The notes below the pieces were generated by a model. It saw only the letters and a list, made by a program, of their open reading frames with translations, did no database searches and was not told the origin of the DNA. The position numbers and the translations under genes are program-made. A DNA stretch of 46,922 bases from Candidatus Woesearchaeota archaeon (lineage in GTDB: Archaea; Nanobdellota; Nanobdellia; Woesearchaeales; JABMPP01): contig JAGVYD010000020.1 of NCBI GenBank assembly GCA_018303405.1, forward strand, positions 3,241 to 50,162. The letters are read 5' to 3'. This document shows, piece by piece, positions 1 through 46,922 of the stretch. Each line of letters starts with the position of its first letter. The first letter of the stretch is position 1.

Positions 1-140
1 AATCCCATGACTCCGTTCTGTGACGCAGTTCGGGAGACTTCCGAAGGAACGTCTCCCTACCTTCCGTGCGAGCTGAGGTCAGCTCCGCGGCAGATTTTTA
101 AGAAAAATCTGGTAAAAACAAGAGAGGCATAAAGCCTCTC
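1..140. other. Run of four hairpins at window edge (possible 3' end of a structured RNA)
   Basis: Four consecutive hairpins can be read here. 32-57 has GGGAGAC/GTCTCCC with an inner TTCC/GGAA. 64-90 has CCGTG/CGCGG enclosing GAGCTGA/TCAGCTC. 91-111 has CAGATTTTT/AAAAATCTG with a 3-nt loop. 122-140 has GAGAGGC/GCCTCTC. No coding frame spans it. I found no RNase P, SRP or tRNA signature in the visible part, so the identity is open. It could be the end of a non-coding RNA, a terminator array of an upstream gene, or a repeat element cut by the window edge. The strand is unknown. Confidence 0.45.
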
Positions 141-221
141 GACGTGATGATAATGTTTTGGTTTATATCACTATTGTTGGCTAATCGCACTTAGTCCGAC
201 ATATCCTGTCCATTAAAAAAC

Positions 222-229
222 TATATAAA
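222..229 (+). promoter_or_regulatory. TATA box for the gene starting at 252
   Basis: TATATAAA is centred about 26 bp upstream of the ATG at 252. This puts the expected transcription start at or next to the start codon and favours ATG 252 over the in-frame GTG at 243. The transcript would be leaderless. Confidence 0.6.
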
Positions 230-251
230 TGTTTGGCATCATGTGGCGCTA

Positions 252-2261
252 ATGGCGGAACCAGGGGGAGTCAGGGAGGCCAAGCCGCAAACTTATCAGC
301 AAGGCATCCGTGAATTTATTCAGCATGCCAAAACACCGCAGTTCTATTCCGCAGCCTCGGCTTTTGCACTGGGGGAAGCAGGGATTATTGCATTCCTGAA
401 CAACATGTCCAATTCTTACGACACTTCCGGCTCTGAGCTAGGGATTGTCGGGGCATTCTTCAATGTGCTGAACGCCTATACAGCCATGGGAATTTACGAG
501 GCAGGCCGGGAAATAAGGAACACGGCCAGGCCGAGGCTGGCAACATGGGCAAAAGCAAAATGGAATGACTTTTCAGGGTCATTTTCAGATTTTTACAAGA
601 TTGGAAAATATCTTGCGAGGCATGCACAGCAGGGCGTTGACAACTTTCTCCTGGAATACAGGCCGGGCCTTGCCATGGGAAAGAACAGGCGAGAGAACCT
701 GGACCATGCTGTAAATACGCTTCTTCAAAGGGTGGCCGAGGCCAGGGATAACTACCTGTACATTTCAGCGAAATTCACTTTGGATGATTCCTCCCCGCAG
801 AAAAGGCCGCGCATGGCAATTGCCCTGGCAAGGTCTGACAGGATGGACGAGGCAGTCGAGGAACTGCAGGAATGGCTCAGGCAGAATGAGTCCGACAAAA
901 AGTTCCAGCAGCTCAAATGGGAAAATAGCTGGGGCCTGCTTTTCAGGAAAAAAAGGGGCGTGCTGGAAAAAATGCTTGAAAACGAGCAGCGAAGAACTGA
1001 AAGTGTCTACGGGATCCAGCCTGTTGCTGATTCAAGCCTCATGAAGAATTTTTATGAGGCGCTTGTGTGGCTTGGGGAGAAAAATCCTGATGAGGCAGTC
1101 CATTACCTGAGGGAGACCCTTGCTTATGGCAACACTCCGGCTGAAGGCCTTGCCGGCGCAGGGATTCTCCTGCACGGCCTTGGATATCGAAAGGAGGGGA
1201 AGGAAGCCATCATTGAAGCCATCAGGAAATCGCCCGGGCGCTTTGAGAAAAGGGATTATTACCCCGGCTCAAAATCTGCGTGGATTGCAATGGACAGATT
1301 TTGGGGCTCAGTGCTGGTATTGAAGCAAAGGCCTTTGGCCGAGCTGCAGAAAGAGTCAATTCGCCTGTCCAGGCTGGAAGCCAGGATAAAAAAATATGAC
1401 ATGGGCGGCCTTCTCACGCAGGCGCATGACCTGGGAATCATTGATTTTGATGGAAATCCTTCACTTGCAACCCTGCAGGCAGATGCAGTTCCGCTCTCAG
1501 AGGCATTCGTCATAAGCCCTGAAACCCAGGAATTCGCTTACTGGGCGCACGGCTTCCACCAGGGCGCAATGTCCACTCCTGATGTCCGCAATCCTGGCCC
1601 AATGCCTATTATTGACAGCCTGCTTCTTCGGCTTGAGCAGGACAATGTGACGCCGGATTCTGTGAAGCAGGCGATCCTGGATAACTTTGATGTCACTCTG
1701 AAATTTACAGAAGGCTATCCATTCCTTGTTGATGATGCGGATGCAAAGCCTGACAACCGGGGCCTTGCCATGCTGCACAATGGAAAGCAGAAAATCATTT
1801 TCTGGGATGAGGAGCAGAAAGGAATGCCTGGCTATCCTGGCCACACATACATGGAAGCTGATGACGCCAAAATGTTTTTCCATGGCCCGCATGTGGTTAG
1901 AATGCCGAATTCCTGGCGCTACCTGGAAGAGCAGGCTGGAAAAAAGAATGAAACATTCAACCTTTATTGCCCTGAGGGGATGCAGGTAAGGGAAAAGGAT
2001 TATCTGAAAAGGCTTTTGCTGGCATCCATCCCCAAGGCAGTTACCTATGTTTCATACCAAAACACCCTGGAAAATCCAACAGACGACGGGATTGACTTTA
2101 TCGATACTGTCAGCCATCTTGTCTTTCCCATTCTTCAGTTTAAATACATAAACAGGATGACATCAGGCGAGGCAAAGAAGATTGCCAGGCTCGGCGAAGC
2201 GCTGCATGAGATGCGGCAACATCATTTTTTTCACCTGCAGAAAATGGCCTCTGGCTCATGA
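252..2261 (+). CDS. Hypothetical protein with TPR-like helical region, 669 aa
   Basis: I do not recognise the family. The N-terminal ~70 residues include a moderately hydrophobic Ala/Gly-rich stretch (around residues 35-50) that could be a membrane-associated helix. Residues ~180-330 are helical, with alternating Ala/Leu patterns and repeated motifs such as RMDEAVEELQEWL and NPDEAVHYLRETL, which look like degenerate TPR or Sel1 units. The C-terminal half (~410-669) is mixed and contains no catalytic motif I can name. The ATG at 252 is preferred because of the TATA box at 222-229; a GTG at 243 is possible. The gene is monocistronic as far as can be seen, with a convergent gene 31 bp downstream. 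A scaffold or protein-interaction role is a guess from the TPR-like repeats only. Confidence 0.8.
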   Translation: MAEPGGVREAKPQTYQQGIREFIQHAKTPQFYSAASAFALGEAGIIAFLNNMSNSYDTSGSELGIVGAFFNVLNAYTAMGIYEAGREIRNTARPRLATWAKAKWNDFSGSFSDFYKIGKYLARHAQQGVDNFLLEYRPGLAMGKNRRENLDHAVNTLLQRVAEARDNYLYISAKFTLDDSSPQKRPRMAIALARSDRMDEAVEELQEWLRQNESDKKFQQLKWENSWGLLFRKKRGVLEKMLENEQRRTESVYGIQPVADSSLMKNFYEALVWLGEKNPDEAVHYLRETLAYGNTPAEGLAGAGILLHGLGYRKEGKEAIIEAIRKSPGRFEKRDYYPGSKSAWIAMDRFWGSVLVLKQRPLAELQKESIRLSRLEARIKKYDMGGLLTQAHDLGIIDFDGNPSLATLQADAVPLSEAFVISPETQEFAYWAHGFHQGAMSTPDVRNPGPMPIIDSLLLRLEQDNVTPDSVKQAILDNFDVTLKFTEGYPFLVDDADAKPDNRGLAMLHNGKQKIIFWDEEQKGMPGYPGHTYMEADDAKMFFHGPHVVRMPNSWRYLEEQAGKKNETFNLYCPEGMQVREKDYLKRLLLASIPKAVTYVSYQNTLENPTDDGIDFIDTVSHLVFPILQFKYINRMTSGEAKKIARLGEALHEMRQHHFFHLQKMASGS

Positions 2262-2292
2262 AATAATTGCCCATCAAACCAATGATTTGCTA

Positions 2293-2904
2293 TCATCTAT
2301 AGAGATAATTATACTGCATCCCCTGGTTATTGGAGAAATTGAGCATGGCAGATGCAGTCTGATTGGTCTCTCCTTCTTCCGGCCTGTGGTGCGTTTCATG
2401 GTAGTCAATAAACGCCCCGAGCTTCAGGGGCTTGTACTGGTGGTCTGTGTCAAACACTTTATTGGCATCTGTCAAGGTGGTGTAAGCATGTGCGCCCATG
2501 TCCCCTGCAGAAAAATGCACATGCCATCGTTTTGCAATCCCACGGCCGTGCAGGTCAGTTTTCTGGTGCCATTTTTGCTCGCCGTAGTCCTGAAGGGGGG
2601 CATAAACCAGTTGGAATGCATAACTGTTGTCCGGCGCAACATACAGCTCGCCAAGATACCCTGCCATCTCCTGGGGCACATAGTTGAATATTTTGGCTGG
2701 CGAATACTCCGGAATCCCTGTGGCTGAGCTTGCTTCAGGGGAATAATCCTTGTTTTCCTTTTCCTTATCCTTGATTTCCGACTCTATCCTCTTTATGACT
2801 TCATCTATGGACTGGCCAGGCAGAAGGGGAAAAATTTTTGGGCTTCTGTCCTTTTCCGAATCCGGAATTGTATGCCGGTACATTGTCTTATCCATGCTCA
2901 TCAT
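2293..2904 (-). CDS. Hypothetical protein, 203 aa
   Basis: Unrecognised soluble protein. Residues ~35-60 are highly charged (Lys/Glu-rich). The C-terminal half is aromatic- and histidine-rich, with the segments HGRGIAKRWHVHFSAGDMG and IDYHETHHRPEEGE. The clustered His and Glu might bind metal, but no known signature is present. The start is preceded by a TTTATAAAT box about 25 nt upstream on the minus strand, consistent with a leaderless transcript. Met codons follow immediately (ATG ATG AGC ATG), so the exact start may shift by one to three codons. It converges on the preceding gene and diverges from the MgtC-like gene. Confidence 0.75.
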   Translation of the reverse strand: MMSMDKTMYRHTIPDSEKDRSPKIFPLLPGQSIDEVIKRIESEIKDKEKENKDYSPEASSATGIPEYSPAKIFNYVPQEMAGYLGELYVAPDNSYAFQLVYAPLQDYGEQKWHQKTDLHGRGIAKRWHVHFSAGDMGAHAYTTLTDANKVFDTDHQYKPLKLGAFIDYHETHHRPEEGETNQTASAMLNFSNNQGMQYNYLYR

Positions 2905-3029
2905 TCCTATGCAAATATGGCAAATTTATAAAACTTGGCAGGAAAGGTTGTGCCTTGTTTTCCTGAATATATCTCTTATTTGATAGTGGTATCACAAAAT
3001 ATAAATAATGCTGTCCCTGAAATGCCGTT

Positions 3030-3461
3030 GTGGTCATATCGATTGAATACACGGAGGGCGAATTCGTTTTCAAATTATTGCTTAGCCTGGGAGCTGGCTT
3101 TCTTGTTGGCATGGAGCGCGAATCCCGCGGAAAAAAGGCAGGAATCAGCACGCAGACTTTTGTCATAGCCGGCGCAATGCTTTTCACAATGATGTCGCTC
3201 ATGATTGACCCAAATGAGCCGGCAAGGGTGGCGGCGCAGATTGTCACAGGCATTGGCTTTCTTGGCGCAGGGATAATCCTGAAGGACAAGACAGGCAACA
3301 TTACAAACCTGACAACAGCAGCGAGCATCTGGTTTTCTGCTGCCATAGGCATGACAATAGGCATAGGCTATTACATGATTGCAATTTTGGCCACACTATT
3401 CTCGATACTGGTCCCTCGAATCCCTCATTTTTTTGGCAGCCCGGACCATCACGACAAATAA
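3030..3461 (+). CDS. MgtC/SapB-family membrane protein
   Basis: The protein is 143 aa with three or four transmembrane helices. It carries the MgtC-family signature: a first helix followed by GFLVGMERESRGKKAGIST, then GIGFLGAGIILK, then LTTAASIWFSAAIGM. MgtC proteins sit in the inner membrane and modulate magnesium-stress physiology or ATP synthase in bacteria; the role in archaea is not established. The start is GTG 3030. An AATATAAATAA box at 2998-3008 lies ~27 bp upstream, and no ATG in the frame precedes the conserved first helix. Only the hydrophobic MgtC domain is present; the C-terminal ACT-like domain of longer members is missing. Confidence 0.85.
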   Translation: MVISIEYTEGEFVFKLLLSLGAGFLVGMERESRGKKAGISTQTFVIAGAMLFTMMSLMIDPNEPARVAAQIVTGIGFLGAGIILKDKTGNITNLTTAASIWFSAAIGMTIGIGYYMIAILATLFSILVPRIPHFFGSPDHHDK

Positions 3462-3562
3462 TTTCAGAGCCAAGCCTGCTTTCAGAATTGAAAGCTTCGT
3501 TTCTTTGTGCTTTTACCAATCCAAAATAGAAATAAGAAAATAAAAAAATTGGCTATGGAAAA

Positions 3563-4135
3563 CTAAACGCATCTGCCGCCCACACATATTGATGAGAAGT
3601 TCGTCACGCATGAGGCCCAATTGTTATAATACTGCGTTCCGCTGCACCAGTGCTCCATTACGCTGGAATTGTCCAGGCAATATTCGCTGTGATTGTACGG
3701 GTTTCCTCCTGAATAGCCGCTGACAGTTCCCCAAACTGTAATTGCAAATCCTCCGTCGCTGTCAGAACACGAGTCCGGAAAGCCACAATCAGCAGGGCAT
3801 GTGGCAGATGTTTCTCCGCCTTCACAGACGCCATCTCCGCAGTTTGTTTCGTCATTGTCTGTCGGCCCTGAGCATCCTCCGTCAGCAAGGTCAACTGCGC
3901 CGTCTCCATCATTGTCTGTCCCGTCATCGCATTGCACTGAGGGATTAAGCTCACTGCTGTCTCCCCGGTTTGCACATCCTGGGTCACTGGGCCAGTCTGT
4001 GTATCCATCCCCATCATTGTCAGTGCTGTCCTGGCATGCATGCTTTGCTCTTGGCGCTGCCATAACCAAGGCAACAACCAGAATGCCCACTATGACTACT
4101 GCACTGATTAATGCTACCCCTGCTTTCTTGTCCAT
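3563..4135 (-). CDS. Membrane-anchored surface protein with Asp-rich calcium-type repeats
   Basis: The protein is 190 aa. It has a short positive N-terminus (MDKKAG), one hydrophobic segment (residues ~6-26) that may be a signal anchor, then an extracellular Cys- and Asp-rich region. Several DNDGDG-type loops (TDNDGDGYTDW, TDNDGDGAVDL, PTDNDET) resemble thrombospondin type-3 or dockerin-like calcium loops. They are followed by CGDGVCEGGETSATCPADC, a common archaeal/bacterial surface-protein motif. The many cysteines suggest disulfides, fitting an exported protein in a genome with thioredoxin-like exported proteins. ATG 4135 is preferred over ATG 4159 because GGAGG (4150-4146) precedes it and the anchor then starts properly. 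Function is unknown; a cell-surface role is inferred. Confidence 0.75.
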   Translation of the reverse strand: MDKKAGVALISAVVIVGILVVALVMAAPRAKHACQDSTDNDGDGYTDWPSDPGCANRGDSSELNPSVQCDDGTDNDGDGAVDLADGGCSGPTDNDETNCGDGVCEGGETSATCPADCGFPDSCSDSDGGFAITVWGTVSGYSGGNPYNHSEYCLDNSSVMEHWCSGTQYYNNWASCVTNFSSICVGGRCV

Positions 4136-4262
4136 GTTTCTTTCGCCTCCATAACTCATATTCTAATGAATATTAGTGTGCAAACGTGTTCAGATATTTA
4201 TTTCTTGTGTGATTACAAAGTTGTGACAAATTGAGCTTATCTATATATAATAACACCATAAA

Positions 4263-4271
4263 TTATATATA
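4263..4271 (+). promoter_or_regulatory. TATA box for the RecB/Cas4-like nuclease
   Basis: TTATATATA is centred ~27 bp upstream of ATG 4294. This supports that ATG as a leaderless start and argues against the out-of-frame ATG at 4274. Confidence 0.6.
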
Positions 4272-4293
4272 GCATGGCTCAGGAATCAACTTC

Positions 4294-5130
4294 ATGCCGG
4301 GCAGAATCCAGTCTCCAAGCTCAATCAACACGTACAGGCAATGCCCCCGCAAATATTACTATCAATATATCGAGGAGCTCCCCACAAAGCCGAGCATCCA
4401 TCTTGTCCGTGGCCATGTTGTGCACGAAGTGCTGGAAAATTTTTTTCACCTGGACACCTCCGATCTCAGCAGGGCAAATTATGAAATGGCGCTGAAGAAG
4501 CGGATACAGGACCTTTTGCTGAAGCATTGGCAGGAAGAAAAGGATTTCAGCAAGCTCGACTTGACAAAGGAAAAACTGATGTTTTATTTTGATGAAAGCA
4601 TGCTCATGCTCCTGAACTGGATCAACCAGTTCATTGCCAGGCTTGAGGCAATGATGGTTCAGGGGTTTGGCCTCGCAGATGCCTTCAGGCGCCTGACTCC
4701 AACAACGGAACAGCAATATGTGTCTGAAGAGCATAAGGTCCAGGGGTTCATTGATGCAATAGAGGACATTGATGACCATGTCAGGATAATTGATTACAAG
4801 ACATCAAAGAGCTTTGACATTTCCGAGGAGTACAAGCTTCAGCTGGCAATCTATGCATTGCTGTACAATGAGAAGCACGGCAAGCTTCCGAACAAGGTCG
4901 GGATAAATTTTCTGAAGGATGTTGAAAAATTCCTGGATGTGGATGAGGACCTTGTCAGGTACGCCAAGAAGGAAATTGACCTGGTCCACAAAAAAACAGC
5001 AACCGATGACATTTCAGCTTATCCGCTGGTGCCCCAGCCATTGTGCAAATGGTGCGACTTCTTCAACAAATGCTTCGGGGTTGAGGGTGAAAAATATCCT
5101 TTCAACAACAATTCCCGAAGAAGAATGTGA
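4294..5130 (+). CDS. PD-(D/E)XK nuclease with 4Fe-4S cysteines (RecB/Cas4-like)
   Basis: The 278-aa protein has the RecB-family nuclease layout. The N-terminal SPSSINTYRQCPRKYYY carries C17, and His44 lies in GHVVHEVLE. The core is Asp154 in GFIDAIE, then IIDYKTSK with D167 and K169 (the D...DxK catalytic set), then Gln183 in YKLQLAIYAL (QxxxY-type motif). The C-terminal CKWCDFFNKC gives C251, C254 and C260. C17 plus the three C-terminal cysteines form the split 4Fe-4S ligand set of AddB/Cas4-type nucleases. No CRISPR array or other cas gene lies in the window, so a DNA repair role is more likely than adaptation. It overlaps nothing and ends 2 bp from the convergent thioredoxin-like gene. Confidence 0.87.
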   Translation: MPGRIQSPSSINTYRQCPRKYYYQYIEELPTKPSIHLVRGHVVHEVLENFFHLDTSDLSRANYEMALKKRIQDLLLKHWQEEKDFSKLDLTKEKLMFYFDESMLMLLNWINQFIARLEAMMVQGFGLADAFRRLTPTTEQQYVSEEHKVQGFIDAIEDIDDHVRIIDYKTSKSFDISEEYKLQLAIYALLYNEKHGKLPNKVGINFLKDVEKFLDVDEDLVRYAKKEIDLVHKKTATDDISAYPLVPQPLCKWCDFFNKCFGVEGEKYPFNNNSRRRM

Positions 5131-5132
5131 GC

Positions 5133-5789
5133 TCAGCCAGAGTCCCTTAACCCACCAAGAATTATGCGCCAAACATCTTCATCAGCCGCGCCTGACCCTG
5201 TCCACAAAATCGTGCCGCTCCTCCCAATGGCAAATTTTGTTGTGGTTGTTTTTACACCGTACTCGGCCACAACAGCAGGGTCTGCCTTGACAAATCTTAT
5301 GCCCTCTATGCCAAGCTTTTCAGCATAATTTTTTATTTTATCCTCAGATTCCGCAGGGTCCAGGTTTATTGCAATAAACTCCACTTCCTGGTCATATTCG
5401 GGATAGATATCCTTGAGCACCTCAAAATCCTGTTTGCAGTAAGGGCACCAGGTCGCCCAAAAGTACACAACTGCGGGATTGCCATATGCTGTGTGGCCAT
5501 TGTTGAGGCTGGCCTCAATTCCATCAACTGCTGTGAGGGCAAAGTCAGGGGGCACATCGCCCTTCTGGATGCCGACCATGGGAAGCTCAGCGCTGGCAGC
5601 TAATTGCGAGGCATCACTGCCCGCAATTGCCTCGGATTTTACCTGGAAAACCTCTTCCGGCGAAATTCCCCTGTTCCTGCTGGTGTAGAATGAAATTGCC
5701 AGTATCACAAGCCCGATTACCAAAATCATGGCTATTGACCTGCTTGCTGGCTGATTCCTTTTTTCACTGTCCTTTTTCTTTTCCGCCAT
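5133..5789 (-). CDS. Membrane-anchored TlpA/ResA-like thioredoxin
   Basis: The protein is 218 aa. The cytoplasmic N-terminus is Lys/Arg-rich, with one transmembrane segment at ~19-35, a linker of ~40 residues, and a redoxin domain from ~77. The active site is WATWCPYC with C115 and C118. The downstream FIAINLDPAES and the TTTTKFAIGRSG segment (cis-Pro region replaced by Thr) match the TlpA/ResA/AhpC-TSA fold. It is predicted to face outside and to reduce or exchange disulfides in exported proteins. ATG 5789 is chosen because a TTTTAAA box lies ~26 nt upstream; an upstream in-frame start at 5846 would place the anchor too far inside. It is divergently transcribed from a His-rich membrane-anchored protein. 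Confidence 0.85.
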   Translation of the reverse strand: MAEKKKDSEKRNQPASRSIAMILVIGLVILAISFYTSRNRGISPEEVFQVKSEAIAGSDASQLAASAELPMVGIQKGDVPPDFALTAVDGIEASLNNGHTAYGNPAVVYFWATWCPYCKQDFEVLKDIYPEYDQEVEFIAINLDPAESEDKIKNYAEKLGIEGIRFVKADPAVVAEYGVKTTTTKFAIGRSGTILWTGSGAADEDVWRIILGGLRDSG

Positions 5790-5926
5790 AATAATATAGG
5801 TAATCCTCCTTTCATTTAAAATATCTAACCTTTGGGTCTTAAACACTGATTTTAACCGATACCTCTGCTATGAATCCTGTTCAGGCAAAGCATAAATTTT
5901 TAAGCCAGGCACTTATGGAAGTTAGC

Positions 5927-6574
5927 ATGGCCTCGAAAACCAGGAAAAACCAGTCAAGTGCCAAGGAATCCAGGGAAGCTGGCAAGGGATTGCCGCGAAT
6001 AGTGGGCATTTTGCTTTTGGTTTTCTGCATTGTGCTTATTGCATTGTCAGGGGTTCTCTTGTACAAATACAATGAGCTTCAGCACAACATTGAGACATGG
6101 GTGGATTATGCAACAGCATTGCAGGGCATATCAGGCATTGGCGAGCCCGAGCCAACTCACATCCATGCGGATTTTGCAGTCTATGTCAATGGCCAAAGAA
6201 TTTCTTTTAATGTGTCAGAGTACCATGAAAAAAATGATTTGACGCATATTCACCTGGGCAATCCTGAAGGCGACAAGACAATACACATACACTCAACTGG
6301 AATAACCTTCGGGCATTTCCTGAGGAGCCTGGGCATGAGCCTGAATTCAGAATGCTTCGCCATGCAGTCCGAAAGGTTCTGCAATTCACCTAACGCCTCT
6401 TTGAAATTCTATGTCAATGGCGAGAACAACCCTGAATACGGCGACTATTACATGCATGACCTGGACAAGCTCCTCATAAGCTATGGCAATGACGGGCCGG
6501 AGCAGATAATGACACAAATTTCCAGCGTTACGGATTATTCAAAACTGTACAGCGAAAACCCTGAACTGGGCTAA
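5927..6574 (+). CDS. Membrane-anchored histidine-rich extracytoplasmic protein
   Basis: The protein is 215 aa with a basic N-terminus, one transmembrane helix (~24-46) and an exported domain. Within that domain, HIHADFAVYVNG, LTHIHLGNPEG and TIHIHSTGITFGHF place three HxH pairs within about 50 residues. This looks like a metal (Cu, Zn or Fe) binding site. Two cysteines (SECFAMQSERFC) may form a disulfide. I do not recognise a named family. A box AAATTTTTAA at 5893-5902 is ~27 bp before ATG 5927, which supports the start and excludes the upstream ATG at 5870. The divergent TlpA-like neighbour suggests a shared task in the extracytoplasmic space, which is inference. Confidence 0.75.
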   Translation: MASKTRKNQSSAKESREAGKGLPRIVGILLLVFCIVLIALSGVLLYKYNELQHNIETWVDYATALQGISGIGEPEPTHIHADFAVYVNGQRISFNVSEYHEKNDLTHIHLGNPEGDKTIHIHSTGITFGHFLRSLGMSLNSECFAMQSERFCNSPNASLKFYVNGENNPEYGDYYMHDLDKLLISYGNDGPEQIMTQISSVTDYSKLYSENPELG

Positions 6575-6602
6575 AGAGAAAAAAATAATTTTGCTGAAAT
6601 TT

Positions 6603-6779
6603 CTATTTCCTGAATACAAGCAGCAGGGCAAGTATCACTGAAATCACGCCCACAATTATCTGTATCCAGGCAATGCCGCCGGTAAAAGTGTTGAGCCAGC
6701 TGTATAATGGAGGAACTGCATGGACTATGCCTCCAACAAGCAACAGTATGTTTGCCCACATTTGCATATCTTGTGCCAT
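6603..6779 (-). CDS. Small two-TM membrane protein, 58 aa
   Basis: A 58-aa protein made almost entirely of two transmembrane helices (~6-26 and ~33-55) joined by a short loop with LNTFTGGIAW. The start ATG 6779 is preceded by GGTGGTGAT, a fair Shine-Dalgarno, and a TATA-like CTATAAATA lies further upstream. Together these make it a credible small gene rather than a chance frame. Function is unknown. It converges with the His-rich protein gene and is divergent from lysA. Confidence 0.6.
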   Translation of the reverse strand: MAQDMQMWANILLLVGGIVHAVPPLYSWLNTFTGGIAWIQIIVGVISVILALLLVFRK

Positions 6780-6941
6780 CTTATCACCACCATCCAAAAA
6801 ATTAATCTTCAGTATTCCCAAAAAATTATTTATAGGTATAAAAAACTTGCGCCGGGCATGCCTCGGCTATGCATTATTTCACTTTGCCTAAAAATTGGAA
6901 AGCTTTAAATAAAACTGAACAATCGTTATGCAAAACTTAGG

Positions 6942-8270
6942 GTGACGCTTATTGAAGTGCGGGCAAACAATCGCAATACAAATGGAAAAAATGATTTTTT
7001 CATAGGGCCTGTTTCTGTACGTGAACTTATAGAAAGATTCGACACGCCATTATATGTCTATGATGCAGGCACAATTAGCCGGCAGGTCCGGTCCCTTCAT
7101 GATGCGGGCTTTGATTCCGTCCGATATGCAATCAAGGCGAACAACAATCCGGCGGTTTTGAAATTAATCATGGATGAAGGCGCCTCGGGTGTGGACGTTG
7201 TCAGCGCAGGCGAGCTCCTGATTGCGCAGATTGCCGGGATATTAAGCGATGAAGAGTCGCCTCGCAGGGTTGTCTTTGGCGCTGACTTTTTCGCGAATAA
7301 TTCCCATGACCTTGAGCATGTCATAAAGCTGAATGCAACCTTAAATGCAGGCTCAATCAACATGATCCAGGAATACGGAGAGATGCAGCCCGGCATAAAA
7401 GACATCAGCATAAGGCTCAATCCGGGATTCGGGCATGGCCACACAAAGAAAGTGGACACAGGAGGAGAGCACAGCAAGCACGGCATCTGGTACGGCGACG
7501 CCAGCAAGGCGCTGCGAACTGCCAGCGATTACGGCCTGCGAGTCAATGGCCTGCACATGCATATTGGCACAGGAACAAATCTTTGGGAGCTGGAGAGAGT
7601 GGCGGAATCGCTGATAACCAATGGGCAAATGGTGCGTGACCTTGAATATGTCAGCGCAGGAGGCGGCATCCCAGTCCCATACAAGGAGGGGGACAGGAAA
7701 ATCAACCTGCAAAAATACCGAAAATTGCTTGCCAATACCGAGCGCCGCCTCAGCGCCTTTTTTGGCCGGCCGATAAACTCGGAAATCGAGCCAGGCAGGT
7801 ATCTGGTGGCCGAGTCGGGATATCTTGTGGGCAGGATTCGTGACATCAAGAGCACGCCTGCAAACAAATTCTATCTTGTTGATTTTGGATTTGATGCAAT
7901 GCCCCGCGCAGTGCTGTATGGCGCGCATCATGACATGCTCATCGTCGGCAGGAATTCAAAGGAAAGTGAAGTTATTGTTGGCGGGCCGCTTTGCGAGTCC
8001 GGCGATGTCTTTACGCAGGAGCAGAATGGCGACCTTCGCCCGATAAAACTGCCAAGGGCGGAAATTGGCGACATCATCATAATGAAAAATGTAGGCGCAT
8101 ATGGGATGTCAATGGCTTCCAATTATAATTCAAGGTTCAGGCCGGCTGAAGTCATGGTAAACACCGACGGCAGCTATCAGCTAATAAGAAGCAGGGAAGG
8201 CGTGGCTGACCTGACCAGGAATGTAATCCTTCACCCTGAAAAAATAACTCCCAGGCAGGCGATACAATAA
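6942..8270 (+). CDS. lysA: Diaminopimelate decarboxylase
   Basis: The 442-aa protein is a fold-III PLP decarboxylase that would convert meso-diaminopimelate to L-lysine and CO2 in the cytoplasm. PLP lysine K65 lies in RYAIKANNNP. DVVSAGEL, the GLHMHIGTGT segment and EPGRYLVAESG match the phosphate and substrate sites, and CESGDVFT is the dimer-contributed active-site cysteine motif. The length is slightly above the usual ~420 aa. GTG 6942 follows a TTTAAATAAAA box at ~6904-6914 and is the most plausible start. No other lysine or diaminopimelate genes lie in the window. A related substrate such as ornithine or arginine cannot be fully excluded, but the SG-D-F signature favours DAP. Confidence 0.9.
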   Translation: MTLIEVRANNRNTNGKNDFFIGPVSVRELIERFDTPLYVYDAGTISRQVRSLHDAGFDSVRYAIKANNNPAVLKLIMDEGASGVDVVSAGELLIAQIAGILSDEESPRRVVFGADFFANNSHDLEHVIKLNATLNAGSINMIQEYGEMQPGIKDISIRLNPGFGHGHTKKVDTGGEHSKHGIWYGDASKALRTASDYGLRVNGLHMHIGTGTNLWELERVAESLITNGQMVRDLEYVSAGGGIPVPYKEGDRKINLQKYRKLLANTERRLSAFFGRPINSEIEPGRYLVAESGYLVGRIRDIKSTPANKFYLVDFGFDAMPRAVLYGAHHDMLIVGRNSKESEVIVGGPLCESGDVFTQEQNGDLRPIKLPRAEIGDIIIMKNVGAYGMSMASNYNSRFRPAEVMVNTDGSYQLIRSREGVADLTRNVILHPEKITPRQAIQ

Positions 8271-8332
8271 TATTTTTGAAAATTAAGTAAAAATAGAAAA
8301 TTAAAAATGATAAGGCAAGAAATTATCAGGGC

Positions 8333-9583
8333 TTAAGTCCCTTCTCTCCATTCATCTGCATACTTCTTCTGCATTGAAGTCATTTCATCCTTGGCTATCC
8401 CCAGGGTCATGAGCTGCAGCTTGGCAATCTCATCGTCAATTTCCGGAGGAAGCGATATGACCTTGTTCGGCAGCTTGCCTTTCAGCTTAACCCCATATTC
8501 AACAGCCAGGGCCTGGCCGCAAAAGCTCAATGCCATCACAGTAGAAGGATGGCCTTCTGCGCATGCAAGGTTGACAAGCCTGCCCTCGCCGGCAAGGAAA
8601 ATCCTTTTGCCATTGATTGTGTATTCATCGAAATATGGCCTTATCCTTCTCTTCTTGCTTGCAATCTTTCCCATGCCGTCAACATCAATCTCATTGTCGA
8701 AATGGCCGGAGTTTGCAAGGATAGCGCCATCCTTCATCAGCTTCATGTGCTCGGTCGTGATCAGGTGCTTGTTGCCGGTCACGGTGACAAAGATATCCCC
8801 TATTTTTGCAGCCTCTTTCATTGGCATGACCCTGTAGCCGTCTGTCCTTGCCTGGAGTGCCCTGAAATTATCGACTTCTGTCACAATGACATTTGAGCCC
8901 ATTCCCTGGGCGCGCAAGGCAACCCCTTTCCCGCAGCTGCCGTATCCGGCAACAACAAACGTCTTTCCTGCGAACAATGTGTTGGATGCCCTAAGAATTC
9001 CGTCAATTGTTGACTGCCCGGTCCCATAATAATTGTCAAACAGGTGCTTTGTCTTGTTGTCATTGACTGCAACCATCGGGTACTTCAGGACTTTCTCCTT
9101 TTCCATGGCCTTGAGCCTGATGACACCTGTGGTTGTCTCCTCGCATCCAACAATGATATCCTTGATCAGCTCTTTCCTTTTGGTGTGGATTTCAGTCACA
9201 AGGTCGCAGCCGTCATCTATTGTCACATGCGGCTTGAAGTCAACCACTTTCTTCAGGTTCCTGTAATATTCTTCCTTGGTCTCGCCTTTCCATGCATAGA
9301 CTTCAACGCCTTCCATGGCCAAGGCCGCTGCAACATCATCCTGCGTGGAAAGCGGGTTGCATCCTGTAATGGAAACCTGCGCCCCGCCAGCAATGAGCGT
9401 CCTGACAAGGACAGCGGTTTCCTTGGTTACATGCAGGGCCATGCCAACCCTTAACCCCTTCAGCGGCTTTTCCTTTGCAAACCTGTCTTTGACCTTCAGC
9501 AAAGCGCCCATCTGGCTCTCTGCGTATTCTATATTCATTTTCCCCTGCTCGGCAAGGTTTATGTCTTTTACTTCGTATGCCAT
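8333..9583 (-). CDS. ahcY: Adenosylhomocysteinase (SAH hydrolase)
   Basis: The 416-aa NAD-dependent enzyme splits S-adenosylhomocysteine to homocysteine and adenosine and so relieves product inhibition of methyltransferases. Visible signatures are DDGCDLVTEIH, GCEETTTGV, VNDNKTKHLFDNYYGTGQS, the NAD-binding GYGSCGKG (213-220) and the C-terminal LSFCGQALAVEY. The protein is the archaeal/Thermotoga-size form without the ~40-residue insertion of larger bacterial enzymes. TATATAAAC at 9615-9606 (minus strand) lies ~28 bp before ATG 9583, so the transcript is probably leaderless. Structured element A lies immediately upstream of this promoter. SAM-dependent methyltransferases elsewhere in the window would benefit from it. 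Confidence 0.95.
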   Translation of the reverse strand: MAYEVKDINLAEQGKMNIEYAESQMGALLKVKDRFAKEKPLKGLRVGMALHVTKETAVLVRTLIAGGAQVSITGCNPLSTQDDVAAALAMEGVEVYAWKGETKEEYYRNLKKVVDFKPHVTIDDGCDLVTEIHTKRKELIKDIIVGCEETTTGVIRLKAMEKEKVLKYPMVAVNDNKTKHLFDNYYGTGQSTIDGILRASNTLFAGKTFVVAGYGSCGKGVALRAQGMGSNVIVTEVDNFRALQARTDGYRVMPMKEAAKIGDIFVTVTGNKHLITTEHMKLMKDGAILANSGHFDNEIDVDGMGKIASKKRRIRPYFDEYTINGKRIFLAGEGRLVNLACAEGHPSTVMALSFCGQALAVEYGVKLKGKLPNKVISLPPEIDDEIAKLQLMTLGIAKDEMTSMQKKYADEWREGT

Positions 9584-9633
9584 GGCTTTTTGGAATTTAA
9601 ATGGCGTTTATATACTTTGTGCTGTCCATGGCT

Positions 9634-9789
9634 TTGCCCGAAAACTCGCCTTCCGGCTCGGTTTGGGCATCTGCTCAGCATTGCAGCTTCCCGCGAATTG
9701 CATTTTTCTCCTCTGCAACCCCGAAAAATGCCTAACCCCTCCTGGAATGGGCTTCGCAAAATTGATGCCCAAACTAACTTTTCGGGCAA
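9634..9789 (-). repeat. CGAG three-way-junction element, copy A
   Basis: Read on the minus strand. Outer stem: 9779-9789 pairs with 9634-9644 (11 bp). Second stem: 9764-9774 pairs with 9661-9671 (11 bp, GTTTGGGCATC/GATGCCCAAAC). The 16-nt hairpin at 9660-9645 reads CGAGCCGGAAGGCGAG and abuts both stems exactly. The 5' linker is 4 nt, GTTA. Inside the second stem is a GCATTTTT/AAAAATGC hairpin (9710-9728) and a CTGC/GCAG hairpin (9671-9686). An 8-bp direct repeat, GCTGTCCA, brackets the element at 9621-9628 and 9794-9801. It sits about 18 bp upstream of the ahcY TATA box. It matches copies B, C and D in architecture but not in stem sequence. Confidence 0.75.
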
Positions 9790-9980
9790 GGCCGCTGTCC
9801 ACTTTTTGATGCCTGATTAGGCGGCGCGGCCAGGGCAGGCGAGTTTTTCCGCAAAGAGGCATCTAGTCATGACTTTTATCTCCCTTCTATGGAAAAAAGT
9901 AACTACCATAAAGTTTATATATTAGTTATATATTATACAATAGTAACAAATACATTATTTTACGTTTGGTGGGAAACACA
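9790..9980. other. Intergenic region upstream of the lipoprotein gene
   Basis: No gene is seen. It holds the right-hand GCTGTCCA direct repeat (9794-9801), a GCCTGATTAGGC hairpin near 9811-9822, and a stray GGCGAGTTTTTCCGC (9838-9852). The last resembles the 3' end of element A and could be a remnant of another copy. The last ~80 bp are A/T-rich with TATA-like TATATTAGTTATATATTATA (about 9918-9937), the likely lipoprotein promoter. Confidence 0.5.
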
Positions 9981-11279
9981 ATGAAGGGGACAAACTCAAT
10001 TTTACCAAGCATAATAATTTTAAGTGTGGTTCTACTGATACTTTCCGGCTGTGCGCCTTTGCCAACCAATGATGTTAAGGGATGCGCACCTGTTGCCAGG
10101 CCAGCAGAAGATGTAACCGTGCCAATTGGCGGCGAACCTGCCACCGGAGAGACACCGGCCGGAACTGAAACGCCTGCTGAAACAGTGCCTGAAGAACAGC
10201 CTGTAACCGAAGTTACAGGGGAAGTGCCAGTGACTGAGCCTATTTTGCCAATTGCTTCTGATGAAGACAGTGAACTGATAATGGTTGATGATGGCATTCC
10301 TACAAAATATGTTGTGGAAGGCCAGACAGTCCAGCTTGACCTGAGGGCAATTGACCCGGATGGAGACCCGCTGTCATATACATTCAGCCCGCCAATGGAC
10401 AGCACCGGCAAGTGGAAAACACATGAGGGCGATGTCGGGACTTATTTTGTATCAGTCACAGCTGATGACGGCGAAAGCCAGACAACGCAAAAAGTCAGGA
10501 TAATCGTAAGGCCATCAAACAAGCCGCCAATAATGGGCGAAATCAATGATGTCATGATAGAGGAAGGCAGCACAATAATTCTCAAGCCATTGGTGGTTGA
10601 CCCGGAGAATGATGATATAACAATGAGTTATTCAGGATGGATGGCAACGGATACTTATATCACAACTTTCAATGATGCAGGCGAGCACTTTGTCACAATA
10701 ACTGCAAATGACGGCAAGAACACAGTCAGCCAGGAAGTCCGGATTGTGGTAACCAATGTAAACCGCCCGCCTGTGCTGGGCAACATGGCAGACATGGTTG
10801 CTGTGGAAGGCGATGCTGTCAGGATAGTCTATTATGCAGCTGACCTTGATAAGGATCCCCTGACATTCTCATTCAGCAAGCCTTTCAATGCCTTGGGAGA
10901 ATGGCAGACTGGTTATGAAGACGAAGGCGAGTACCCTGTTATTGTTTCCGTGTCTGATGGGGAACTGACCGATGAAAAGGCGTTCAAGCTCACAGTCTAC
11001 AAGAAGAACAGGGCACCGGCCATAACAGGTGTTGAAGACATCATTGTCAAGGAAGGCGAGTTGGTGCAGTTCAGCCCGATTGCAACTGACCCTGACGGTG
11101 ACCAGGTTTATGTTTCTTACAAAGGCTGGATGAGTTCAGCTTCCTACACAACGAATTATAATGACGCAGGAAGCCACGATGTTTACATCATTGCCTCAGA
11201 CGGAACTGACGCGGCAATCATCATGCGCACAGTTACAGTGGAAAATGTGAACAGGCCGCCAGTGTTCCAGATTGAGTAA
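9981..11279 (+). CDS. Lipoprotein with four Ig/cadherin-like repeats
   Basis: The 432-aa exported protein has an N-terminal signal with lipobox LSGC, so it is probably lipid-anchored at that cysteine. A Thr/Glu/Pro-rich linker (~45-100) follows, then four ~85-residue beta-sandwich repeats. Each repeat starts near PP and contains VEG or EEG, DPDGDPL-like Asp loops and a VTxxDG motif typical of Ig-like, PKD-like or cadherin-like domains. Repeats 1 and 3 share an F-S-x-P core, and repeats 2 and 4 share GWM...T..NDAG, so the array likely arose by duplicating a two-domain unit. ATG 9981 follows GGTGGGA; GTG 9966 would add five residues. Cell-surface adhesion is plausible but unproven. Confidence 0.82.
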   Translation: MKGTNSILPSIIILSVVLLILSGCAPLPTNDVKGCAPVARPAEDVTVPIGGEPATGETPAGTETPAETVPEEQPVTEVTGEVPVTEPILPIASDEDSELIMVDDGIPTKYVVEGQTVQLDLRAIDPDGDPLSYTFSPPMDSTGKWKTHEGDVGTYFVSVTADDGESQTTQKVRIIVRPSNKPPIMGEINDVMIEEGSTIILKPLVVDPENDDITMSYSGWMATDTYITTFNDAGEHFVTITANDGKNTVSQEVRIVVTNVNRPPVLGNMADMVAVEGDAVRIVYYAADLDKDPLTFSFSKPFNALGEWQTGYEDEGEYPVIVSVSDGELTDEKAFKLTVYKKNRAPAITGVEDIIVKEGELVQFSPIATDPDGDQVYVSYKGWMSSASYTTNYNDAGSHDVYIIASDGTDAAIIMRTVTVENVNRPPVFQIE

Positions 11280-11289
11280 GTGAAAAAAA

Positions 11290-11319
11290 TTCGCAATATT
11301 TGTTTTCGCAATATCTGTT
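11290..11319. repeat. Tandem 15-bp duplication
   Basis: Two adjacent copies of TTCGCAATATYTGTT differing at one base, in the convergent spacer just after the lipoprotein stop. Confidence 0.7.
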
Positions 11320-11331
11320 GTGCCAGGGAAT

Positions 11332-11357
11332 CATAAGCAATCAGCATAAGCAATCAG
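11332..11357. repeat. Tandem 13-bp duplication
   Basis: Two exact adjacent copies of CATAAGCAATCAG in the same convergent spacer as the 15-bp duplication. Confidence 0.75.
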
Positions 11358-11381
11358 CGGAAAAACTGGCGACACAAGCGA

Positions 11382-12689
11382 TTAGTATTCATCCAGGAAT
11401 GTCTGGCCCTTGTTTTTTTCTTTTATTTCATTGCCTTCTTTTATGCCAATGCCTGTTTCCTTATTTTCATCTCCTGGTTTTTTCTGGCCAAGCATCGGCA
11501 CGCCATAAACGCCGTCATATCCTGGCCTGATCACAATCTCGCCATTTCTGTTTGCCATGACTGCATCTGCAGTTTCCTCACCTGCAAGCTTGGCCAGTTC
11601 TTCCCTTCCCAAACTCAGCAATATGTCATATTCGCTCCTGTTTTCCTTAATGCTAACCAGTTTGTAGTATTCCTGCCACACATATTTTGTTGCAACAGCC
11701 TTGCCGAGCAGGGCAGCAAGTATGTCCGACAGTGGGATTACCGATCTGAAAGGGATTGCGCCTTCGGGCACAAATCCCTCCTGCCTGTCTGCAAGCTGTT
11801 CCACCCTTTCCAGCACTCCCACTGTAAGCTTTCGCCTGCATTTTGGGCAGATATTGCCAGCTTTCATTGCATCAGCCGGATGCATCACAATATTGCAGCT
11901 GCGATGGCCAGTGAAATGGTATTTCCCGAAATTAGGGTCAACTTCAATTGTTTCGACAAACCCTTTTTTTGTCCTTAAGCATGCGATTAATGCTTCATAG
12001 GTTATTTCCTTCATTTCGAAAACATTGGCTTCCCTTCCAAGCCTCCATGGCCAGAATGAATGCAGGTCGCTGTTTGACACCAGCGCGTACTTGTCAAGCT
12101 GTGACAGCCTCCAGTTCATTGCAGGGTCGCTCGAAAGGCCGGTTTCAAGCGCATGGATATGCCTTGCCTGGTCCCTGAAGCATTCCTCGACTGTGTCAAA
12201 GCCTGAATTTGCGCCAAAGAGGGAAAACCATGGCGTCCATATATGCGCAGGAATTATCTCAATGCTTTCATCAATCCCCTTTAGCTGTTCCACAAGCTCA
12301 TGGCACGGGAACTTCCCAAAAATTGGCCTTCCATCAGAAAGAAGGTTGCCTTTTTTTCCAAGCATCTCATTTATCTGCTCAACAATCTCAAAGCTGCCTG
12401 CCAAGAGCACATTGTGTATCTTCCTGACTTTTCCGCCTTCAGAATATATATTGGAGATTTCAGCTGACAGCACAAAAGGATAGCCGCTTTCTGTCCTCAG
12501 GATTCCGCTTCCATCCTCTTTCAACTGGGCCCTGAACTCTGCAAGCCATTTCGGGTGGGTAAAATCGCCAGTCCCCATCAGGCCCACTCCCTTGATTCGG
12601 GCATATCTCTCAAGATTTTTTACACTGATGTCCTTTGAGGTTGCCCTTGCGTACGGAGAATGGATGTGCAAATCAGCTATGACCCTCAT
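11382..12689 (-). CDS. Endonuclease Q (PHP-domain DNA repair nuclease)
   Basis: The 435-aa protein begins with a PHP metal site, ADLHIHSPYARAT (H8, H10), followed by GTGDFTHP, SAEISNIY, PAHIWTPWFSLFG and SNSDLHSFWP, the metal-binding and active-site strings of EndoQ. A zinc-ribbon follows (CNIVMHPAD...ICPKC). EndoQ cleaves 5' of deaminated bases (uracil, hypoxanthine) and AP sites. The last residues, QTFLDEY, fit a PIP box (QxxLxxY), implying recruitment by PCNA. A Lys/Glu/Gly-rich linker (~400-425) joins this peptide to the core. ATG 12689 lies ~27 nt after a TTTATAAT box on the minus strand, so the longer start at 12701 is less likely. It is divergent from aglB. Confidence 0.88.
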   Translation of the reverse strand: MRVIADLHIHSPYARATSKDISVKNLERYARIKGVGLMGTGDFTHPKWLAEFRAQLKEDGSGILRTESGYPFVLSAEISNIYSEGGKVRKIHNVLLAGSFEIVEQINEMLGKKGNLLSDGRPIFGKFPCHELVEQLKGIDESIEIIPAHIWTPWFSLFGANSGFDTVEECFRDQARHIHALETGLSSDPAMNWRLSQLDKYALVSNSDLHSFWPWRLGREANVFEMKEITYEALIACLRTKKGFVETIEVDPNFGKYHFTGHRSCNIVMHPADAMKAGNICPKCRRKLTVGVLERVEQLADRQEGFVPEGAIPFRSVIPLSDILAALLGKAVATKYVWQEYYKLVSIKENRSEYDILLSLGREELAKLAGEETADAVMANRNGEIVIRPGYDGVYGVPMLGQKKPGDENKETGIGIKEGNEIKEKNKGQTFLDEY

Positions 12690-12776
12690 AGCCGGGTGCA
12701 ATCTTGATAATTATAAAAAGATGATGGGTTTTGCGGTCCAAACAGCCCAGCCCAAACAGCCCAGCCTACCATTAAC

Positions 12777-12785
12777 TTTATATAA
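12777..12785 (+). promoter_or_regulatory. TATA box for aglB
   Basis: TTTATATAA is centred ~27 bp upstream of ATG 12808. It fixes the start well downstream of the open frame boundary, which otherwise overlaps the divergent EndoQ gene. Confidence 0.65.
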
Positions 12786-12807
12786 CCCCTGCCTCTTTTT
12801 CCCCTGC

Positions 12808-15800
12808 ATGGTGGGGAAAGGCTCAGATTCAGAGGATGATGAGATATCTATAGATTTTTCCAAGATAAAGGGATTTTTCTCCGGCAGGAAGAAAAGCGAA
12901 AAGGCAAGGCATTCCAAAAAGCAGGCAGGCATTTCTGAAAGCAAACAGCAGGCAAAGGAAGAAAGCCAGCGGGAATCGGCCAGGCAATCGCAGGAGGCCG
13001 GGGATCAAAATGATGATGACATCTCAATTGACTTTTCAAAAATCAAGAATATCTTTTCAAAAAGTTCCAAAGCAAGAAAATCCAGCACTGCTGATTCTGC
13101 TGATTCTGATGGCTCTGATGATGTAGTTATGGATGCGGAATCCCTTGACAAGGCGAAAAGTTACATAAAAAAATTCTGGCCCTATCTGTTAATCCTTATC
13201 CCAATTTTTATTACAATCTTTGTGCGCGCCCACACAGTCAACCTAGCAGTGACAGACACATGGGCACGGAACAGTGTTTATGACTTTTACAGAAGCCAGA
13301 TAGAAGCGAGCATCAGGCAGCAGAACCCTGGCATAGACCAGAACACTCTTGGCAATGCTGTGGCGCAAAACCTTCAAACTTTCATCGAGCAGCGCAAAGC
13401 AGAGATTGACCAGCAGGTCGTTTTGACATCAGGGGACATAAAGAATTATTTCCAGTACCAGTCAGGCGATACACTGTATCCTTACATGGGCGATATTGAT
13501 TCATATTATTTCCTGAGGCAGGCAAGAAACCTTGCGGAGAAAGGGCATATCTGCGACGTTATTGAAAATGGCGTTTGCTATGATGCCTACACAGTTGCCC
13601 CAAACAAGCTTGTGCTGCCCAAGACCCTCCATCCTTACTCTATATATTATCTCTACAGCTTCCTGAAAATATTCAATAAGGACATTACCCTTATGCAGGC
13701 GCAGATTTATGTCCCGACTCTATACGCTATAATCGCGGCAATCCTTGTTTATTTGATGATGCTTAAGCTTTTTGGCCCGCTCGCGGCGCTGACAGGCAGT
13801 ACACTGCTATCTGTCAACCCGATTTTCCTGACAAGAAGCCTTGGCTCAGACACAGATGTATACAATGTTTTTTTCCCGGTCTTGATTATCTTCCTGGCCT
13901 TTGAGGCCTTCACTGTGGAGGATATCAGGAAAAAAATCATTTTCGCTGCGCTTGCAGGGCTTGCTGTGGGCTCATACAGCTTTGCATGGATAGGGTGGTG
14001 GTATCTCTTTGATTTTATTGCAATCGCAGTGCTCGGCAATTATGCATTGTCCGCGCTCAGGGATTATTTCTCGGAAAAGAAGCCCAGCTTCAAGAATCTC
14101 CTGAATGACAGGAAAACAAAGGAGATGGTGTTTCTTTTGGCAACTTTCGCAGTTGTCGCGCTTCTGGCAGTGGGATTGATTGCGGGCTTCAAGCAGTTGC
14201 CCATAATCTATAAGGGGCCTTTCGGGTTCCTCAAGGCCAAGGTTGCGGCAAATCCAAATATCTGGCCAAATGTCCTAACAACAGTTGCAGAATTTAATGC
14301 TGCATCCATACCGCAAATTGTGTCTCAGGCAGGCGGAAAATGGTGGTTCTTCATGGCACTGCTTGGCTTTATTGTCGTAATCTACAAGAACCTGAAGAAT
14401 GTGGCGAAGAATGTGCTCATCTTCCTGCTTTCAGCCGCCTTGCTATATTATCTGGTAACCCCTAAAGGTACCAGCCTGCCTCCTATTACTTATCTCCTGC
14501 TTTTTGGCCTCACATTTGCGCTCAGCATTATTTTTGTCTTCAAAAGCCAGGAAGAGGTGGATGTCAAGCTCGGCATAATGTTTTTCCTATGGGTCGCTGC
14601 TTCAATCTATGCGGCAACATCGGGAATCAGGTTCACGCTTTTGCTTGTGCCCCCTATTGCCATAGGCATAGGAATAACCTTTGGATTCCTGCATGAAACC
14701 ATTACCTACCTTTTGTCAAAGGCAGTTAAGATTAACAGGGCAATTATCAGCATTATCATTTTCCTTGTGTTCGCATATTATCTGGTCAGCCCGGTAAGGG
14801 GCGGCATTGGCACAGCCAGCAGCTATTTGCCAAATGTCAATGACCAATGGTGGGAGGACCTTACAGCCATAAAGGAAAATTCACAGCCTGACGCAATCAT
14901 AAACAGCTGGTGGGATTTCGGTCATTGGTTCAAGTTTATAGCAGACAGGAGAGTGACACTGGACGGCTCGTCGCAGAACAACCCCCAGCTGCACTGGCTC
15001 GGCCGTTCCCTGCTGACTCCAAGCGACAATGAGGCAAGGGGAATCCTGAGGATGCTGGACTGCGGCGGCAATAATGCATTCAAGGAAATAGATGCTAAGA
15101 AGCAGAACACTCCAAATTCTGTGCAATTGCTCAGGAAGATTATTGTATTGCAGGACCGAGGAGAGGCAAAAAATGTTTTGGCAGCTGACGGATTCTCAGA
15201 TTCTGAATCAGAAAAAGTGCTTCAATACAGCCATTGCAATGCGCCTGAAAACTTCTTTATCACAAGCGAGGACATGATTGGCAAGGGAGGGGTCTGGGCG
15301 CACTTTGGAAGCTGGAGTTTTGAAAGAGCCTGGATGCACAGGCAGTTTGATGACCTGAACTCTGAGTCAAAAGTGGTTGACGCTTACATAAGCCAGTTCG
15401 GGATGTCACGCGAAGACGCGCTCTCATATTATAACCAGATTAGGTCATTGAAGACTGACGCGGAAATTAACCAGTGGATTGCACCATGGCCAAGCTACTT
15501 GCAGGGGGAAGCAGGCTGCACAAGGCAAAGTGAAGCTGTCATTTGCCAGGCCCAGGACCTCATGGTTTATGTCAATCTCACAAACATGGATGTTTACGTC
15601 CCAACACAGCAAGGGGTCAGGAGGATGGATGCTGTCAGCTATACAACACCTGAAAGCTACAACACGATAAGGTATGCATCTGACACAGTGGGCGTTGGAA
15701 TGGTTTTCATGTTTAACAGCGACGGAAGCTACAGCAGCCTGTTCATGTCGCCACAGCTTGTCAACAGCACATTCACCAAGCTGTTCTATCTGAATGGCCA

Positions 15801-16185
15801 CGGAACGCAGTATTTCCAGCTTTTCCGGGACAGCAAGGGGATGAACAATTTCAAAATCAAGATTTGGAAAGTGGACTGGGAAGGGAAGAATCCTCCAATA
15901 CATCTGGCAAGGTTTAATGCGACAAATCCATACTTTGGCAGGACAGTTGAGCAGGTAAGAAAAATGGATGAGGATGCAGCTGCAAAGAAGGCAGCAGAAG
16001 AGGAAGCTGCCAGGCTAAAAGAGGAAGCGCAGGCTGCTGAAGCACAAGCACAGGAAAATCCAGCTGCAGCGGAATCCGGCCAGGCTGAATCAGTCGCACA
16101 GGGCAATGAATCAGCAGTTGGTGAAAGAATTATCATAGCCAAGGACAGCTCTGATTTGGTGGAACAGATTGAAAATACAAATTAG
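12808..16185 (+). CDS. aglB: Oligosaccharyltransferase AglB (STT3 family)
   Basis: The 1125-aa multi-pass protein transfers a lipid-linked glycan to Asn in NxS/T sequons on the outer face of the membrane. A long cytosolic N-terminus (~130 aa) contains an internal duplication: ISIDFSKIKGFFSG and ISIDFSKIKNIFSK. After the first TM come MGDIDSYYF (first DxD-type motif, ~D227), GSDTDVYN (~347, second acidic motif), then ~12 TM helices. WWDFGHWF (~700) is the WWDYG-type sequon-binding motif with Phe for Tyr. EDMIGKGGVWAHFGSW resembles the archaeal DK/MI region. The C-terminus is an Ala/Glu/Lys-rich coiled-coil tail. Both the N-terminal duplication and the acidic tail go beyond usual AglB. The start is set by the TATA box at 12777. 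Confidence 0.93.
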   Translation: MVGKGSDSEDDEISIDFSKIKGFFSGRKKSEKARHSKKQAGISESKQQAKEESQRESARQSQEAGDQNDDDISIDFSKIKNIFSKSSKARKSSTADSADSDGSDDVVMDAESLDKAKSYIKKFWPYLLILIPIFITIFVRAHTVNLAVTDTWARNSVYDFYRSQIEASIRQQNPGIDQNTLGNAVAQNLQTFIEQRKAEIDQQVVLTSGDIKNYFQYQSGDTLYPYMGDIDSYYFLRQARNLAEKGHICDVIENGVCYDAYTVAPNKLVLPKTLHPYSIYYLYSFLKIFNKDITLMQAQIYVPTLYAIIAAILVYLMMLKLFGPLAALTGSTLLSVNPIFLTRSLGSDTDVYNVFFPVLIIFLAFEAFTVEDIRKKIIFAALAGLAVGSYSFAWIGWWYLFDFIAIAVLGNYALSALRDYFSEKKPSFKNLLNDRKTKEMVFLLATFAVVALLAVGLIAGFKQLPIIYKGPFGFLKAKVAANPNIWPNVLTTVAEFNAASIPQIVSQAGGKWWFFMALLGFIVVIYKNLKNVAKNVLIFLLSAALLYYLVTPKGTSLPPITYLLLFGLTFALSIIFVFKSQEEVDVKLGIMFFLWVAASIYAATSGIRFTLLLVPPIAIGIGITFGFLHETITYLLSKAVKINRAIISIIIFLVFAYYLVSPVRGGIGTASSYLPNVNDQWWEDLTAIKENSQPDAIINSWWDFGHWFKFIADRRVTLDGSSQNNPQLHWLGRSLLTPSDNEARGILRMLDCGGNNAFKEIDAKKQNTPNSVQLLRKIIVLQDRGEAKNVLAADGFSDSESEKVLQYSHCNAPENFFITSEDMIGKGGVWAHFGSWSFERAWMHRQFDDLNSESKVVDAYISQFGMSREDALSYYNQIRSLKTDAEINQWIAPWPSYLQGEAGCTRQSEAVICQAQDLMVYVNLTNMDVYVPTQQGVRRMDAVSYTTPESYNTIRYASDTVGVGMVFMFNSDGSYSSLFMSPQLVNSTFTKLFYLNGHGTQYFQLFRDSKGMNNFKIKIWKVDWEGKNPPIHLARFNATNPYFGRTVEQVRKMDEDAAAKKAAEEEAARLKEEAQAAEAQAQENPAAAESGQAESVAQGNESAVGERIIIAKDSSDLVEQIENTN

Positions 16186-16226
16186 CTTCACAAGCTATAT
16201 ATACTCCTTATAACTTCTTTCACTGC

Positions 16227-16577
16227 ATGGCCAGGCTCTTCAAGCAAAAATGCTTCAAATGCAGGAAAAACTATGTTCTCGTAACCTGGAAAAACAGGTT
16301 TCCTATGTGCTATGACTGCCAAAAGCCTGAAATGCAGGGCAACATCAAGGATGCAAAAATGCGGAAGATGTTCGAGATTCCTGAGCAATTCTACCGCGAC
16401 AACGCCTTTCTGCGCAGCATCAAGATTAATTACATCAAATTCGGCAAATTAAGCCCGCTGCAGATTGACATGTTCAAGAAATCTGTTGAAAAAATGAAGA
16501 CAGGAGGGGAACTCAAGCAGCCAGAGCTGGAAGAGGAAACCCCTGAAGAAAGGATTGCAAAGTACGTAAGAAAATAA
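16227..16577 (+). CDS. Small zinc-ribbon protein, 116 aa
   Basis: An N-terminal four-cysteine zinc ribbon (C9-F-K-C12 and C28-Y-D-C31) is followed by a helical C-terminal region with FLRSIKINYIKFGKLSPLQI. That segment resembles the helical 'FGKLSxxQ' segment seen after zinc ribbons in various nucleic-acid proteins. The tail is Glu/Lys-rich. I recall similar short proteins in DPANN archaea but know no function; nucleic-acid binding is inference. CTATATATA at 16195-16203 lies ~28 bp before ATG 16227, suggesting a leaderless transcript separate from aglB. Repeat E1 begins 14 bp after the stop. Confidence 0.75.
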   Translation: MARLFKQKCFKCRKNYVLVTWKNRFPMCYDCQKPEMQGNIKDAKMRKMFEIPEQFYRDNAFLRSIKINYIKFGKLSPLQIDMFKKSVEKMKTGGELKQPELEEETPEERIAKYVRK

Positions 16578-16590
16578 AAATAATTCCGGT

Positions 16591-16748
16591 TAAAATCTGC
16601 ATTTTCCACCAGTCCATGGCTGGTGGCGGAAAACCATTAGGCGTTCCAGAAAGTGGAAAATGCAGGGTCTGAACGAGCGACCCGGGCGAGAACGAAGTGA
16701 TCGAGCATGCAGCCGGTCTGTGACCGGCCGTGGTCGCGAGTGATTGAC
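16591..16748. repeat. Dispersed repeat family E, copy 1 (long form)
   Basis: The first 24 bp (16591-16614) are identical to 41606-41629. The last 59 bp (16690-16748) match 41650-41708 with three differences. The middle differs in length (75 bp here, 20 bp in copy 2). This copy contains a perfect 13-bp inverted repeat (16598-16610 with 16653-16665, CTGCATTTTCCAC/GTGGAAAATGCAG), an inner CCACCAG/CTGGTGG hairpin and a GCCGGT/ACCGGC hairpin (16712-16728). It lies between the stops of convergent genes and ends 8 bp from the methyltransferase stop. Confidence 0.85.
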
Positions 16749-16755
16749 AACAAGC

Positions 16756-17445
16756 TTATTTCTTTGCCAGCACAAAATATGAATGGTGCCTGTGCCTTTT
16801 TTTTCTGATGTAACCAGGTCCGTGAGGCGGGTCAGTCTTGCTTTCTGAAGTTATGCACAGAATTTTGAATCTCTTCATGTGCCTGTACACATCCTCAAGC
16901 GCATCATAGCGCAAATACACCCCTTCCTGCAAAAATTCATTCTTAGAAATCCTTTTTCCAGTCCCATAAGTTGTGTCCCTTGGCGATGTGAATTCAAGCA
17001 GGGCAAATCCTCCCGGCTTCAATACCCTGTAAAAGGAGTTCATCGCAGCTGAGATGTTTTTCACATGCGTTAAAACATGGTCGCACATCACAGCATCAAC
17101 ACTTGTTCCCAGCTTTGCCCCGGCCAGGTCGCCGTGAACAAGCCTTAACTTGGGGTCGCCACCATAGTGTTTTTTGCAGGCTTCCAGCGCAGCCCGAGAG
17201 GCATCCATTCCTATAACTGCAAAACCAGCATCAAGAAACGGGCCAAGGTTTCTACCATCACCGCAGCCAGCGTCGAAAACAGTCCTGACGCCCTCGTGTT
17301 TCAGGAATTCCAGAAATCGCCCGAAAAATGGAGTGGGCTTTTCATTCCAGACAGATTTCCTTGTGGGCCTGTTGCTGTGGAATGCCTGGTAGACTCTGTC
17401 CCATTCCTGGCCAATCTGCTTTACTTTTTTCATGGCTTTTGCCAT
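16756..17445 (-). CDS. Class I SAM-dependent methyltransferase
   Basis: The 229-aa protein carries the Rossmann methyltransferase motif DAGCGDGRNLG (58-68), the acidic motif-II residue in VIGMDAS, the motif-III-like LVHGDL and the post-IV segment VLKPGGFALLEFTSP. It is a Methyltransf_11/UbiE-type domain; the substrate cannot be read from sequence. The C-terminus is rich in Lys, Arg and His (KKRHRHHSY), which may contact an anionic substrate. AAGG precedes ATG 17445. Its 3' end nearly touches repeat E1. Confidence 0.82.
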   Translation of the reverse strand: MAKAMKKVKQIGQEWDRVYQAFHSNRPTRKSVWNEKPTPFFGRFLEFLKHEGVRTVFDAGCGDGRNLGPFLDAGFAVIGMDASRAALEACKKHYGGDPKLRLVHGDLAGAKLGTSVDAVMCDHVLTHVKNISAAMNSFYRVLKPGGFALLEFTSPRDTTYGTGKRISKNEFLQEGVYLRYDALEDVYRHMKRFKILCITSESKTDPPHGPGYIRKKRHRHHSYFVLAKK

Positions 17446-17518
17446 CCTTAATTCTCTTATAATAATATCATTTGACTAATTGTTATTGATATAAATTCCT
17501 ATCGTTCAAAAACACAAT

Positions 17519-17527
17519 AAATATATA
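17519..17527 (+). promoter_or_regulatory. TATA box for the coiled-coil membrane protein
   Basis: AAATATATA lies ~31 bp upstream of ATG 17554. The spacing is slightly long but fits a leaderless or near-leaderless start. Confidence 0.5.
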
Positions 17528-17553
17528 CTAATTCCGCAACAATTGACTGCAGT

Positions 17554-19422
17554 ATGGCATTTTGGGACAATATCAATCCAGCTGACTTAAATCCATTGCC
17601 GATTATAGATAGGACACTTGGTCCGGACAGTTCTTTTCGCAGCAGCCTCGCTACCATGGGTGGCGATACTTTCCTATATATCTGGTGCGGAATATTCGCT
17701 GCCGGGTTCCTGGGAAGGGTAAAAAGCGTAAACAATGGCATTAGCCTCAAGGAATTGTTCATCTGGACCTTGGGCGCATTCTTTTCATCTTACATCACCT
17801 TCGGGCGAGGCGATGTTGGAATTTTAGTGATTATACTGTTTGGCGGTGTATTTATTCTTAAAAGATCAGGTGTGGTCGGAGCAGTTTATGCATCTGCCAA
17901 AGAATCCGGGATTCTCAACCGCTGGGGATACAATGCAAGGCAGCAAAGGAAAAAGGCAAGGCTTGAGGTGCAGACGTACAGGGAAGAGATAAGAAGGATG
18001 CGCCATGATAATGACAGGCTGGCAAAAGGCAGCGCCCAGGCGGCTGCAGACCAGGCACGTGTGACAGCCGAAGGAATTGGCACCTCAACTCATGAGGCTG
18101 CCGCTGCTGTCGCTGCAGAGGAATCAGCCCAGGCAATACAGGAGCTTGAAAAGATAGAAATGCAGGCAATAGAATCCGAAGCTGATGATATGACAAGGCT
18201 TTACCAGATTGAGACAAGAATGTCCAGCATTCCTGCCAGGGGCAATCTCGATGAAAATGCAGCCAACCTGGCAGCGGAAGGGGGAAGGTATATCGGCGTC
18301 CTCATAACCGACATCAAAGACAAGGAAGAAAAACTCCAGGATGAGCGCGAGAAGGAAATCAAAGTTGTGGACAAGGACGTGCCCATTATGGTTGAGGCAG
18401 AGAAAAAAGCCAGGTCATTGCAGGGCAGGGCAGTCCGTGCTGAAAACGACCTTAAGCGCGCTGAAAGCAAGCAGATACACGGCCTCCAGGATTTCATAAA
18501 GAAGAAAAAGAAAGAATACAGGGAGCTGCGGGGCAGGGAAGGCGCAAATGAGGCATTGAAGGCGGTTGAAGTCTATACAAAAGGCGGAGCCTACCTTTTC
18601 AGCCTCGAGCGAAAGCTAAGGAATGAGGTATACAGGACTAAAATCACCCTCAGAAAAATGAAAACAGACCTTGGGAACATGGTCAAGATGGCCAATGATG
18701 CCAAAGGCATGGCTGGCAAGAATTGGGATGTCGTCAAGGACTTCAGGCAACGGGTCGATATGATGAAGTCAACAGCAGCCAATTATGGCAAGGACATTGA
18801 TGCCTTGAAGAAAGACTCTGCGCCCCTGTCAATTGCCGTGCACATCAAGGATGACCTGAATAAATTTTTTCAGGCGCTTAGCCAGTCAAAATCCGGAATC
18901 ATAGCCTATGAACAGGAAAACCTTTACCCTCTTATCAAAAAACTGGATGAAATACTCAACAAGGGCGCTGAAATTGTCGACAGCCTTTCCCTGCAGCTCA
19001 GGAGCTATTATTACGTTTCGCGCGCATTTGAGCAGCTGGACCGGATGGCAATTGCCCTGATGCAGGGAACGCCTGTCCAGGCAGACCTTTCCAAGGACAT
19101 GCAGTCAGAGATTCTGCAGGAAAAACTGCACGTTTCTGAGGTGAGGCTGCTTGAGAGGACAAAATCTGTTTTCAAAGCCGCGCATGCAAGCCTTGCCCGG
19201 ACTGTTGAATCAATGGAAGTGCTTATCAAGAAGCACCGTGATGACTTTGAGAAAACCAGCCAGTTGCAGGCACGGGGGATGCAGGCAATTGACACTTTCA
19301 TAAGGATTTACCAGCAGAGGCTTGAAAAAGTCGAAAAATTGATCTCCCATGAAGCTTCACTGGCAAGGCAAAATATCGGCGCAGCAAGAATCCGTGAGCG
19401 CCAGGCCGCCAGGGCAATATAG
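17554..19422 (+). CDS. Membrane-anchored coiled-coil protein, 622 aa
   Basis: The N-terminal ~115 residues hold two or three hydrophobic segments (FLYIWCGIFAAGFLG, LFIWTLGAFFSSYI, VGILVIILFGGVFIL). The rest, ~125-622, is almost entirely charged helix rich in Glu, Lys, Arg, Ala and Gln, with no Cys and few Pro. This is a long coiled-coil cytoplasmic region. I see no enzymatic motif. The organisation resembles structural or membrane-organising proteins, but no family is recognised. It is probably monocistronic, with a promoter of its own and a 236-bp gap after it. Confidence 0.75.
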   Translation: MAFWDNINPADLNPLPIIDRTLGPDSSFRSSLATMGGDTFLYIWCGIFAAGFLGRVKSVNNGISLKELFIWTLGAFFSSYITFGRGDVGILVIILFGGVFILKRSGVVGAVYASAKESGILNRWGYNARQQRKKARLEVQTYREEIRRMRHDNDRLAKGSAQAAADQARVTAEGIGTSTHEAAAAVAAEESAQAIQELEKIEMQAIESEADDMTRLYQIETRMSSIPARGNLDENAANLAAEGGRYIGVLITDIKDKEEKLQDEREKEIKVVDKDVPIMVEAEKKARSLQGRAVRAENDLKRAESKQIHGLQDFIKKKKKEYRELRGREGANEALKAVEVYTKGGAYLFSLERKLRNEVYRTKITLRKMKTDLGNMVKMANDAKGMAGKNWDVVKDFRQRVDMMKSTAANYGKDIDALKKDSAPLSIAVHIKDDLNKFFQALSQSKSGIIAYEQENLYPLIKKLDEILNKGAEIVDSLSLQLRSYYYVSRAFEQLDRMAIALMQGTPVQADLSKDMQSEILQEKLHVSEVRLLERTKSVFKAAHASLARTVESMEVLIKKHRDDFEKTSQLQARGMQAIDTFIRIYQQRLEKVEKLISHEASLARQNIGAARIRERQAARAI

Positions 19423-19658
19423 CGCTAAATAATCAGTTTCGCAATTGGGATTTTTGTCTATTCTGGGATTTATTTTCTTATATAATAACACCTGATTTCT
19501 CTATATTTTAAGTACTATTAAGTAATAACAAATCGAAAGATTTAAATACCAGTTATAATTATATTACCACACAGTGATTACAGTTATGACATCAGCAGTG
19601 ACGTTCAGCGACTTTATTTTTTCATTTTGTTTTATCAATTCAGCAGGAGGGGGGTATC
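19423..19658 (+). promoter_or_regulatory. Promoter and long leader of the GH15-like gene
   Basis: A BRE/TATA-like CGAAAGATTTAAATACC (19534-19550) predicts a transcript start near 19570 and a leader of ~85 nt ending in AGGAGGGGGG (19644-19653), an unusually strong Shine-Dalgarno. This gene contrasts with the leaderless pattern nearby. The region before it is A/T-rich and holds no gene. Confidence 0.5.
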
Positions 19659-20675
19659 ATGGTAAGGCTGCCAAGATTCATGCTCAAGAGGGTTATTGTA
19701 AGGAATCTAAAGAACCTTCAGTATCCATCAGGCTTATTTGCGGCCTCAAAAAAAAATGTAAGCACAGGCTACAACAAGGCATGGCTGAGGGATAATATCT
19801 ATGAGACTTTGGGCCTGGAAGAAATTAATGATACTGAGGGGCTCAGGAAAACCTATGCGGCCATGTTTGACATTCTCCTGAAGCACGAATACAAAATTGA
19901 TTTTGCCATAAGCAACAAGCCAGAGCATTCTTTCCAGTATATCCATGCAAGATATGACCCAATTCACCTGGCCGAGTTCCATGAGGAGTGGGGCAACAAG
20001 CAAAATGATGCAGTTGGCGCTTTCTTGTTCAAGGTTGCAGACCTGCTCGGCAAAGGCATCATGGTCATCAGGGACAAGAATGACATAAGGATCCTGCAAA
20101 AGCTCACTGATTATCTTGCATCCATTGAGTATTGGCACGACATGGACAACGGGATGTGGGAAGAAAACGAGGAAGTGCATGCATCTTCAGTAGGCGCATG
20201 CGTTGCAGGGCTTAAGGCCATCTCCAAATATGTTGATGTTCCGGACTCGCTCATTGAAAACGGGCAGGAAGCCCTCAACCTTCTTTTGCCGCGGGAATCC
20301 GTGACAAAGGAAACTGATATGGCACTGCTTTCATTGATTTATCCTTATAATATTGTTGACGATGTGCAAAGGGGCCAGATTCTTGCAAATGTCGAGAAGC
20401 ATCTTGTTATGGAAAGAGGGGTAATCAGGTACATCGGGGACAAGTATTACAGCAATGGGCACGAGGCTGAATGGACAATGGGATTTCCCTGGCTGGCTAA
20501 GATCTACAAGGACTTGGGCAATGAGGCAAAGCACAGGCATTATCTCAATCTCACACTTTCAGTTGTGAACGGCGATAATGAGCTGCCGGAATTGTACTAT
20601 GGGAAATCCAGCCAGCACAATGAAAACTCCCCTTTGGGATGGAGCCATGCACTGGCATTGGCAGCCATGGGGTAA
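19659..20675 (+). CDS. GH15/phosphorylase-kinase-alpha-like (alpha/alpha)6 glycosidase-fold protein
   Basis: The 338-aa protein has the glucoamylase/PhK-alpha strings. GYNKAWLRDNIYE (37-49) is the sugar-site WLRD motif. EEWGNKQNDAVGAFLF is close to PhK's WGxxQxDA. MWEENEEVHASSVGA (~166-180) has the candidate acid Glu168/169. The C-terminal NENSPLGWSHA holds E322 as a candidate base. It may hydrolyse alpha-glucans or serve as a non-catalytic sugar-binding protein like PhK alpha. The protein is shorter than typical GH15 (~400 aa catalytic domain) and has no signal peptide, so it is cytosolic. The start is fixed by AGGAGGGGGG. A HAD-phosphatase gene follows by 44 bp and may be co-transcribed. 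Confidence 0.82.
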   Translation: MVRLPRFMLKRVIVRNLKNLQYPSGLFAASKKNVSTGYNKAWLRDNIYETLGLEEINDTEGLRKTYAAMFDILLKHEYKIDFAISNKPEHSFQYIHARYDPIHLAEFHEEWGNKQNDAVGAFLFKVADLLGKGIMVIRDKNDIRILQKLTDYLASIEYWHDMDNGMWEENEEVHASSVGACVAGLKAISKYVDVPDSLIENGQEALNLLLPRESVTKETDMALLSLIYPYNIVDDVQRGQILANVEKHLVMERGVIRYIGDKYYSNGHEAEWTMGFPWLAKIYKDLGNEAKHRHYLNLTLSVVNGDNELPELYYGKSSQHNENSPLGWSHALALAAMG

Positions 20676-20719
20676 AACTTGATCAAAAAACATAGTCAAA
20701 GATCTTAATCAGGAATGGG

Positions 20720-21709
20720 ATGGGAATGGAATCTTTGCCAAGAATGAGGTTACAAATGGAAATCGCATCATCACCTGTAAAAAGCGAAAATTGGCTGATG
20801 AATTCAACCATACTCAGCTCGGCCTCTCACACTTATGGCCCGCGGCTGTACATAATCGATGTTGTTGGAACCATTGCGGACAAGGAAAGGCTTATACCGC
20901 AGCTTGAAGGCAATTTCGACAAGGCCGCAGTTGAATACTATACTGCAAATGGGGTTTCGCAGAAAAAAGCCGAGGCTAAATTGGCGTTGGGCAAGAAGCT
21001 GCGCGCAAAAAACAGGCGCGACCCGTCATATGAGAAAATGCAGGATGAGGTTGCTGCCTATTCCTATGAAAAAGGAAAGATAAAGCTTGAGATTTATGAC
21101 GATGCGCACACTGCCTTAAAAGAAATGAGGGAGTCAGGCGCGGAAATTGCAATATTCAGCAGCGGCATGGACAAAAGCCTGCAGCCCGCCTTTAAGTCTG
21201 TGCGGCTGGACGGCGGAAAGTCGCTTGATGATTATGTTTCAAAATATTTCAGCTCAAACCAAGTGGGCCCCAAGTCCAGAAGGGAAACATTCGAGCGCAT
21301 TCCGAAGGATATGGGAGTTGAAATTTCAGACTGTGTATACATTGACGATGAAGCAAAAGTTACAGACATTGCATCAAAGGCCAATTTCAGGCAGGTCTAC
21401 CAAATACAGAGGGAGGAAACAGCCACTCATGCAGGCACCAATGGGGAAAAGCATGGCGCTGAAAGCCACGGCACAGGGCACGAAGAAGCCCATCAGCATA
21501 TGCATGCAGGCAAAGGCAGTCATCATTCAGGATATAAGACAATCAAAAGCCTGAAGGAGGCCGTGTCTAAAGGGCATGATAATTCAGACAAATCCCCTCA
21601 TAACGGGCCGAATCAGGAATCCCACGGGCAAAGCGATCATGGCGAAGGAGGCCACGATGGAGCAACAGAATCAACTGAAGCGGCACACAGTGACGGAGGC
21701 CATCACTAG
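20720..21709 (+). CDS. HAD-superfamily hydrolase with histidine-rich C-terminal tail
   Basis: The HAD core begins near residue 43 with YIIDVVGTIAD (nucleophile D47, DxxGT as in enolase-phosphatase E1 rather than the common DxDGT). It continues with IAIFSSG (motif II), a Lys in VGPKSRRE (motif III) and CVYIDDEAKV (motif IV, DD). The last ~95 residues form a low-complexity tail with 17 histidines plus Gly, Ser, Asn and Glu, for example HEEAHQHMHAG and GSHH. Such tails commonly chelate Ni, Zn or Co. The true start is uncertain: ATG 20720, 20726 or 20798 (residue 27) all precede the core. Substrate unknown; MtnC-like activity would need other methionine-salvage genes, none of which are here. Confidence 0.8.
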   Translation: MGMESLPRMRLQMEIASSPVKSENWLMNSTILSSASHTYGPRLYIIDVVGTIADKERLIPQLEGNFDKAAVEYYTANGVSQKKAEAKLALGKKLRAKNRRDPSYEKMQDEVAAYSYEKGKIKLEIYDDAHTALKEMRESGAEIAIFSSGMDKSLQPAFKSVRLDGGKSLDDYVSKYFSSNQVGPKSRRETFERIPKDMGVEISDCVYIDDEAKVTDIASKANFRQVYQIQREETATHAGTNGEKHGAESHGTGHEEAHQHMHAGKGSHHSGYKTIKSLKEAVSKGHDNSDKSPHNGPNQESHGQSDHGEGGHDGATESTEAAHSDGGHH

Positions 21710-21757
21710 GGGCATGCCATCAAAGCTGCATGGCCCGCAAAACTCATGTTAATTATT

Positions 21758-21808
21758 GGCGCAAAGGGGGCGATTCTCAACCCTCTCCACCACAACCACC
21801 TTTGCGCC
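21758..21808. other. Long hairpin downstream of the HAD gene
   Basis: GGCGCAAAGG (21758-21767) pairs perfectly with CCTTTGCGCC (21799-21808) around a 31-nt pyrimidine-rich loop, followed by TTTAATTATATT. It may be a transcription terminator or a small structured RNA. The rest of the 257-bp gap contains no gene that I can see. Confidence 0.55.
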
Positions 21809-21966
21809 TTTAATTATATTCAAATTACATTAAGCATCCAAATTGCATTGAACCTCAAAATTGCAACAATACCCGATGCCGGATATTAAACAGCGGCAAT
21901 CCAGCTAAAACAAATGTTTAACCAGAAAAGAGCAGGCTTAAAAAAAATAAGGACAAATGTGATAAA

Positions 21967-22656
21967 ATGGCAGAACCACTCCATTCGCGGGATATGAAAG
22001 GGCTTTTCATAGCTTATGCCCGAACTGAGAGAAAATTAGGCGAAGCGCCGGCAAGCAAGGAAGCGCAGCTGGAATATGAGCGGCGCAGGAGGGACATCTT
22101 CCTGGTTCCAGCGCAGAAAAGGATTGAATATCTTGGCGAAAAGAACATGGAAGCCAACATTGCTGAAATGCTTGGCAATAAGGAAGAAGCTGAAAAGCAG
22201 CGCAGCATTGCCAGGTCGTTCAAGCGGAATTTCCTGGGCCTGTACAATGAAATGAGCCTGCCCCTGATGGATTTTCACAGGATGAAAAAGAATGCTGATT
22301 TGATGCTGTTATACGCCAATCTTGAAGCATATGTTGACACTGACACATCGAGCGGCGGCAACCCTATTGTCAAGGAATCAGCATTGGAGTTAATGAAAAA
22401 ATTCAACAGCCAGGCAGTCAAGACACTTAGGAGCATTCTTGTGTACTCCGGCGAATTGTATGATGATGCTATGGACAAGGCAGAAGCAAGGAGAAGGTTC
22501 CATCTCGCAGATGTGCTGAGCCAGGAAGTTTTGTATCCGTTCTATTTCAGCTCAACTGACCATGAAAACCTGGCCAGCCCCCTGGAGTATGCGCTTCTCA
22601 GGAAGGATGAAGTCACACCGGTTAAGGTAAAGGGAATCTGGTCATCAATCAACTGA
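21967..22656 (+). CDS. Hypothetical helical protein, 229 aa
   Basis: Soluble, highly charged and mostly helical (KEAQLEYERRRRDIF, MLGNKEEAEKQRSIARSF). There is no signal peptide, TM segment or known motif. ATG 21967 has a GCTTAAAAAAAATAA box ~25 bp upstream, so the start is credible. It lies 165 bp before the ATP-grasp-like gene on the same strand. That gene has its own TATA box, so co-regulation is not certain. No function can be assigned. Confidence 0.7.
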   Translation: MAEPLHSRDMKGLFIAYARTERKLGEAPASKEAQLEYERRRRDIFLVPAQKRIEYLGEKNMEANIAEMLGNKEEAEKQRSIARSFKRNFLGLYNEMSLPLMDFHRMKKNADLMLLYANLEAYVDTDTSSGGNPIVKESALELMKKFNSQAVKTLRSILVYSGELYDDAMDKAEARRRFHLADVLSQEVLYPFYFSSTDHENLASPLEYALLRKDEVTPVKVKGIWSSIN

Positions 22657-22792
22657 AAAATTCCAGGGCATTGGATGTGCCGCTCATTTCTGATTATTCG
22701 CGTACCGGACCACAACTATTATCCTGATGAGATGCCGCCTGGACCATGGAATGGCATTTTTGCCGATAAAACCACTAAGCACACCGTAAAAT

Positions 22793-22800
22793 CTATAAAT
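22793..22800 (+). promoter_or_regulatory. TATA box for the PEP-synthase-like gene
   Basis: CTATAAAT is centred ~26 bp upstream of ATG 22822. This selects residue Met50 of the longer open frame as the real start, placing the conserved K22 of the ATP-grasp domain at residue 22. Confidence 0.6.
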
Positions 22801-22821
22801 GATGCTTTTTTAGCAGTGCAC

Positions 22822-24480
22822 ATGGAGAGCGATGTTCTGTGGTTCAGGGATGTTGAAAAAGGGGTCTTCCCCCTGCTGGGGGAGAAGTCGCAGGCACTGT
22901 CCATACTGTATGCAAATGAATTTCCAGTGCCTCATGGCTTTATTGTGCCTGCAAAATTCTACAACAAATTCCTGGAAAAGACTAAAATCAAGGACAACAT
23001 CAAGATTCTCATGCAGAATGTCCGTTCCGATGACCAGGAAGCAGTCCAGGCAAGGGCCAATGAAATACAGAGGCTGATTGTGCAGACAGAGATGACTGCA
23101 GACCTCAAGAACATGATAATTGATGCATACAAAGCCCTTGATGTGGACAAGAGCAAGGCCATGGATATAATCCAGGCAAAGGCAAGGGACACCCTGGTTG
23201 CTGTCAGGTCTGACCCAGTTCCCGGCTACAGGGGAAGGAAGGATGCAAAAGGCCTGCACATGCACTTCCTTAATATCAAGGGCGAGAAAATGCTTGTCAG
23301 GATCATTCAGGCGTGCTGGGCCTCGCTATACACTGCAAAAGCCGTGGCCTTCAGGGCAAGCCACGGCCTGAGCCAGGAATTCTGCTCAATGTCAGTCATT
23401 GTACAGAGGATGGTGCCTGCGCGAAAATCAGGGATTCTCCTGACAACCAATCCAACCAATCATTTTAGCGCTGTTGTCAAGGCATGCCTGGGCACAATGC
23501 AGGGGCACGAGGGCAAGCAGGCGCCCCTAAGCACTTATGTTGTAAATACGCAAATGATGGATATTACCCATGAGGACATCAAAAGGCAGGACACACGGTT
23601 TGTTTATGACGAGGATGAAAGCAGGTATGACGAGGAGGACATTCGGCTCCTGCCTGTGAAAAAGCCGCTTGAGAATCCAGAGGCTGTGGAGCTTGCCAGG
23701 CTGGGCAAGAAAATTGAGGAGCTGTTCAATGCGCCACAGGAAATCGAATGGCTGTATTATAATAAATTCCACCTGATTGACTCCAAGCCAATTGCCGGGC
23801 CTGGGCCAGAAGCTCCTGAAAGAGCAATGCCAGCTGCAGGAACAGCAGAAGCAGAGGAAGCCCTAAAGCCGGAAACAGTGCTGGATGTTGTTGTTGAAGG
23901 CCCTGGCGAGGAGCAGCCAGGCCATGAAATAAGCCGGGAAATCGCAGTGCCTGAGGAGGAAACTGCCATGATTGAGCAAAGGGCTGGCCAGGCAGTGCAG
24001 AACGCTGAAATGCTCGCCAATGAAATCAAGGAGAAGATGGAGAGGCATGAGCCCATCTACATTGAAGGCGAGCCAGCTGAGCAAAGGCACGAGGAAGTCA
24101 CAGTCTACCTGGATGAGAAATCAGACGAGATTGTTGTGCAGGACAGGATTGAGACAGGCGAAGGCGTGGAAGAGAAGAAAGCTGTGCTCGATCCGCATGA
24201 CTTATTGCGCGAATCCACAAAAACAGCAATTACCTCCGCAATCCCCATGATTCATAATGCGCTTGAAACTGCAATAAGGCAAAAGGAGAATGACTATGAC
24301 ACGGATTTCTCAGAATTGCTTGCAAGGCAGGACTACCATAACAGGCATGAGCTAGAGCTTATTAAGAAGCTGCACGACGATTTTCTCGCCGAGAAGGAAT
24401 TGTCAATGGCAGATGTCCAGCATGCATTGAGGACTGCTGAGGAATTTATCAGCTATCTTAAGGAGCATAAGCTGATATGA
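22822..24480 (+). CDS. Orphan PEP-synthase/PPDK-type ATP-grasp domain protein
   Basis: The 552-aa protein has an N-terminal PPDK_N-like domain (~5-335). VFPLLGEKSQALS has K22 at the usual position. FPVPHGFIVPAKFY, VAVRSDPVPG (R129), CWASLYTAKAVAFR, SVIVQRMVPARKSGILLTTNP and APQEIEW follow the pyruvate-phosphate-dikinase order. Key parts are altered: the SSATAEDLP loop is replaced by SDPVPGYRGR, the GLGE motif reads ACLGTMQG, and the final LQSRP is IDSKP. The swivelling phosphohistidine domain (TSHAA-type) and the PEP/pyruvate barrel are absent, replaced by ~215 residues of Glu-rich, partly coiled-coil sequence. It may be a divergent kinase or a pseudoenzyme; function unknown. Confidence 0.78.
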   Translation: MESDVLWFRDVEKGVFPLLGEKSQALSILYANEFPVPHGFIVPAKFYNKFLEKTKIKDNIKILMQNVRSDDQEAVQARANEIQRLIVQTEMTADLKNMIIDAYKALDVDKSKAMDIIQAKARDTLVAVRSDPVPGYRGRKDAKGLHMHFLNIKGEKMLVRIIQACWASLYTAKAVAFRASHGLSQEFCSMSVIVQRMVPARKSGILLTTNPTNHFSAVVKACLGTMQGHEGKQAPLSTYVVNTQMMDITHEDIKRQDTRFVYDEDESRYDEEDIRLLPVKKPLENPEAVELARLGKKIEELFNAPQEIEWLYYNKFHLIDSKPIAGPGPEAPERAMPAAGTAEAEEALKPETVLDVVVEGPGEEQPGHEISREIAVPEEETAMIEQRAGQAVQNAEMLANEIKEKMERHEPIYIEGEPAEQRHEEVTVYLDEKSDEIVVQDRIETGEGVEEKKAVLDPHDLLRESTKTAITSAIPMIHNALETAIRQKENDYDTDFSELLARQDYHNRHELELIKKLHDDFLAEKELSMADVQHALRTAEEFISYLKEHKLI

Positions 24481-24515
24481 TCAGTATTTGTTTCTAACAA
24501 ACTCTAAATCTAATC

Positions 24516-25487
24516 TCATGAAATCACGCATATCTTCCTGCTTAAACTGCCATGGATATAGATAGTGAATTCCTTCTCCAGTTTAAACCCGGATTTCTTA
24601 AGCAGTGCCTTGTAGCGCGAGAAGTCCGGGAAAATCACTACTGCCTTGCCCTGCAGTATTTTCCTTAGGTTCAGCAGGAATGCAAGATAGAATCTTTCCA
24701 GCTCGCTCTTGCCTGCCTTTTTTGTATTCTTCCCATAAGGCAAATCCACTACAACATGGTCAAACTTCTGCCTGGCCTTGGTTGCATCCCCTAATTTGGC
24801 ATCATAATCCTTTATGCCATAAAAATCCAGGTTCATTTTGGCTTTCCACAGGACTGATTTGTCATTGTCCATCCCAAATGGCCTGAATCCCATCAAGCCC
24901 ATTTCAATCAATATGCCCCCGCTGCCGCACATTAAGTCAGCAATCCTGGCTTTCCTGTCAACAACGCCGGTTAAATTCACGCAGGCCCTTGCGAGCTTGG
25001 GATGCAGGGAAGTCGGATGCAGTATTGGCCTAAGATGCGGCCTCCTGGCATTGAAGTCCTTTGTAACAGCAGCCCTGAACCTGCCGCAGAAAATCTTTTT
25101 GTCGAATATGAAAAATGCTATTTCAGTCTTGGAATCCTTAAGCTTCACCTTCGGGTTCTTCAGCTTATGCCATATCAGTGAGCCAAGCTCCTTTTCATTG
25201 AATTTTTGGGAGGCTGAGAAATTAATTATGTTTGCGCAGAAATTCCTGCTGTAAATTTTTTGCCAATCATATGCCTGTATGTCTTTTTTAATGTTTTTCG
25301 GGGTTGATTCAAAAAGAAAGTCATAAATCATGTGGGTATAAGCGAGCCTTTTTTCCAATTGCTGCATATTGTGCTCTGCTATCAGAATCCTGTCATATCC
25401 ATGATACTTTGTGCTATTAGTGAGAGCCAGCACTTCCTCTCTGGCCAAATCAACATGTTCCCCTGAAAGAAAAAATATTTGTTTCAT
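24516..25487 (-). CDS. THUMP-domain tRNA methyltransferase (TrmG10/Trm11-like)
   Basis: The 323-aa protein has an N-terminal THUMP-like region (~50-150) followed by a Rossmann methyltransferase domain. The linker HPTSLHPKLARACVNLTG, motif I ADLMCGSGGILIEMG, the acidic motif II in GMDNDKSV and motif IV VVDLPYGKNT (the D/N-P-P-Y type with Leu) are diagnostic of the guanine-10 N2 (di)methyltransferases of archaeal tRNA. It would modify G10 to m2G or m2,2G in the cytoplasm. The Leu for Pro in DPPYG is also seen in some Trm11-like enzymes. It is followed on the same strand by no co-transcribed gene, and the preceding gene (25509-26177) ends 21 bp upstream, so the two may form an operon. Confidence 0.85.
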   Translation of the reverse strand: MKQIFFLSGEHVDLAREEVLALTNSTKYHGYDRILIAEHNMQQLEKRLAYTHMIYDFLFESTPKNIKKDIQAYDWQKIYSRNFCANIINFSASQKFNEKELGSLIWHKLKNPKVKLKDSKTEIAFFIFDKKIFCGRFRAAVTKDFNARRPHLRPILHPTSLHPKLARACVNLTGVVDRKARIADLMCGSGGILIEMGLMGFRPFGMDNDKSVLWKAKMNLDFYGIKDYDAKLGDATKARQKFDHVVVDLPYGKNTKKAGKSELERFYLAFLLNLRKILQGKAVVIFPDFSRYKALLKKSGFKLEKEFTIYIHGSLSRKICVIS

Positions 25488-25508
25488 AATAAAGAAGCAA
25501 AGCGTGCC

Positions 25509-26177
25509 TTACTTTTTATTCTTTTTGCCCTGGCCCTTGCCTGTTGCCAATTTCTTATATCCGAGCCAGATCAGGACTGCAAGCGCTATTCCCAGCACAA
25601 CAAATCTTCCAACATCAGGCAGGTTGCCCCAATACCTTATTGTGCCATAGATTACAGTCAGCACACCGCCGCCCATAATGCCTGCGCCAACACTTTCAAG
25701 CGCAAGCATTGCAGCGCCTATAATCATAGCGGCTATTCCAACTATTCCTGCTGAAATGAACACTATCCTATTGTATTTCTCCCTTGCTTTCTCAAAGTCA
25801 AGGTTGCAGAAGCTGCAGTCCTTGTACACATTGCATCCATTGCTTTGAACAGTATAAGTGGGCATGCCTTTCCTGTCATAGCATTCCTGCTCGCTTTGCC
25901 TGTTTTCTTCAGATGTCTGCTCGCATGCATATTGATCAGTGAGTTTTCTGCACAATTGTTCTGTGCTAATGTTGCCGCAAGACAGGGCACCATAATCAAT
26001 CAGTGCAACTGGCTGCGATGCCTTGTCCCTCATCATCTCGGGGTATTCATAGAAACTGCTGGTGTTGCAATAATCATCATCCTGTGGTTCTTTCATGAAT
26101 GTGTTCAGACCATAATGTACAAAAAACACGAATAGCAAGGCAATTGAAATAACAAGGATTTTTTCTTTGAGATTCAT
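25509..26177 (-). CDS. Membrane protein with Cys-rich extracytoplasmic loop, 222 aa
   Basis: One N-terminal TM (~7-25) is followed by an exported loop of ~110 residues with nine cysteines (DDYCNTSS, LSCGN, QLCRKL, YACEQ, QECYD, NGCNVYKDCSFCNL). A cluster of two or three TM helices (~138-205) and a basic C-terminus come next. The cysteines are probably disulfide-bonded or metal-bound. I do not recognise the family. The gene starts at ATG 26177 and ends 21 bp from the downstream tRNA methyltransferase start, so co-transcription is possible. Confidence 0.72.
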   Translation of the reverse strand: MNLKEKILVISIALLFVFFVHYGLNTFMKEPQDDDYCNTSSFYEYPEMMRDKASQPVALIDYGALSCGNISTEQLCRKLTDQYACEQTSEENRQSEQECYDRKGMPTYTVQSNGCNVYKDCSFCNLDFEKAREKYNRIVFISAGIVGIAAMIIGAAMLALESVGAGIMGGGVLTVIYGTIRYWGNLPDVGRFVVLGIALAVLIWLGYKKLATGKGQGKKNKK

Positions 26178-26246
26178 ATTTGCATCACAAATAATTAATT
26201 GAATATAAAGTTATGCCATTTGCTTATTTATTTTCACTATAGAAAA

Positions 26247-26255
26247 ATATATATA
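26247..26255 (+). promoter_or_regulatory. TATA box for the winged-helix gene
   Basis: ATATATATA is centred ~27 bp upstream of ATG 26278, giving a leaderless transcript. Confidence 0.6.
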
Positions 26256-26277
26256 CTAAAAAGACATAATCCTCCCT

Positions 26278-26646
26278 ATGCCACGGGGAAGACCTATAAA
26301 ATCAGCAATAAGGCAGGCTTTGGTAGAGATACTTTTTGTCATGAAAAAAGCATACGGCTATGAGCTGTACAAGGTTTACGACGCTGTGTATCCCAAGGCA
26401 ACACTCAGGGCAGTGTATTATAACCTGCGAAAAGGGGTTGAGCTTGGGGAATTCAAGATCAATGTCATCAAGTCAGAAAAAGGCGAGTACAGCTGGGGAA
26501 CAGAGGCTGAAAAAACTTACTATGAGCTCGGCGATGCGGCCAGGGCGGCAGGGGACCCCAGAGTCAGGGAATATCTTGAAAAACAGCACTCCGGGCCTCA
26601 GGAGTCCAGGCAGGCAAAAGCAGGGGATCCTGCATCAAGTTCATAG
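26278..26646 (+). CDS. Winged-helix DNA-binding protein, 122 aa
   Basis: The N-terminal PRGRPIKSAIRQALVEIL plus KKAYGYELYKVYDAVYP and ATLRAVYYNLRKGVELGEF describe a winged helix: a basic AT-hook-like arm, a three-helix core and a wing with KSEKGEYSW. It resembles PadR-like regulators, and short proteins of this type recur in DPANN archaea. The last ~35 residues are Gln/Ser/Ala-rich and probably disordered. It is predicted to bind DNA; targets unknown. It heads a same-strand run with the two small paralogues that follow, though each of those has its own A/T-rich promoter. Confidence 0.78.
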   Translation: MPRGRPIKSAIRQALVEILFVMKKAYGYELYKVYDAVYPKATLRAVYYNLRKGVELGEFKINVIKSEKGEYSWGTEAEKTYYELGDAARAAGDPRVREYLEKQHSGPQESRQAKAGDPASSS

Positions 26647-26680
26647 TTAGGGTTAAAAACCTGTCCAGCTTCTCTCATTC

Positions 26681-27136
26681 ATGCAATACTATACAGCAAA
26701 GCAAAGGTACAGGGACCTGGTTCAGGATTTTGAAAACTATTTTTCAGTGAGCAATCTAGCTTCTTATGGGAATGAGCCTGCAAATCTCAACAAGCAGCAT
26801 TTGCGGGATGCAACTCCGCTTGAGCTGCTGACAATTACCTATGGATACCAGGACCAGCTGGATTTGGTTTACAAATTATTAAACAGGGCTGGTGAAACCG
26901 GCAACATGCCTCTTGCTTCAGAGCTTCACAAGGAGCGCGAAACATTGGAAAGCAAGCTCAAGCTTCTACGGGCTAAATTCATACTCCCCATGCTAATCAC
27001 GCATAGTAGCAAAGAAACACGTCTGCCTTATTTCGAGGAATTGAACCTAAACGAAACCGATCTTGCAATTAGGATCCGGATTGTTGCACAGCGGGAAGGC
27101 GCACGGCATAAGCAGCTTCCATGGTTAAACAATTAG
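26681..27136 (+). CDS. Hypothetical protein, paralogue 1 of adjacent pair
   Basis: The 151-aa soluble protein is mainly helical. The core LELLTITYGYQDQLDLVYKL followed by MPLASELHKERETLESKLKL and LRAKFILPMLI aligns with the next gene (EISSLQSA..LDLAEQSM, AWQGEARELREKIDMLRYDFIRPKLIIMG). Both start MQY. TTAAAAA at ~26655 is ~26 bp before ATG 26681. No known domain is recognised. A small tandem-duplicated family is the only safe statement. Confidence 0.68.
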   Translation: MQYYTAKQRYRDLVQDFENYFSVSNLASYGNEPANLNKQHLRDATPLELLTITYGYQDQLDLVYKLLNRAGETGNMPLASELHKERETLESKLKLLRAKFILPMLITHSSKETRLPYFEELNLNETDLAIRIRIVAQREGARHKQLPWLNN

Positions 27137-27184
27137 GCTTTGCAATAGGCAATATTTTTAAAATGAAAGAATGTACTTACTCTT

Positions 27185-27652
27185 ATGCAATATAACCAAG
27201 GAAGGGTCGAACATCCACCACTGGCTGTTTATATGGATGCCGTCTATAGTGCCAAAAAAATTAATCAAGAACAGTCTCAGGGCAGTCCAGGCTGGCGCAG
27301 CAGCAATGGTCCATTGTATGAAATTTCCTCCCTGCAGTCTGCGCCAATAATGGCCCTCTATGAGCTGTTGCATTTCTACAAGGGCAACCTCGACCTTGCC
27401 GAGCAAAGCATGATGAATGCATACGCACGCGGCAGCGATGACCTGGCAGTTGCATGGCAGGGCGAGGCAAGGGAACTGCGGGAAAAAATTGACATGCTGC
27501 GCTATGATTTCATCCGCCCAAAGCTAATTATCATGGGGCAAACGGACAGGCCAGTCAGGGGCGGCAAATCAGAGGCCATGGGATTGGAAAGCAAGCTGAT
27601 TGACCCAGAGATTGTGGCATTGCTGGGAAGGCACAGGCACTGGGCGAACTAA
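27185..27652 (+). CDS. Hypothetical protein, paralogue 2 of adjacent pair
   Basis: This 155-aa protein shares with its upstream neighbour the MQY start, the central Leu-rich helix and the LRxxFIxPxLI segment near residues 100-118. It differs in its N-terminal loop and C-terminal tail (Arg/His-rich, ending LLGRHRHWAN). ATTTTTAAAAT at ~27151-27161 precedes ATG 27185 by ~27 bp. The two genes arose by duplication and have diverged. Function unknown. Confidence 0.68.
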   Translation: MQYNQGRVEHPPLAVYMDAVYSAKKINQEQSQGSPGWRSSNGPLYEISSLQSAPIMALYELLHFYKGNLDLAEQSMMNAYARGSDDLAVAWQGEARELREKIDMLRYDFIRPKLIIMGQTDRPVRGGKSEAMGLESKLIDPEIVALLGRHRHWAN

Positions 27653-27686
27653 ACCGCATTTTACTAATCAAATTTCTAACGGCAAG

Positions 27687-27694
27687 TTTATAAA
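27687..27694 (+). promoter_or_regulatory. TATA box of the tRNA-like/tRNA-Ala transcription unit
   Basis: TTTATAAA is ~30 bp upstream of the tRNA-like RNA at 27726, so transcription should start at about 27717-27720. No comparable box precedes tRNA-Ala itself, so both may be made as one precursor. Confidence 0.5.
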
Positions 27695-27725
27695 CAACTA
27701 CACTCTTTTTCTGGAAATATTTCTT

Positions 27726-27800
27726 GGGCTCGTGGCTCAGTCAGGCAATCTTTAAAAAGATTGCACAGAAACAAAGGGAACGCAAGGTTCCCTGAGCCCA
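27726..27800 (+). ncRNA. tRNA-like RNA (degenerate tRNA-Ala relative)
   Basis: This 75-nt segment has a perfect tRNA-style 7-bp acceptor (GGGCTCG 27726-27732 with TGAGCCC 27793-27799) plus a discriminator A. Its first nucleotides, GGGCTCGTGGCTCAG, differ from the true tRNA-Ala at one base. The remainder is not a tRNA: the D-stem lacks its 3' strand, the anticodon-like hairpin is GCAATC/GATTGC with an 8-nt loop, and the T-arm position is AGGGAAC/GTTCCCT without a TTCRA loop. It could be a decayed tRNA gene or a separate three-hairpin RNA that keeps the acceptor stem for processing. It shares a promoter with tRNA-Ala. Confidence 0.55.
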
Positions 27801-27858
27801 GACGAAGGAATATCAACAATCGCAAACGATTAGATTGCCCGAGATGACAAATTTTCTT

Positions 27859-27930
27859 GGGCTCGTAGCTCAGCAGCAGAGCGCACCGTTCGCAACGGTG
27901 AGGCCGCGGGTTCAAATCCCGCCGAGTCCA
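27859..27930 (+). tRNA. tRNA-Ala (anticodon CGC)
   Basis: A complete 72-nt cloverleaf is present. The acceptor is GGGCTCG/CGAGTCC with the alanine-specific G3-U70 wobble pair. The D-stem is GCTC/GAGC, the anticodon stem CACCG/CGGTG with loop TTCGCAA, and the T-stem GCGGG/CCCGC with loop TTCAAAT. The discriminator is A73. CCA is not encoded. There is no intron. It decodes GCG. Confidence 0.96.
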
Positions 27931-27996
27931 TTAACGGCCACGCCCCGTTAACAAGCGCTGTGTATTAAGGGGGTATTCACTTCGTTCCAACCCCCT
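27931..27996 (+). terminator. Two hairpins downstream of tRNA-Ala
   Basis: TTAACGG (27931-27937) pairs with CCGTTAA (27945-27951) directly after the tRNA. AGGGGGT (27968-27974) pairs with ACCCCCT (27990-27996). They may serve 3' processing or termination. The second loop contains TCACTTCGTTC (27977-27987), the reverse complement of an 11-mer in repeat family E. From 27997 to 28062 I see nothing further. Confidence 0.45.
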
Positions 27997-28062
27997 GAAC
28001 TCCCATCATCTAAATTAATTGTCAATCAAGTTGAACTAATCCTGACCGCCGGGTCGATATCA

Positions 28063-29028
28063 TCATCTCTTCTGTTTCAGAAATTTTTGTCTGGCAGGAG
28101 CATTCTGTTTTTTTCGAGGATTTTCCTGAAAAATCCGCTGATGATTCACCGGCCCGAGCCAATCAGTGTAAAACTTTTTTCCAAGGTCCTGTGCAACCGC
28201 CTTGCTGGTGATATGGTAAGGATACTGTCCTCCCATCAGTTGGTCATTTTCATCATTATTAGGCCCAAAATTATGGATTAATTCATGAGCTATAAGGGGA
28301 TACACTTCCTCAGGATATGTTCTCCATCTGGGTCCTGAAGCCGTAACTGGTTGTCGATATTGCAGGATTCCTGAATTTCCATTAATCGGTGCCGTCCCGT
28401 AAAAACCCTCTTCGTCAAAAGCCCCCTCACCCTTATTGAAGATAATCCCTTGCCGCTTCAGCAAAGTTTCCTTCTTCGTATCTTCCACCAGTGTATGCCC
28501 GGTAAAATATATTACAAAAGGTCTATAGGTATCCTCAAGTACAGAAATCATCTTCATTGTTTCTAATTTTCCGGCTTCATTCCTTTCCTTCAACAAGGTA
28601 TCAATAATCCCCTGGTGGGAAAGCATAATGCGATATTTCATCTCGGGTTGATGATCACGATATGCATGTTGCCAAATTCTCTGATTTGCCTCGTTGAACC
28701 ATTTATCTATAATCCCCTGAGGATCCTGGCCATCAATTAGCTCGAGGAATCTACCATCAACAATAGAATAAATAGGGACAATAACCTCTGATGTGCCGGA
28801 GCGCAGGTAAAAAAAGGGCTGTTTGTCTGGCATATCCATCAGATCCAATCCTTCCTTGAGCCGGTCAATAATAATTCCAAGAGAGAAATTTGTGTCAGCA
28901 GGCATTGCTGCACTAACTGGCTCAGGCCCAAATTCTTGTGTCTCATCCGCGCTCTGTCCAAATGCCTTCGTTCCTGTGGCCGTTGCAGCATAGAATGCAA
29001 GGGTCATCATCAATATCTTCCTATCCAT
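28063..29028 (-). CDS. Secreted HExxH zinc-peptidase-like protein
   Basis: The 321-aa protein has an N-terminal signal-like segment (1-24, ending TKAFG) and a mature region. Within it, YPLIAHELIHNFGPNNDEND (H248, E249, H252) is a zincin motif. The pattern HExxHxxG followed by Asn/Asp and LMGG (265-268) recalls metzincins with a Met-turn, but the third ligand at the metzincin position is Asn rather than His or Asp. Either D259 or a later acidic residue would have to bind zinc. The substrate is unknown. The C-terminus is strongly basic (PRKKQNAPARQKFLKQKR). It ends near the tRNA cluster and follows a surface-protein gene by 49 bp. Confidence 0.7.
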   Translation of the reverse strand: MDRKILMMTLAFYAATATGTKAFGQSADETQEFGPEPVSAAMPADTNFSLGIIIDRLKEGLDLMDMPDKQPFFYLRSGTSEVIVPIYSIVDGRFLELIDGQDPQGIIDKWFNEANQRIWQHAYRDHQPEMKYRIMLSHQGIIDTLLKERNEAGKLETMKMISVLEDTYRPFVIYFTGHTLVEDTKKETLLKRQGIIFNKGEGAFDEEGFYGTAPINGNSGILQYRQPVTASGPRWRTYPEEVYPLIAHELIHNFGPNNDENDQLMGGQYPYHITSKAVAQDLGKKFYTDWLGPVNHQRIFQENPRKKQNAPARQKFLKQKR

Positions 29029-29077
29029 AAATATGAATCATTCTCGACGCCATGCCTTTACATCACTCCAAGCACAA

Positions 29078-29911
29078 TCATATCTGTGCAGCTGGAATAA
29101 AAGATGCAACTACTGCATCTGCATCATAATCATAGATGACATACAGGTCCTGCCATTGCAGGAGATACTGGCCCGGCCCGGCATTCATAAAAAAATCAGG
29201 TGAACTCAGCTTCCCCTGGTCAATCATGGCCTGTTCCAGCTTTGTTATTGTTGGATTTATAGTGGAGTGGCCGGCTACTTCTGCATGCGCCATCAGTTTC
29301 TGCACAAAATCATCAGGTATGACCAGCTTTGCCGCAAAGTTGACTATCCTGTCATTGCCGTAGTCATATATCACGGAAAGGTCATTCCAGTCAACCAAAT
29401 AATCACCGCTTCTTGCCTGGCCAAAAAATGCAGGATTATTGGCCTGCGCCGCACTCAGGGTTTGGTCATCCAGCCTGGTTATCAGCGGCACGCTTGCGTT
29501 TGCATAGCCTTCCAGTTCCGCATGCGCCAGCAATTTTGCCACCAGGTCTTCAGGCGCCATTTCCTGCTCGACCATATTGACAATCCTGCCTGATTCGTAG
29601 TCATAAATAAGAATCAATCCGGGGTATGTCAGGAAGTAGTCCCCGACCTTTGCATCCTTAAAAAATTCAGGGTTGTTCTGCCTGGCGAATTCCAGGTCTG
29701 CCTGGGTTATTTTGGCCACAGTTGGAAAAGCCCCCTTGTACTTTGAAAGCTCGCTATGGGCATCAAGCTTTGCTGTAAGCTGGTCAAAAATGTCGCCAGA
29801 GCCTTTGCCGCCCGGCAGTTTGAAATCAATGACATACGCTGCCACCATGACAAGAATGACTCCTGTCAAAACAAGATTTGCCATCACAAGCTTTTTGTCG
29901 GTATTTGCCAT
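29078..29911 (-). CDS. Membrane-anchored surface protein with three ~75-aa repeats
   Basis: A 277-aa protein with an N-terminal TM anchor (~9-29) and three tandem domains at roughly 45-115, 120-195 and 200-272. Each repeat contains a helix with LxAHxEL or LMAHAEV, a variable P-T-I/V-x-(K/R) strand, NNPxFFxxAxxGDY, and a strand ending IYDYxxxRIVN (last copy: IYDYDADAVV). The regular spacing indicates recent internal duplication. No family is recognised; an exported binding or structural role is inferred from the anchor. ATG 29911 is preceded by GAGGGGGT, a strong Shine-Dalgarno. Confidence 0.75.
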   Translation of the reverse strand: MANTDKKLVMANLVLTGVILVMVAAYVIDFKLPGGKGSGDIFDQLTAKLDAHSELSKYKGAFPTVAKITQADLEFARQNNPEFFKDAKVGDYFLTYPGLILIYDYESGRIVNMVEQEMAPEDLVAKLLAHAELEGYANASVPLITRLDDQTLSAAQANNPAFFGQARSGDYLVDWNDLSVIYDYGNDRIVNFAAKLVIPDDFVQKLMAHAEVAGHSTINPTITKLEQAMIDQGKLSSPDFFMNAGPGQYLLQWQDLYVIYDYDADAVVASFIPAAQI

Positions 29912-30060
29912 AGCTACCCCCTCATAACCAAGTTATTGAACAGTCATCTGATAAACCTGTTTTATTTTTAAGCCTTGCCCTTTTTGACTCAACAGTGGTT
30001 CTAATCATCAAGACATAGATGCCGAAAAAATATTTATCCATTATCTACCTTATTATCTTA

Positions 30061-31269
30061 TCATCTGATAAACGCCAAAGCTATGAGCGCAAGAATCAAT
30101 GCCAGCAGGCCAATGCTCAGCCTTTTCCACCACAGCGTGCCTTTTTTCTCGCCGAAATAATGCACCATGGCAAGCAGCATCATCCTGCCGCCGTCAATTG
30201 GCCCAATCGGGACCAAATTGAACAGGCCTATGCCGAGATTCAGTATAAAGAGCCACATGAATAGCTCTGAAAGCCAAATGAATCCCGGAAAGCTTTTTTG
30301 GTACAATACCGGAAGTGTGGTATCAACATGATAGCTCTGCTCCCCTGAAATGCCGAGATAGCCTTTTGAAGCATTCTTGGGGTGCGGCTGCAGGGTGGCA
30401 TAATAAATGCCGCCGTCAGTAACAATCTGGACAACTTCGCCTGGCTTTTTTGCATCCATCACTTTTGTAAAATTGACAGTGTAGACCACTCCCTCCCCAT
30501 CTATTGAAGTTATAATCTCGCCGCTCTTCATCCCTGTCAATTCTGCAGGGTATTTCACTGAGCTGTCTTCCTTGTTTGCATTGATGTCAGTAATCTTCAG
30601 CCCGTCATAGACAACAATCCTTTCCATGGCCGGGACAAAGGCAAATGAAACAATCAGGAATGCGATGAGCGCAAGTATCATGTTGCTGAACGGCCCGGCT
30701 GCCAATACTGCAAGCTGCTGCTTTTTGGGCTTTTTTGACATTTCCTTGTCATCCGGCTCCACAAATGCAGCAGGGATGATAGGCACAAGGATTGAAAGGA
30801 ATGCAAACCCGCTTGACTTTATCTTCATGCCATAAAGGCGGGCCACCACGCCATGTGAAAACTCATGCACTGTGGCAATCACGAAAATTGAGATAATCCA
30901 GTGCATAAAGGGAACGGCAATTATCCCCTTCAGCCCAGTCTCAATGGGGAGGACCAGGGCGACCGGCGCAGCCGCGTCTGGCTGGGTCAAGGACTTGATA
31001 AGGCTGCTCAGCAGCTCAAAGGTTATGACAGCCATGCCGAGAAAGCCAAAATAAATCCCCCAGCTGGACAATGCCCTCACAGTTTTGGGGTATTTTTTCG
31101 CCAGCCTGTCCATCATCGGCAGGCCGATCTTGGTGCGGTAGAGAATAAAATATATTATCGGGAATAAAATTCTCTGGAATTCTATCTTTTTTCTCTTGAA
31201 CCAGAGAAAAATAAGCATTCCAATCAGAAATGCAATTGCCAAGTTTGTCTGCATACCCATTGTGAACAT
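30061..31269 (-). CDS. Site-2-type intramembrane metalloprotease (M50)
   Basis: The 402-aa multi-pass protein has TVHEFSHGVVARLYG (H135, E136, H139; the HExxH zinc site in a TM helix), a PDZ-like region (~220-300, with ITSIDGEGV and GYLGI), and the second S2P motif PIGPIDGGRMM in a C-terminal helix that supplies the Asp ligand. It cleaves transmembrane substrates. It follows eL40 with 4 bp between that stop and the ATG at 31269 (a TTG at 31272 is also possible), so it is translationally coupled in the aIF5A-eL40 operon. Confidence 0.9.
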   Translation of the reverse strand: MFTMGMQTNLAIAFLIGMLIFLWFKRKKIEFQRILFPIIYFILYRTKIGLPMMDRLAKKYPKTVRALSSWGIYFGFLGMAVITFELLSSLIKSLTQPDAAAPVALVLPIETGLKGIIAVPFMHWIISIFVIATVHEFSHGVVARLYGMKIKSSGFAFLSILVPIIPAAFVEPDDKEMSKKPKKQQLAVLAAGPFSNMILALIAFLIVSFAFVPAMERIVVYDGLKITDINANKEDSSVKYPAELTGMKSGEIITSIDGEGVVYTVNFTKVMDAKKPGEVVQIVTDGGIYYATLQPHPKNASKGYLGISGEQSYHVDTTLPVLYQKSFPGFIWLSELFMWLFILNLGIGLFNLVPIGPIDGGRMMLLAMVHYFGEKKGTLWWKRLSIGLLALILALIALAFIR

Positions 31270-31273
31270 CAAA

Positions 31274-31435
31274 CTATTTCAGCCTGACAGGCCTCAATGC
31301 CCTGCCGCCGCACTTTTTGCACTTAACCTTCCCAGCCAGAATCTTCATGTTGGGTGACCTGAGCTTAAGCTTGCATCTGCGGCATACAAAAACATTCCTG
31401 TAAATCCTTGCTTGTGCTTCGGGAAATTTGACCAA
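31274..31435 (-). CDS. Ribosomal protein eL40
   Basis: This 53-aa gene is easily missed because of its length and TTG start. The product begins (M)VKFPEAQARIYRN, the conserved FPEAxAR start of L40e, followed by a zinc ribbon CRRC...CKKCGG and the RALRPVRLK tail. It is a large-subunit protein near the factor-binding site. The TTG at 31435 is chosen because AGGTGAGG lies 4-6 nt upstream and because the protein then starts at the conserved FPEA segment. It sits 26 bp after aIF5A and 4 bp before the site-2 protease. Confidence 0.9.
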   Translation of the reverse strand: MVKFPEAQARIYRNVFVCRRCKLKLRSPNMKILAGKVKCKKCGGRALRPVRLK

Positions 31436-31461
31436 TTTGCCTCACCTTTGCGGTTGAAATT

Positions 31462-31863
31462 TTATTCCGCCTTGACCTGCTTCATGACCTTTTCAGCCAG
31501 TACTATCCAGTAAACAACCTGTGCGCCGTCAACTGCCGCGCCTTTAAGCTCTTCAGGGATTTTCATGTCAAAGGTTTCATAGCTTTCCATGTCCATGACA
31601 TTTGCCACGTCACCCTGGACTGACAATATCTGGGCATTCTTCTTCTCAACCACCGGCACTTCCACATTTTCGTGGCCCGGCGCGACAATGACCCTTTTCT
31701 TGTCGTCAAAAAGGCCGACTCCTGTCAGCCTGATTTTTGCATGGCCATGCTTTCCAGGCCTGCTGACCTGGATATCCACAACCTTGCATGCAGCGCCATC
31801 AATGACAATATAATTTCCTTTCTGAAGCTCGTTTATTCCAACTAATTTGGTTGCACCAGTCAT
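31462..31863 (-). CDS. Translation initiation factor aIF5A
   Basis: The 133-aa protein binds near the ribosomal E/P sites and relieves stalling, for example at polyproline. K38 in SRPGKHGHAK is the lysine that becomes (deoxy)hypusine. The N-terminal SH3-like barrel (~5-70) and the C-terminal OB fold (~72-133, with ILSVQGDVANVMDMESYETF) are complete. It heads the aIF5A-eL40-S2P operon. TATATAAA at 31933-31926 gives a leader of ~40 nt with GAGGGAT before the ATG, so this mRNA is not leaderless. Confidence 0.95.
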   Translation of the reverse strand: MTGATKLVGINELQKGNYIVIDGAACKVVDIQVSRPGKHGHAKIRLTGVGLFDDKKRVIVAPGHENVEVPVVEKKNAQILSVQGDVANVMDMESYETFDMKIPEELKGAAVDGAQVVYWIVLAEKVMKQVKAE

Positions 31864-31947
31864 GATAATCCCTCTATCTCAACATCAATATGCCCTTTTG
31901 CCAATGGATTAGGATTTTTAAGCCCTATATAAAGGTTTCCCCGCTCT

Positions 31948-32112
31948 GGCGCTGCCCCGAGACTTGCTTTTGGCATCAAATATGTGAGGTTCAGCTGTTC
32001 ATGCCTTAACGCATTTTTCGAAGTTCCAGGGAGAAAAATGCTCTCAAGTTGAGCGTATACAGCCGAACAGATGCCAAAAGTCGAGGCGTATGCCGAGATC
32101 CGGGGCAGAGCC
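31948..32112 (+). repeat. CGAG three-way-junction element, copy B
   Basis: Outer stem: 31948-31959 with 32101-32112 (GGCGCTGCCCCG/CGGGGCAGAGCC, 11 of 12 paired). Second stem: 31967-31977 with 32070-32080 (CTTTTGGCATC/GATGCCAAAAG, 11 bp). The hairpin is 32082-32097, CGAGGCGTATGCCGAG. An internal hairpin GCATTTTTC/GAAAAATGC (32011-32041) is shared in form with copy A. The junction has a few extra nucleotides compared with A, C and D (linker AGACTTG; ATC after the hairpin). It lies between the aIF5A promoter and the 3' end of the cyclophilin gene. The flanks CCCCGCTCT and CCCCATTCT are only a weak direct repeat. Confidence 0.72.
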
Positions 32113-32142
32113 CCATTCTAATCCCGTGCAATTATTGCGCTG

Positions 32143-32778
32143 TTACTCCACTGTAACCTTCTCAATAACAACATCATCCAATGGCCAATCCTGGTAAGGC
32201 CCATTGCTGCCAGTGGCAACACCTGCGATTTTGTCAACAACATCCATCCCTTCAACAACTTCACCAAACACAGCATAGCCATAGTTATTGTCATTCTGGT
32301 AATTCAGGAACCCATTGTCAGCCAGGTTGATAAAGAACTGGCTGGTCGCGGAATCAATCACATTGGTCCTGGCCATTGCAATTGTGCCGCGCCTATTGAG
32401 GAGACCATTCTTGGCTTCATTCTTGATCGGTGGATTGGTCTCCTTCTGCGTGCCATCAGCAGTGAACCCGCCGCCCTGGACCATAAATCCGGGAATGACC
32501 CTGTGGAATATTGTCCCATCGTAAAATCCCGCAGTTGCATAATCTGCAAAATTTTTCACAGTCAATGGCGCCTTTGCTGAATCCAGCTTGACCTTGATTG
32601 TGCCCATGCTTGTTTCAATTGTTGCATGCATAGTTTCACCTTCCTTGTTTTCTAACGGCACAGCTTCCGTGCTTGGCGTTTTGCTTGCCTTGTTTTCAAT
32701 GCCAAACATGACTATTGCAGAAACTGAAAAAATTGCAATCAGCGCAATCAGCATAATGTGTAATTTTTTTATTTTCAT
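32143..32778 (-). CDS. Membrane-anchored cyclophilin-type peptidyl-prolyl isomerase
   Basis: The 211-aa protein has one N-terminal TM (~8-26), a short linker, and a complete small cyclophilin domain: [14 protein letters not shown] (catalytic Arg in FHRV), [14 protein letters not shown], and [17 protein letters not shown]. It would accelerate prolyl isomerisation of exported proteins outside the membrane. ATG 32778 has GGTGGTG just upstream; GTG codons upstream are less likely. It is convergent with structured element B. Confidence 0.92.
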
Positions 32779-32973
32779 AAGCACCACCATGCCAAGAAAT
32801 CCGGCTATCGTTTAAAAATCTTTGTTGTTTGCATTTCCATGCCCTTATTTTCTTTTTGAATCTGGATAATCTGCACTTCGGCCGGTTTTGCACGGGCATA
32901 GATTATGGGCATAGATTTCCAGGCAATTATTTTTGTAAAACTATATAAACGCCTGCCCTTTAATCGCTCTATC

Positions 32974-33000
32974 ATATTGCAATCACTGATATTGCAATCA
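32974..33000. repeat. Tandem duplication in the SPFH leader
   Basis: ATATTGCAATCA occurs at 32974-32985 and 32989-33000 (period 15), just upstream of the GGGGGTG ribosome-binding site of the SPFH gene. Confidence 0.7.
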
Positions 33001-33012
33001 GGGGGTGTGAAA

Positions 33013-33768
33013 ATGGAGCTATGGCTTATTATTTTAACGGTATTCTTTGTAATCTACATCTTGTCAGGCATCAGGATCATAAACCAGTTCGAGAAGGCAA
33101 TTATCTTTACACTCGGAAAATTCACAAGCATAAGGGAGCCGGGATTCAACATCATATTCCTGGTCATCCAGAAAATCGTAATCGTGGACATGCGCGTCAG
33201 GACGATAGACATTGACAAGCAGCAGGTGATGACCAAGGACAATGTTCCTGTTCATGTGAATGGCGTGGTTTTCTTCAAGGTGCATAAAGTGGATGACGCT
33301 ATCATAAAGGTGCAGGACTATGAATACGCACTTTCGCAGTATGCGCAGACAGCATTAAGGGATGTCATTGGCGGGATGAGCCTTGACACCGTGCTTGTGG
33401 AAAGGCAGAAAATAGGCGATGAGATAAGGAAAATAGTTGACAAGGAAACAGACCAGTGGGGGCTTGACATCCAGGTAATCAAGTTGCAGGACATTGAAGT
33501 CCCCGATGACCTCAAGAGAATCATGAGCAGGCAGGCAGCTGCAGAAAGGGAAAAGCGGGCCAATATCATCAAGAGCGAAGGCGACAGGGAAGCAGCAAAA
33601 AATCTCGCAGCTGCAGCCACCACAATGTCCAAGTCCAGGGGCGCGATGCAGTTGAGAACTTTGCAGACCCTGGATGGCCTGGGGCCAACTGCAAGCAATA
33701 CTGTGGTAATGGCATTGCCTGTTGAAGTCTATGAGTTTATGCAGAAACTGGCAAAAAAGAGGCAGTGA
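33013..33768 (+). CDS. SPFH/stomatin-like membrane protein
   Basis: The 251-aa protein has an N-terminal hydrophobic segment (~2-20) and a band-7 domain: IRIINQFEKAIIFTLGKF, EPGFNIIFLVI, VDMRVRTIDIDKQQVMTKDNVPVHVNGVVFFKV, and the C-terminal helix RQAAAEREKRANIIKSEGDREAAKNLA, which is characteristic of stomatins and HflK/C. It would form oligomeric membrane scaffolds. The usual NfeD partner gene is not adjacent. A TATA box (CTATATAAA, ~32941-32949) gives a ~40-nt leader ending in GGGGGTG, which selects ATG 33013 over the earlier in-frame ATG at 32905. Confidence 0.92.
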   Translation: MELWLIILTVFFVIYILSGIRIINQFEKAIIFTLGKFTSIREPGFNIIFLVIQKIVIVDMRVRTIDIDKQQVMTKDNVPVHVNGVVFFKVHKVDDAIIKVQDYEYALSQYAQTALRDVIGGMSLDTVLVERQKIGDEIRKIVDKETDQWGLDIQVIKLQDIEVPDDLKRIMSRQAAAEREKRANIIKSEGDREAAKNLAAAATTMSKSRGAMQLRTLQTLDGLGPTASNTVVMALPVEVYEFMQKLAKKRQ

Positions 33769-33892
33769 GGGCATCCAACAAAAATTTTCGCATTGATGAC
33801 TTGCCAAATGTATGTCATTGCCTGCCCAATCAATGTGCCATATGATCCATGCTGTTAAATGCATTTAGAGGGCAAAGCCCGGGGATTTGATT

Positions 33893-35617
33893 ATGCCAGC
33901 AAAAGACCAGCCAAGCACTGAAGCCAGCCGGGATGCCCTGCAGAAAGCCAGGAATAAGCACCGGCGCAGGCTGCTGATATCTTCTGTTGCCGCCGGAGTT
34001 GTCTTGCTGATAATCATTCTTTTCATGTTCAGCCTCAAGGTTAATTTCCTTCTTAAGGAAGAGATGGTCATTCGCCTGGCACCAACCTACCAGTCCTTCA
34101 GTCTTGCGCATGGCGAGCAGGCACAGCTTGAGGTTGAATCCCAGCTTGACAACTACTGGCTATGCAGGGCGCATTGCAGCTACTTCCTTAAGGACGTATC
34201 GCAAAATACAATCCTGCAGGCCGGCACATTCAATTACAGCAATCATCATAAGGATATATTCTCTGCCATCCTGGGCGCGGACAAGCTTGGATACGGCCAG
34301 TCTGTCTACACGCTGAGCCTTGTCTGCAGCAACATCCCTTCAAGGCTCTGCCCTTCCTCTACAATCCCCATTGAAAGGTCAGCGATTTTTACAGTGAATT
34401 ACCGCCCAAATCCTGGCGAACAGGCGCAGATTGAATCTTTCAAGAAAAGCTATGCCGGCATAGCAAGGCAGCTGAACAATGCAACCCTTGAATTTGCGAA
34501 TTCGCGGAGCGCAATTGAGCATTTAAGGAATGCCAACACTGCCCGCCTGACCATGTCTTTGGTGTTAATCAATGCTTCATTATTTGATTATGAAAAAATG
34601 GTGCATGAATCAATTTCAGAATATGAAAGGCATAATTATGCCAATGCCGCAAAAATACTCGAGTCCTCTTCCTTGCTTGAAAAGGCGAATGCAGCAGCGC
34701 TTGAAGCGGCAAAGCTGCCTGGCGAAACTGCAAATCTTGTAAGCCAGCATAACCAGACCATAGAACAGCTTACTGATGTGTCTGAGCAGGGATTGTTCCT
34801 GAACACGCTTATTTTCACGGGCAACCAAAGCAAGGCTGTCCTTGGCAAATATGATGGAATGGGCAGGGAAATCCTGGAAGTGAGCAATTCCCTTGCTGTC
34901 CATGATTTTTATGACTATGCCGAATTGCTTGAGAGGCTTGGCAAGGCCGGGCAGGCAGGGGCACTGATAACAAATGCATTCCTGGATGATTTCACGGGCT
35001 CTTCCCGGGATTACATTGATTTGGAAATTTCCAAGGCCCTTCTTTGCATTTCAGCTGCGAATGGCAGCTGCAGCATAGGCGTTTCATCCATGGCTTCTGC
35101 GCAAGAAATCCAAAGCGTGGCTGATGCAAACGCCATGGCAATTGAAAAATGCAGGGACGCCGGCGCAATCCTCAAAACTGCGGAGGAAATGAGCCGGGCC
35201 AGGAACTCTTCAGTTGCAAACCTGACATCTGATGAAAAGGGATCAATTGGCCGGGAAAAATTATTGGCAGTCCTTTCCATCCTCGGTAAGATTGAGCTTC
35301 AAATGTCCGAGAAAAATATTTCGGGCGTGCAGGGCAGGACCCAGGCTTATGCACGGCTGATTTATGCCATCCTGGAGGAAAAGCCAAATGTCAGCGTGTC
35401 ATATTATTCCTCAATTAATGAAAGCATTGCCCTTTTGTTTGATCCAATCTTTGCCCCTAGCCTTGAGGTAATCCAAAAAATCAATGGGCGATGCATTGAG
35501 CAGCAGGAAAATAAGGTCACATTGCTCTGGCCAATCAGCCTTGAATACGAGAATCTGGACTATCCTATTGTGAATGATTCAAGACTTGACATTGAGGCCC
35601 GGCATAAGCATCTATGA
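33893..35617 (+). CDS. Membrane-anchored extracytoplasmic helical protein, 574 aa
   Basis: The N-terminus is basic (ARNKHRRRLL), with one TM (~29-48) and a large exported region. Residues ~65-165 look like a beta domain with four cysteines (LCRAHCSYF, LVCSN, RLCPSS). The rest is helical with many NxS/T sequons (for example NNATLEF, NASLFD, NGSCS, NSSVANLT, NISGV), consistent with AglB-dependent glycosylation. No family is recognised. The C-terminus stops at 35617, inside a second frame that encodes a lipase-like C-terminal piece. The gene may therefore be a fusion damaged by deletion or frameshift. Confidence 0.72.
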   Translation: MPAKDQPSTEASRDALQKARNKHRRRLLISSVAAGVVLLIIILFMFSLKVNFLLKEEMVIRLAPTYQSFSLAHGEQAQLEVESQLDNYWLCRAHCSYFLKDVSQNTILQAGTFNYSNHHKDIFSAILGADKLGYGQSVYTLSLVCSNIPSRLCPSSTIPIERSAIFTVNYRPNPGEQAQIESFKKSYAGIARQLNNATLEFANSRSAIEHLRNANTARLTMSLVLINASLFDYEKMVHESISEYERHNYANAAKILESSSLLEKANAAALEAAKLPGETANLVSQHNQTIEQLTDVSEQGLFLNTLIFTGNQSKAVLGKYDGMGREILEVSNSLAVHDFYDYAELLERLGKAGQAGALITNAFLDDFTGSSRDYIDLEISKALLCISAANGSCSIGVSSMASAQEIQSVADANAMAIEKCRDAGAILKTAEEMSRARNSSVANLTSDEKGSIGREKLLAVLSILGKIELQMSEKNISGVQGRTQAYARLIYAILEEKPNVSVSYYSSINESIALLFDPIFAPSLEVIQKINGRCIEQQENKVTLLWPISLEYENLDYPIVNDSRLDIEARHKHL

Positions 35618-35822
35618 AATAATCGGAAAAGGCTGCGACATGGAAGGAAATGACGGCGACGGGGTTGTCACTGTAAATAGCAGCATCCTCGCCTATGCAA
35701 ACATCACCTTTATCGATGGGGCATGCACAGGAGTGAATTCTTTGCACATGGACATGCTTGACCCCAGCCTTTACCCAGTTGTCTATGGCGAAGTTAAAAA
35801 AATTCTTGAAGCCAAAACATAA
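35574..35822 (+). pseudogene. C-terminal fragment resembling an alpha/beta-hydrolase (lipase)
   Basis: The 82-aa frame overlaps the end of the previous gene by 44 bp. IYEIIGKGCDMEGNDGDGVVTVNSSIL followed by SLHMDML and VVYGEVKKILEAK reproduces the last third of a lipase/LCAT-type hydrolase. In that fold the Asp after the G-x-G loop (DGDGVV) and a C-terminal His (LHMDML) are the catalytic acid and base. The nucleophile elbow GxSxG and the N-terminal half are missing here and in the upstream frame. It is therefore best read as a remnant, an unusual small protein, or the product of a frameshift plus deletion. Confidence 0.5.
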
Positions 35823-35854
35823 AGTATTTATCCTTCTTTGTTTAAGAATAAACA

Positions 35855-35879
35855 GGGTGTTTGACAGGGGTGTTTGACA
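35855..35879. repeat. Tandem duplication covering the msrA ribosome-binding site
   Basis: GGGTGTTTGACA at 35855-35866 and 35868-35879 (period 13) duplicates the purine-rich Shine-Dalgarno. The second copy runs into the ATG of msrA. Confidence 0.75.
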
Positions 35880-36400
35880 TGCCTACCATAAAAAAGAAAC
35901 AAGCTAATGATGGAAACCACGACAAAAATTATAGCTTGGCAACTTTTGGCGCTGGCTGTTTTTGGGGCGTTGAATCAGAATTCAGGAAAATCCACGGCGT
36001 AATTGACGCTGTATCAGGCTATTGCGGCGGCGCCATGAAAAACCCGACATATGAGGATGTCTGCACGGACAAAACAGGGCATGCCGAGGCGGTTGAAGTA
36101 AAGTTTGACCCGAAAATTGTAAGCTATGCAAAGCTGGTTGAAGTATTTTTTTCCATCCACAACCCAACAACGCCGAACAGGCAGGGGCTGGACATGGGGA
36201 CGCAATACCACTCGGTTATATTCTACCACAATAAATCGCAGAAAAAGACAGCCGAGGAAATCAGGGCGCGGCTGGGCAAATCCGGAAAGTTCAGGAATCC
36301 GATTGTGACTTCAATCGAACCGGCGAAGCCATTCTACCGCGCCGAGGAATACCACCAAAGGTATCTTGAGAAGAAAGGATTGGATAGCTGCCACATATAA
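35879..36400 (+). CDS. msrA: Peptide-methionine (S)-S-oxide reductase
   Basis: The 173-aa protein has ATFGAGCFWGVE with catalytic C27, SGYCGG, YEDVCTDKTGHAEAVEV, the NPTTPNRQGLDMGTQYHS substrate region and C-terminal resolving cysteine C171 (DSCHI). It reduces methionine-S-sulfoxide in proteins, using thioredoxin-type reductants. ATG 35879 follows GGGGTG and is preferred to the in-frame TTG at 35861. It belongs to the oxidative-stress cluster of this half of the window. Confidence 0.95.
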   Translation: MPTIKKKQANDGNHDKNYSLATFGAGCFWGVESEFRKIHGVIDAVSGYCGGAMKNPTYEDVCTDKTGHAEAVEVKFDPKIVSYAKLVEVFFSIHNPTTPNRQGLDMGTQYHSVIFYHNKSQKKTAEEIRARLGKSGKFRNPIVTSIEPAKPFYRAEEYHQRYLEKKGLDSCHI

Positions 36401-36430
36401 AGATGAAATAAACGTAAATAATCATGATGG

Positions 36431-37339
36431 TTAAGAATTTCCGGGCTGTGTGGTTTTAAATGCATCATAAGCATTCAATGCAACATGAACTGGGACAGTG
36501 CCGCCAAGTTTTGGGTCAACCCTGGCAAGCTGTGCAAATGGCTTTCCATTCCCTGTTTCCAGGCTCCTCATTGCATCCAGAAATTCTACAGTGAAATCTC
36601 TCGGCGGCGTATAGCCGGCTTCCTTGAAGAATTTCTCCAGCCTGAATCTCTCGTTTTCATTCTGGAGTATTCCATAGTGCAGGTTAACAGATGACAATGC
36701 ATCATCACCATACTTGTAAGTGCCCGATCGTGCTTCTTCAGGCAATCCTTTTAGTCTTGCCCTGTCAGCTATCCTGCCGAGTGGGTCACTTAAAATTAAT
36801 GGACCCATGGACAGGGCTACACCAGTTGTCATTACACCACCTATGAGGTAAAATGCTTGTGCAACTTCTGAAAGTGATTGCACGTATTCTGTACCAAATA
36901 ATGAATACGCAAGCCCACCCACAGTAGGAACCGCCAAGCCCATCCCAATAGTGTTGCCGCTGACCCCTTCACCTATGGATCTCGGAGGCCATGCAAAATA
37001 TTTCCTCTGTTCAAGGATTTTTTCAGAAAGGTGTCCTGATGTTGCCTTGGCTACATCGACATTGTCATTGTCTGCAATGAATATTCCCTGGAGCTCGCCA
37101 TCTTTATCAATATATAACGCAGAAATCCCCTTTTCGCTTACTACATTTTTATCCGGCTCGACAAAATACTCTACGGGGTTGCTGTCTCTTACATTAATGC
37201 CCCACTGGCCTTTTTTGGTCGTGACAACAATTTTACCATGCGGATAAAGCGCTTCCACTTTTTTATCAAGGCCATCAGCATTCCCTAAGCGGGCAAACCG
37301 GACCTGCTTTGCAATATTTCTATCATCAACCCCTGCCAT
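36431..37339 (-). CDS. Hypothetical protein with central TM pair, 302 aa
   Basis: The N-terminal half (~1-125) is soluble and beta-rich (GKIVVTTKKGQWGINVRD, ISALYIDKDGELQGIFIAD). Two hydrophobic segments follow (~138-158, TIGMGLAVPTVGGLAYSLFG; ~170-193, FYLIGGVMTTGVALSMGPLIL), then a charged C-terminal region. There is no match to a family I know. ATG 37339 is preferred because an ATATTTAAAG box lies ~27 nt upstream on the minus strand; ATG 37360 would start only ~8 nt after that box. It diverges from sod across element C. Confidence 0.66.
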   Translation of the reverse strand: MAGVDDRNIAKQVRFARLGNADGLDKKVEALYPHGKIVVTTKKGQWGINVRDSNPVEYFVEPDKNVVSEKGISALYIDKDGELQGIFIADNDNVDVAKATSGHLSEKILEQRKYFAWPPRSIGEGVSGNTIGMGLAVPTVGGLAYSLFGTEYVQSLSEVAQAFYLIGGVMTTGVALSMGPLILSDPLGRIADRARLKGLPEEARSGTYKYGDDALSSVNLHYGILQNENERFRLEKFFKEAGYTPPRDFTVEFLDAMRSLETGNGKPFAQLARVDPKLGGTVPVHVALNAYDAFKTTQPGNS

Positions 37340-37403
37340 GCCTGGAGAAATAACCTTCATCTTTAAATATCTTACGGAAGAGTGGTAATTGGATTGGCAA
37401 AGG

Positions 37404-37565
37404 GCGCTGTGGAAAATGTAAGTCTTGCCATCAGTTGTGCGAGCATTTTATTCTCACAAAGGCACATGCAAAGGAGATGGCAAGAGGAATTTGCATCTTC
37501 ATGCCAAATCAGAGAATGCGAGCCGATGGCAAGACCGAGGCGCCAGCCGAGATTTTCCACAGCGC
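37404..37565 (+). repeat. CGAG three-way-junction element, copy C
   Basis: Outer stem: 37404-37417 with 37552-37565 (14 bp, GCGCTGTGGAAAAT/ATTTTCCACAGCGC), extendable by TTGGC/GCCAA outside. Second stem: 37422-37432 with 37525-37535 (11 bp, GTCTTGCCATC/GATGGCAAGAC). The hairpin is 37536-37551, CGAGGCGCCAGCCGAG, abutting both stems with no spare base. The 5' linker is GTAA. A second GATGGCAAGA inside the loop (around 37488-37497) could compete for the second stem. It lies upstream of the sod promoter (TTTAAATAT at 37582-37590) in a divergent intergenic region that otherwise holds no gene. Confidence 0.78.
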
Positions 37566-37675
37566 TCCCTTAAAGCCAACATTTAAATATGGAATAGCAT
37601 TTATTTTTGCCATACTAAACCATTGTTAATTTTAATCTTTTTTTCGAATAACAAAACAATCTTGAGGTGGACAAA

Positions 37676-38287
37676 ATGGCACACACTTTACCTGAATTGG
37701 GATACGCATACAATGCGCTTGAGCCTTTCATAGACGAGCAAACAATGAAAATTCATCACGCCAAGCACCACCAGGCTTACATTGACAAGCTGAATGCAGC
37801 AATCCAGGGCAGCCATGAACTGGAGAAAATGAGCGCAGAGGAGCTGATAAAGAGCCTGGACAAGGTTCCTGAAAATATAAGGGTGGCTGTGCGAAACAAT
37901 GGTGGCGGCCATGTCAATCATTCATTTTTCTGGAAACTGCTGAAAAAGGATGCCGGAAAGCCATCATCGCAAATTGCAGCAGCAATCGACAAGGCTTTTG
38001 GGGGCTTTGACAAATTCAAGGAGGAATTTTCAAATGCAGCAGCAGCAAGGTTTGGCTCTGGCTGGGCATGGCTGGTTGTGCACAACGGCAGGCTTGAGGT
38101 CATGAGCACTGCAAACCAGGACAACCCAATGAGCGAGGGCAAAACGCCTATACTCGGAATAGATGTATGGGAGCATGCATATTACCTGAAATACCAGAAC
38201 AGGAGGCCAGAATATATTGGGGCATTCTTCAATGTGATAAATTGGGAGCAGGTTGCAGCTAATTTTGCCGCGGCCCACAAAAAATAG
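37676..38287 (+). CDS. Fe/Mn superoxide dismutase
   Basis: The 203-aa enzyme converts superoxide to peroxide and oxygen. The metal ligands H27 (MKIHHAK), H82 ([10 protein letters not shown]), D163 and H167 ([13 protein letters not shown]) are all present. The metal preference cannot be fixed from sequence alone. ATG 37676 follows GAGGTGG. The leader is ~60 nt after a TTTAAATAT box. The stop overlaps into the peroxiredoxin start (TAGGTG), so the two are translationally coupled: peroxide made here is the substrate of the next enzyme. Confidence 0.95.
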
Positions 38288-38749
38288 GTGAGACTTTTGC
38301 TGAAGGAAGGCGACAAAGCCCCGGATTTTATCCTGAAGGATACAGACGGAAACACAATACACCTGGAGGATTATCTTGGATCCAGCGTCGTGCTCTATTT
38401 TTATCCAAGGGACAATACCCCTGGCTGCACCAAGGAGGCCTGCGCTTTCAGGGATGCCATGAGGACAATCAAGGAAAGGCAGGCAATTGTGCTCGGTGTG
38501 AGCCACGACAACTGCGAATCACACAAGAAATTCCGGGATGAATTCAAGCTTAATTTCCCCCTGTTATGCGATATTGAAAAGGAAATATCCATGAAATATG
38601 GGGTTTATGTCCCAAAGAAAATGCATGGCAGGGAATTCATGGGAATTGACCGGACAACATTTTTAATCGATCAGGATGGCATGATCAAGAAAATATTTAA
38701 GAAGGTTGAAGTTGAAGGCCATGTAGAAGAGGTGCTTTCACTTTTATAA
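38288..38749 (+). CDS. bcp: Peroxiredoxin, Bcp/PrxQ type
   Basis: The 153-aa thiol peroxidase has FYPRDNTPGCTKEACAF with peroxidatic C47 and resolving C52, the 1-Cys-to-2-Cys spacing typical of PrxQ. A conserved Arg is in GIDRTTFLID. It reduces peroxides with thioredoxin or glutaredoxin. GTG 38288 begins immediately after the sod TAG, with no gap, so reinitiation or coupled translation is likely. Confidence 0.94.
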   Translation: MRLLLKEGDKAPDFILKDTDGNTIHLEDYLGSSVVLYFYPRDNTPGCTKEACAFRDAMRTIKERQAIVLGVSHDNCESHKKFRDEFKLNFPLLCDIEKEISMKYGVYVPKKMHGREFMGIDRTTFLIDQDGMIKKIFKKVEVEGHVEEVLSLL

Positions 38750-38768
38750 TCCTATCTTATAATCCTAT
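38744..38768. repeat. Tandem duplication over the bcp stop codon
   Basis: TTATAATCCTAT at 38744-38755 and 38757-38768 (period 13). The first copy contains the peroxiredoxin stop codon. Confidence 0.75.
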
Positions 38769-38785
38769 TTACAATGAGGTGCAAA

Positions 38786-39403
38786 ATGGCAAGGACACAA
38801 AAAACACAGCAGGCAAAGACTATACAAAGAAAATCTGGCAAGGTCATTGGCGTCAAGATTACAAAAGACATGACAATCGGCGATGTCATTTCAAAATATC
38901 CAAGGACAGCGGAAGTCCTGCAGGCCAATGGCGTTCACTGTGTGGGGTGCCATGTCAAATACTGGGAAAGCCTGGAAGGCGGCTTTAAGGGCCATGGGAT
39001 GACAGACGAGCAGGTTGATTTTGTGCTGTCCGAGCTTAACAAGGTTGTTGCAGATGACGAGGCTCCTGGCGAAAACAACAAGGAATTTGTTGTGACCAAA
39101 CAGGCAGCTGCAAAGCTCAGGGAACTTTTCATGAAGGAAAAAAAGGAAAATTATGGATTGAGGATAAGCGTTGTCCCTGGCGGCTGTTCCGGCTACAGCT
39201 ACGGCCTGGAATTTGAGAATAAGGAGACCAAGGAAGACAAGGTGCTGAAGGAAAACGGCGTAAAAATCATAATTGACAATGAAAGCCTGAAAATGATTAA
39301 GGGCTCAAAGCTGGACTTCGTCGACACTCTCCAAGGCTCAGGATTCAAGATAACCAACCCAAATGCAGTTGACAGCTGCGGCTGCGGGCAAAGCTTCAGG
39401 TAA
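38786..39403 (+). CDS. DUF1858-IscA/HesB fusion (Fe-S carrier)
   Basis: The 205-aa protein has an N-terminal DUF1858 module (~22-90) with KDMTIGDVISKYPRTAEVLQ and NGVHCVGCH (C52, C55). An A-type Fe-S carrier (~99-205) follows, with the three invariant cysteines C133 (GGCSGY), C198 and C200 (SCGCGQ). IscA/ErpA proteins hold and deliver Fe-S clusters or iron. DUF1858 modules with CxxC occur in hybrid or di-iron/redox proteins. Fusing the two suggests a redox- or ligand-gated carrier. ATG 38786 follows GAGGTG and sits 36 bp after bcp, forming a sod-bcp-iscA operon. Confidence 0.9.
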   Translation: MARTQKTQQAKTIQRKSGKVIGVKITKDMTIGDVISKYPRTAEVLQANGVHCVGCHVKYWESLEGGFKGHGMTDEQVDFVLSELNKVVADDEAPGENNKEFVVTKQAAAKLRELFMKEKKENYGLRISVVPGGCSGYSYGLEFENKETKEDKVLKENGVKIIIDNESLKMIKGSKLDFVDTLQGSGFKITNPNAVDSCGCGQSFR

Positions 39404-39438
39404 TTTTGGCTAGAATGGCCATTGGATTATAGAAAGGG

Positions 39439-39462
39439 ATAATAACAATACAATAATAACAA
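39439..39462. repeat. Short tandem duplication after the IscA-like gene
   Basis: ATAATAACAA at 39439-39448 and 39453-39462 (period 14) in the convergent spacer. Confidence 0.55.
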
Positions 39463-39474
39463 AATTTATCGGGG

Positions 39475-40785
39475 CTATAATCGTTCCGTGAATTTCCTGT
39501 AGTCAAAGTAAGCGTCAACAGCTTTTTGCATAATTGCCCTGGGGATTATGCTTCCCTGCGTTCCCGGCTTTCTGAATGCATTGAAAATCCTGCTGTCCCC
39601 GTGCTTCATGTAGTCCAGCATAAGCTTGCCTGACAGGAATGCCATTGCCAGTCCGTGCCCTGAGTAAGCCATGGAATACAGCAAATTCTTGTGCCTCTGG
39701 TCATGCCCTATAATCGGAAGGTCATTTTTTGTGAATCCAACAGTGCCTTTCCAGAAATGCGTAAACTCCACGTTCATCAGCTCCGGGAAAATTTTTCTTG
39801 AGCTATCCTTGATATTTTGCAGGACTGCCTTTCCCTGCCCTTCAAAATCCTTTGGCTTCTCATGGCCGTGCCCGACAAAGATATTCCCGTTGCCAACTAC
39901 AATCCTGTTGTCCTCAGTTGGCCTGAAGTAATCATAGAAATCGTAGCTGTCCCACAGCATTTGCCTTTTTTCCTTGAAAATTGCCTGCATTTTTCCTTCT
40001 GTGAGGGGCTCGGTTGCAGCTGTATAGCTTGTCATCGGCAAAACATCATGCTCCATGCCGAGGGCGTATGTCTGTGAATCTGTGCCAACTATTACATGGT
40101 CTGCGTCCAACTCGCCCAAATCTGTCCTCAGGAAGACCTTGTGCGATGTCGGATATATGCTTTTGACTTGTGAATGCTCATGGATGACTGCCTTTGATTT
40201 TATGGCGGCATCTGCCAGGCCATGCAGGAATTTCAATGGGTCAGCAGACCTGTCATAAGGCGACTGGATTGCAGCATGGAACGCTGACGAGCCGATTTCA
40301 TCCTTAACCTGCCTTGCATCAAGGAAGTCGCATGAGTAGCCAACCTGCCTTCTTGCCTCATGCTCCTTTTCCAGCATTTTAGTGTGCGATGGCTTTGCAG
40401 CCAAATCCAGGCTACCCTGCTTTGCCCAGTCGCATTTTATCTTTTCCTTGGCGACAATCTCTTCGGCCAATTTAATGGAATACAAGGATAGGTCCCACAG
40501 TGCTTTTGCCCTTTGCCTGCCATAATCCCTTTCAGCCTGCCAGAAATAGCCACCCCCTCCAATTGAGAATATGCCGGAGCTTGCGCCAGTTGCCCCTGCC
40601 CCTATTTCATGCGCTTCCAGGACAACAACTTTGTAGCCTGCTTTGGAAAGGAAATATGCATTGGACATCCCGGTCAGGCCGCCGCCAATGATTGCAATGT
40701 CAGCCTTTTCCCTGCCCTTAAGTTTCGGCCTGTGTTTTCTTGCCTTTCCCTGGTATTCATGCCACAAAGGGTAGTTTGCTATCAT
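39475..40785 (-). CDS. FAD-dependent DAO-family oxidoreductase
   Basis: The 436-aa protein has an N-terminal Rossmann FAD site IAIIGGGLTGMSNAYFL with the acidic end VVVLEA, then GAGATGASSGIFSIGG. These match D-amino-acid-oxidase-fold enzymes of the gamma-glutamylputrescine oxidoreductase (PuuB)/glycine oxidase group. The C-terminal GHGLAMAFLSGKLM closes the FAD site. It probably oxidises an amine or amino acid, and oxidase members release H2O2, which would fit the nearby peroxiredoxin and SOD. TATTTAATA at ~40808-40816 is ~27 nt before ATG 40785. Substrate unknown. Confidence 0.87.
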   Translation of the reverse strand: MIANYPLWHEYQGKARKHRPKLKGREKADIAIIGGGLTGMSNAYFLSKAGYKVVVLEAHEIGAGATGASSGIFSIGGGGYFWQAERDYGRQRAKALWDLSLYSIKLAEEIVAKEKIKCDWAKQGSLDLAAKPSHTKMLEKEHEARRQVGYSCDFLDARQVKDEIGSSAFHAAIQSPYDRSADPLKFLHGLADAAIKSKAVIHEHSQVKSIYPTSHKVFLRTDLGELDADHVIVGTDSQTYALGMEHDVLPMTSYTAATEPLTEGKMQAIFKEKRQMLWDSYDFYDYFRPTEDNRIVVGNGNIFVGHGHEKPKDFEGQGKAVLQNIKDSSRKIFPELMNVEFTHFWKGTVGFTKNDLPIIGHDQRHKNLLYSMAYSGHGLAMAFLSGKLMLDYMKHGDSRIFNAFRKPGTQGSIIPRAIMQKAVDAYFDYRKFTERL

Positions 40786-40860
40786 ATCAGTGCACAGCTT
40801 AACTTATTATTTAATACTTGGTCTACCCCTTGCAGTAAAAACACTAAACATTGGTGCTGC

Positions 40861-41112
40861 TCAGTTGAAAATACCGTCGCCATAAATTCGCGCAGGCTTT
40901 CCATTAAACAAACAAGGTTGACAGGGGGATGTCCCTTACGGGGATGTCAAGAACTGCCTGCTAAAGCAGGCAGCGTGTTTGGATACTGCCTAAAAAGTGA
41001 GCAGTTCTTGAGCATGCTCAGAAATCGATATTCTTTCACCGAGACCTATTGATAATCCACATAAATGCCGAAGCCTATGGCGACCGAGGCGAAAGCCGAG
41101 ATTTTCAACTGA
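40861..41112 (+). repeat. CGAG three-way-junction element, copy D (long)
   Basis: Outer stem: 40861-40872 with 41101-41112 (12 bp, TCAGTTGAAAAT/ATTTTCAACTGA). Second stem: 40876-40884 with 41076-41084 (9 bp, GTCGCCATA/TATGGCGAC). The hairpin is 41085-41100, CGAGGCGAAAGCCGAG, with a GAAA (GNRA) loop, abutting both stems. The linker is ACC. The interior is longer than in A-C and contains a perfect CTGCCTGC/GCAGGCAG hairpin (40954-40973), a competing AAGAACTGC/GCAGTTCTT pair (40949-40957 with 41001-41009) and a 15-bp-period duplication of GGGGATGTC (40925-40948). A 10-bp direct repeat ACATTGGTGC brackets it at 40848-40857 and 41115-41124. Confidence 0.78.
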
Positions 41113-41337
41113 ACACATTGGTGCATCAGAGGCTCAGATAGGATTTCCGCGCCAAATCCTTAAACCCTTAAACACTTTTTTTAAGCCTTTTACACTATCA
41201 TTATATCTCTCTCACGAGTTGCTTCAGCTAACAGGCAATTGCGGCCTGCTGTAAACTTGCAAAAAGTTTAAGTATCAATATAAACAAAGGGATATAAACA
41301 AAGGCAATTGTGGACGATAAGACACGAGGTGAATGTC
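41113..41337 (+). promoter_or_regulatory. Intergenic region and leader of the glutaredoxin gene
   Basis: Apart from the right-hand ACATTGGTGC repeat (41115-41124) there is no gene. A CCTTAAACCCTTAAAC tandem (41158-41173) and TTTTTTTAAGCC (about 41175-41186) are A/T-rich promoter candidates, with a second candidate at AAGTTTAAGTATC (41264-41276). The leader contains a tandem ATATAAACAAAGG at 41278-41290 and 41292-41304 (period 14) and GAGGTGA before ATG 41338. Confidence 0.5.
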
Positions 41338-41640
41338 ATGCCAGATTCAAGCAAGGGAGCTTCAAAATCAGCCGGGACAAAAAAGGTGGACATATATTCC
41401 ACGCCGACATGCCATTGGTGCATGCTGGCAAAGGATTTTTTCAGGAAGAATAATGTGGACTTTACAGACCATAACGTGGCCATGGATGCAAAAGCAAGGG
41501 ACGAGATGATACAGAAAACAGGCCAGCTTGGCGTGCCGGTAATCCAGATTGGCAGCAATATCATCATAGGATTTGACAGGGAGCAGATTTCCACACTTTT
41601 GGGGATAAAATCTGCATTTTCCACCAGTCGTTTGCTTTAG
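41338..41640 (+). CDS. Glutaredoxin-like protein with repeat-derived C-terminus
   Basis: The 100-aa protein has VDIYSTPTCHWCMLAKDF with C25 and C28 in a CxxC active site, the cis-Pro TGQLGVPVIQIG and the C-terminal GFDREQISTLLGIK, which completes the usual glutaredoxin/NrdH-like fold. Residues ~92-100 (SAFSTSRLL) and the stop are encoded by dispersed repeat E2, which begins at 41606. The natural end was probably at or just after Lys91. It would exchange electrons with thiol peroxidases or reductases such as Bcp or MsrA. ATG 41338 follows GAGGTGA. Confidence 0.92.
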   Translation: MPDSSKGASKSAGTKKVDIYSTPTCHWCMLAKDFFRKNNVDFTDHNVAMDAKARDEMIQKTGQLGVPVIQIGSNIIIGFDREQISTLLGIKSAFSTSRLL

Positions 41641-41708
41641 CAAACCGACGAACGAAGTGAGCGAGCATGCAGCCGGCCTGTGACCGGCTGTGGTCGCGAG
41701 TGATTGAC
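41606..41708. repeat. Dispersed repeat family E, copy 2 (short form)
   Basis: The first 24 bp (41606-41629) are identical to 16591-16614, and the last 59 bp (41650-41708) match 16690-16748 with three differences. The 20-bp middle is a GTTTGC-TTTA-GCAAAC hairpin in place of 75 bp in copy 1. It begins inside the glutaredoxin gene and supplies its last codons. GAACGAAGTGA (41650-41660) recurs inverted at 27977-27987. Confidence 0.88.
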
Positions 41709-41744
41709 GGTTAAATTTTAATTATCCTATTTTTTCCAATTAAT

Positions 41745-42374
41745 ATGGCAAATATGGAAAGCCCGGCCGGGCTGAAGCAGCTTCATGCTTTATACAGGAC
41801 CCGGAAGGCCAGCATCCAGAAACGGCTTGCGGAATTTGCAAAAGTCCCTGAAAGTGAGTATTTCTATGAGCTCTGTTTCTGCCTTCTCACTCCACAGAGC
41901 AATGCGCATAAGTGCTGGGAAGCCGTTACCAGCCTGAAAATGGATGACTTCCAAAATAAGGATTTTCACCCGTCAGCATATCTGCACAGAAGGACAAGGT
42001 TCCACAACCACAAGGGCGAATACCTCCTTGAATGGAAGAAAAGCCACAAAAGGCTGCTGGAGGAATTAAAGGCCAAAAAGAATTCAGCTGAAATCAGGGA
42101 GCACCTTGTTAAAAATGTAAAGGGGATGTGGTATAAGGAGGCCTCGCATTTCCTGAGAAATGTCGGTCACAGGAATCTTGCCATCCTTGACAGGCATATA
42201 CTCAAAAACCTCAGGCATTATGGCGCAATAGGCAAAATGCCAAAAGCAATGACCAGGAAAGAGTACTTTGCCATTGAAAAAAAATTCCTGGAATTTGCAG
42301 AAAAGGTCAAAATCCCGATGGACGAGCTTGATTTGCTTTTCTGGAGCATGCAAACCGGCAATATCTTCAAGTGA
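41745..42374 (+). CDS. 8-oxoguanine DNA glycosylase/lyase, Ogg2 type
   Basis: The 209-aa HhH-GPD enzyme removes 8-oxoguanine and nicks the AP site. VKGMWYKEASHFLRNVGHRNLAILDRHIL contains catalytic lysine K131 in the helix-hairpin-helix and catalytic D149, spaced 18 residues apart as in archaeal Ogg2. The C-terminal residue is Lys, as in archaeal Ogg2, where the terminal residue helps recognise 8-oxoG. FCLLTPQSNAHKCWEA is the conserved N-terminal helix. ATG 41745 follows a TTAAATTTTAATT box ~26 bp upstream. It fits the oxidative-damage context. Confidence 0.9.
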   Translation: MANMESPAGLKQLHALYRTRKASIQKRLAEFAKVPESEYFYELCFCLLTPQSNAHKCWEAVTSLKMDDFQNKDFHPSAYLHRRTRFHNHKGEYLLEWKKSHKRLLEELKAKKNSAEIREHLVKNVKGMWYKEASHFLRNVGHRNLAILDRHILKNLRHYGAIGKMPKAMTRKEYFAIEKKFLEFAEKVKIPMDELDLLFWSMQTGNIFK

Positions 42375-42405
42375 TTAATGAAAATTCAGAAAAAATTTAA
42401 CCTGT

Positions 42406-42993
42406 TCACTTGTCCGCAAAAAGGTGGTGCTTTTCCCCGCCCTCAATCTCAAGCAGGATTCTCTTGATTATTGCTTTTTCAGGGTCGGGCATCAATTTAA
42501 CCCTTTTTTTCAGGTCATCGAATGACGCGAATGGCTTGTCTTCCCTGCTCTCAATTATTTCCCACATGTGCTTTTTTCCCAGGCCGGGCAGCAATTCCAG
42601 CTGGTGCATCCTTGTGGTCAGTGGCGCTGACTTGTTGAAAAAGTCCACAAACCTGCTCTCATGCTTCTTGACAATGTCCGCAATTACAAATTCCAGCTCG
42701 CTTCTCGCGGTCTGGGTAAGCTTGTCAAAGGCAAGCCTGCCGATTATATGGTGGATCTGGTCGCGCTTTCCGTCGCCTATGTATACCTCCTTGAACGGCT
42801 GCAGGAATACATCTTTCTTGGGAACCAATTCAAGAAGCACAAAATGGGTTTTTCCAATGGCCTGCACAATCGGGGTTTTCTTGTGGCTTGGCCTTGAGTC
42901 AAATGGATAGCCGTTTGGCAAGAAATCCAATACAATCACATTCTCTTCCTTGATTGCTCTCTGTTGTTGGTTTGTATCTTGCACTAATTCCAT
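42406..42993 (-). CDS. DUF655 archaeal RNA/DNA-binding-type protein
   Basis: The 195-aa protein matches the archaeal DUF655 family. VIVLDFLPNGYP begins an OB-like N-terminal domain with RPSHKKTPIVQAIG and VYIGDGKRD. A helix-hairpin-helix follows with LELLPGLGKKHMWEIIESRE and SFDDLKKRV. The family is usually encoded with eL21, rpoF and ksgA and is assumed to act in RNA metabolism or ribosome biogenesis; the role is not proven. Here it follows rpoF on the same strand with a 129-bp gap and its own TTTAAATATT promoter, and the usual ksgA downstream partner is missing. Confidence 0.9.
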   Translation of the reverse strand: MELVQDTNQQQRAIKEENVIVLDFLPNGYPFDSRPSHKKTPIVQAIGKTHFVLLELVPKKDVFLQPFKEVYIGDGKRDQIHHIIGRLAFDKLTQTARSELEFVIADIVKKHESRFVDFFNKSAPLTTRMHQLELLPGLGKKHMWEIIESREDKPFASFDDLKKRVKLMPDPEKAIIKRILLEIEGGEKHHLFADK

Positions 42994-43122
42994 TGTGAAC
43001 GACCTTTACCATCCCCACAATTCCATTGGATTAAGTAATATTTAAAGTTTATGCTGAAATCCGGAGTTCAAGCTGTTAATTTATAGGCATATTTTGGATT
43101 ATTTTGCCCTGCCCGCAAACAG

Positions 43123-43479
43123 CTATTTTTTCTTTCCGGAGAATTCCGCAACCACGCCGACCAGCTTTTTTATGTTTTCCTGGGAAACTGTTATCACATA
43201 GCCCTGCAATACTGCCTTCATCGCTTCTGCAGAGTCCGGCATGGTGTCAATTATCTTGTGAATATGGGCATCCTTTATTCTCGGCACCGCAAGCTTTTCC
43301 AGCTTTTCATACAATTCCTTGCCCTTCTGTGGTGTAAGATGGGTAATGTGCTGAAGGTATTCCTCTGTCCTCTCTGCTCTGAAGTTCAGCTCCTTGTCCC
43401 TTTTCTTGATATTCTCAATTTCCTTTTTCAAATCTACTGTGTTGATTGGGGTTTCGGACAAAATTTCTGGCTTGGTCAT
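43123..43479 (-). CDS. DNA-directed RNA polymerase subunit F (Rpo4)
   Basis: The 118-aa protein pairs with Rpo7 to form the polymerase stalk. The N-terminal half contributes to the Rpo7 interface, and the helical HRDC-like C-terminal half contains PRIKDAHIHKIIDTMPDSAEAMKAVL. AGGTGAA precedes ATG 43479. The gene order eL21-rpoF-DUF655 is the conserved archaeal arrangement, which supports the call for this fast-evolving protein. Confidence 0.92.
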   Translation of the reverse strand: MTKPEILSETPINTVDLKKEIENIKKRDKELNFRAERTEEYLQHITHLTPQKGKELYEKLEKLAVPRIKDAHIHKIIDTMPDSAEAMKAVLQGYVITVSQENIKKLVGVVAEFSGKKK

Positions 43480-43574
43480 TTCTCATTCACCTTCTTGGAT
43501 GCTTTATTGGCAATTTTTCGCATTGAACTATATTCAACTATTATCTCTTCAATTATTTCAAATATGGGTCTCAA

Positions 43575-43895
43575 TTATTTGCTGGCTGCAGCCGCCTTTG
43601 TGACCTGAATCTTGGAGAGGTGCACTGGGTGCAATATCAGCTTTTTGGCAACACTGCCGTCCATGACCTGCACAAGGTAGTGCCTGCCTCTCTTGCCCAC
43701 AATCTTTCCTTTCCTTCCGTGGAACCTTACATAATAGCTTCCGGTCTGGATTGCCGGCTCTGCCTTGATAGAAACAAAATCGCCATTCTCAAAAGTCTGG
43801 AAGTATTTGCTCAGGCTTATTTTTCCCTTTCTCCTGATATGCTTCTTGAACTTGTGCCTTGTCCTTTTCCTGGATCCGCCTATCTTTATGACCAT
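43575..43895 (-). CDS. Ribosomal protein eL21
   Basis: The 106-aa protein has GGSRKRTRHKFKKHIRRKGK at its N-terminus and a KOW-type SH3 fold with FENGDFVSIKAEPA, YYVRFHGRKGKIVGKRGRHYLVQV and a C-terminal helix. The 20-residue basic N-terminal segment is typical of archaeal L21e. GGTGATGATTA precedes ATG 43895. It heads the eL21-rpoF-DUF655 cluster and is divergent from the two small membrane-protein genes. Confidence 0.95.
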   Translation of the reverse strand: MVIKIGGSRKRTRHKFKKHIRRKGKISLSKYFQTFENGDFVSIKAEPAIQTGSYYVRFHGRKGKIVGKRGRHYLVQVMDGSVAKKLILHPVHLSKIQVTKAAAASK

Positions 43896-43968
43896 TAATC
43901 ATCACCTTAAGCTACTCTCGTGGAAAAGGCAACGCTTTAAAAATGTTGTGGAATTGCCAATCCCCCCT

Positions 43969-44427
43969 ATGGTGCAACAGCATAGTGATAAAATGAATTC
44001 CCCCGAAGGGATAGCTGATTTAGTGAGAACAGCAAATGCCACACTGCCTAACCTGGGTAACGCTTTTCCCTATGCCCAGAACATGTATGATGCCATGCTT
44101 AACGATCCCTCCTTCATGGAGCGTGTAAGCAATCATTCCCATGCAGTCAATCAGGCCAAGCTTATGGCGCTTTCTCATCTCGCAGCAGTAGTTCTTCCAC
44201 AGGCTGTTAAATATGCAGCGCATCTCATCAATCCAGACGGTGTTTATGCGACTTTGGATGGCGCGACAAATGCAGCATCCGCGGTATTGGGGGCTTTATT
44301 GATTCCTTTTACTCTTGCCTTTGTCAATCAGGCGCTCGACAAGCTGGGCGACATCAGGGCTTATGCCTATGAGCACAGTTATATCAGGCCGCAGTGGCAT
44401 GAGCAAAAAATGGCTGCACAGAATTGA
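43969..44427 (+). CDS. Small two-TM membrane protein, paralogue 1
   Basis: The 152-aa protein has a polar N-terminal helical half (~1-75, rich in Asn, Ala, Met) and two hydrophobic helices (~60-80, AKLMALSHLAAVVLPQAVKYA; ~95-115, AASAVLGALLIPFTLAFVNQ). It ends in a short Tyr/His tail. The start is ATG 43969, just after a CTTTAAAAAT box ~27 bp upstream. The larger open frame that begins earlier overlaps eL21 antisense and is not real. Its topology resembles the next gene. Function unknown. Confidence 0.65.
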   Translation: MVQQHSDKMNSPEGIADLVRTANATLPNLGNAFPYAQNMYDAMLNDPSFMERVSNHSHAVNQAKLMALSHLAAVVLPQAVKYAAHLINPDGVYATLDGATNAASAVLGALLIPFTLAFVNQALDKLGDIRAYAYEHSYIRPQWHEQKMAAQN

Positions 44428-44526
44428 CTAGGATTAACATATCAGAATATGCCAATATGACTCATTATATAACTCACTGATTCTCAGCGTGCAAAAACTT
44501 TTATATTAAGCCATTTTTTTCTTTCC

Positions 44527-44958
44527 ATGCAGGGATTACAGCAAAGCAGGGACCATGTGGCAGAATCCAAGCCTTCTCATGTTTTTACCAGTCTGCCAAA
44601 ATTTCTTAGAAAATCCGAGGCCAGGCCTTCCCGGTCAGTTGAATCGGACAGGATGATGCAGCAATGGGTTGGCGATTACCACGATGCACGGCAGCAAAAC
44701 CTTGGCTATTGGGCTGTTGCAGCATTCTGCGCGTCTTTGCCCATTGTCGCTAAGCCGGCTTCAAGATTAATCCTTGACGAAAATACAGCCAATAGCATTG
44801 ATGCCCTGGTAGACCATTTTGCAATAAACACTGCTCCGGGGGCTCTTGTAAGCGCAGCCCTTTATTCCGGCGTAATCCTTTCGCCGCTCAAAAACCTGCT
44901 GCGCGATTATGCAATCTTCAGGGGCTATATCTCTGGCAATGATGATTCTGCGCAATAA
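44527..44958 (+). CDS. Small two-TM membrane protein, paralogue 2
   Basis: The 143-aa protein has the same layout as its neighbour: a polar Ser/Arg-rich N-terminus (~1-60), a hydrophobic segment (~62-82, YWAVAAFCASLPIVAKPAS) and a second (~105-125, GALVSAALYSGVILSPLKNLL) followed by RDYAIFRGYI. The short match 'LL/LDKLGDIRAYAY' versus 'NLLRDYAIFRGYI' suggests divergent paralogues. TTTATATTAA at 44500-44509 is ~22 bp upstream of ATG 44527. Function unknown. Confidence 0.65.
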   Translation: MQGLQQSRDHVAESKPSHVFTSLPKFLRKSEARPSRSVESDRMMQQWVGDYHDARQQNLGYWAVAAFCASLPIVAKPASRLILDENTANSIDALVDHFAINTAPGALVSAALYSGVILSPLKNLLRDYAIFRGYISGNDDSAQ

Positions 44959-44977
44959 TCAATAGCAATAATCAATA
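44952..44977. repeat. Tandem 13-bp duplication over a stop codon
   Basis: Two exact adjacent copies of GCAATAATCAATA. The first contains the stop codon (TAA at 44956-44958) of the preceding small membrane protein gene. Confidence 0.8.
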
Positions 44978-45029
44978 ATCTGTCTCAGGCCACTATTCTC
45001 ACCGCTGTTCTCCCATGCAGCGCACAATT

Positions 45030-45557
45030 TCAGAAATGAGCCTCATTTAACTTATTGACATACGGGCAGTCTATCCTGACCTTTTCTATTTTGCCGTCGA
45101 TGTTTTTGTAGGCATGCATCTTCACAAAAAAGCGGTTGCTGACGCTCCCGGAAAGGTATTTATCCTTCTTATTGTAAGCCCAGGGGGTTTTTTTCCTGGT
45201 GTCCCAGATTACCAAAAGTATGCTGACCCATTTGTTTCCCTGCGCCAAAAGGTCCTTCCTGTCATGCCTGCTGAGCTTGTCGGGAAAATCAGAATGCGAA
45301 TGGAAGTCGCCTATCATCTTGTGATTTGAAAGGTACTTCAATGCCTTTTTCATTTTTCTTTCGCGGTGCGAATCAACATCAACATAATCATAAGTCCTTG
45401 TTGCGGTTTGGTAATTGACGGAATTCCTGACAAGGCTTGTTCCATTAAAGCTGAGGCCGAGCAGGACCCCGTAGCTTTCCTTTTTGTAAGTCTCAAGGCA
45501 GGAGCTGACCATGCTGATAAATGCCGCCTGGTTGAGCCTTACAAATTTTCCCGCCAT
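45030..45557 (-). CDS. JAMM/MPN+ metallopeptidase-like protein
   Basis: The 175-aa protein contains the full JAMM signature: E27 in KESYGVLLG, then H86-S-H88 followed by seven residues, S96, two residues and D99 (FHSHSDFPDKLSRHD). JAMM enzymes are zinc-dependent isopeptidases that cut ubiquitin or SAMP-type modifiers, or act as RadC-like and cysteine-desulfurating hydrolases. No ubiquitin-like protein, E1 or SAMP gene lies in the window. The C-terminus (~130-175) is aromatic and basic, without a recognised domain. ATG 45557 starts cleanly before the conserved N-terminal helix. Confidence 0.87.
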   Translation of the reverse strand: MAGKFVRLNQAAFISMVSSCLETYKKESYGVLLGLSFNGTSLVRNSVNYQTATRTYDYVDVDSHRERKMKKALKYLSNHKMIGDFHSHSDFPDKLSRHDRKDLLAQGNKWVSILLVIWDTRKKTPWAYNKKDKYLSGSVSNRFFVKMHAYKNIDGKIEKVRIDCPYVNKLNEAHF

Positions 45558-45842
45558 TTTCTTCCTCCAGAATCCGAAGGCAAATGAACCGAATTATCCA
45601 TTCACCGACGTCCAATTTAAGCCGTTCCCGGCTATCTTCTGTAAGTTTTCATCATTTATAACGGTAACGAAAAGCTATTAATTTCACTATAGAAAATAAA
45701 TCCAATTAAACCTGAAATTTAATATAAAAAACAAGTAGGAAAAAAAGAGAAAAATGAAGCTCGGGTCGAAATTATCAACTTTTCTTGTAACTACACCTTA
45801 ATTAATCCATATTTTTATATAATTAATGCTCGAAACAATATC
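45558..45842. other. Intergenic region between JAMM and PfkB-like genes
   Basis: No gene is visible. It is A/T-rich with a PfkB TATA box at 45814-45822 (TTTATATAA, ~25 bp before ATG 45843). TTTCACTATAGAAAA at 45682-45696 also occurs at 26232-26246 upstream of the winged-helix gene. Confidence 0.45.
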
Positions 45843-46829
45843 ATGTTCGACATCATCACAGTCGGCTCAGCCACAATGGACGTGTTTGCCGACACGGACT
45901 CTGAATTAATCAAGATCAAGACTTCCCACAGCGAGGAAGACTTCCTTGCCTATCCGGCAGGCGCAAAGCTCATTGTCAAGAACCTTACCTTCTCTTCTGG
46001 CGGCGGCGGCACAAACACTGCAGTTTCGTTTTCAAGGCTCGGCCTGAAAACAGGATACCTCGGGGAAGTCGGCAGGGATGAGAGTGGCGACAGGATCCTC
46101 AGGGAGCTGGCAAAGGAAAAAGTAAAGTTCATTGGGACCCGCGGTTCAGAAATCTCGGGATATTCGATTATCCTTGACAGCATTGAGGATGACAGGACAA
46201 TCCTGACTTACAAGGGCGCAAACGACCATCTTCATTTTTCTGAAATAAGGAAGCCTGTGCTCCGCGCAAAATGGTTTTATTTTTCCAGCATGATGAACGA
46301 TTCCTACAGGACGCTTGAGCAGCTTGCAGACTTTGCGAAGAAGCACGGAATTAAAGTGGCTTTCAATCCAAGCAATTACCTTGCAAGCAAGGGAAAGAAT
46401 TTCCTGAAAAAGGTGATTGACAATACAACTGCCCTGGTCCTGAACAAGGAAGAGGCAAACCTTGTCCTTGGCCTTGTTAATGCGGATTATCACATGCTTT
46501 TGCGCGGGCTGCATCTGCTCGGCCCGCAGTATGTCATCATTACAGACGGAAAGGTCGGCGTTTATGCTTATGACGGGAAGGAAGCATGGTTTGTCCCGTC
46601 ACGGCCAGTTAAGATTATTGAGACAACCGGGGCTGGTGACGCGTATGCATCAGGCTTTGTTTCCGGGCTTATCAAGACAGGTGATTTCAAGACAGCCATG
46701 AAAGTCGGCATGGTTAATGCAGAGGCTGTCCTGACGCACAAGGGCGCGAAAAAAAGCCTGCTGTCATGGAAAATGGCCATGTCGGCAATCAGGAAGGGGC
46801 GCATCTCATTCCATCATCTGCACGTTTAG
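45843..46829 (+). CDS. PfkB-family carbohydrate kinase
   Basis: The 328-aa sugar kinase of the ribokinase fold has FSSGGGGTNTAVSFSRLGL (substrate lid and first PfkB signature), LVLNKEEANLVLG and the C-terminal TTGAGDAYASGFVSGLI, whose Asp is the catalytic base and whose GAGD forms the anion hole. The substrate is not fixed; fructose-6-phosphate, ribose, ketodeoxygluconate or nucleosides are possible within the family. ATG 45843 has a TATA box 25 bp upstream, suggesting a leaderless transcript. A compound hairpin follows the stop at 46829. Confidence 0.93.
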   Translation: MFDIITVGSATMDVFADTDSELIKIKTSHSEEDFLAYPAGAKLIVKNLTFSSGGGGTNTAVSFSRLGLKTGYLGEVGRDESGDRILRELAKEKVKFIGTRGSEISGYSIILDSIEDDRTILTYKGANDHLHFSEIRKPVLRAKWFYFSSMMNDSYRTLEQLADFAKKHGIKVAFNPSNYLASKGKNFLKKVIDNTTALVLNKEEANLVLGLVNADYHMLLRGLHLLGPQYVIITDGKVGVYAYDGKEAWFVPSRPVKIIETTGAGDAYASGFVSGLIKTGDFKTAMKVGMVNAEAVLTHKGAKKSLLSWKMAMSAIRKGRISFHHLHV

Positions 46830-46831
46830 GG

Positions 46832-46894
46832 CGAGCCTTTGAAAGAAACCTCTGGGCTTTAGCCCAGAGATGAATTTCAAAGTTCAAAGGCGAG
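46832..46894 (+). other. Compound hairpin with CGAGCC/GGCGAG base, downstream of pfkB-like gene
   Basis: GCCTTTGAA (46835-46843) pairs with TTCAAAGGC (46883-46891), and inside it CTCTGGGC-TTTA-GCCCAGAG (46850-46869) is a perfect 8-bp hairpin. Reading from the outside, CGAGCC...GGCGAG has the same base as the hairpin of the CGAG elements, but with a long stem in place of the 4-nt loop. It may be a terminator or an expanded relative of those elements. The window ends before any outer stems could be seen. Confidence 0.5.
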
Positions 46895-46922
46895 CAATAA
46901 ACTTTTTCTTTTCTGATAATAA

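Follow-up and report, generated by a model that had tools for sequence, protein, structure and literature searches.

The window analysed here is a 46,922-nucleotide stretch from an archaeal genome of 1,605,204 bases (~1.6 Mb). It holds four intergenic elements, A to D, and the question they raise is whether they represent a structured RNA or a mobile DNA. An initial annotation, made from the letters alone, had assigned all four to one three-way-junction architecture and suggested a kink-turn that L7Ae might bind. The architecture holds: all are present at nearly the positions first assigned to them, A, B and C match a covariance model over their full length, and D, owing to its longer interior, does so in its right part alone (41042-41115, E 0.0016). 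Their components are as follows, the TATA-like boxes having been located by eye:

9630-9793, minus strand: element A, a type A copy of 164 bp; full-length match to covariance model R1, 171.5 bits
9779-9793, minus strand: A, 5' strand of outer stem P1, the left terminal inverted repeat GGCCTTGCCCGAAAA
9630-9644, minus strand: A, 3' strand of P1, the right terminal inverted repeat TTTTCGGGCAAAGCC
9764-9774, minus strand: A, 5' strand of inner stem P2 GTTTGGGCATC; partner strand at 9661-9671
9751-9757, minus strand: A, 5' side of P2b, GCGAAGC, the first tandem G.A module; partner GCTGAGC
9645-9660, minus strand: A, hairpin P3 CGAGCCGGAAGGCGAG, the second tandem G.A module, with a GGAA loop
9794-9802, minus strand: A, left copy of the 9-bp target duplication GTGGACAGC, 8/9 identical to the right copy
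9621-9629, minus strand: A, right copy of the 9-bp target duplication ATGGACAGC
9607-9614, minus strand: TATA-like box TATATAAA beside A, at the fixed distance of the family
31948-32112, plus strand: element B, a type B copy of 165 bp; full-length match, 124.7 bits
32082-32097, plus strand: B, hairpin P3 CGAGGCGTATGCCGAG
31926-31933, plus strand: TATA-like box TATATAAA left of B, at the fixed distance
37403-37566, plus strand: element C, a type C copy of 164 bp; full-length match, 152.6 bits
37536-37551, plus strand: C, hairpin P3 CGAGGCGCCAGCCGAG
37582-37589, plus strand: TATA-like box TTTAAATA right of C, at the fixed distance
40858-41115, plus strand: element D, 258 bp, with an enlarged inner arm; limits set by the 9-bp flanking repeat
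41085-41100, plus strand: D, hairpin P3 CGAGGCGAAAGCCGAG, with a GAAA loop
40849-40857, plus strand: D, left copy of the 9-bp target duplication CATTGGTGC
41116-41124, plus strand: D, right copy of the 9-bp target duplication CATTGGTGC, 9/9 identical

The exact hairpin pattern CGAGSCNNNNGSCGAG, reported as common to the four elements, occurs four times in the window, once per element, and 22 times in the 1,605,204-base genome, as against zero for the control pattern read backwards. The initial description also holds for the loops of A (GGAA) and D (GAAA), for the 4-nt linkers GTTA and GTAA, and for A, C and D in that their hairpin directly adjoins both stems; in B the linker is longer because the outer stem is mismatched at its inner end. 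The sequence of the long stems does not change completely between copies as had been proposed: the inner stem of A, B and C retains the motif GCATC or GCCATC ... GATGC or GATGGC. Two features had been overlooked: the target-site duplications, and a second tandem G.A module, which lies within the long arm (in A, GCGAAGC/GCTGAGC).

The initial annotation had made the recovery of further copies in this and related genomes a test of its claim, and they are abundant: the covariance model marks ~60 places in the window's own genome and, among 352 genomes of the order to which it belongs, gives hits in 69 (144 rows in one of them), with the three-way-junction layout present in 50 of the order's 220 genera. 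The hairpin pattern by itself matches 34 of 98 related genomes, the window's own included, but these foreign matches are mostly chance, since none of 29 foreign loci fetched reached a three-way-junction score of 18 (best 16); the covariance model later recovered relatives that the pattern had missed. A longer pattern gave four matches in genome_contigs, all titled bacteria and taken as chance, and none in viral_contigs, records near the window's genome being possibly excluded from both searches. Consistent with the initial statement that no named archaeal RNA family was known with this layout, an Rfam 15 scan of the window returned nothing above the gathering threshold on the elements (tRNA only). 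At eight further loci, sR46 was the highest-scoring family to overlap an element (17.9 bits against a threshold of 50, E 2.5), which we take as chance. A plain RNA family was rejected, there being no above-threshold Rfam match in the window and nothing convincing in these eight loci.

The outer stem and the flanks point instead to mobility. The former constitutes terminal inverted repeats, as in IS5-like transposons. Comparison of the 9-bp flanks gave 8 or 9 matching positions for 24 of the 54 copies of the window's own genome and 38 of 74 foreign copies, as against 0.14% and 0.02%, respectively, of mismatched flank pairs taken as control; 8-bp flanks have 7 or 8 positions alike in 10/54 own and 14/74 foreign copies, and other lengths account for 0-2. 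The same test on a sample from genome G149, with 7 copies in common with the first sample, gave 28 of 85 as against 0.01% of mismatched pairs. Insertion thus duplicates 9 bp of the target, apparently 8 bp in some subtypes. In the window, the 9-bp duplication is no longer seen at the flanks of B (4/9 alike), and those of C contain no recognisable one (4/9 alike).

Accordingly, the reading of these elements as a plain non-coding RNA is not supported: their outer stem is formed by transposon ends and many copies are bordered by 8-9 bp duplications. Since the outer stem is a terminal inverted repeat accompanied by target duplications, its covariation alone is uninformative about RNA. With terminal inverted repeats, target duplication and copies of ~150-260 bp, which are too short to contain a transposase gene, the elements have the attributes of MITEs. 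IS200/IS605 elements, which lack both target duplications and inverted-repeat ends and transpose as single strands, were rejected because the present copies have inverted repeats and duplications of 8-9 bp. MITEs that prokaryotic insertion sequences have given rise to are the subject of a review (PMC10969869), and archaeal MITEs have been described (PMC3852290). The present elements resemble IS-derived MITEs in shortness, lack of an ORF, IS-like inverted repeats, target duplications, numerous copies and foldability, but differ from them in retaining a homologous fold with tandem G.A modules over the 50 genera while the inverted repeats vary by subtype, and in their sharp placement at TATA-like boxes.

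The folded shape is real and not a product of chance. In 76 copies from other genomes, aligned by fitting to the covariance model, 41 of 42 pairs have changes on both sides, which makes the initially claimed covariation strong, and 94.9% of cells pair as against 35-42% with slid partners. When 26 copies, each from a different genome, were aligned independently with MAFFT, RNAalifold recovered two parts of the fold, namely the outer stem and the helix that encloses the inner G.A pairs; P2, P3 and P4 were not recovered from this alignment. Two tandem G.A/A.G modules are conserved, one in P2b and one in P3; in P2b, G.A and A.G are kept on one strand in 73 and 70 of 76 copies, and in 54 and 52 of 56 in a second set. 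Two copies in genome G090 have extra hairpins at the junction (by eye). The anatomy speaks against the kink-turn suggested in the initial annotation: a kink-turn requires a 3-nt bulge directly adjoining the tandem G.A pairs, and here the tandems lie within continuous helices (P2b, P3) flanked on both sides by Watson-Crick pairs, with no such bulge. The likeness to kink-turns and L7Ae sites is thus confined to possible tandem sheared-type G.A pairs.

The inner pairing could in principle be kept in an ordinary MITE by palindrome correction, i.e. template switching or arm conversion, with no selection on the fold. The scarcity of G.U intermediates and the changes in the outer stem among close copies in G149 (24 distinct double versus 28 distinct single) are in line with this, but such correction should also remove the G.A/A.G mismatches that P2b keeps in >90% of copies, and the junction layout spans 50 of 220 genera; we therefore hold it distinctly unlikely. 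Somewhat better placed, though still unlikely, is a functional RNA that happens to be mobile, whose transcribed core works in trans or benefits the host, the transposon ends serving only to spread it. It would account for the double-sided changes in P2, P2b, P3 and P4, the one-strand G.A and A.G of P2b, the GNRA loops of some copies and the hairpins added in G090, and distinct single-step changes in the core comprise 8 G.U against 1 A.C. However, the G149 sample has 9 G.U and 6 A.C, and the strand asymmetry is therefore weak: single-step changes favour G.U over A.C only weakly. Moreover, G.U is rare in P2, P2b and P3 of the foreign set (21 versus 9 A.C cells among ~1,350 standard pairs), and the targeted promoter is faced without orientation preference.

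This promoter association is sharply defined. In a sample of 118 copies, comprising most of those in the window's own genome and top-scoring hits elsewhere rather than a random draw, 100 carry a TATA-like box at the same set distance (an 8-mer that ends 11-18 bp from the element), as against 3-23 at shifted positions; 18 have none at that distance. The TATA matrix was a hand-written one, and ORF starts were assigned mechanically. The distance peak occupies one 6-bp bin with sparse neighbouring bins, and moving the reference point by 8 bp within the same flanks reduces the count from 100 to 23. In the G149 sample the corresponding figures are 57 of 82 and 6-21. The box lies on the left only in 47 copies and on the right only in 46. 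Where it is present on one side only, the nearest ORF called there is directed away from the element in 63 of 85 cases (not so in 22), 25 of these 63 starting 44-46 bp from it. In the window, the ORF at 8333-9583 (minus strand) starts 46 bp from A, those at 31462-31863 (minus) and 37667-38287 (plus) lie on the box sides of B and C, respectively, and are directed away from them. At D, neither flank contains a TATA-like box at this distance.

Many adjacent ORFs called start <100 bp from an element, as might be expected if the elements served adjacent genes in cis, as a leader or regulatory RNA. Yet the element is mostly located upstream of the TATA-like box of an away-directed gene, and so outside that gene's expected transcript, and both orientations are equally frequent; a cis-acting role is accordingly very improbable. 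Insertion at the transcription start, with the element transcribed as a leader, is likewise disfavoured because the TATA-side gene is directed away in the 63 of 85 cases. We also consider it quite improbable that the spacing reflects survival rather than targeting, with selection clearing insertions elsewhere: a site just upstream of a promoter should indeed not harm the gene, but selection against gene damage alone would be less sharp than the single-bin peak and the drop on an 8-bp shift.

Candidate sources of the transposase were sought among 30 DDE_Tnp_1 loci in relatives, which were fetched and inspected. The full-size partner elements are ~0.9-1.0 kb long with inverted repeats starting GGC; L175 (ends GGCTCTGTCCTGAATCT) and L189 (ends GGCTCAGTAGAAAGTCT) combine matching ends with a perfect 9-bp duplication, and in L178 the duplication is 8/9 alike. 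The best NCBIfam match is the IS5 family NF033579 (E 7.9e-37 for L189 and 3e-39 for L168), at 127.3 and 135.2 bits, below the curated cut-off of 140, whereas the PF01609 (DDE_Tnp_1) cut-off of 23 bits is exceeded by L189 (49.0), L168 (60.9) and the open part of L175 (26.5); L175 moreover matches ISH6 marginally (E 0.00095). Judged from these ends and domains, autonomous IS5-like elements with similar inverted repeats occur in relatives. They share with the IS5 family transposase homology, size, GGC-starting repeats and, in the best cases, 9-bp duplications, and differ in their scores under the NCBIfam cut-off and in fixed placement beside archaeal TATA boxes, for which we know of no described IS5 element. 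A Mutator-like transposase (p-MULT 3/4) was dismissed, the three partners scanned matching the IS5 and PF01609 models best.

No complete transposase gene was recovered in the window's own genome, a PF01609 search giving zero matches; the same search matched 23 of 55 examined among the 69 positive genomes, and gave no match in G149, which has the most copies. Four contig ends of the own genome, nonetheless, encode 19 residues resembling the partner C-terminus (63% identity, E 0.08-0.20), followed by an end, GATTTTCTACAGAGCC or GATTTTCTACTAGGCC, like those of type C (by eye), and a full-size IS5-like element with similar ends is probably present there, cut at contig ends. The same box spacing is seen by eye in 4 of 6 full-size elements and in 2 of the 4 pieces at contig ends. 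As transposase matches are weak or absent in the own genome and G149, the pairing of subtypes with partners is proposed from the similarity of their ends. Cores without matching ends in G090, G066, G339, G265 and G162 were inspected by eye for a longer autonomous element, which brought to light the additional junction hairpins of the two G090 copies.

Taken together, A to D are very probably copies of a non-autonomous (MITE-like) transposon family, mobilised in trans by IS5-like DDE transposases and mostly placed at a set distance from TATA-like boxes. The transposase would act on the outer stem as terminal inverted repeats, and, as the spacing suggests, it or its complex may be guided by the TBP/TFB-bound promoter or by bent TATA DNA; a staggered cut just upstream of the BRE/TATA region would then spare the gene. 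The folded core, i.e. the inner stem, two tandem G.A modules, hairpin P3 and a variable arm, is predicted to serve the element itself, because the targeted promoter is faced equally in both orientations, and would most likely bring the two ends together or be bound during transposition. The yeast retrotransposon Ty3 is guided by TFIIIB, which includes TBP.

Precedents for such placement exist in other lineages. Mutator-like p-MULT 3/4 transposases are encoded by TnGBS, ISLre2 and some ISKra4 elements; for TnGBS and related insertion sequences, insertion falls 15-17 bases upstream of the -35 region in sigma-A promoters, p-MULT 3 elements inserting in one orientation and some p-MULT 4 elements having promoters on both sides (PMC3942029). 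Their fixed-distance insertion is analogous to that at archaeal TATA-like boxes, but their promoters are bacterial, and the present copies occur in both orientations, unlike p-MULT 3. A survey reports that insertion sequences often lie in promoter regions, <100 bp from genes (PMC9208149); the elements described here differ in their sharp fixed distance to a TATA-like box that is left intact. Ty3 likewise has a narrow insertion window upstream of genes (PMC8632968), but is a retrotransposon with an integrase and acts at eukaryotic Pol III genes. Searches of open-licence PMC papers yielded no title or abstract opening that mentions such elements or TATA-directed insertion of archaeal insertion sequences. 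It is a tentative proposal, with somewhat less than even likelihood, that this archaeal transposition system is guided by the TBP/TFB promoter complex and that the conserved core travels together with inverted repeats of different IS5-like transposases and acts directly in transposition as a folded strand of DNA or RNA.

These observations caution that intergenic DNA with strong covariation is not necessarily a non-coding RNA. The interior of a typical MITE is usually regarded as neutral; the retention of a three-way-junction core with subtype-specific ends across 50 of 220 genera is unlike this. The sharp TATA placement suggests an ability of archaeal transposons to read promoters much like that of TnGBS in bacteria and of Ty3 in yeast, and the borders of these elements are possible promoter markers in the genomes of uncultivated archaea.

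The four elements (A to D) with the layout described in the initial annotation, an outer stem (P1), an inner stem (P2) and a 16-nt hairpin (P3) in fixed order, are present in the window, and the covariance search it had called for found further copies both in the organism's own genome and in relatives of the same order, probably a DPANN order like Woesearchaeales. The exact hairpin pattern matches 22 times in the 1,605,204-base genome (reversed control: 0), these matches splitting into subtypes with differing outer stems, and a 164-nt type A query has 37 matches, with 90-98% identity in 28. R1, a covariance model built from 12 own-genome copies, yields 63 rows at E <= 1 there (150 of 633 candidates scored), three of which are antisense readings of places already counted. 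At E <= 0.01 it matches 69 of 352 genomes of the order, own included, and 50 of 220 genera; eight candidates were scored per genome, so that the copy numbers are minimum values, and chance may account for a few weak matches. Samples of the class and phylum gave 16/378 and 35/371 positives, all within that same order, which may itself make up much of the samples. A fuller search of 12 positive genomes (150 candidates each) returned 4 to 144 rows, the maximum coming from relative G149, where 308 kb of stretches picked for known copies hold 90 rows.

Some G149 copies (loci L283-L302) are adjacent in opposite orientation, e.g. L283 783-938 (-) and 946-1107 (+), as if a single site had been hit repeatedly. 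In another relative, G162, each of the seven listed rows (L269, L277 and other contig ends) is located no more than about 11 bases from where its contig stops, within the same core, which suggests that the assembly was broken by a repeat present in many copies. The enlarged arm of D (40918-41047) has 76 of 117 14-mers in common with a stretch inside another copy, L088 on contig C9, and 20 of 117 with L212; part of it is flanked by the inverted repeats TCAAGAACTGC..GCAGTTCTTGA and is possibly an insert within the element. A second repeat pair in the window, 16588-16748 and 41603-41708, matches over 59 bp at 95% identity (from 16690 and 41650) and over 34 bp at 88% (from 16588 and 41603), contains a GCCGG..CCGGC hairpin, and is a family distinct from A-D.

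Mobility is indicated by target duplications: among 130 matches (54 own, 76 foreign), the 9-bp flanks are alike at 8 or 9 positions in 24/54 own copies and in 38 of the 74 foreign copies with enough flank, as against 0.14% (own) and 0.02% (foreign) of mismatched flank pairs. For the subtypes with GGCTTAGCAG or GGCGTTATTG ends, the duplications, judged by eye, tend to be 8 bp long. One type A copy (L048 1501-1620) lacks the P2 3' strand and the hairpin, while its two ends and the repeat that flanks it, GCAAATAAC, are still present. As to candidate partners, ends of this kind are present at two of 30 inspected transposase loci, where the 9-bp duplications are perfect, and at one where 8 of 9 positions agree; at three more the ends are similar and the duplications poorer or offset, and the remaining 24 of the 30 have no such ends. 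PF01609 (DDE_Tnp_1) has no matches in the own genome. Four contig ends there carry 19 residues resembling the last codons of a transposase of this kind (63% identity, E 0.08-0.20) together with a matching terminal repeat, suggesting that these, too, are repeats that broke the assembly. A study of 30 archaeal genomes describes 19 MITE-like elements that lack a recognised partner (PMC3852290).

Most copies are also placed at one fixed distance from a TATA-like box. Flank base composition puts this box some 16-23 bp outside either element end; the DNA separating it from the duplication is rich in T (in A on the opposite strand), as would be expected of the BRE in a promoter facing away. Using a hand-written TATA matrix and a set distance at which the 8-mer ends 11-18 bp from the element, a match was obtained for 100 of 118 copies (solely to the left in 47, solely to the right in 46, on both sides in 7; 18 have none). 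The 118 are those of 129 whose flanks each reach 300 bp or more, neighbouring copy L218b being left out here as well as from the flank composition and the shifted controls. When these flanks are scored from a reference point displaced by 8-200 bp, a box remains in 3-23 of the 118. For G149 (of the 90 rows, 85 are long and 82 of these have flanks; seven are common to the first sample) the count is 57/82 vs 6-21 when shifted. For copies with a one-sided box, the ORF called on the box side points away in 28/41 (left) and 35/44 (right) cases, and 25 of these 63 begin 44-46 bp from the element. For D, no TATA-like box was found at the set distance; A gives a direct example of the spacing:

9630 (-): end of element A
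9607-9614: TATA-like box TATATAAA
9583: ORF start

Placement at a fixed distance upstream of promoters has been described for TnGBS, ISLre2 and some ISKra4 elements, TnGBS and related ISs inserting 15-17 bases upstream of the -35 region; the same paper raises a promoter or intergenic preference of archaeal ISH6 as a suggestion (PMC3942029). ISs often lie within promoter regions, <100 bp from genes, according to one survey (PMC9208149); for prokaryotic MITEs, folding and integration into intergenic DNA have been described (PMC10969869). The literature search returned neither a folded core common to several genera nor TATA-box targeting by archaeal elements.

The fold itself is well conserved. 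In the 76 foreign copies 94.9% of cells pair, with both-side changes in 41/42 pairs and slid partners pairing at 35-42%; the own-genome set (54 distinct rows of 56, two copies being counted twice via overlapping loci) gives 96.3%, 35/42 and 32-46%, both alignments being fitted to the model and hence biased towards it. From an independently made MAFFT alignment with a single copy from each of 26 genomes, RNAalifold recovered the outer stem (13 pairs) and six pairs around the inner G.A tandem, with double changes in 16 of 20 pairs; P2, P3 and the further stem P4, whose lengths vary, were not recovered from it. P2b, the helix with the first tandem, retains its G.A position in 73 and its A.G position in 70 of 76 foreign rows; among the 56 own rows the counts are 54 and 52. 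The G.A and A.G of P3 are kept in 51/56 and 49/56 own rows; on its 5' side the foreign rows have G in 61/76 and A in 62/76, with T and C instead in 7/76, pairing with the 3' A and G. By eye, L271 and L272 (genome G090) have about three additional hairpins between inner stem and P3. A separate repeat, CGAGGCGCAAGCCGAG, occurs three times at 102-bp spacing in L077 of G030 (1501, 1603, 1705) and was not scored as a three-way-junction element.

Whether the core acts as RNA or DNA is not separated by folding energy, nor are the strands, since RNA folding of A (-71.6 kcal/mol, z -5.17), its opposite strand (z -5.62) and its DNA fold (z -5.42) are equally unusual. Under selection on RNA or on one single strand, G.U should be favoured over A.C as the intermediate of single changes. 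Among close copies, the core shows 8 distinct single changes of the G.U type vs 1 of the A.C type (9 vs 6 in the G149 sample), and the outer stem 16 vs 10 (9 vs 8); this G.U excess is a weak lean, short of proof, towards a selected RNA or one strand. Two features argue for a folded strand: the confinement of the G.A tandems to one strand, and the extra hairpins at the junction. Equal insertion in both orientations argues against service to the neighbouring gene.
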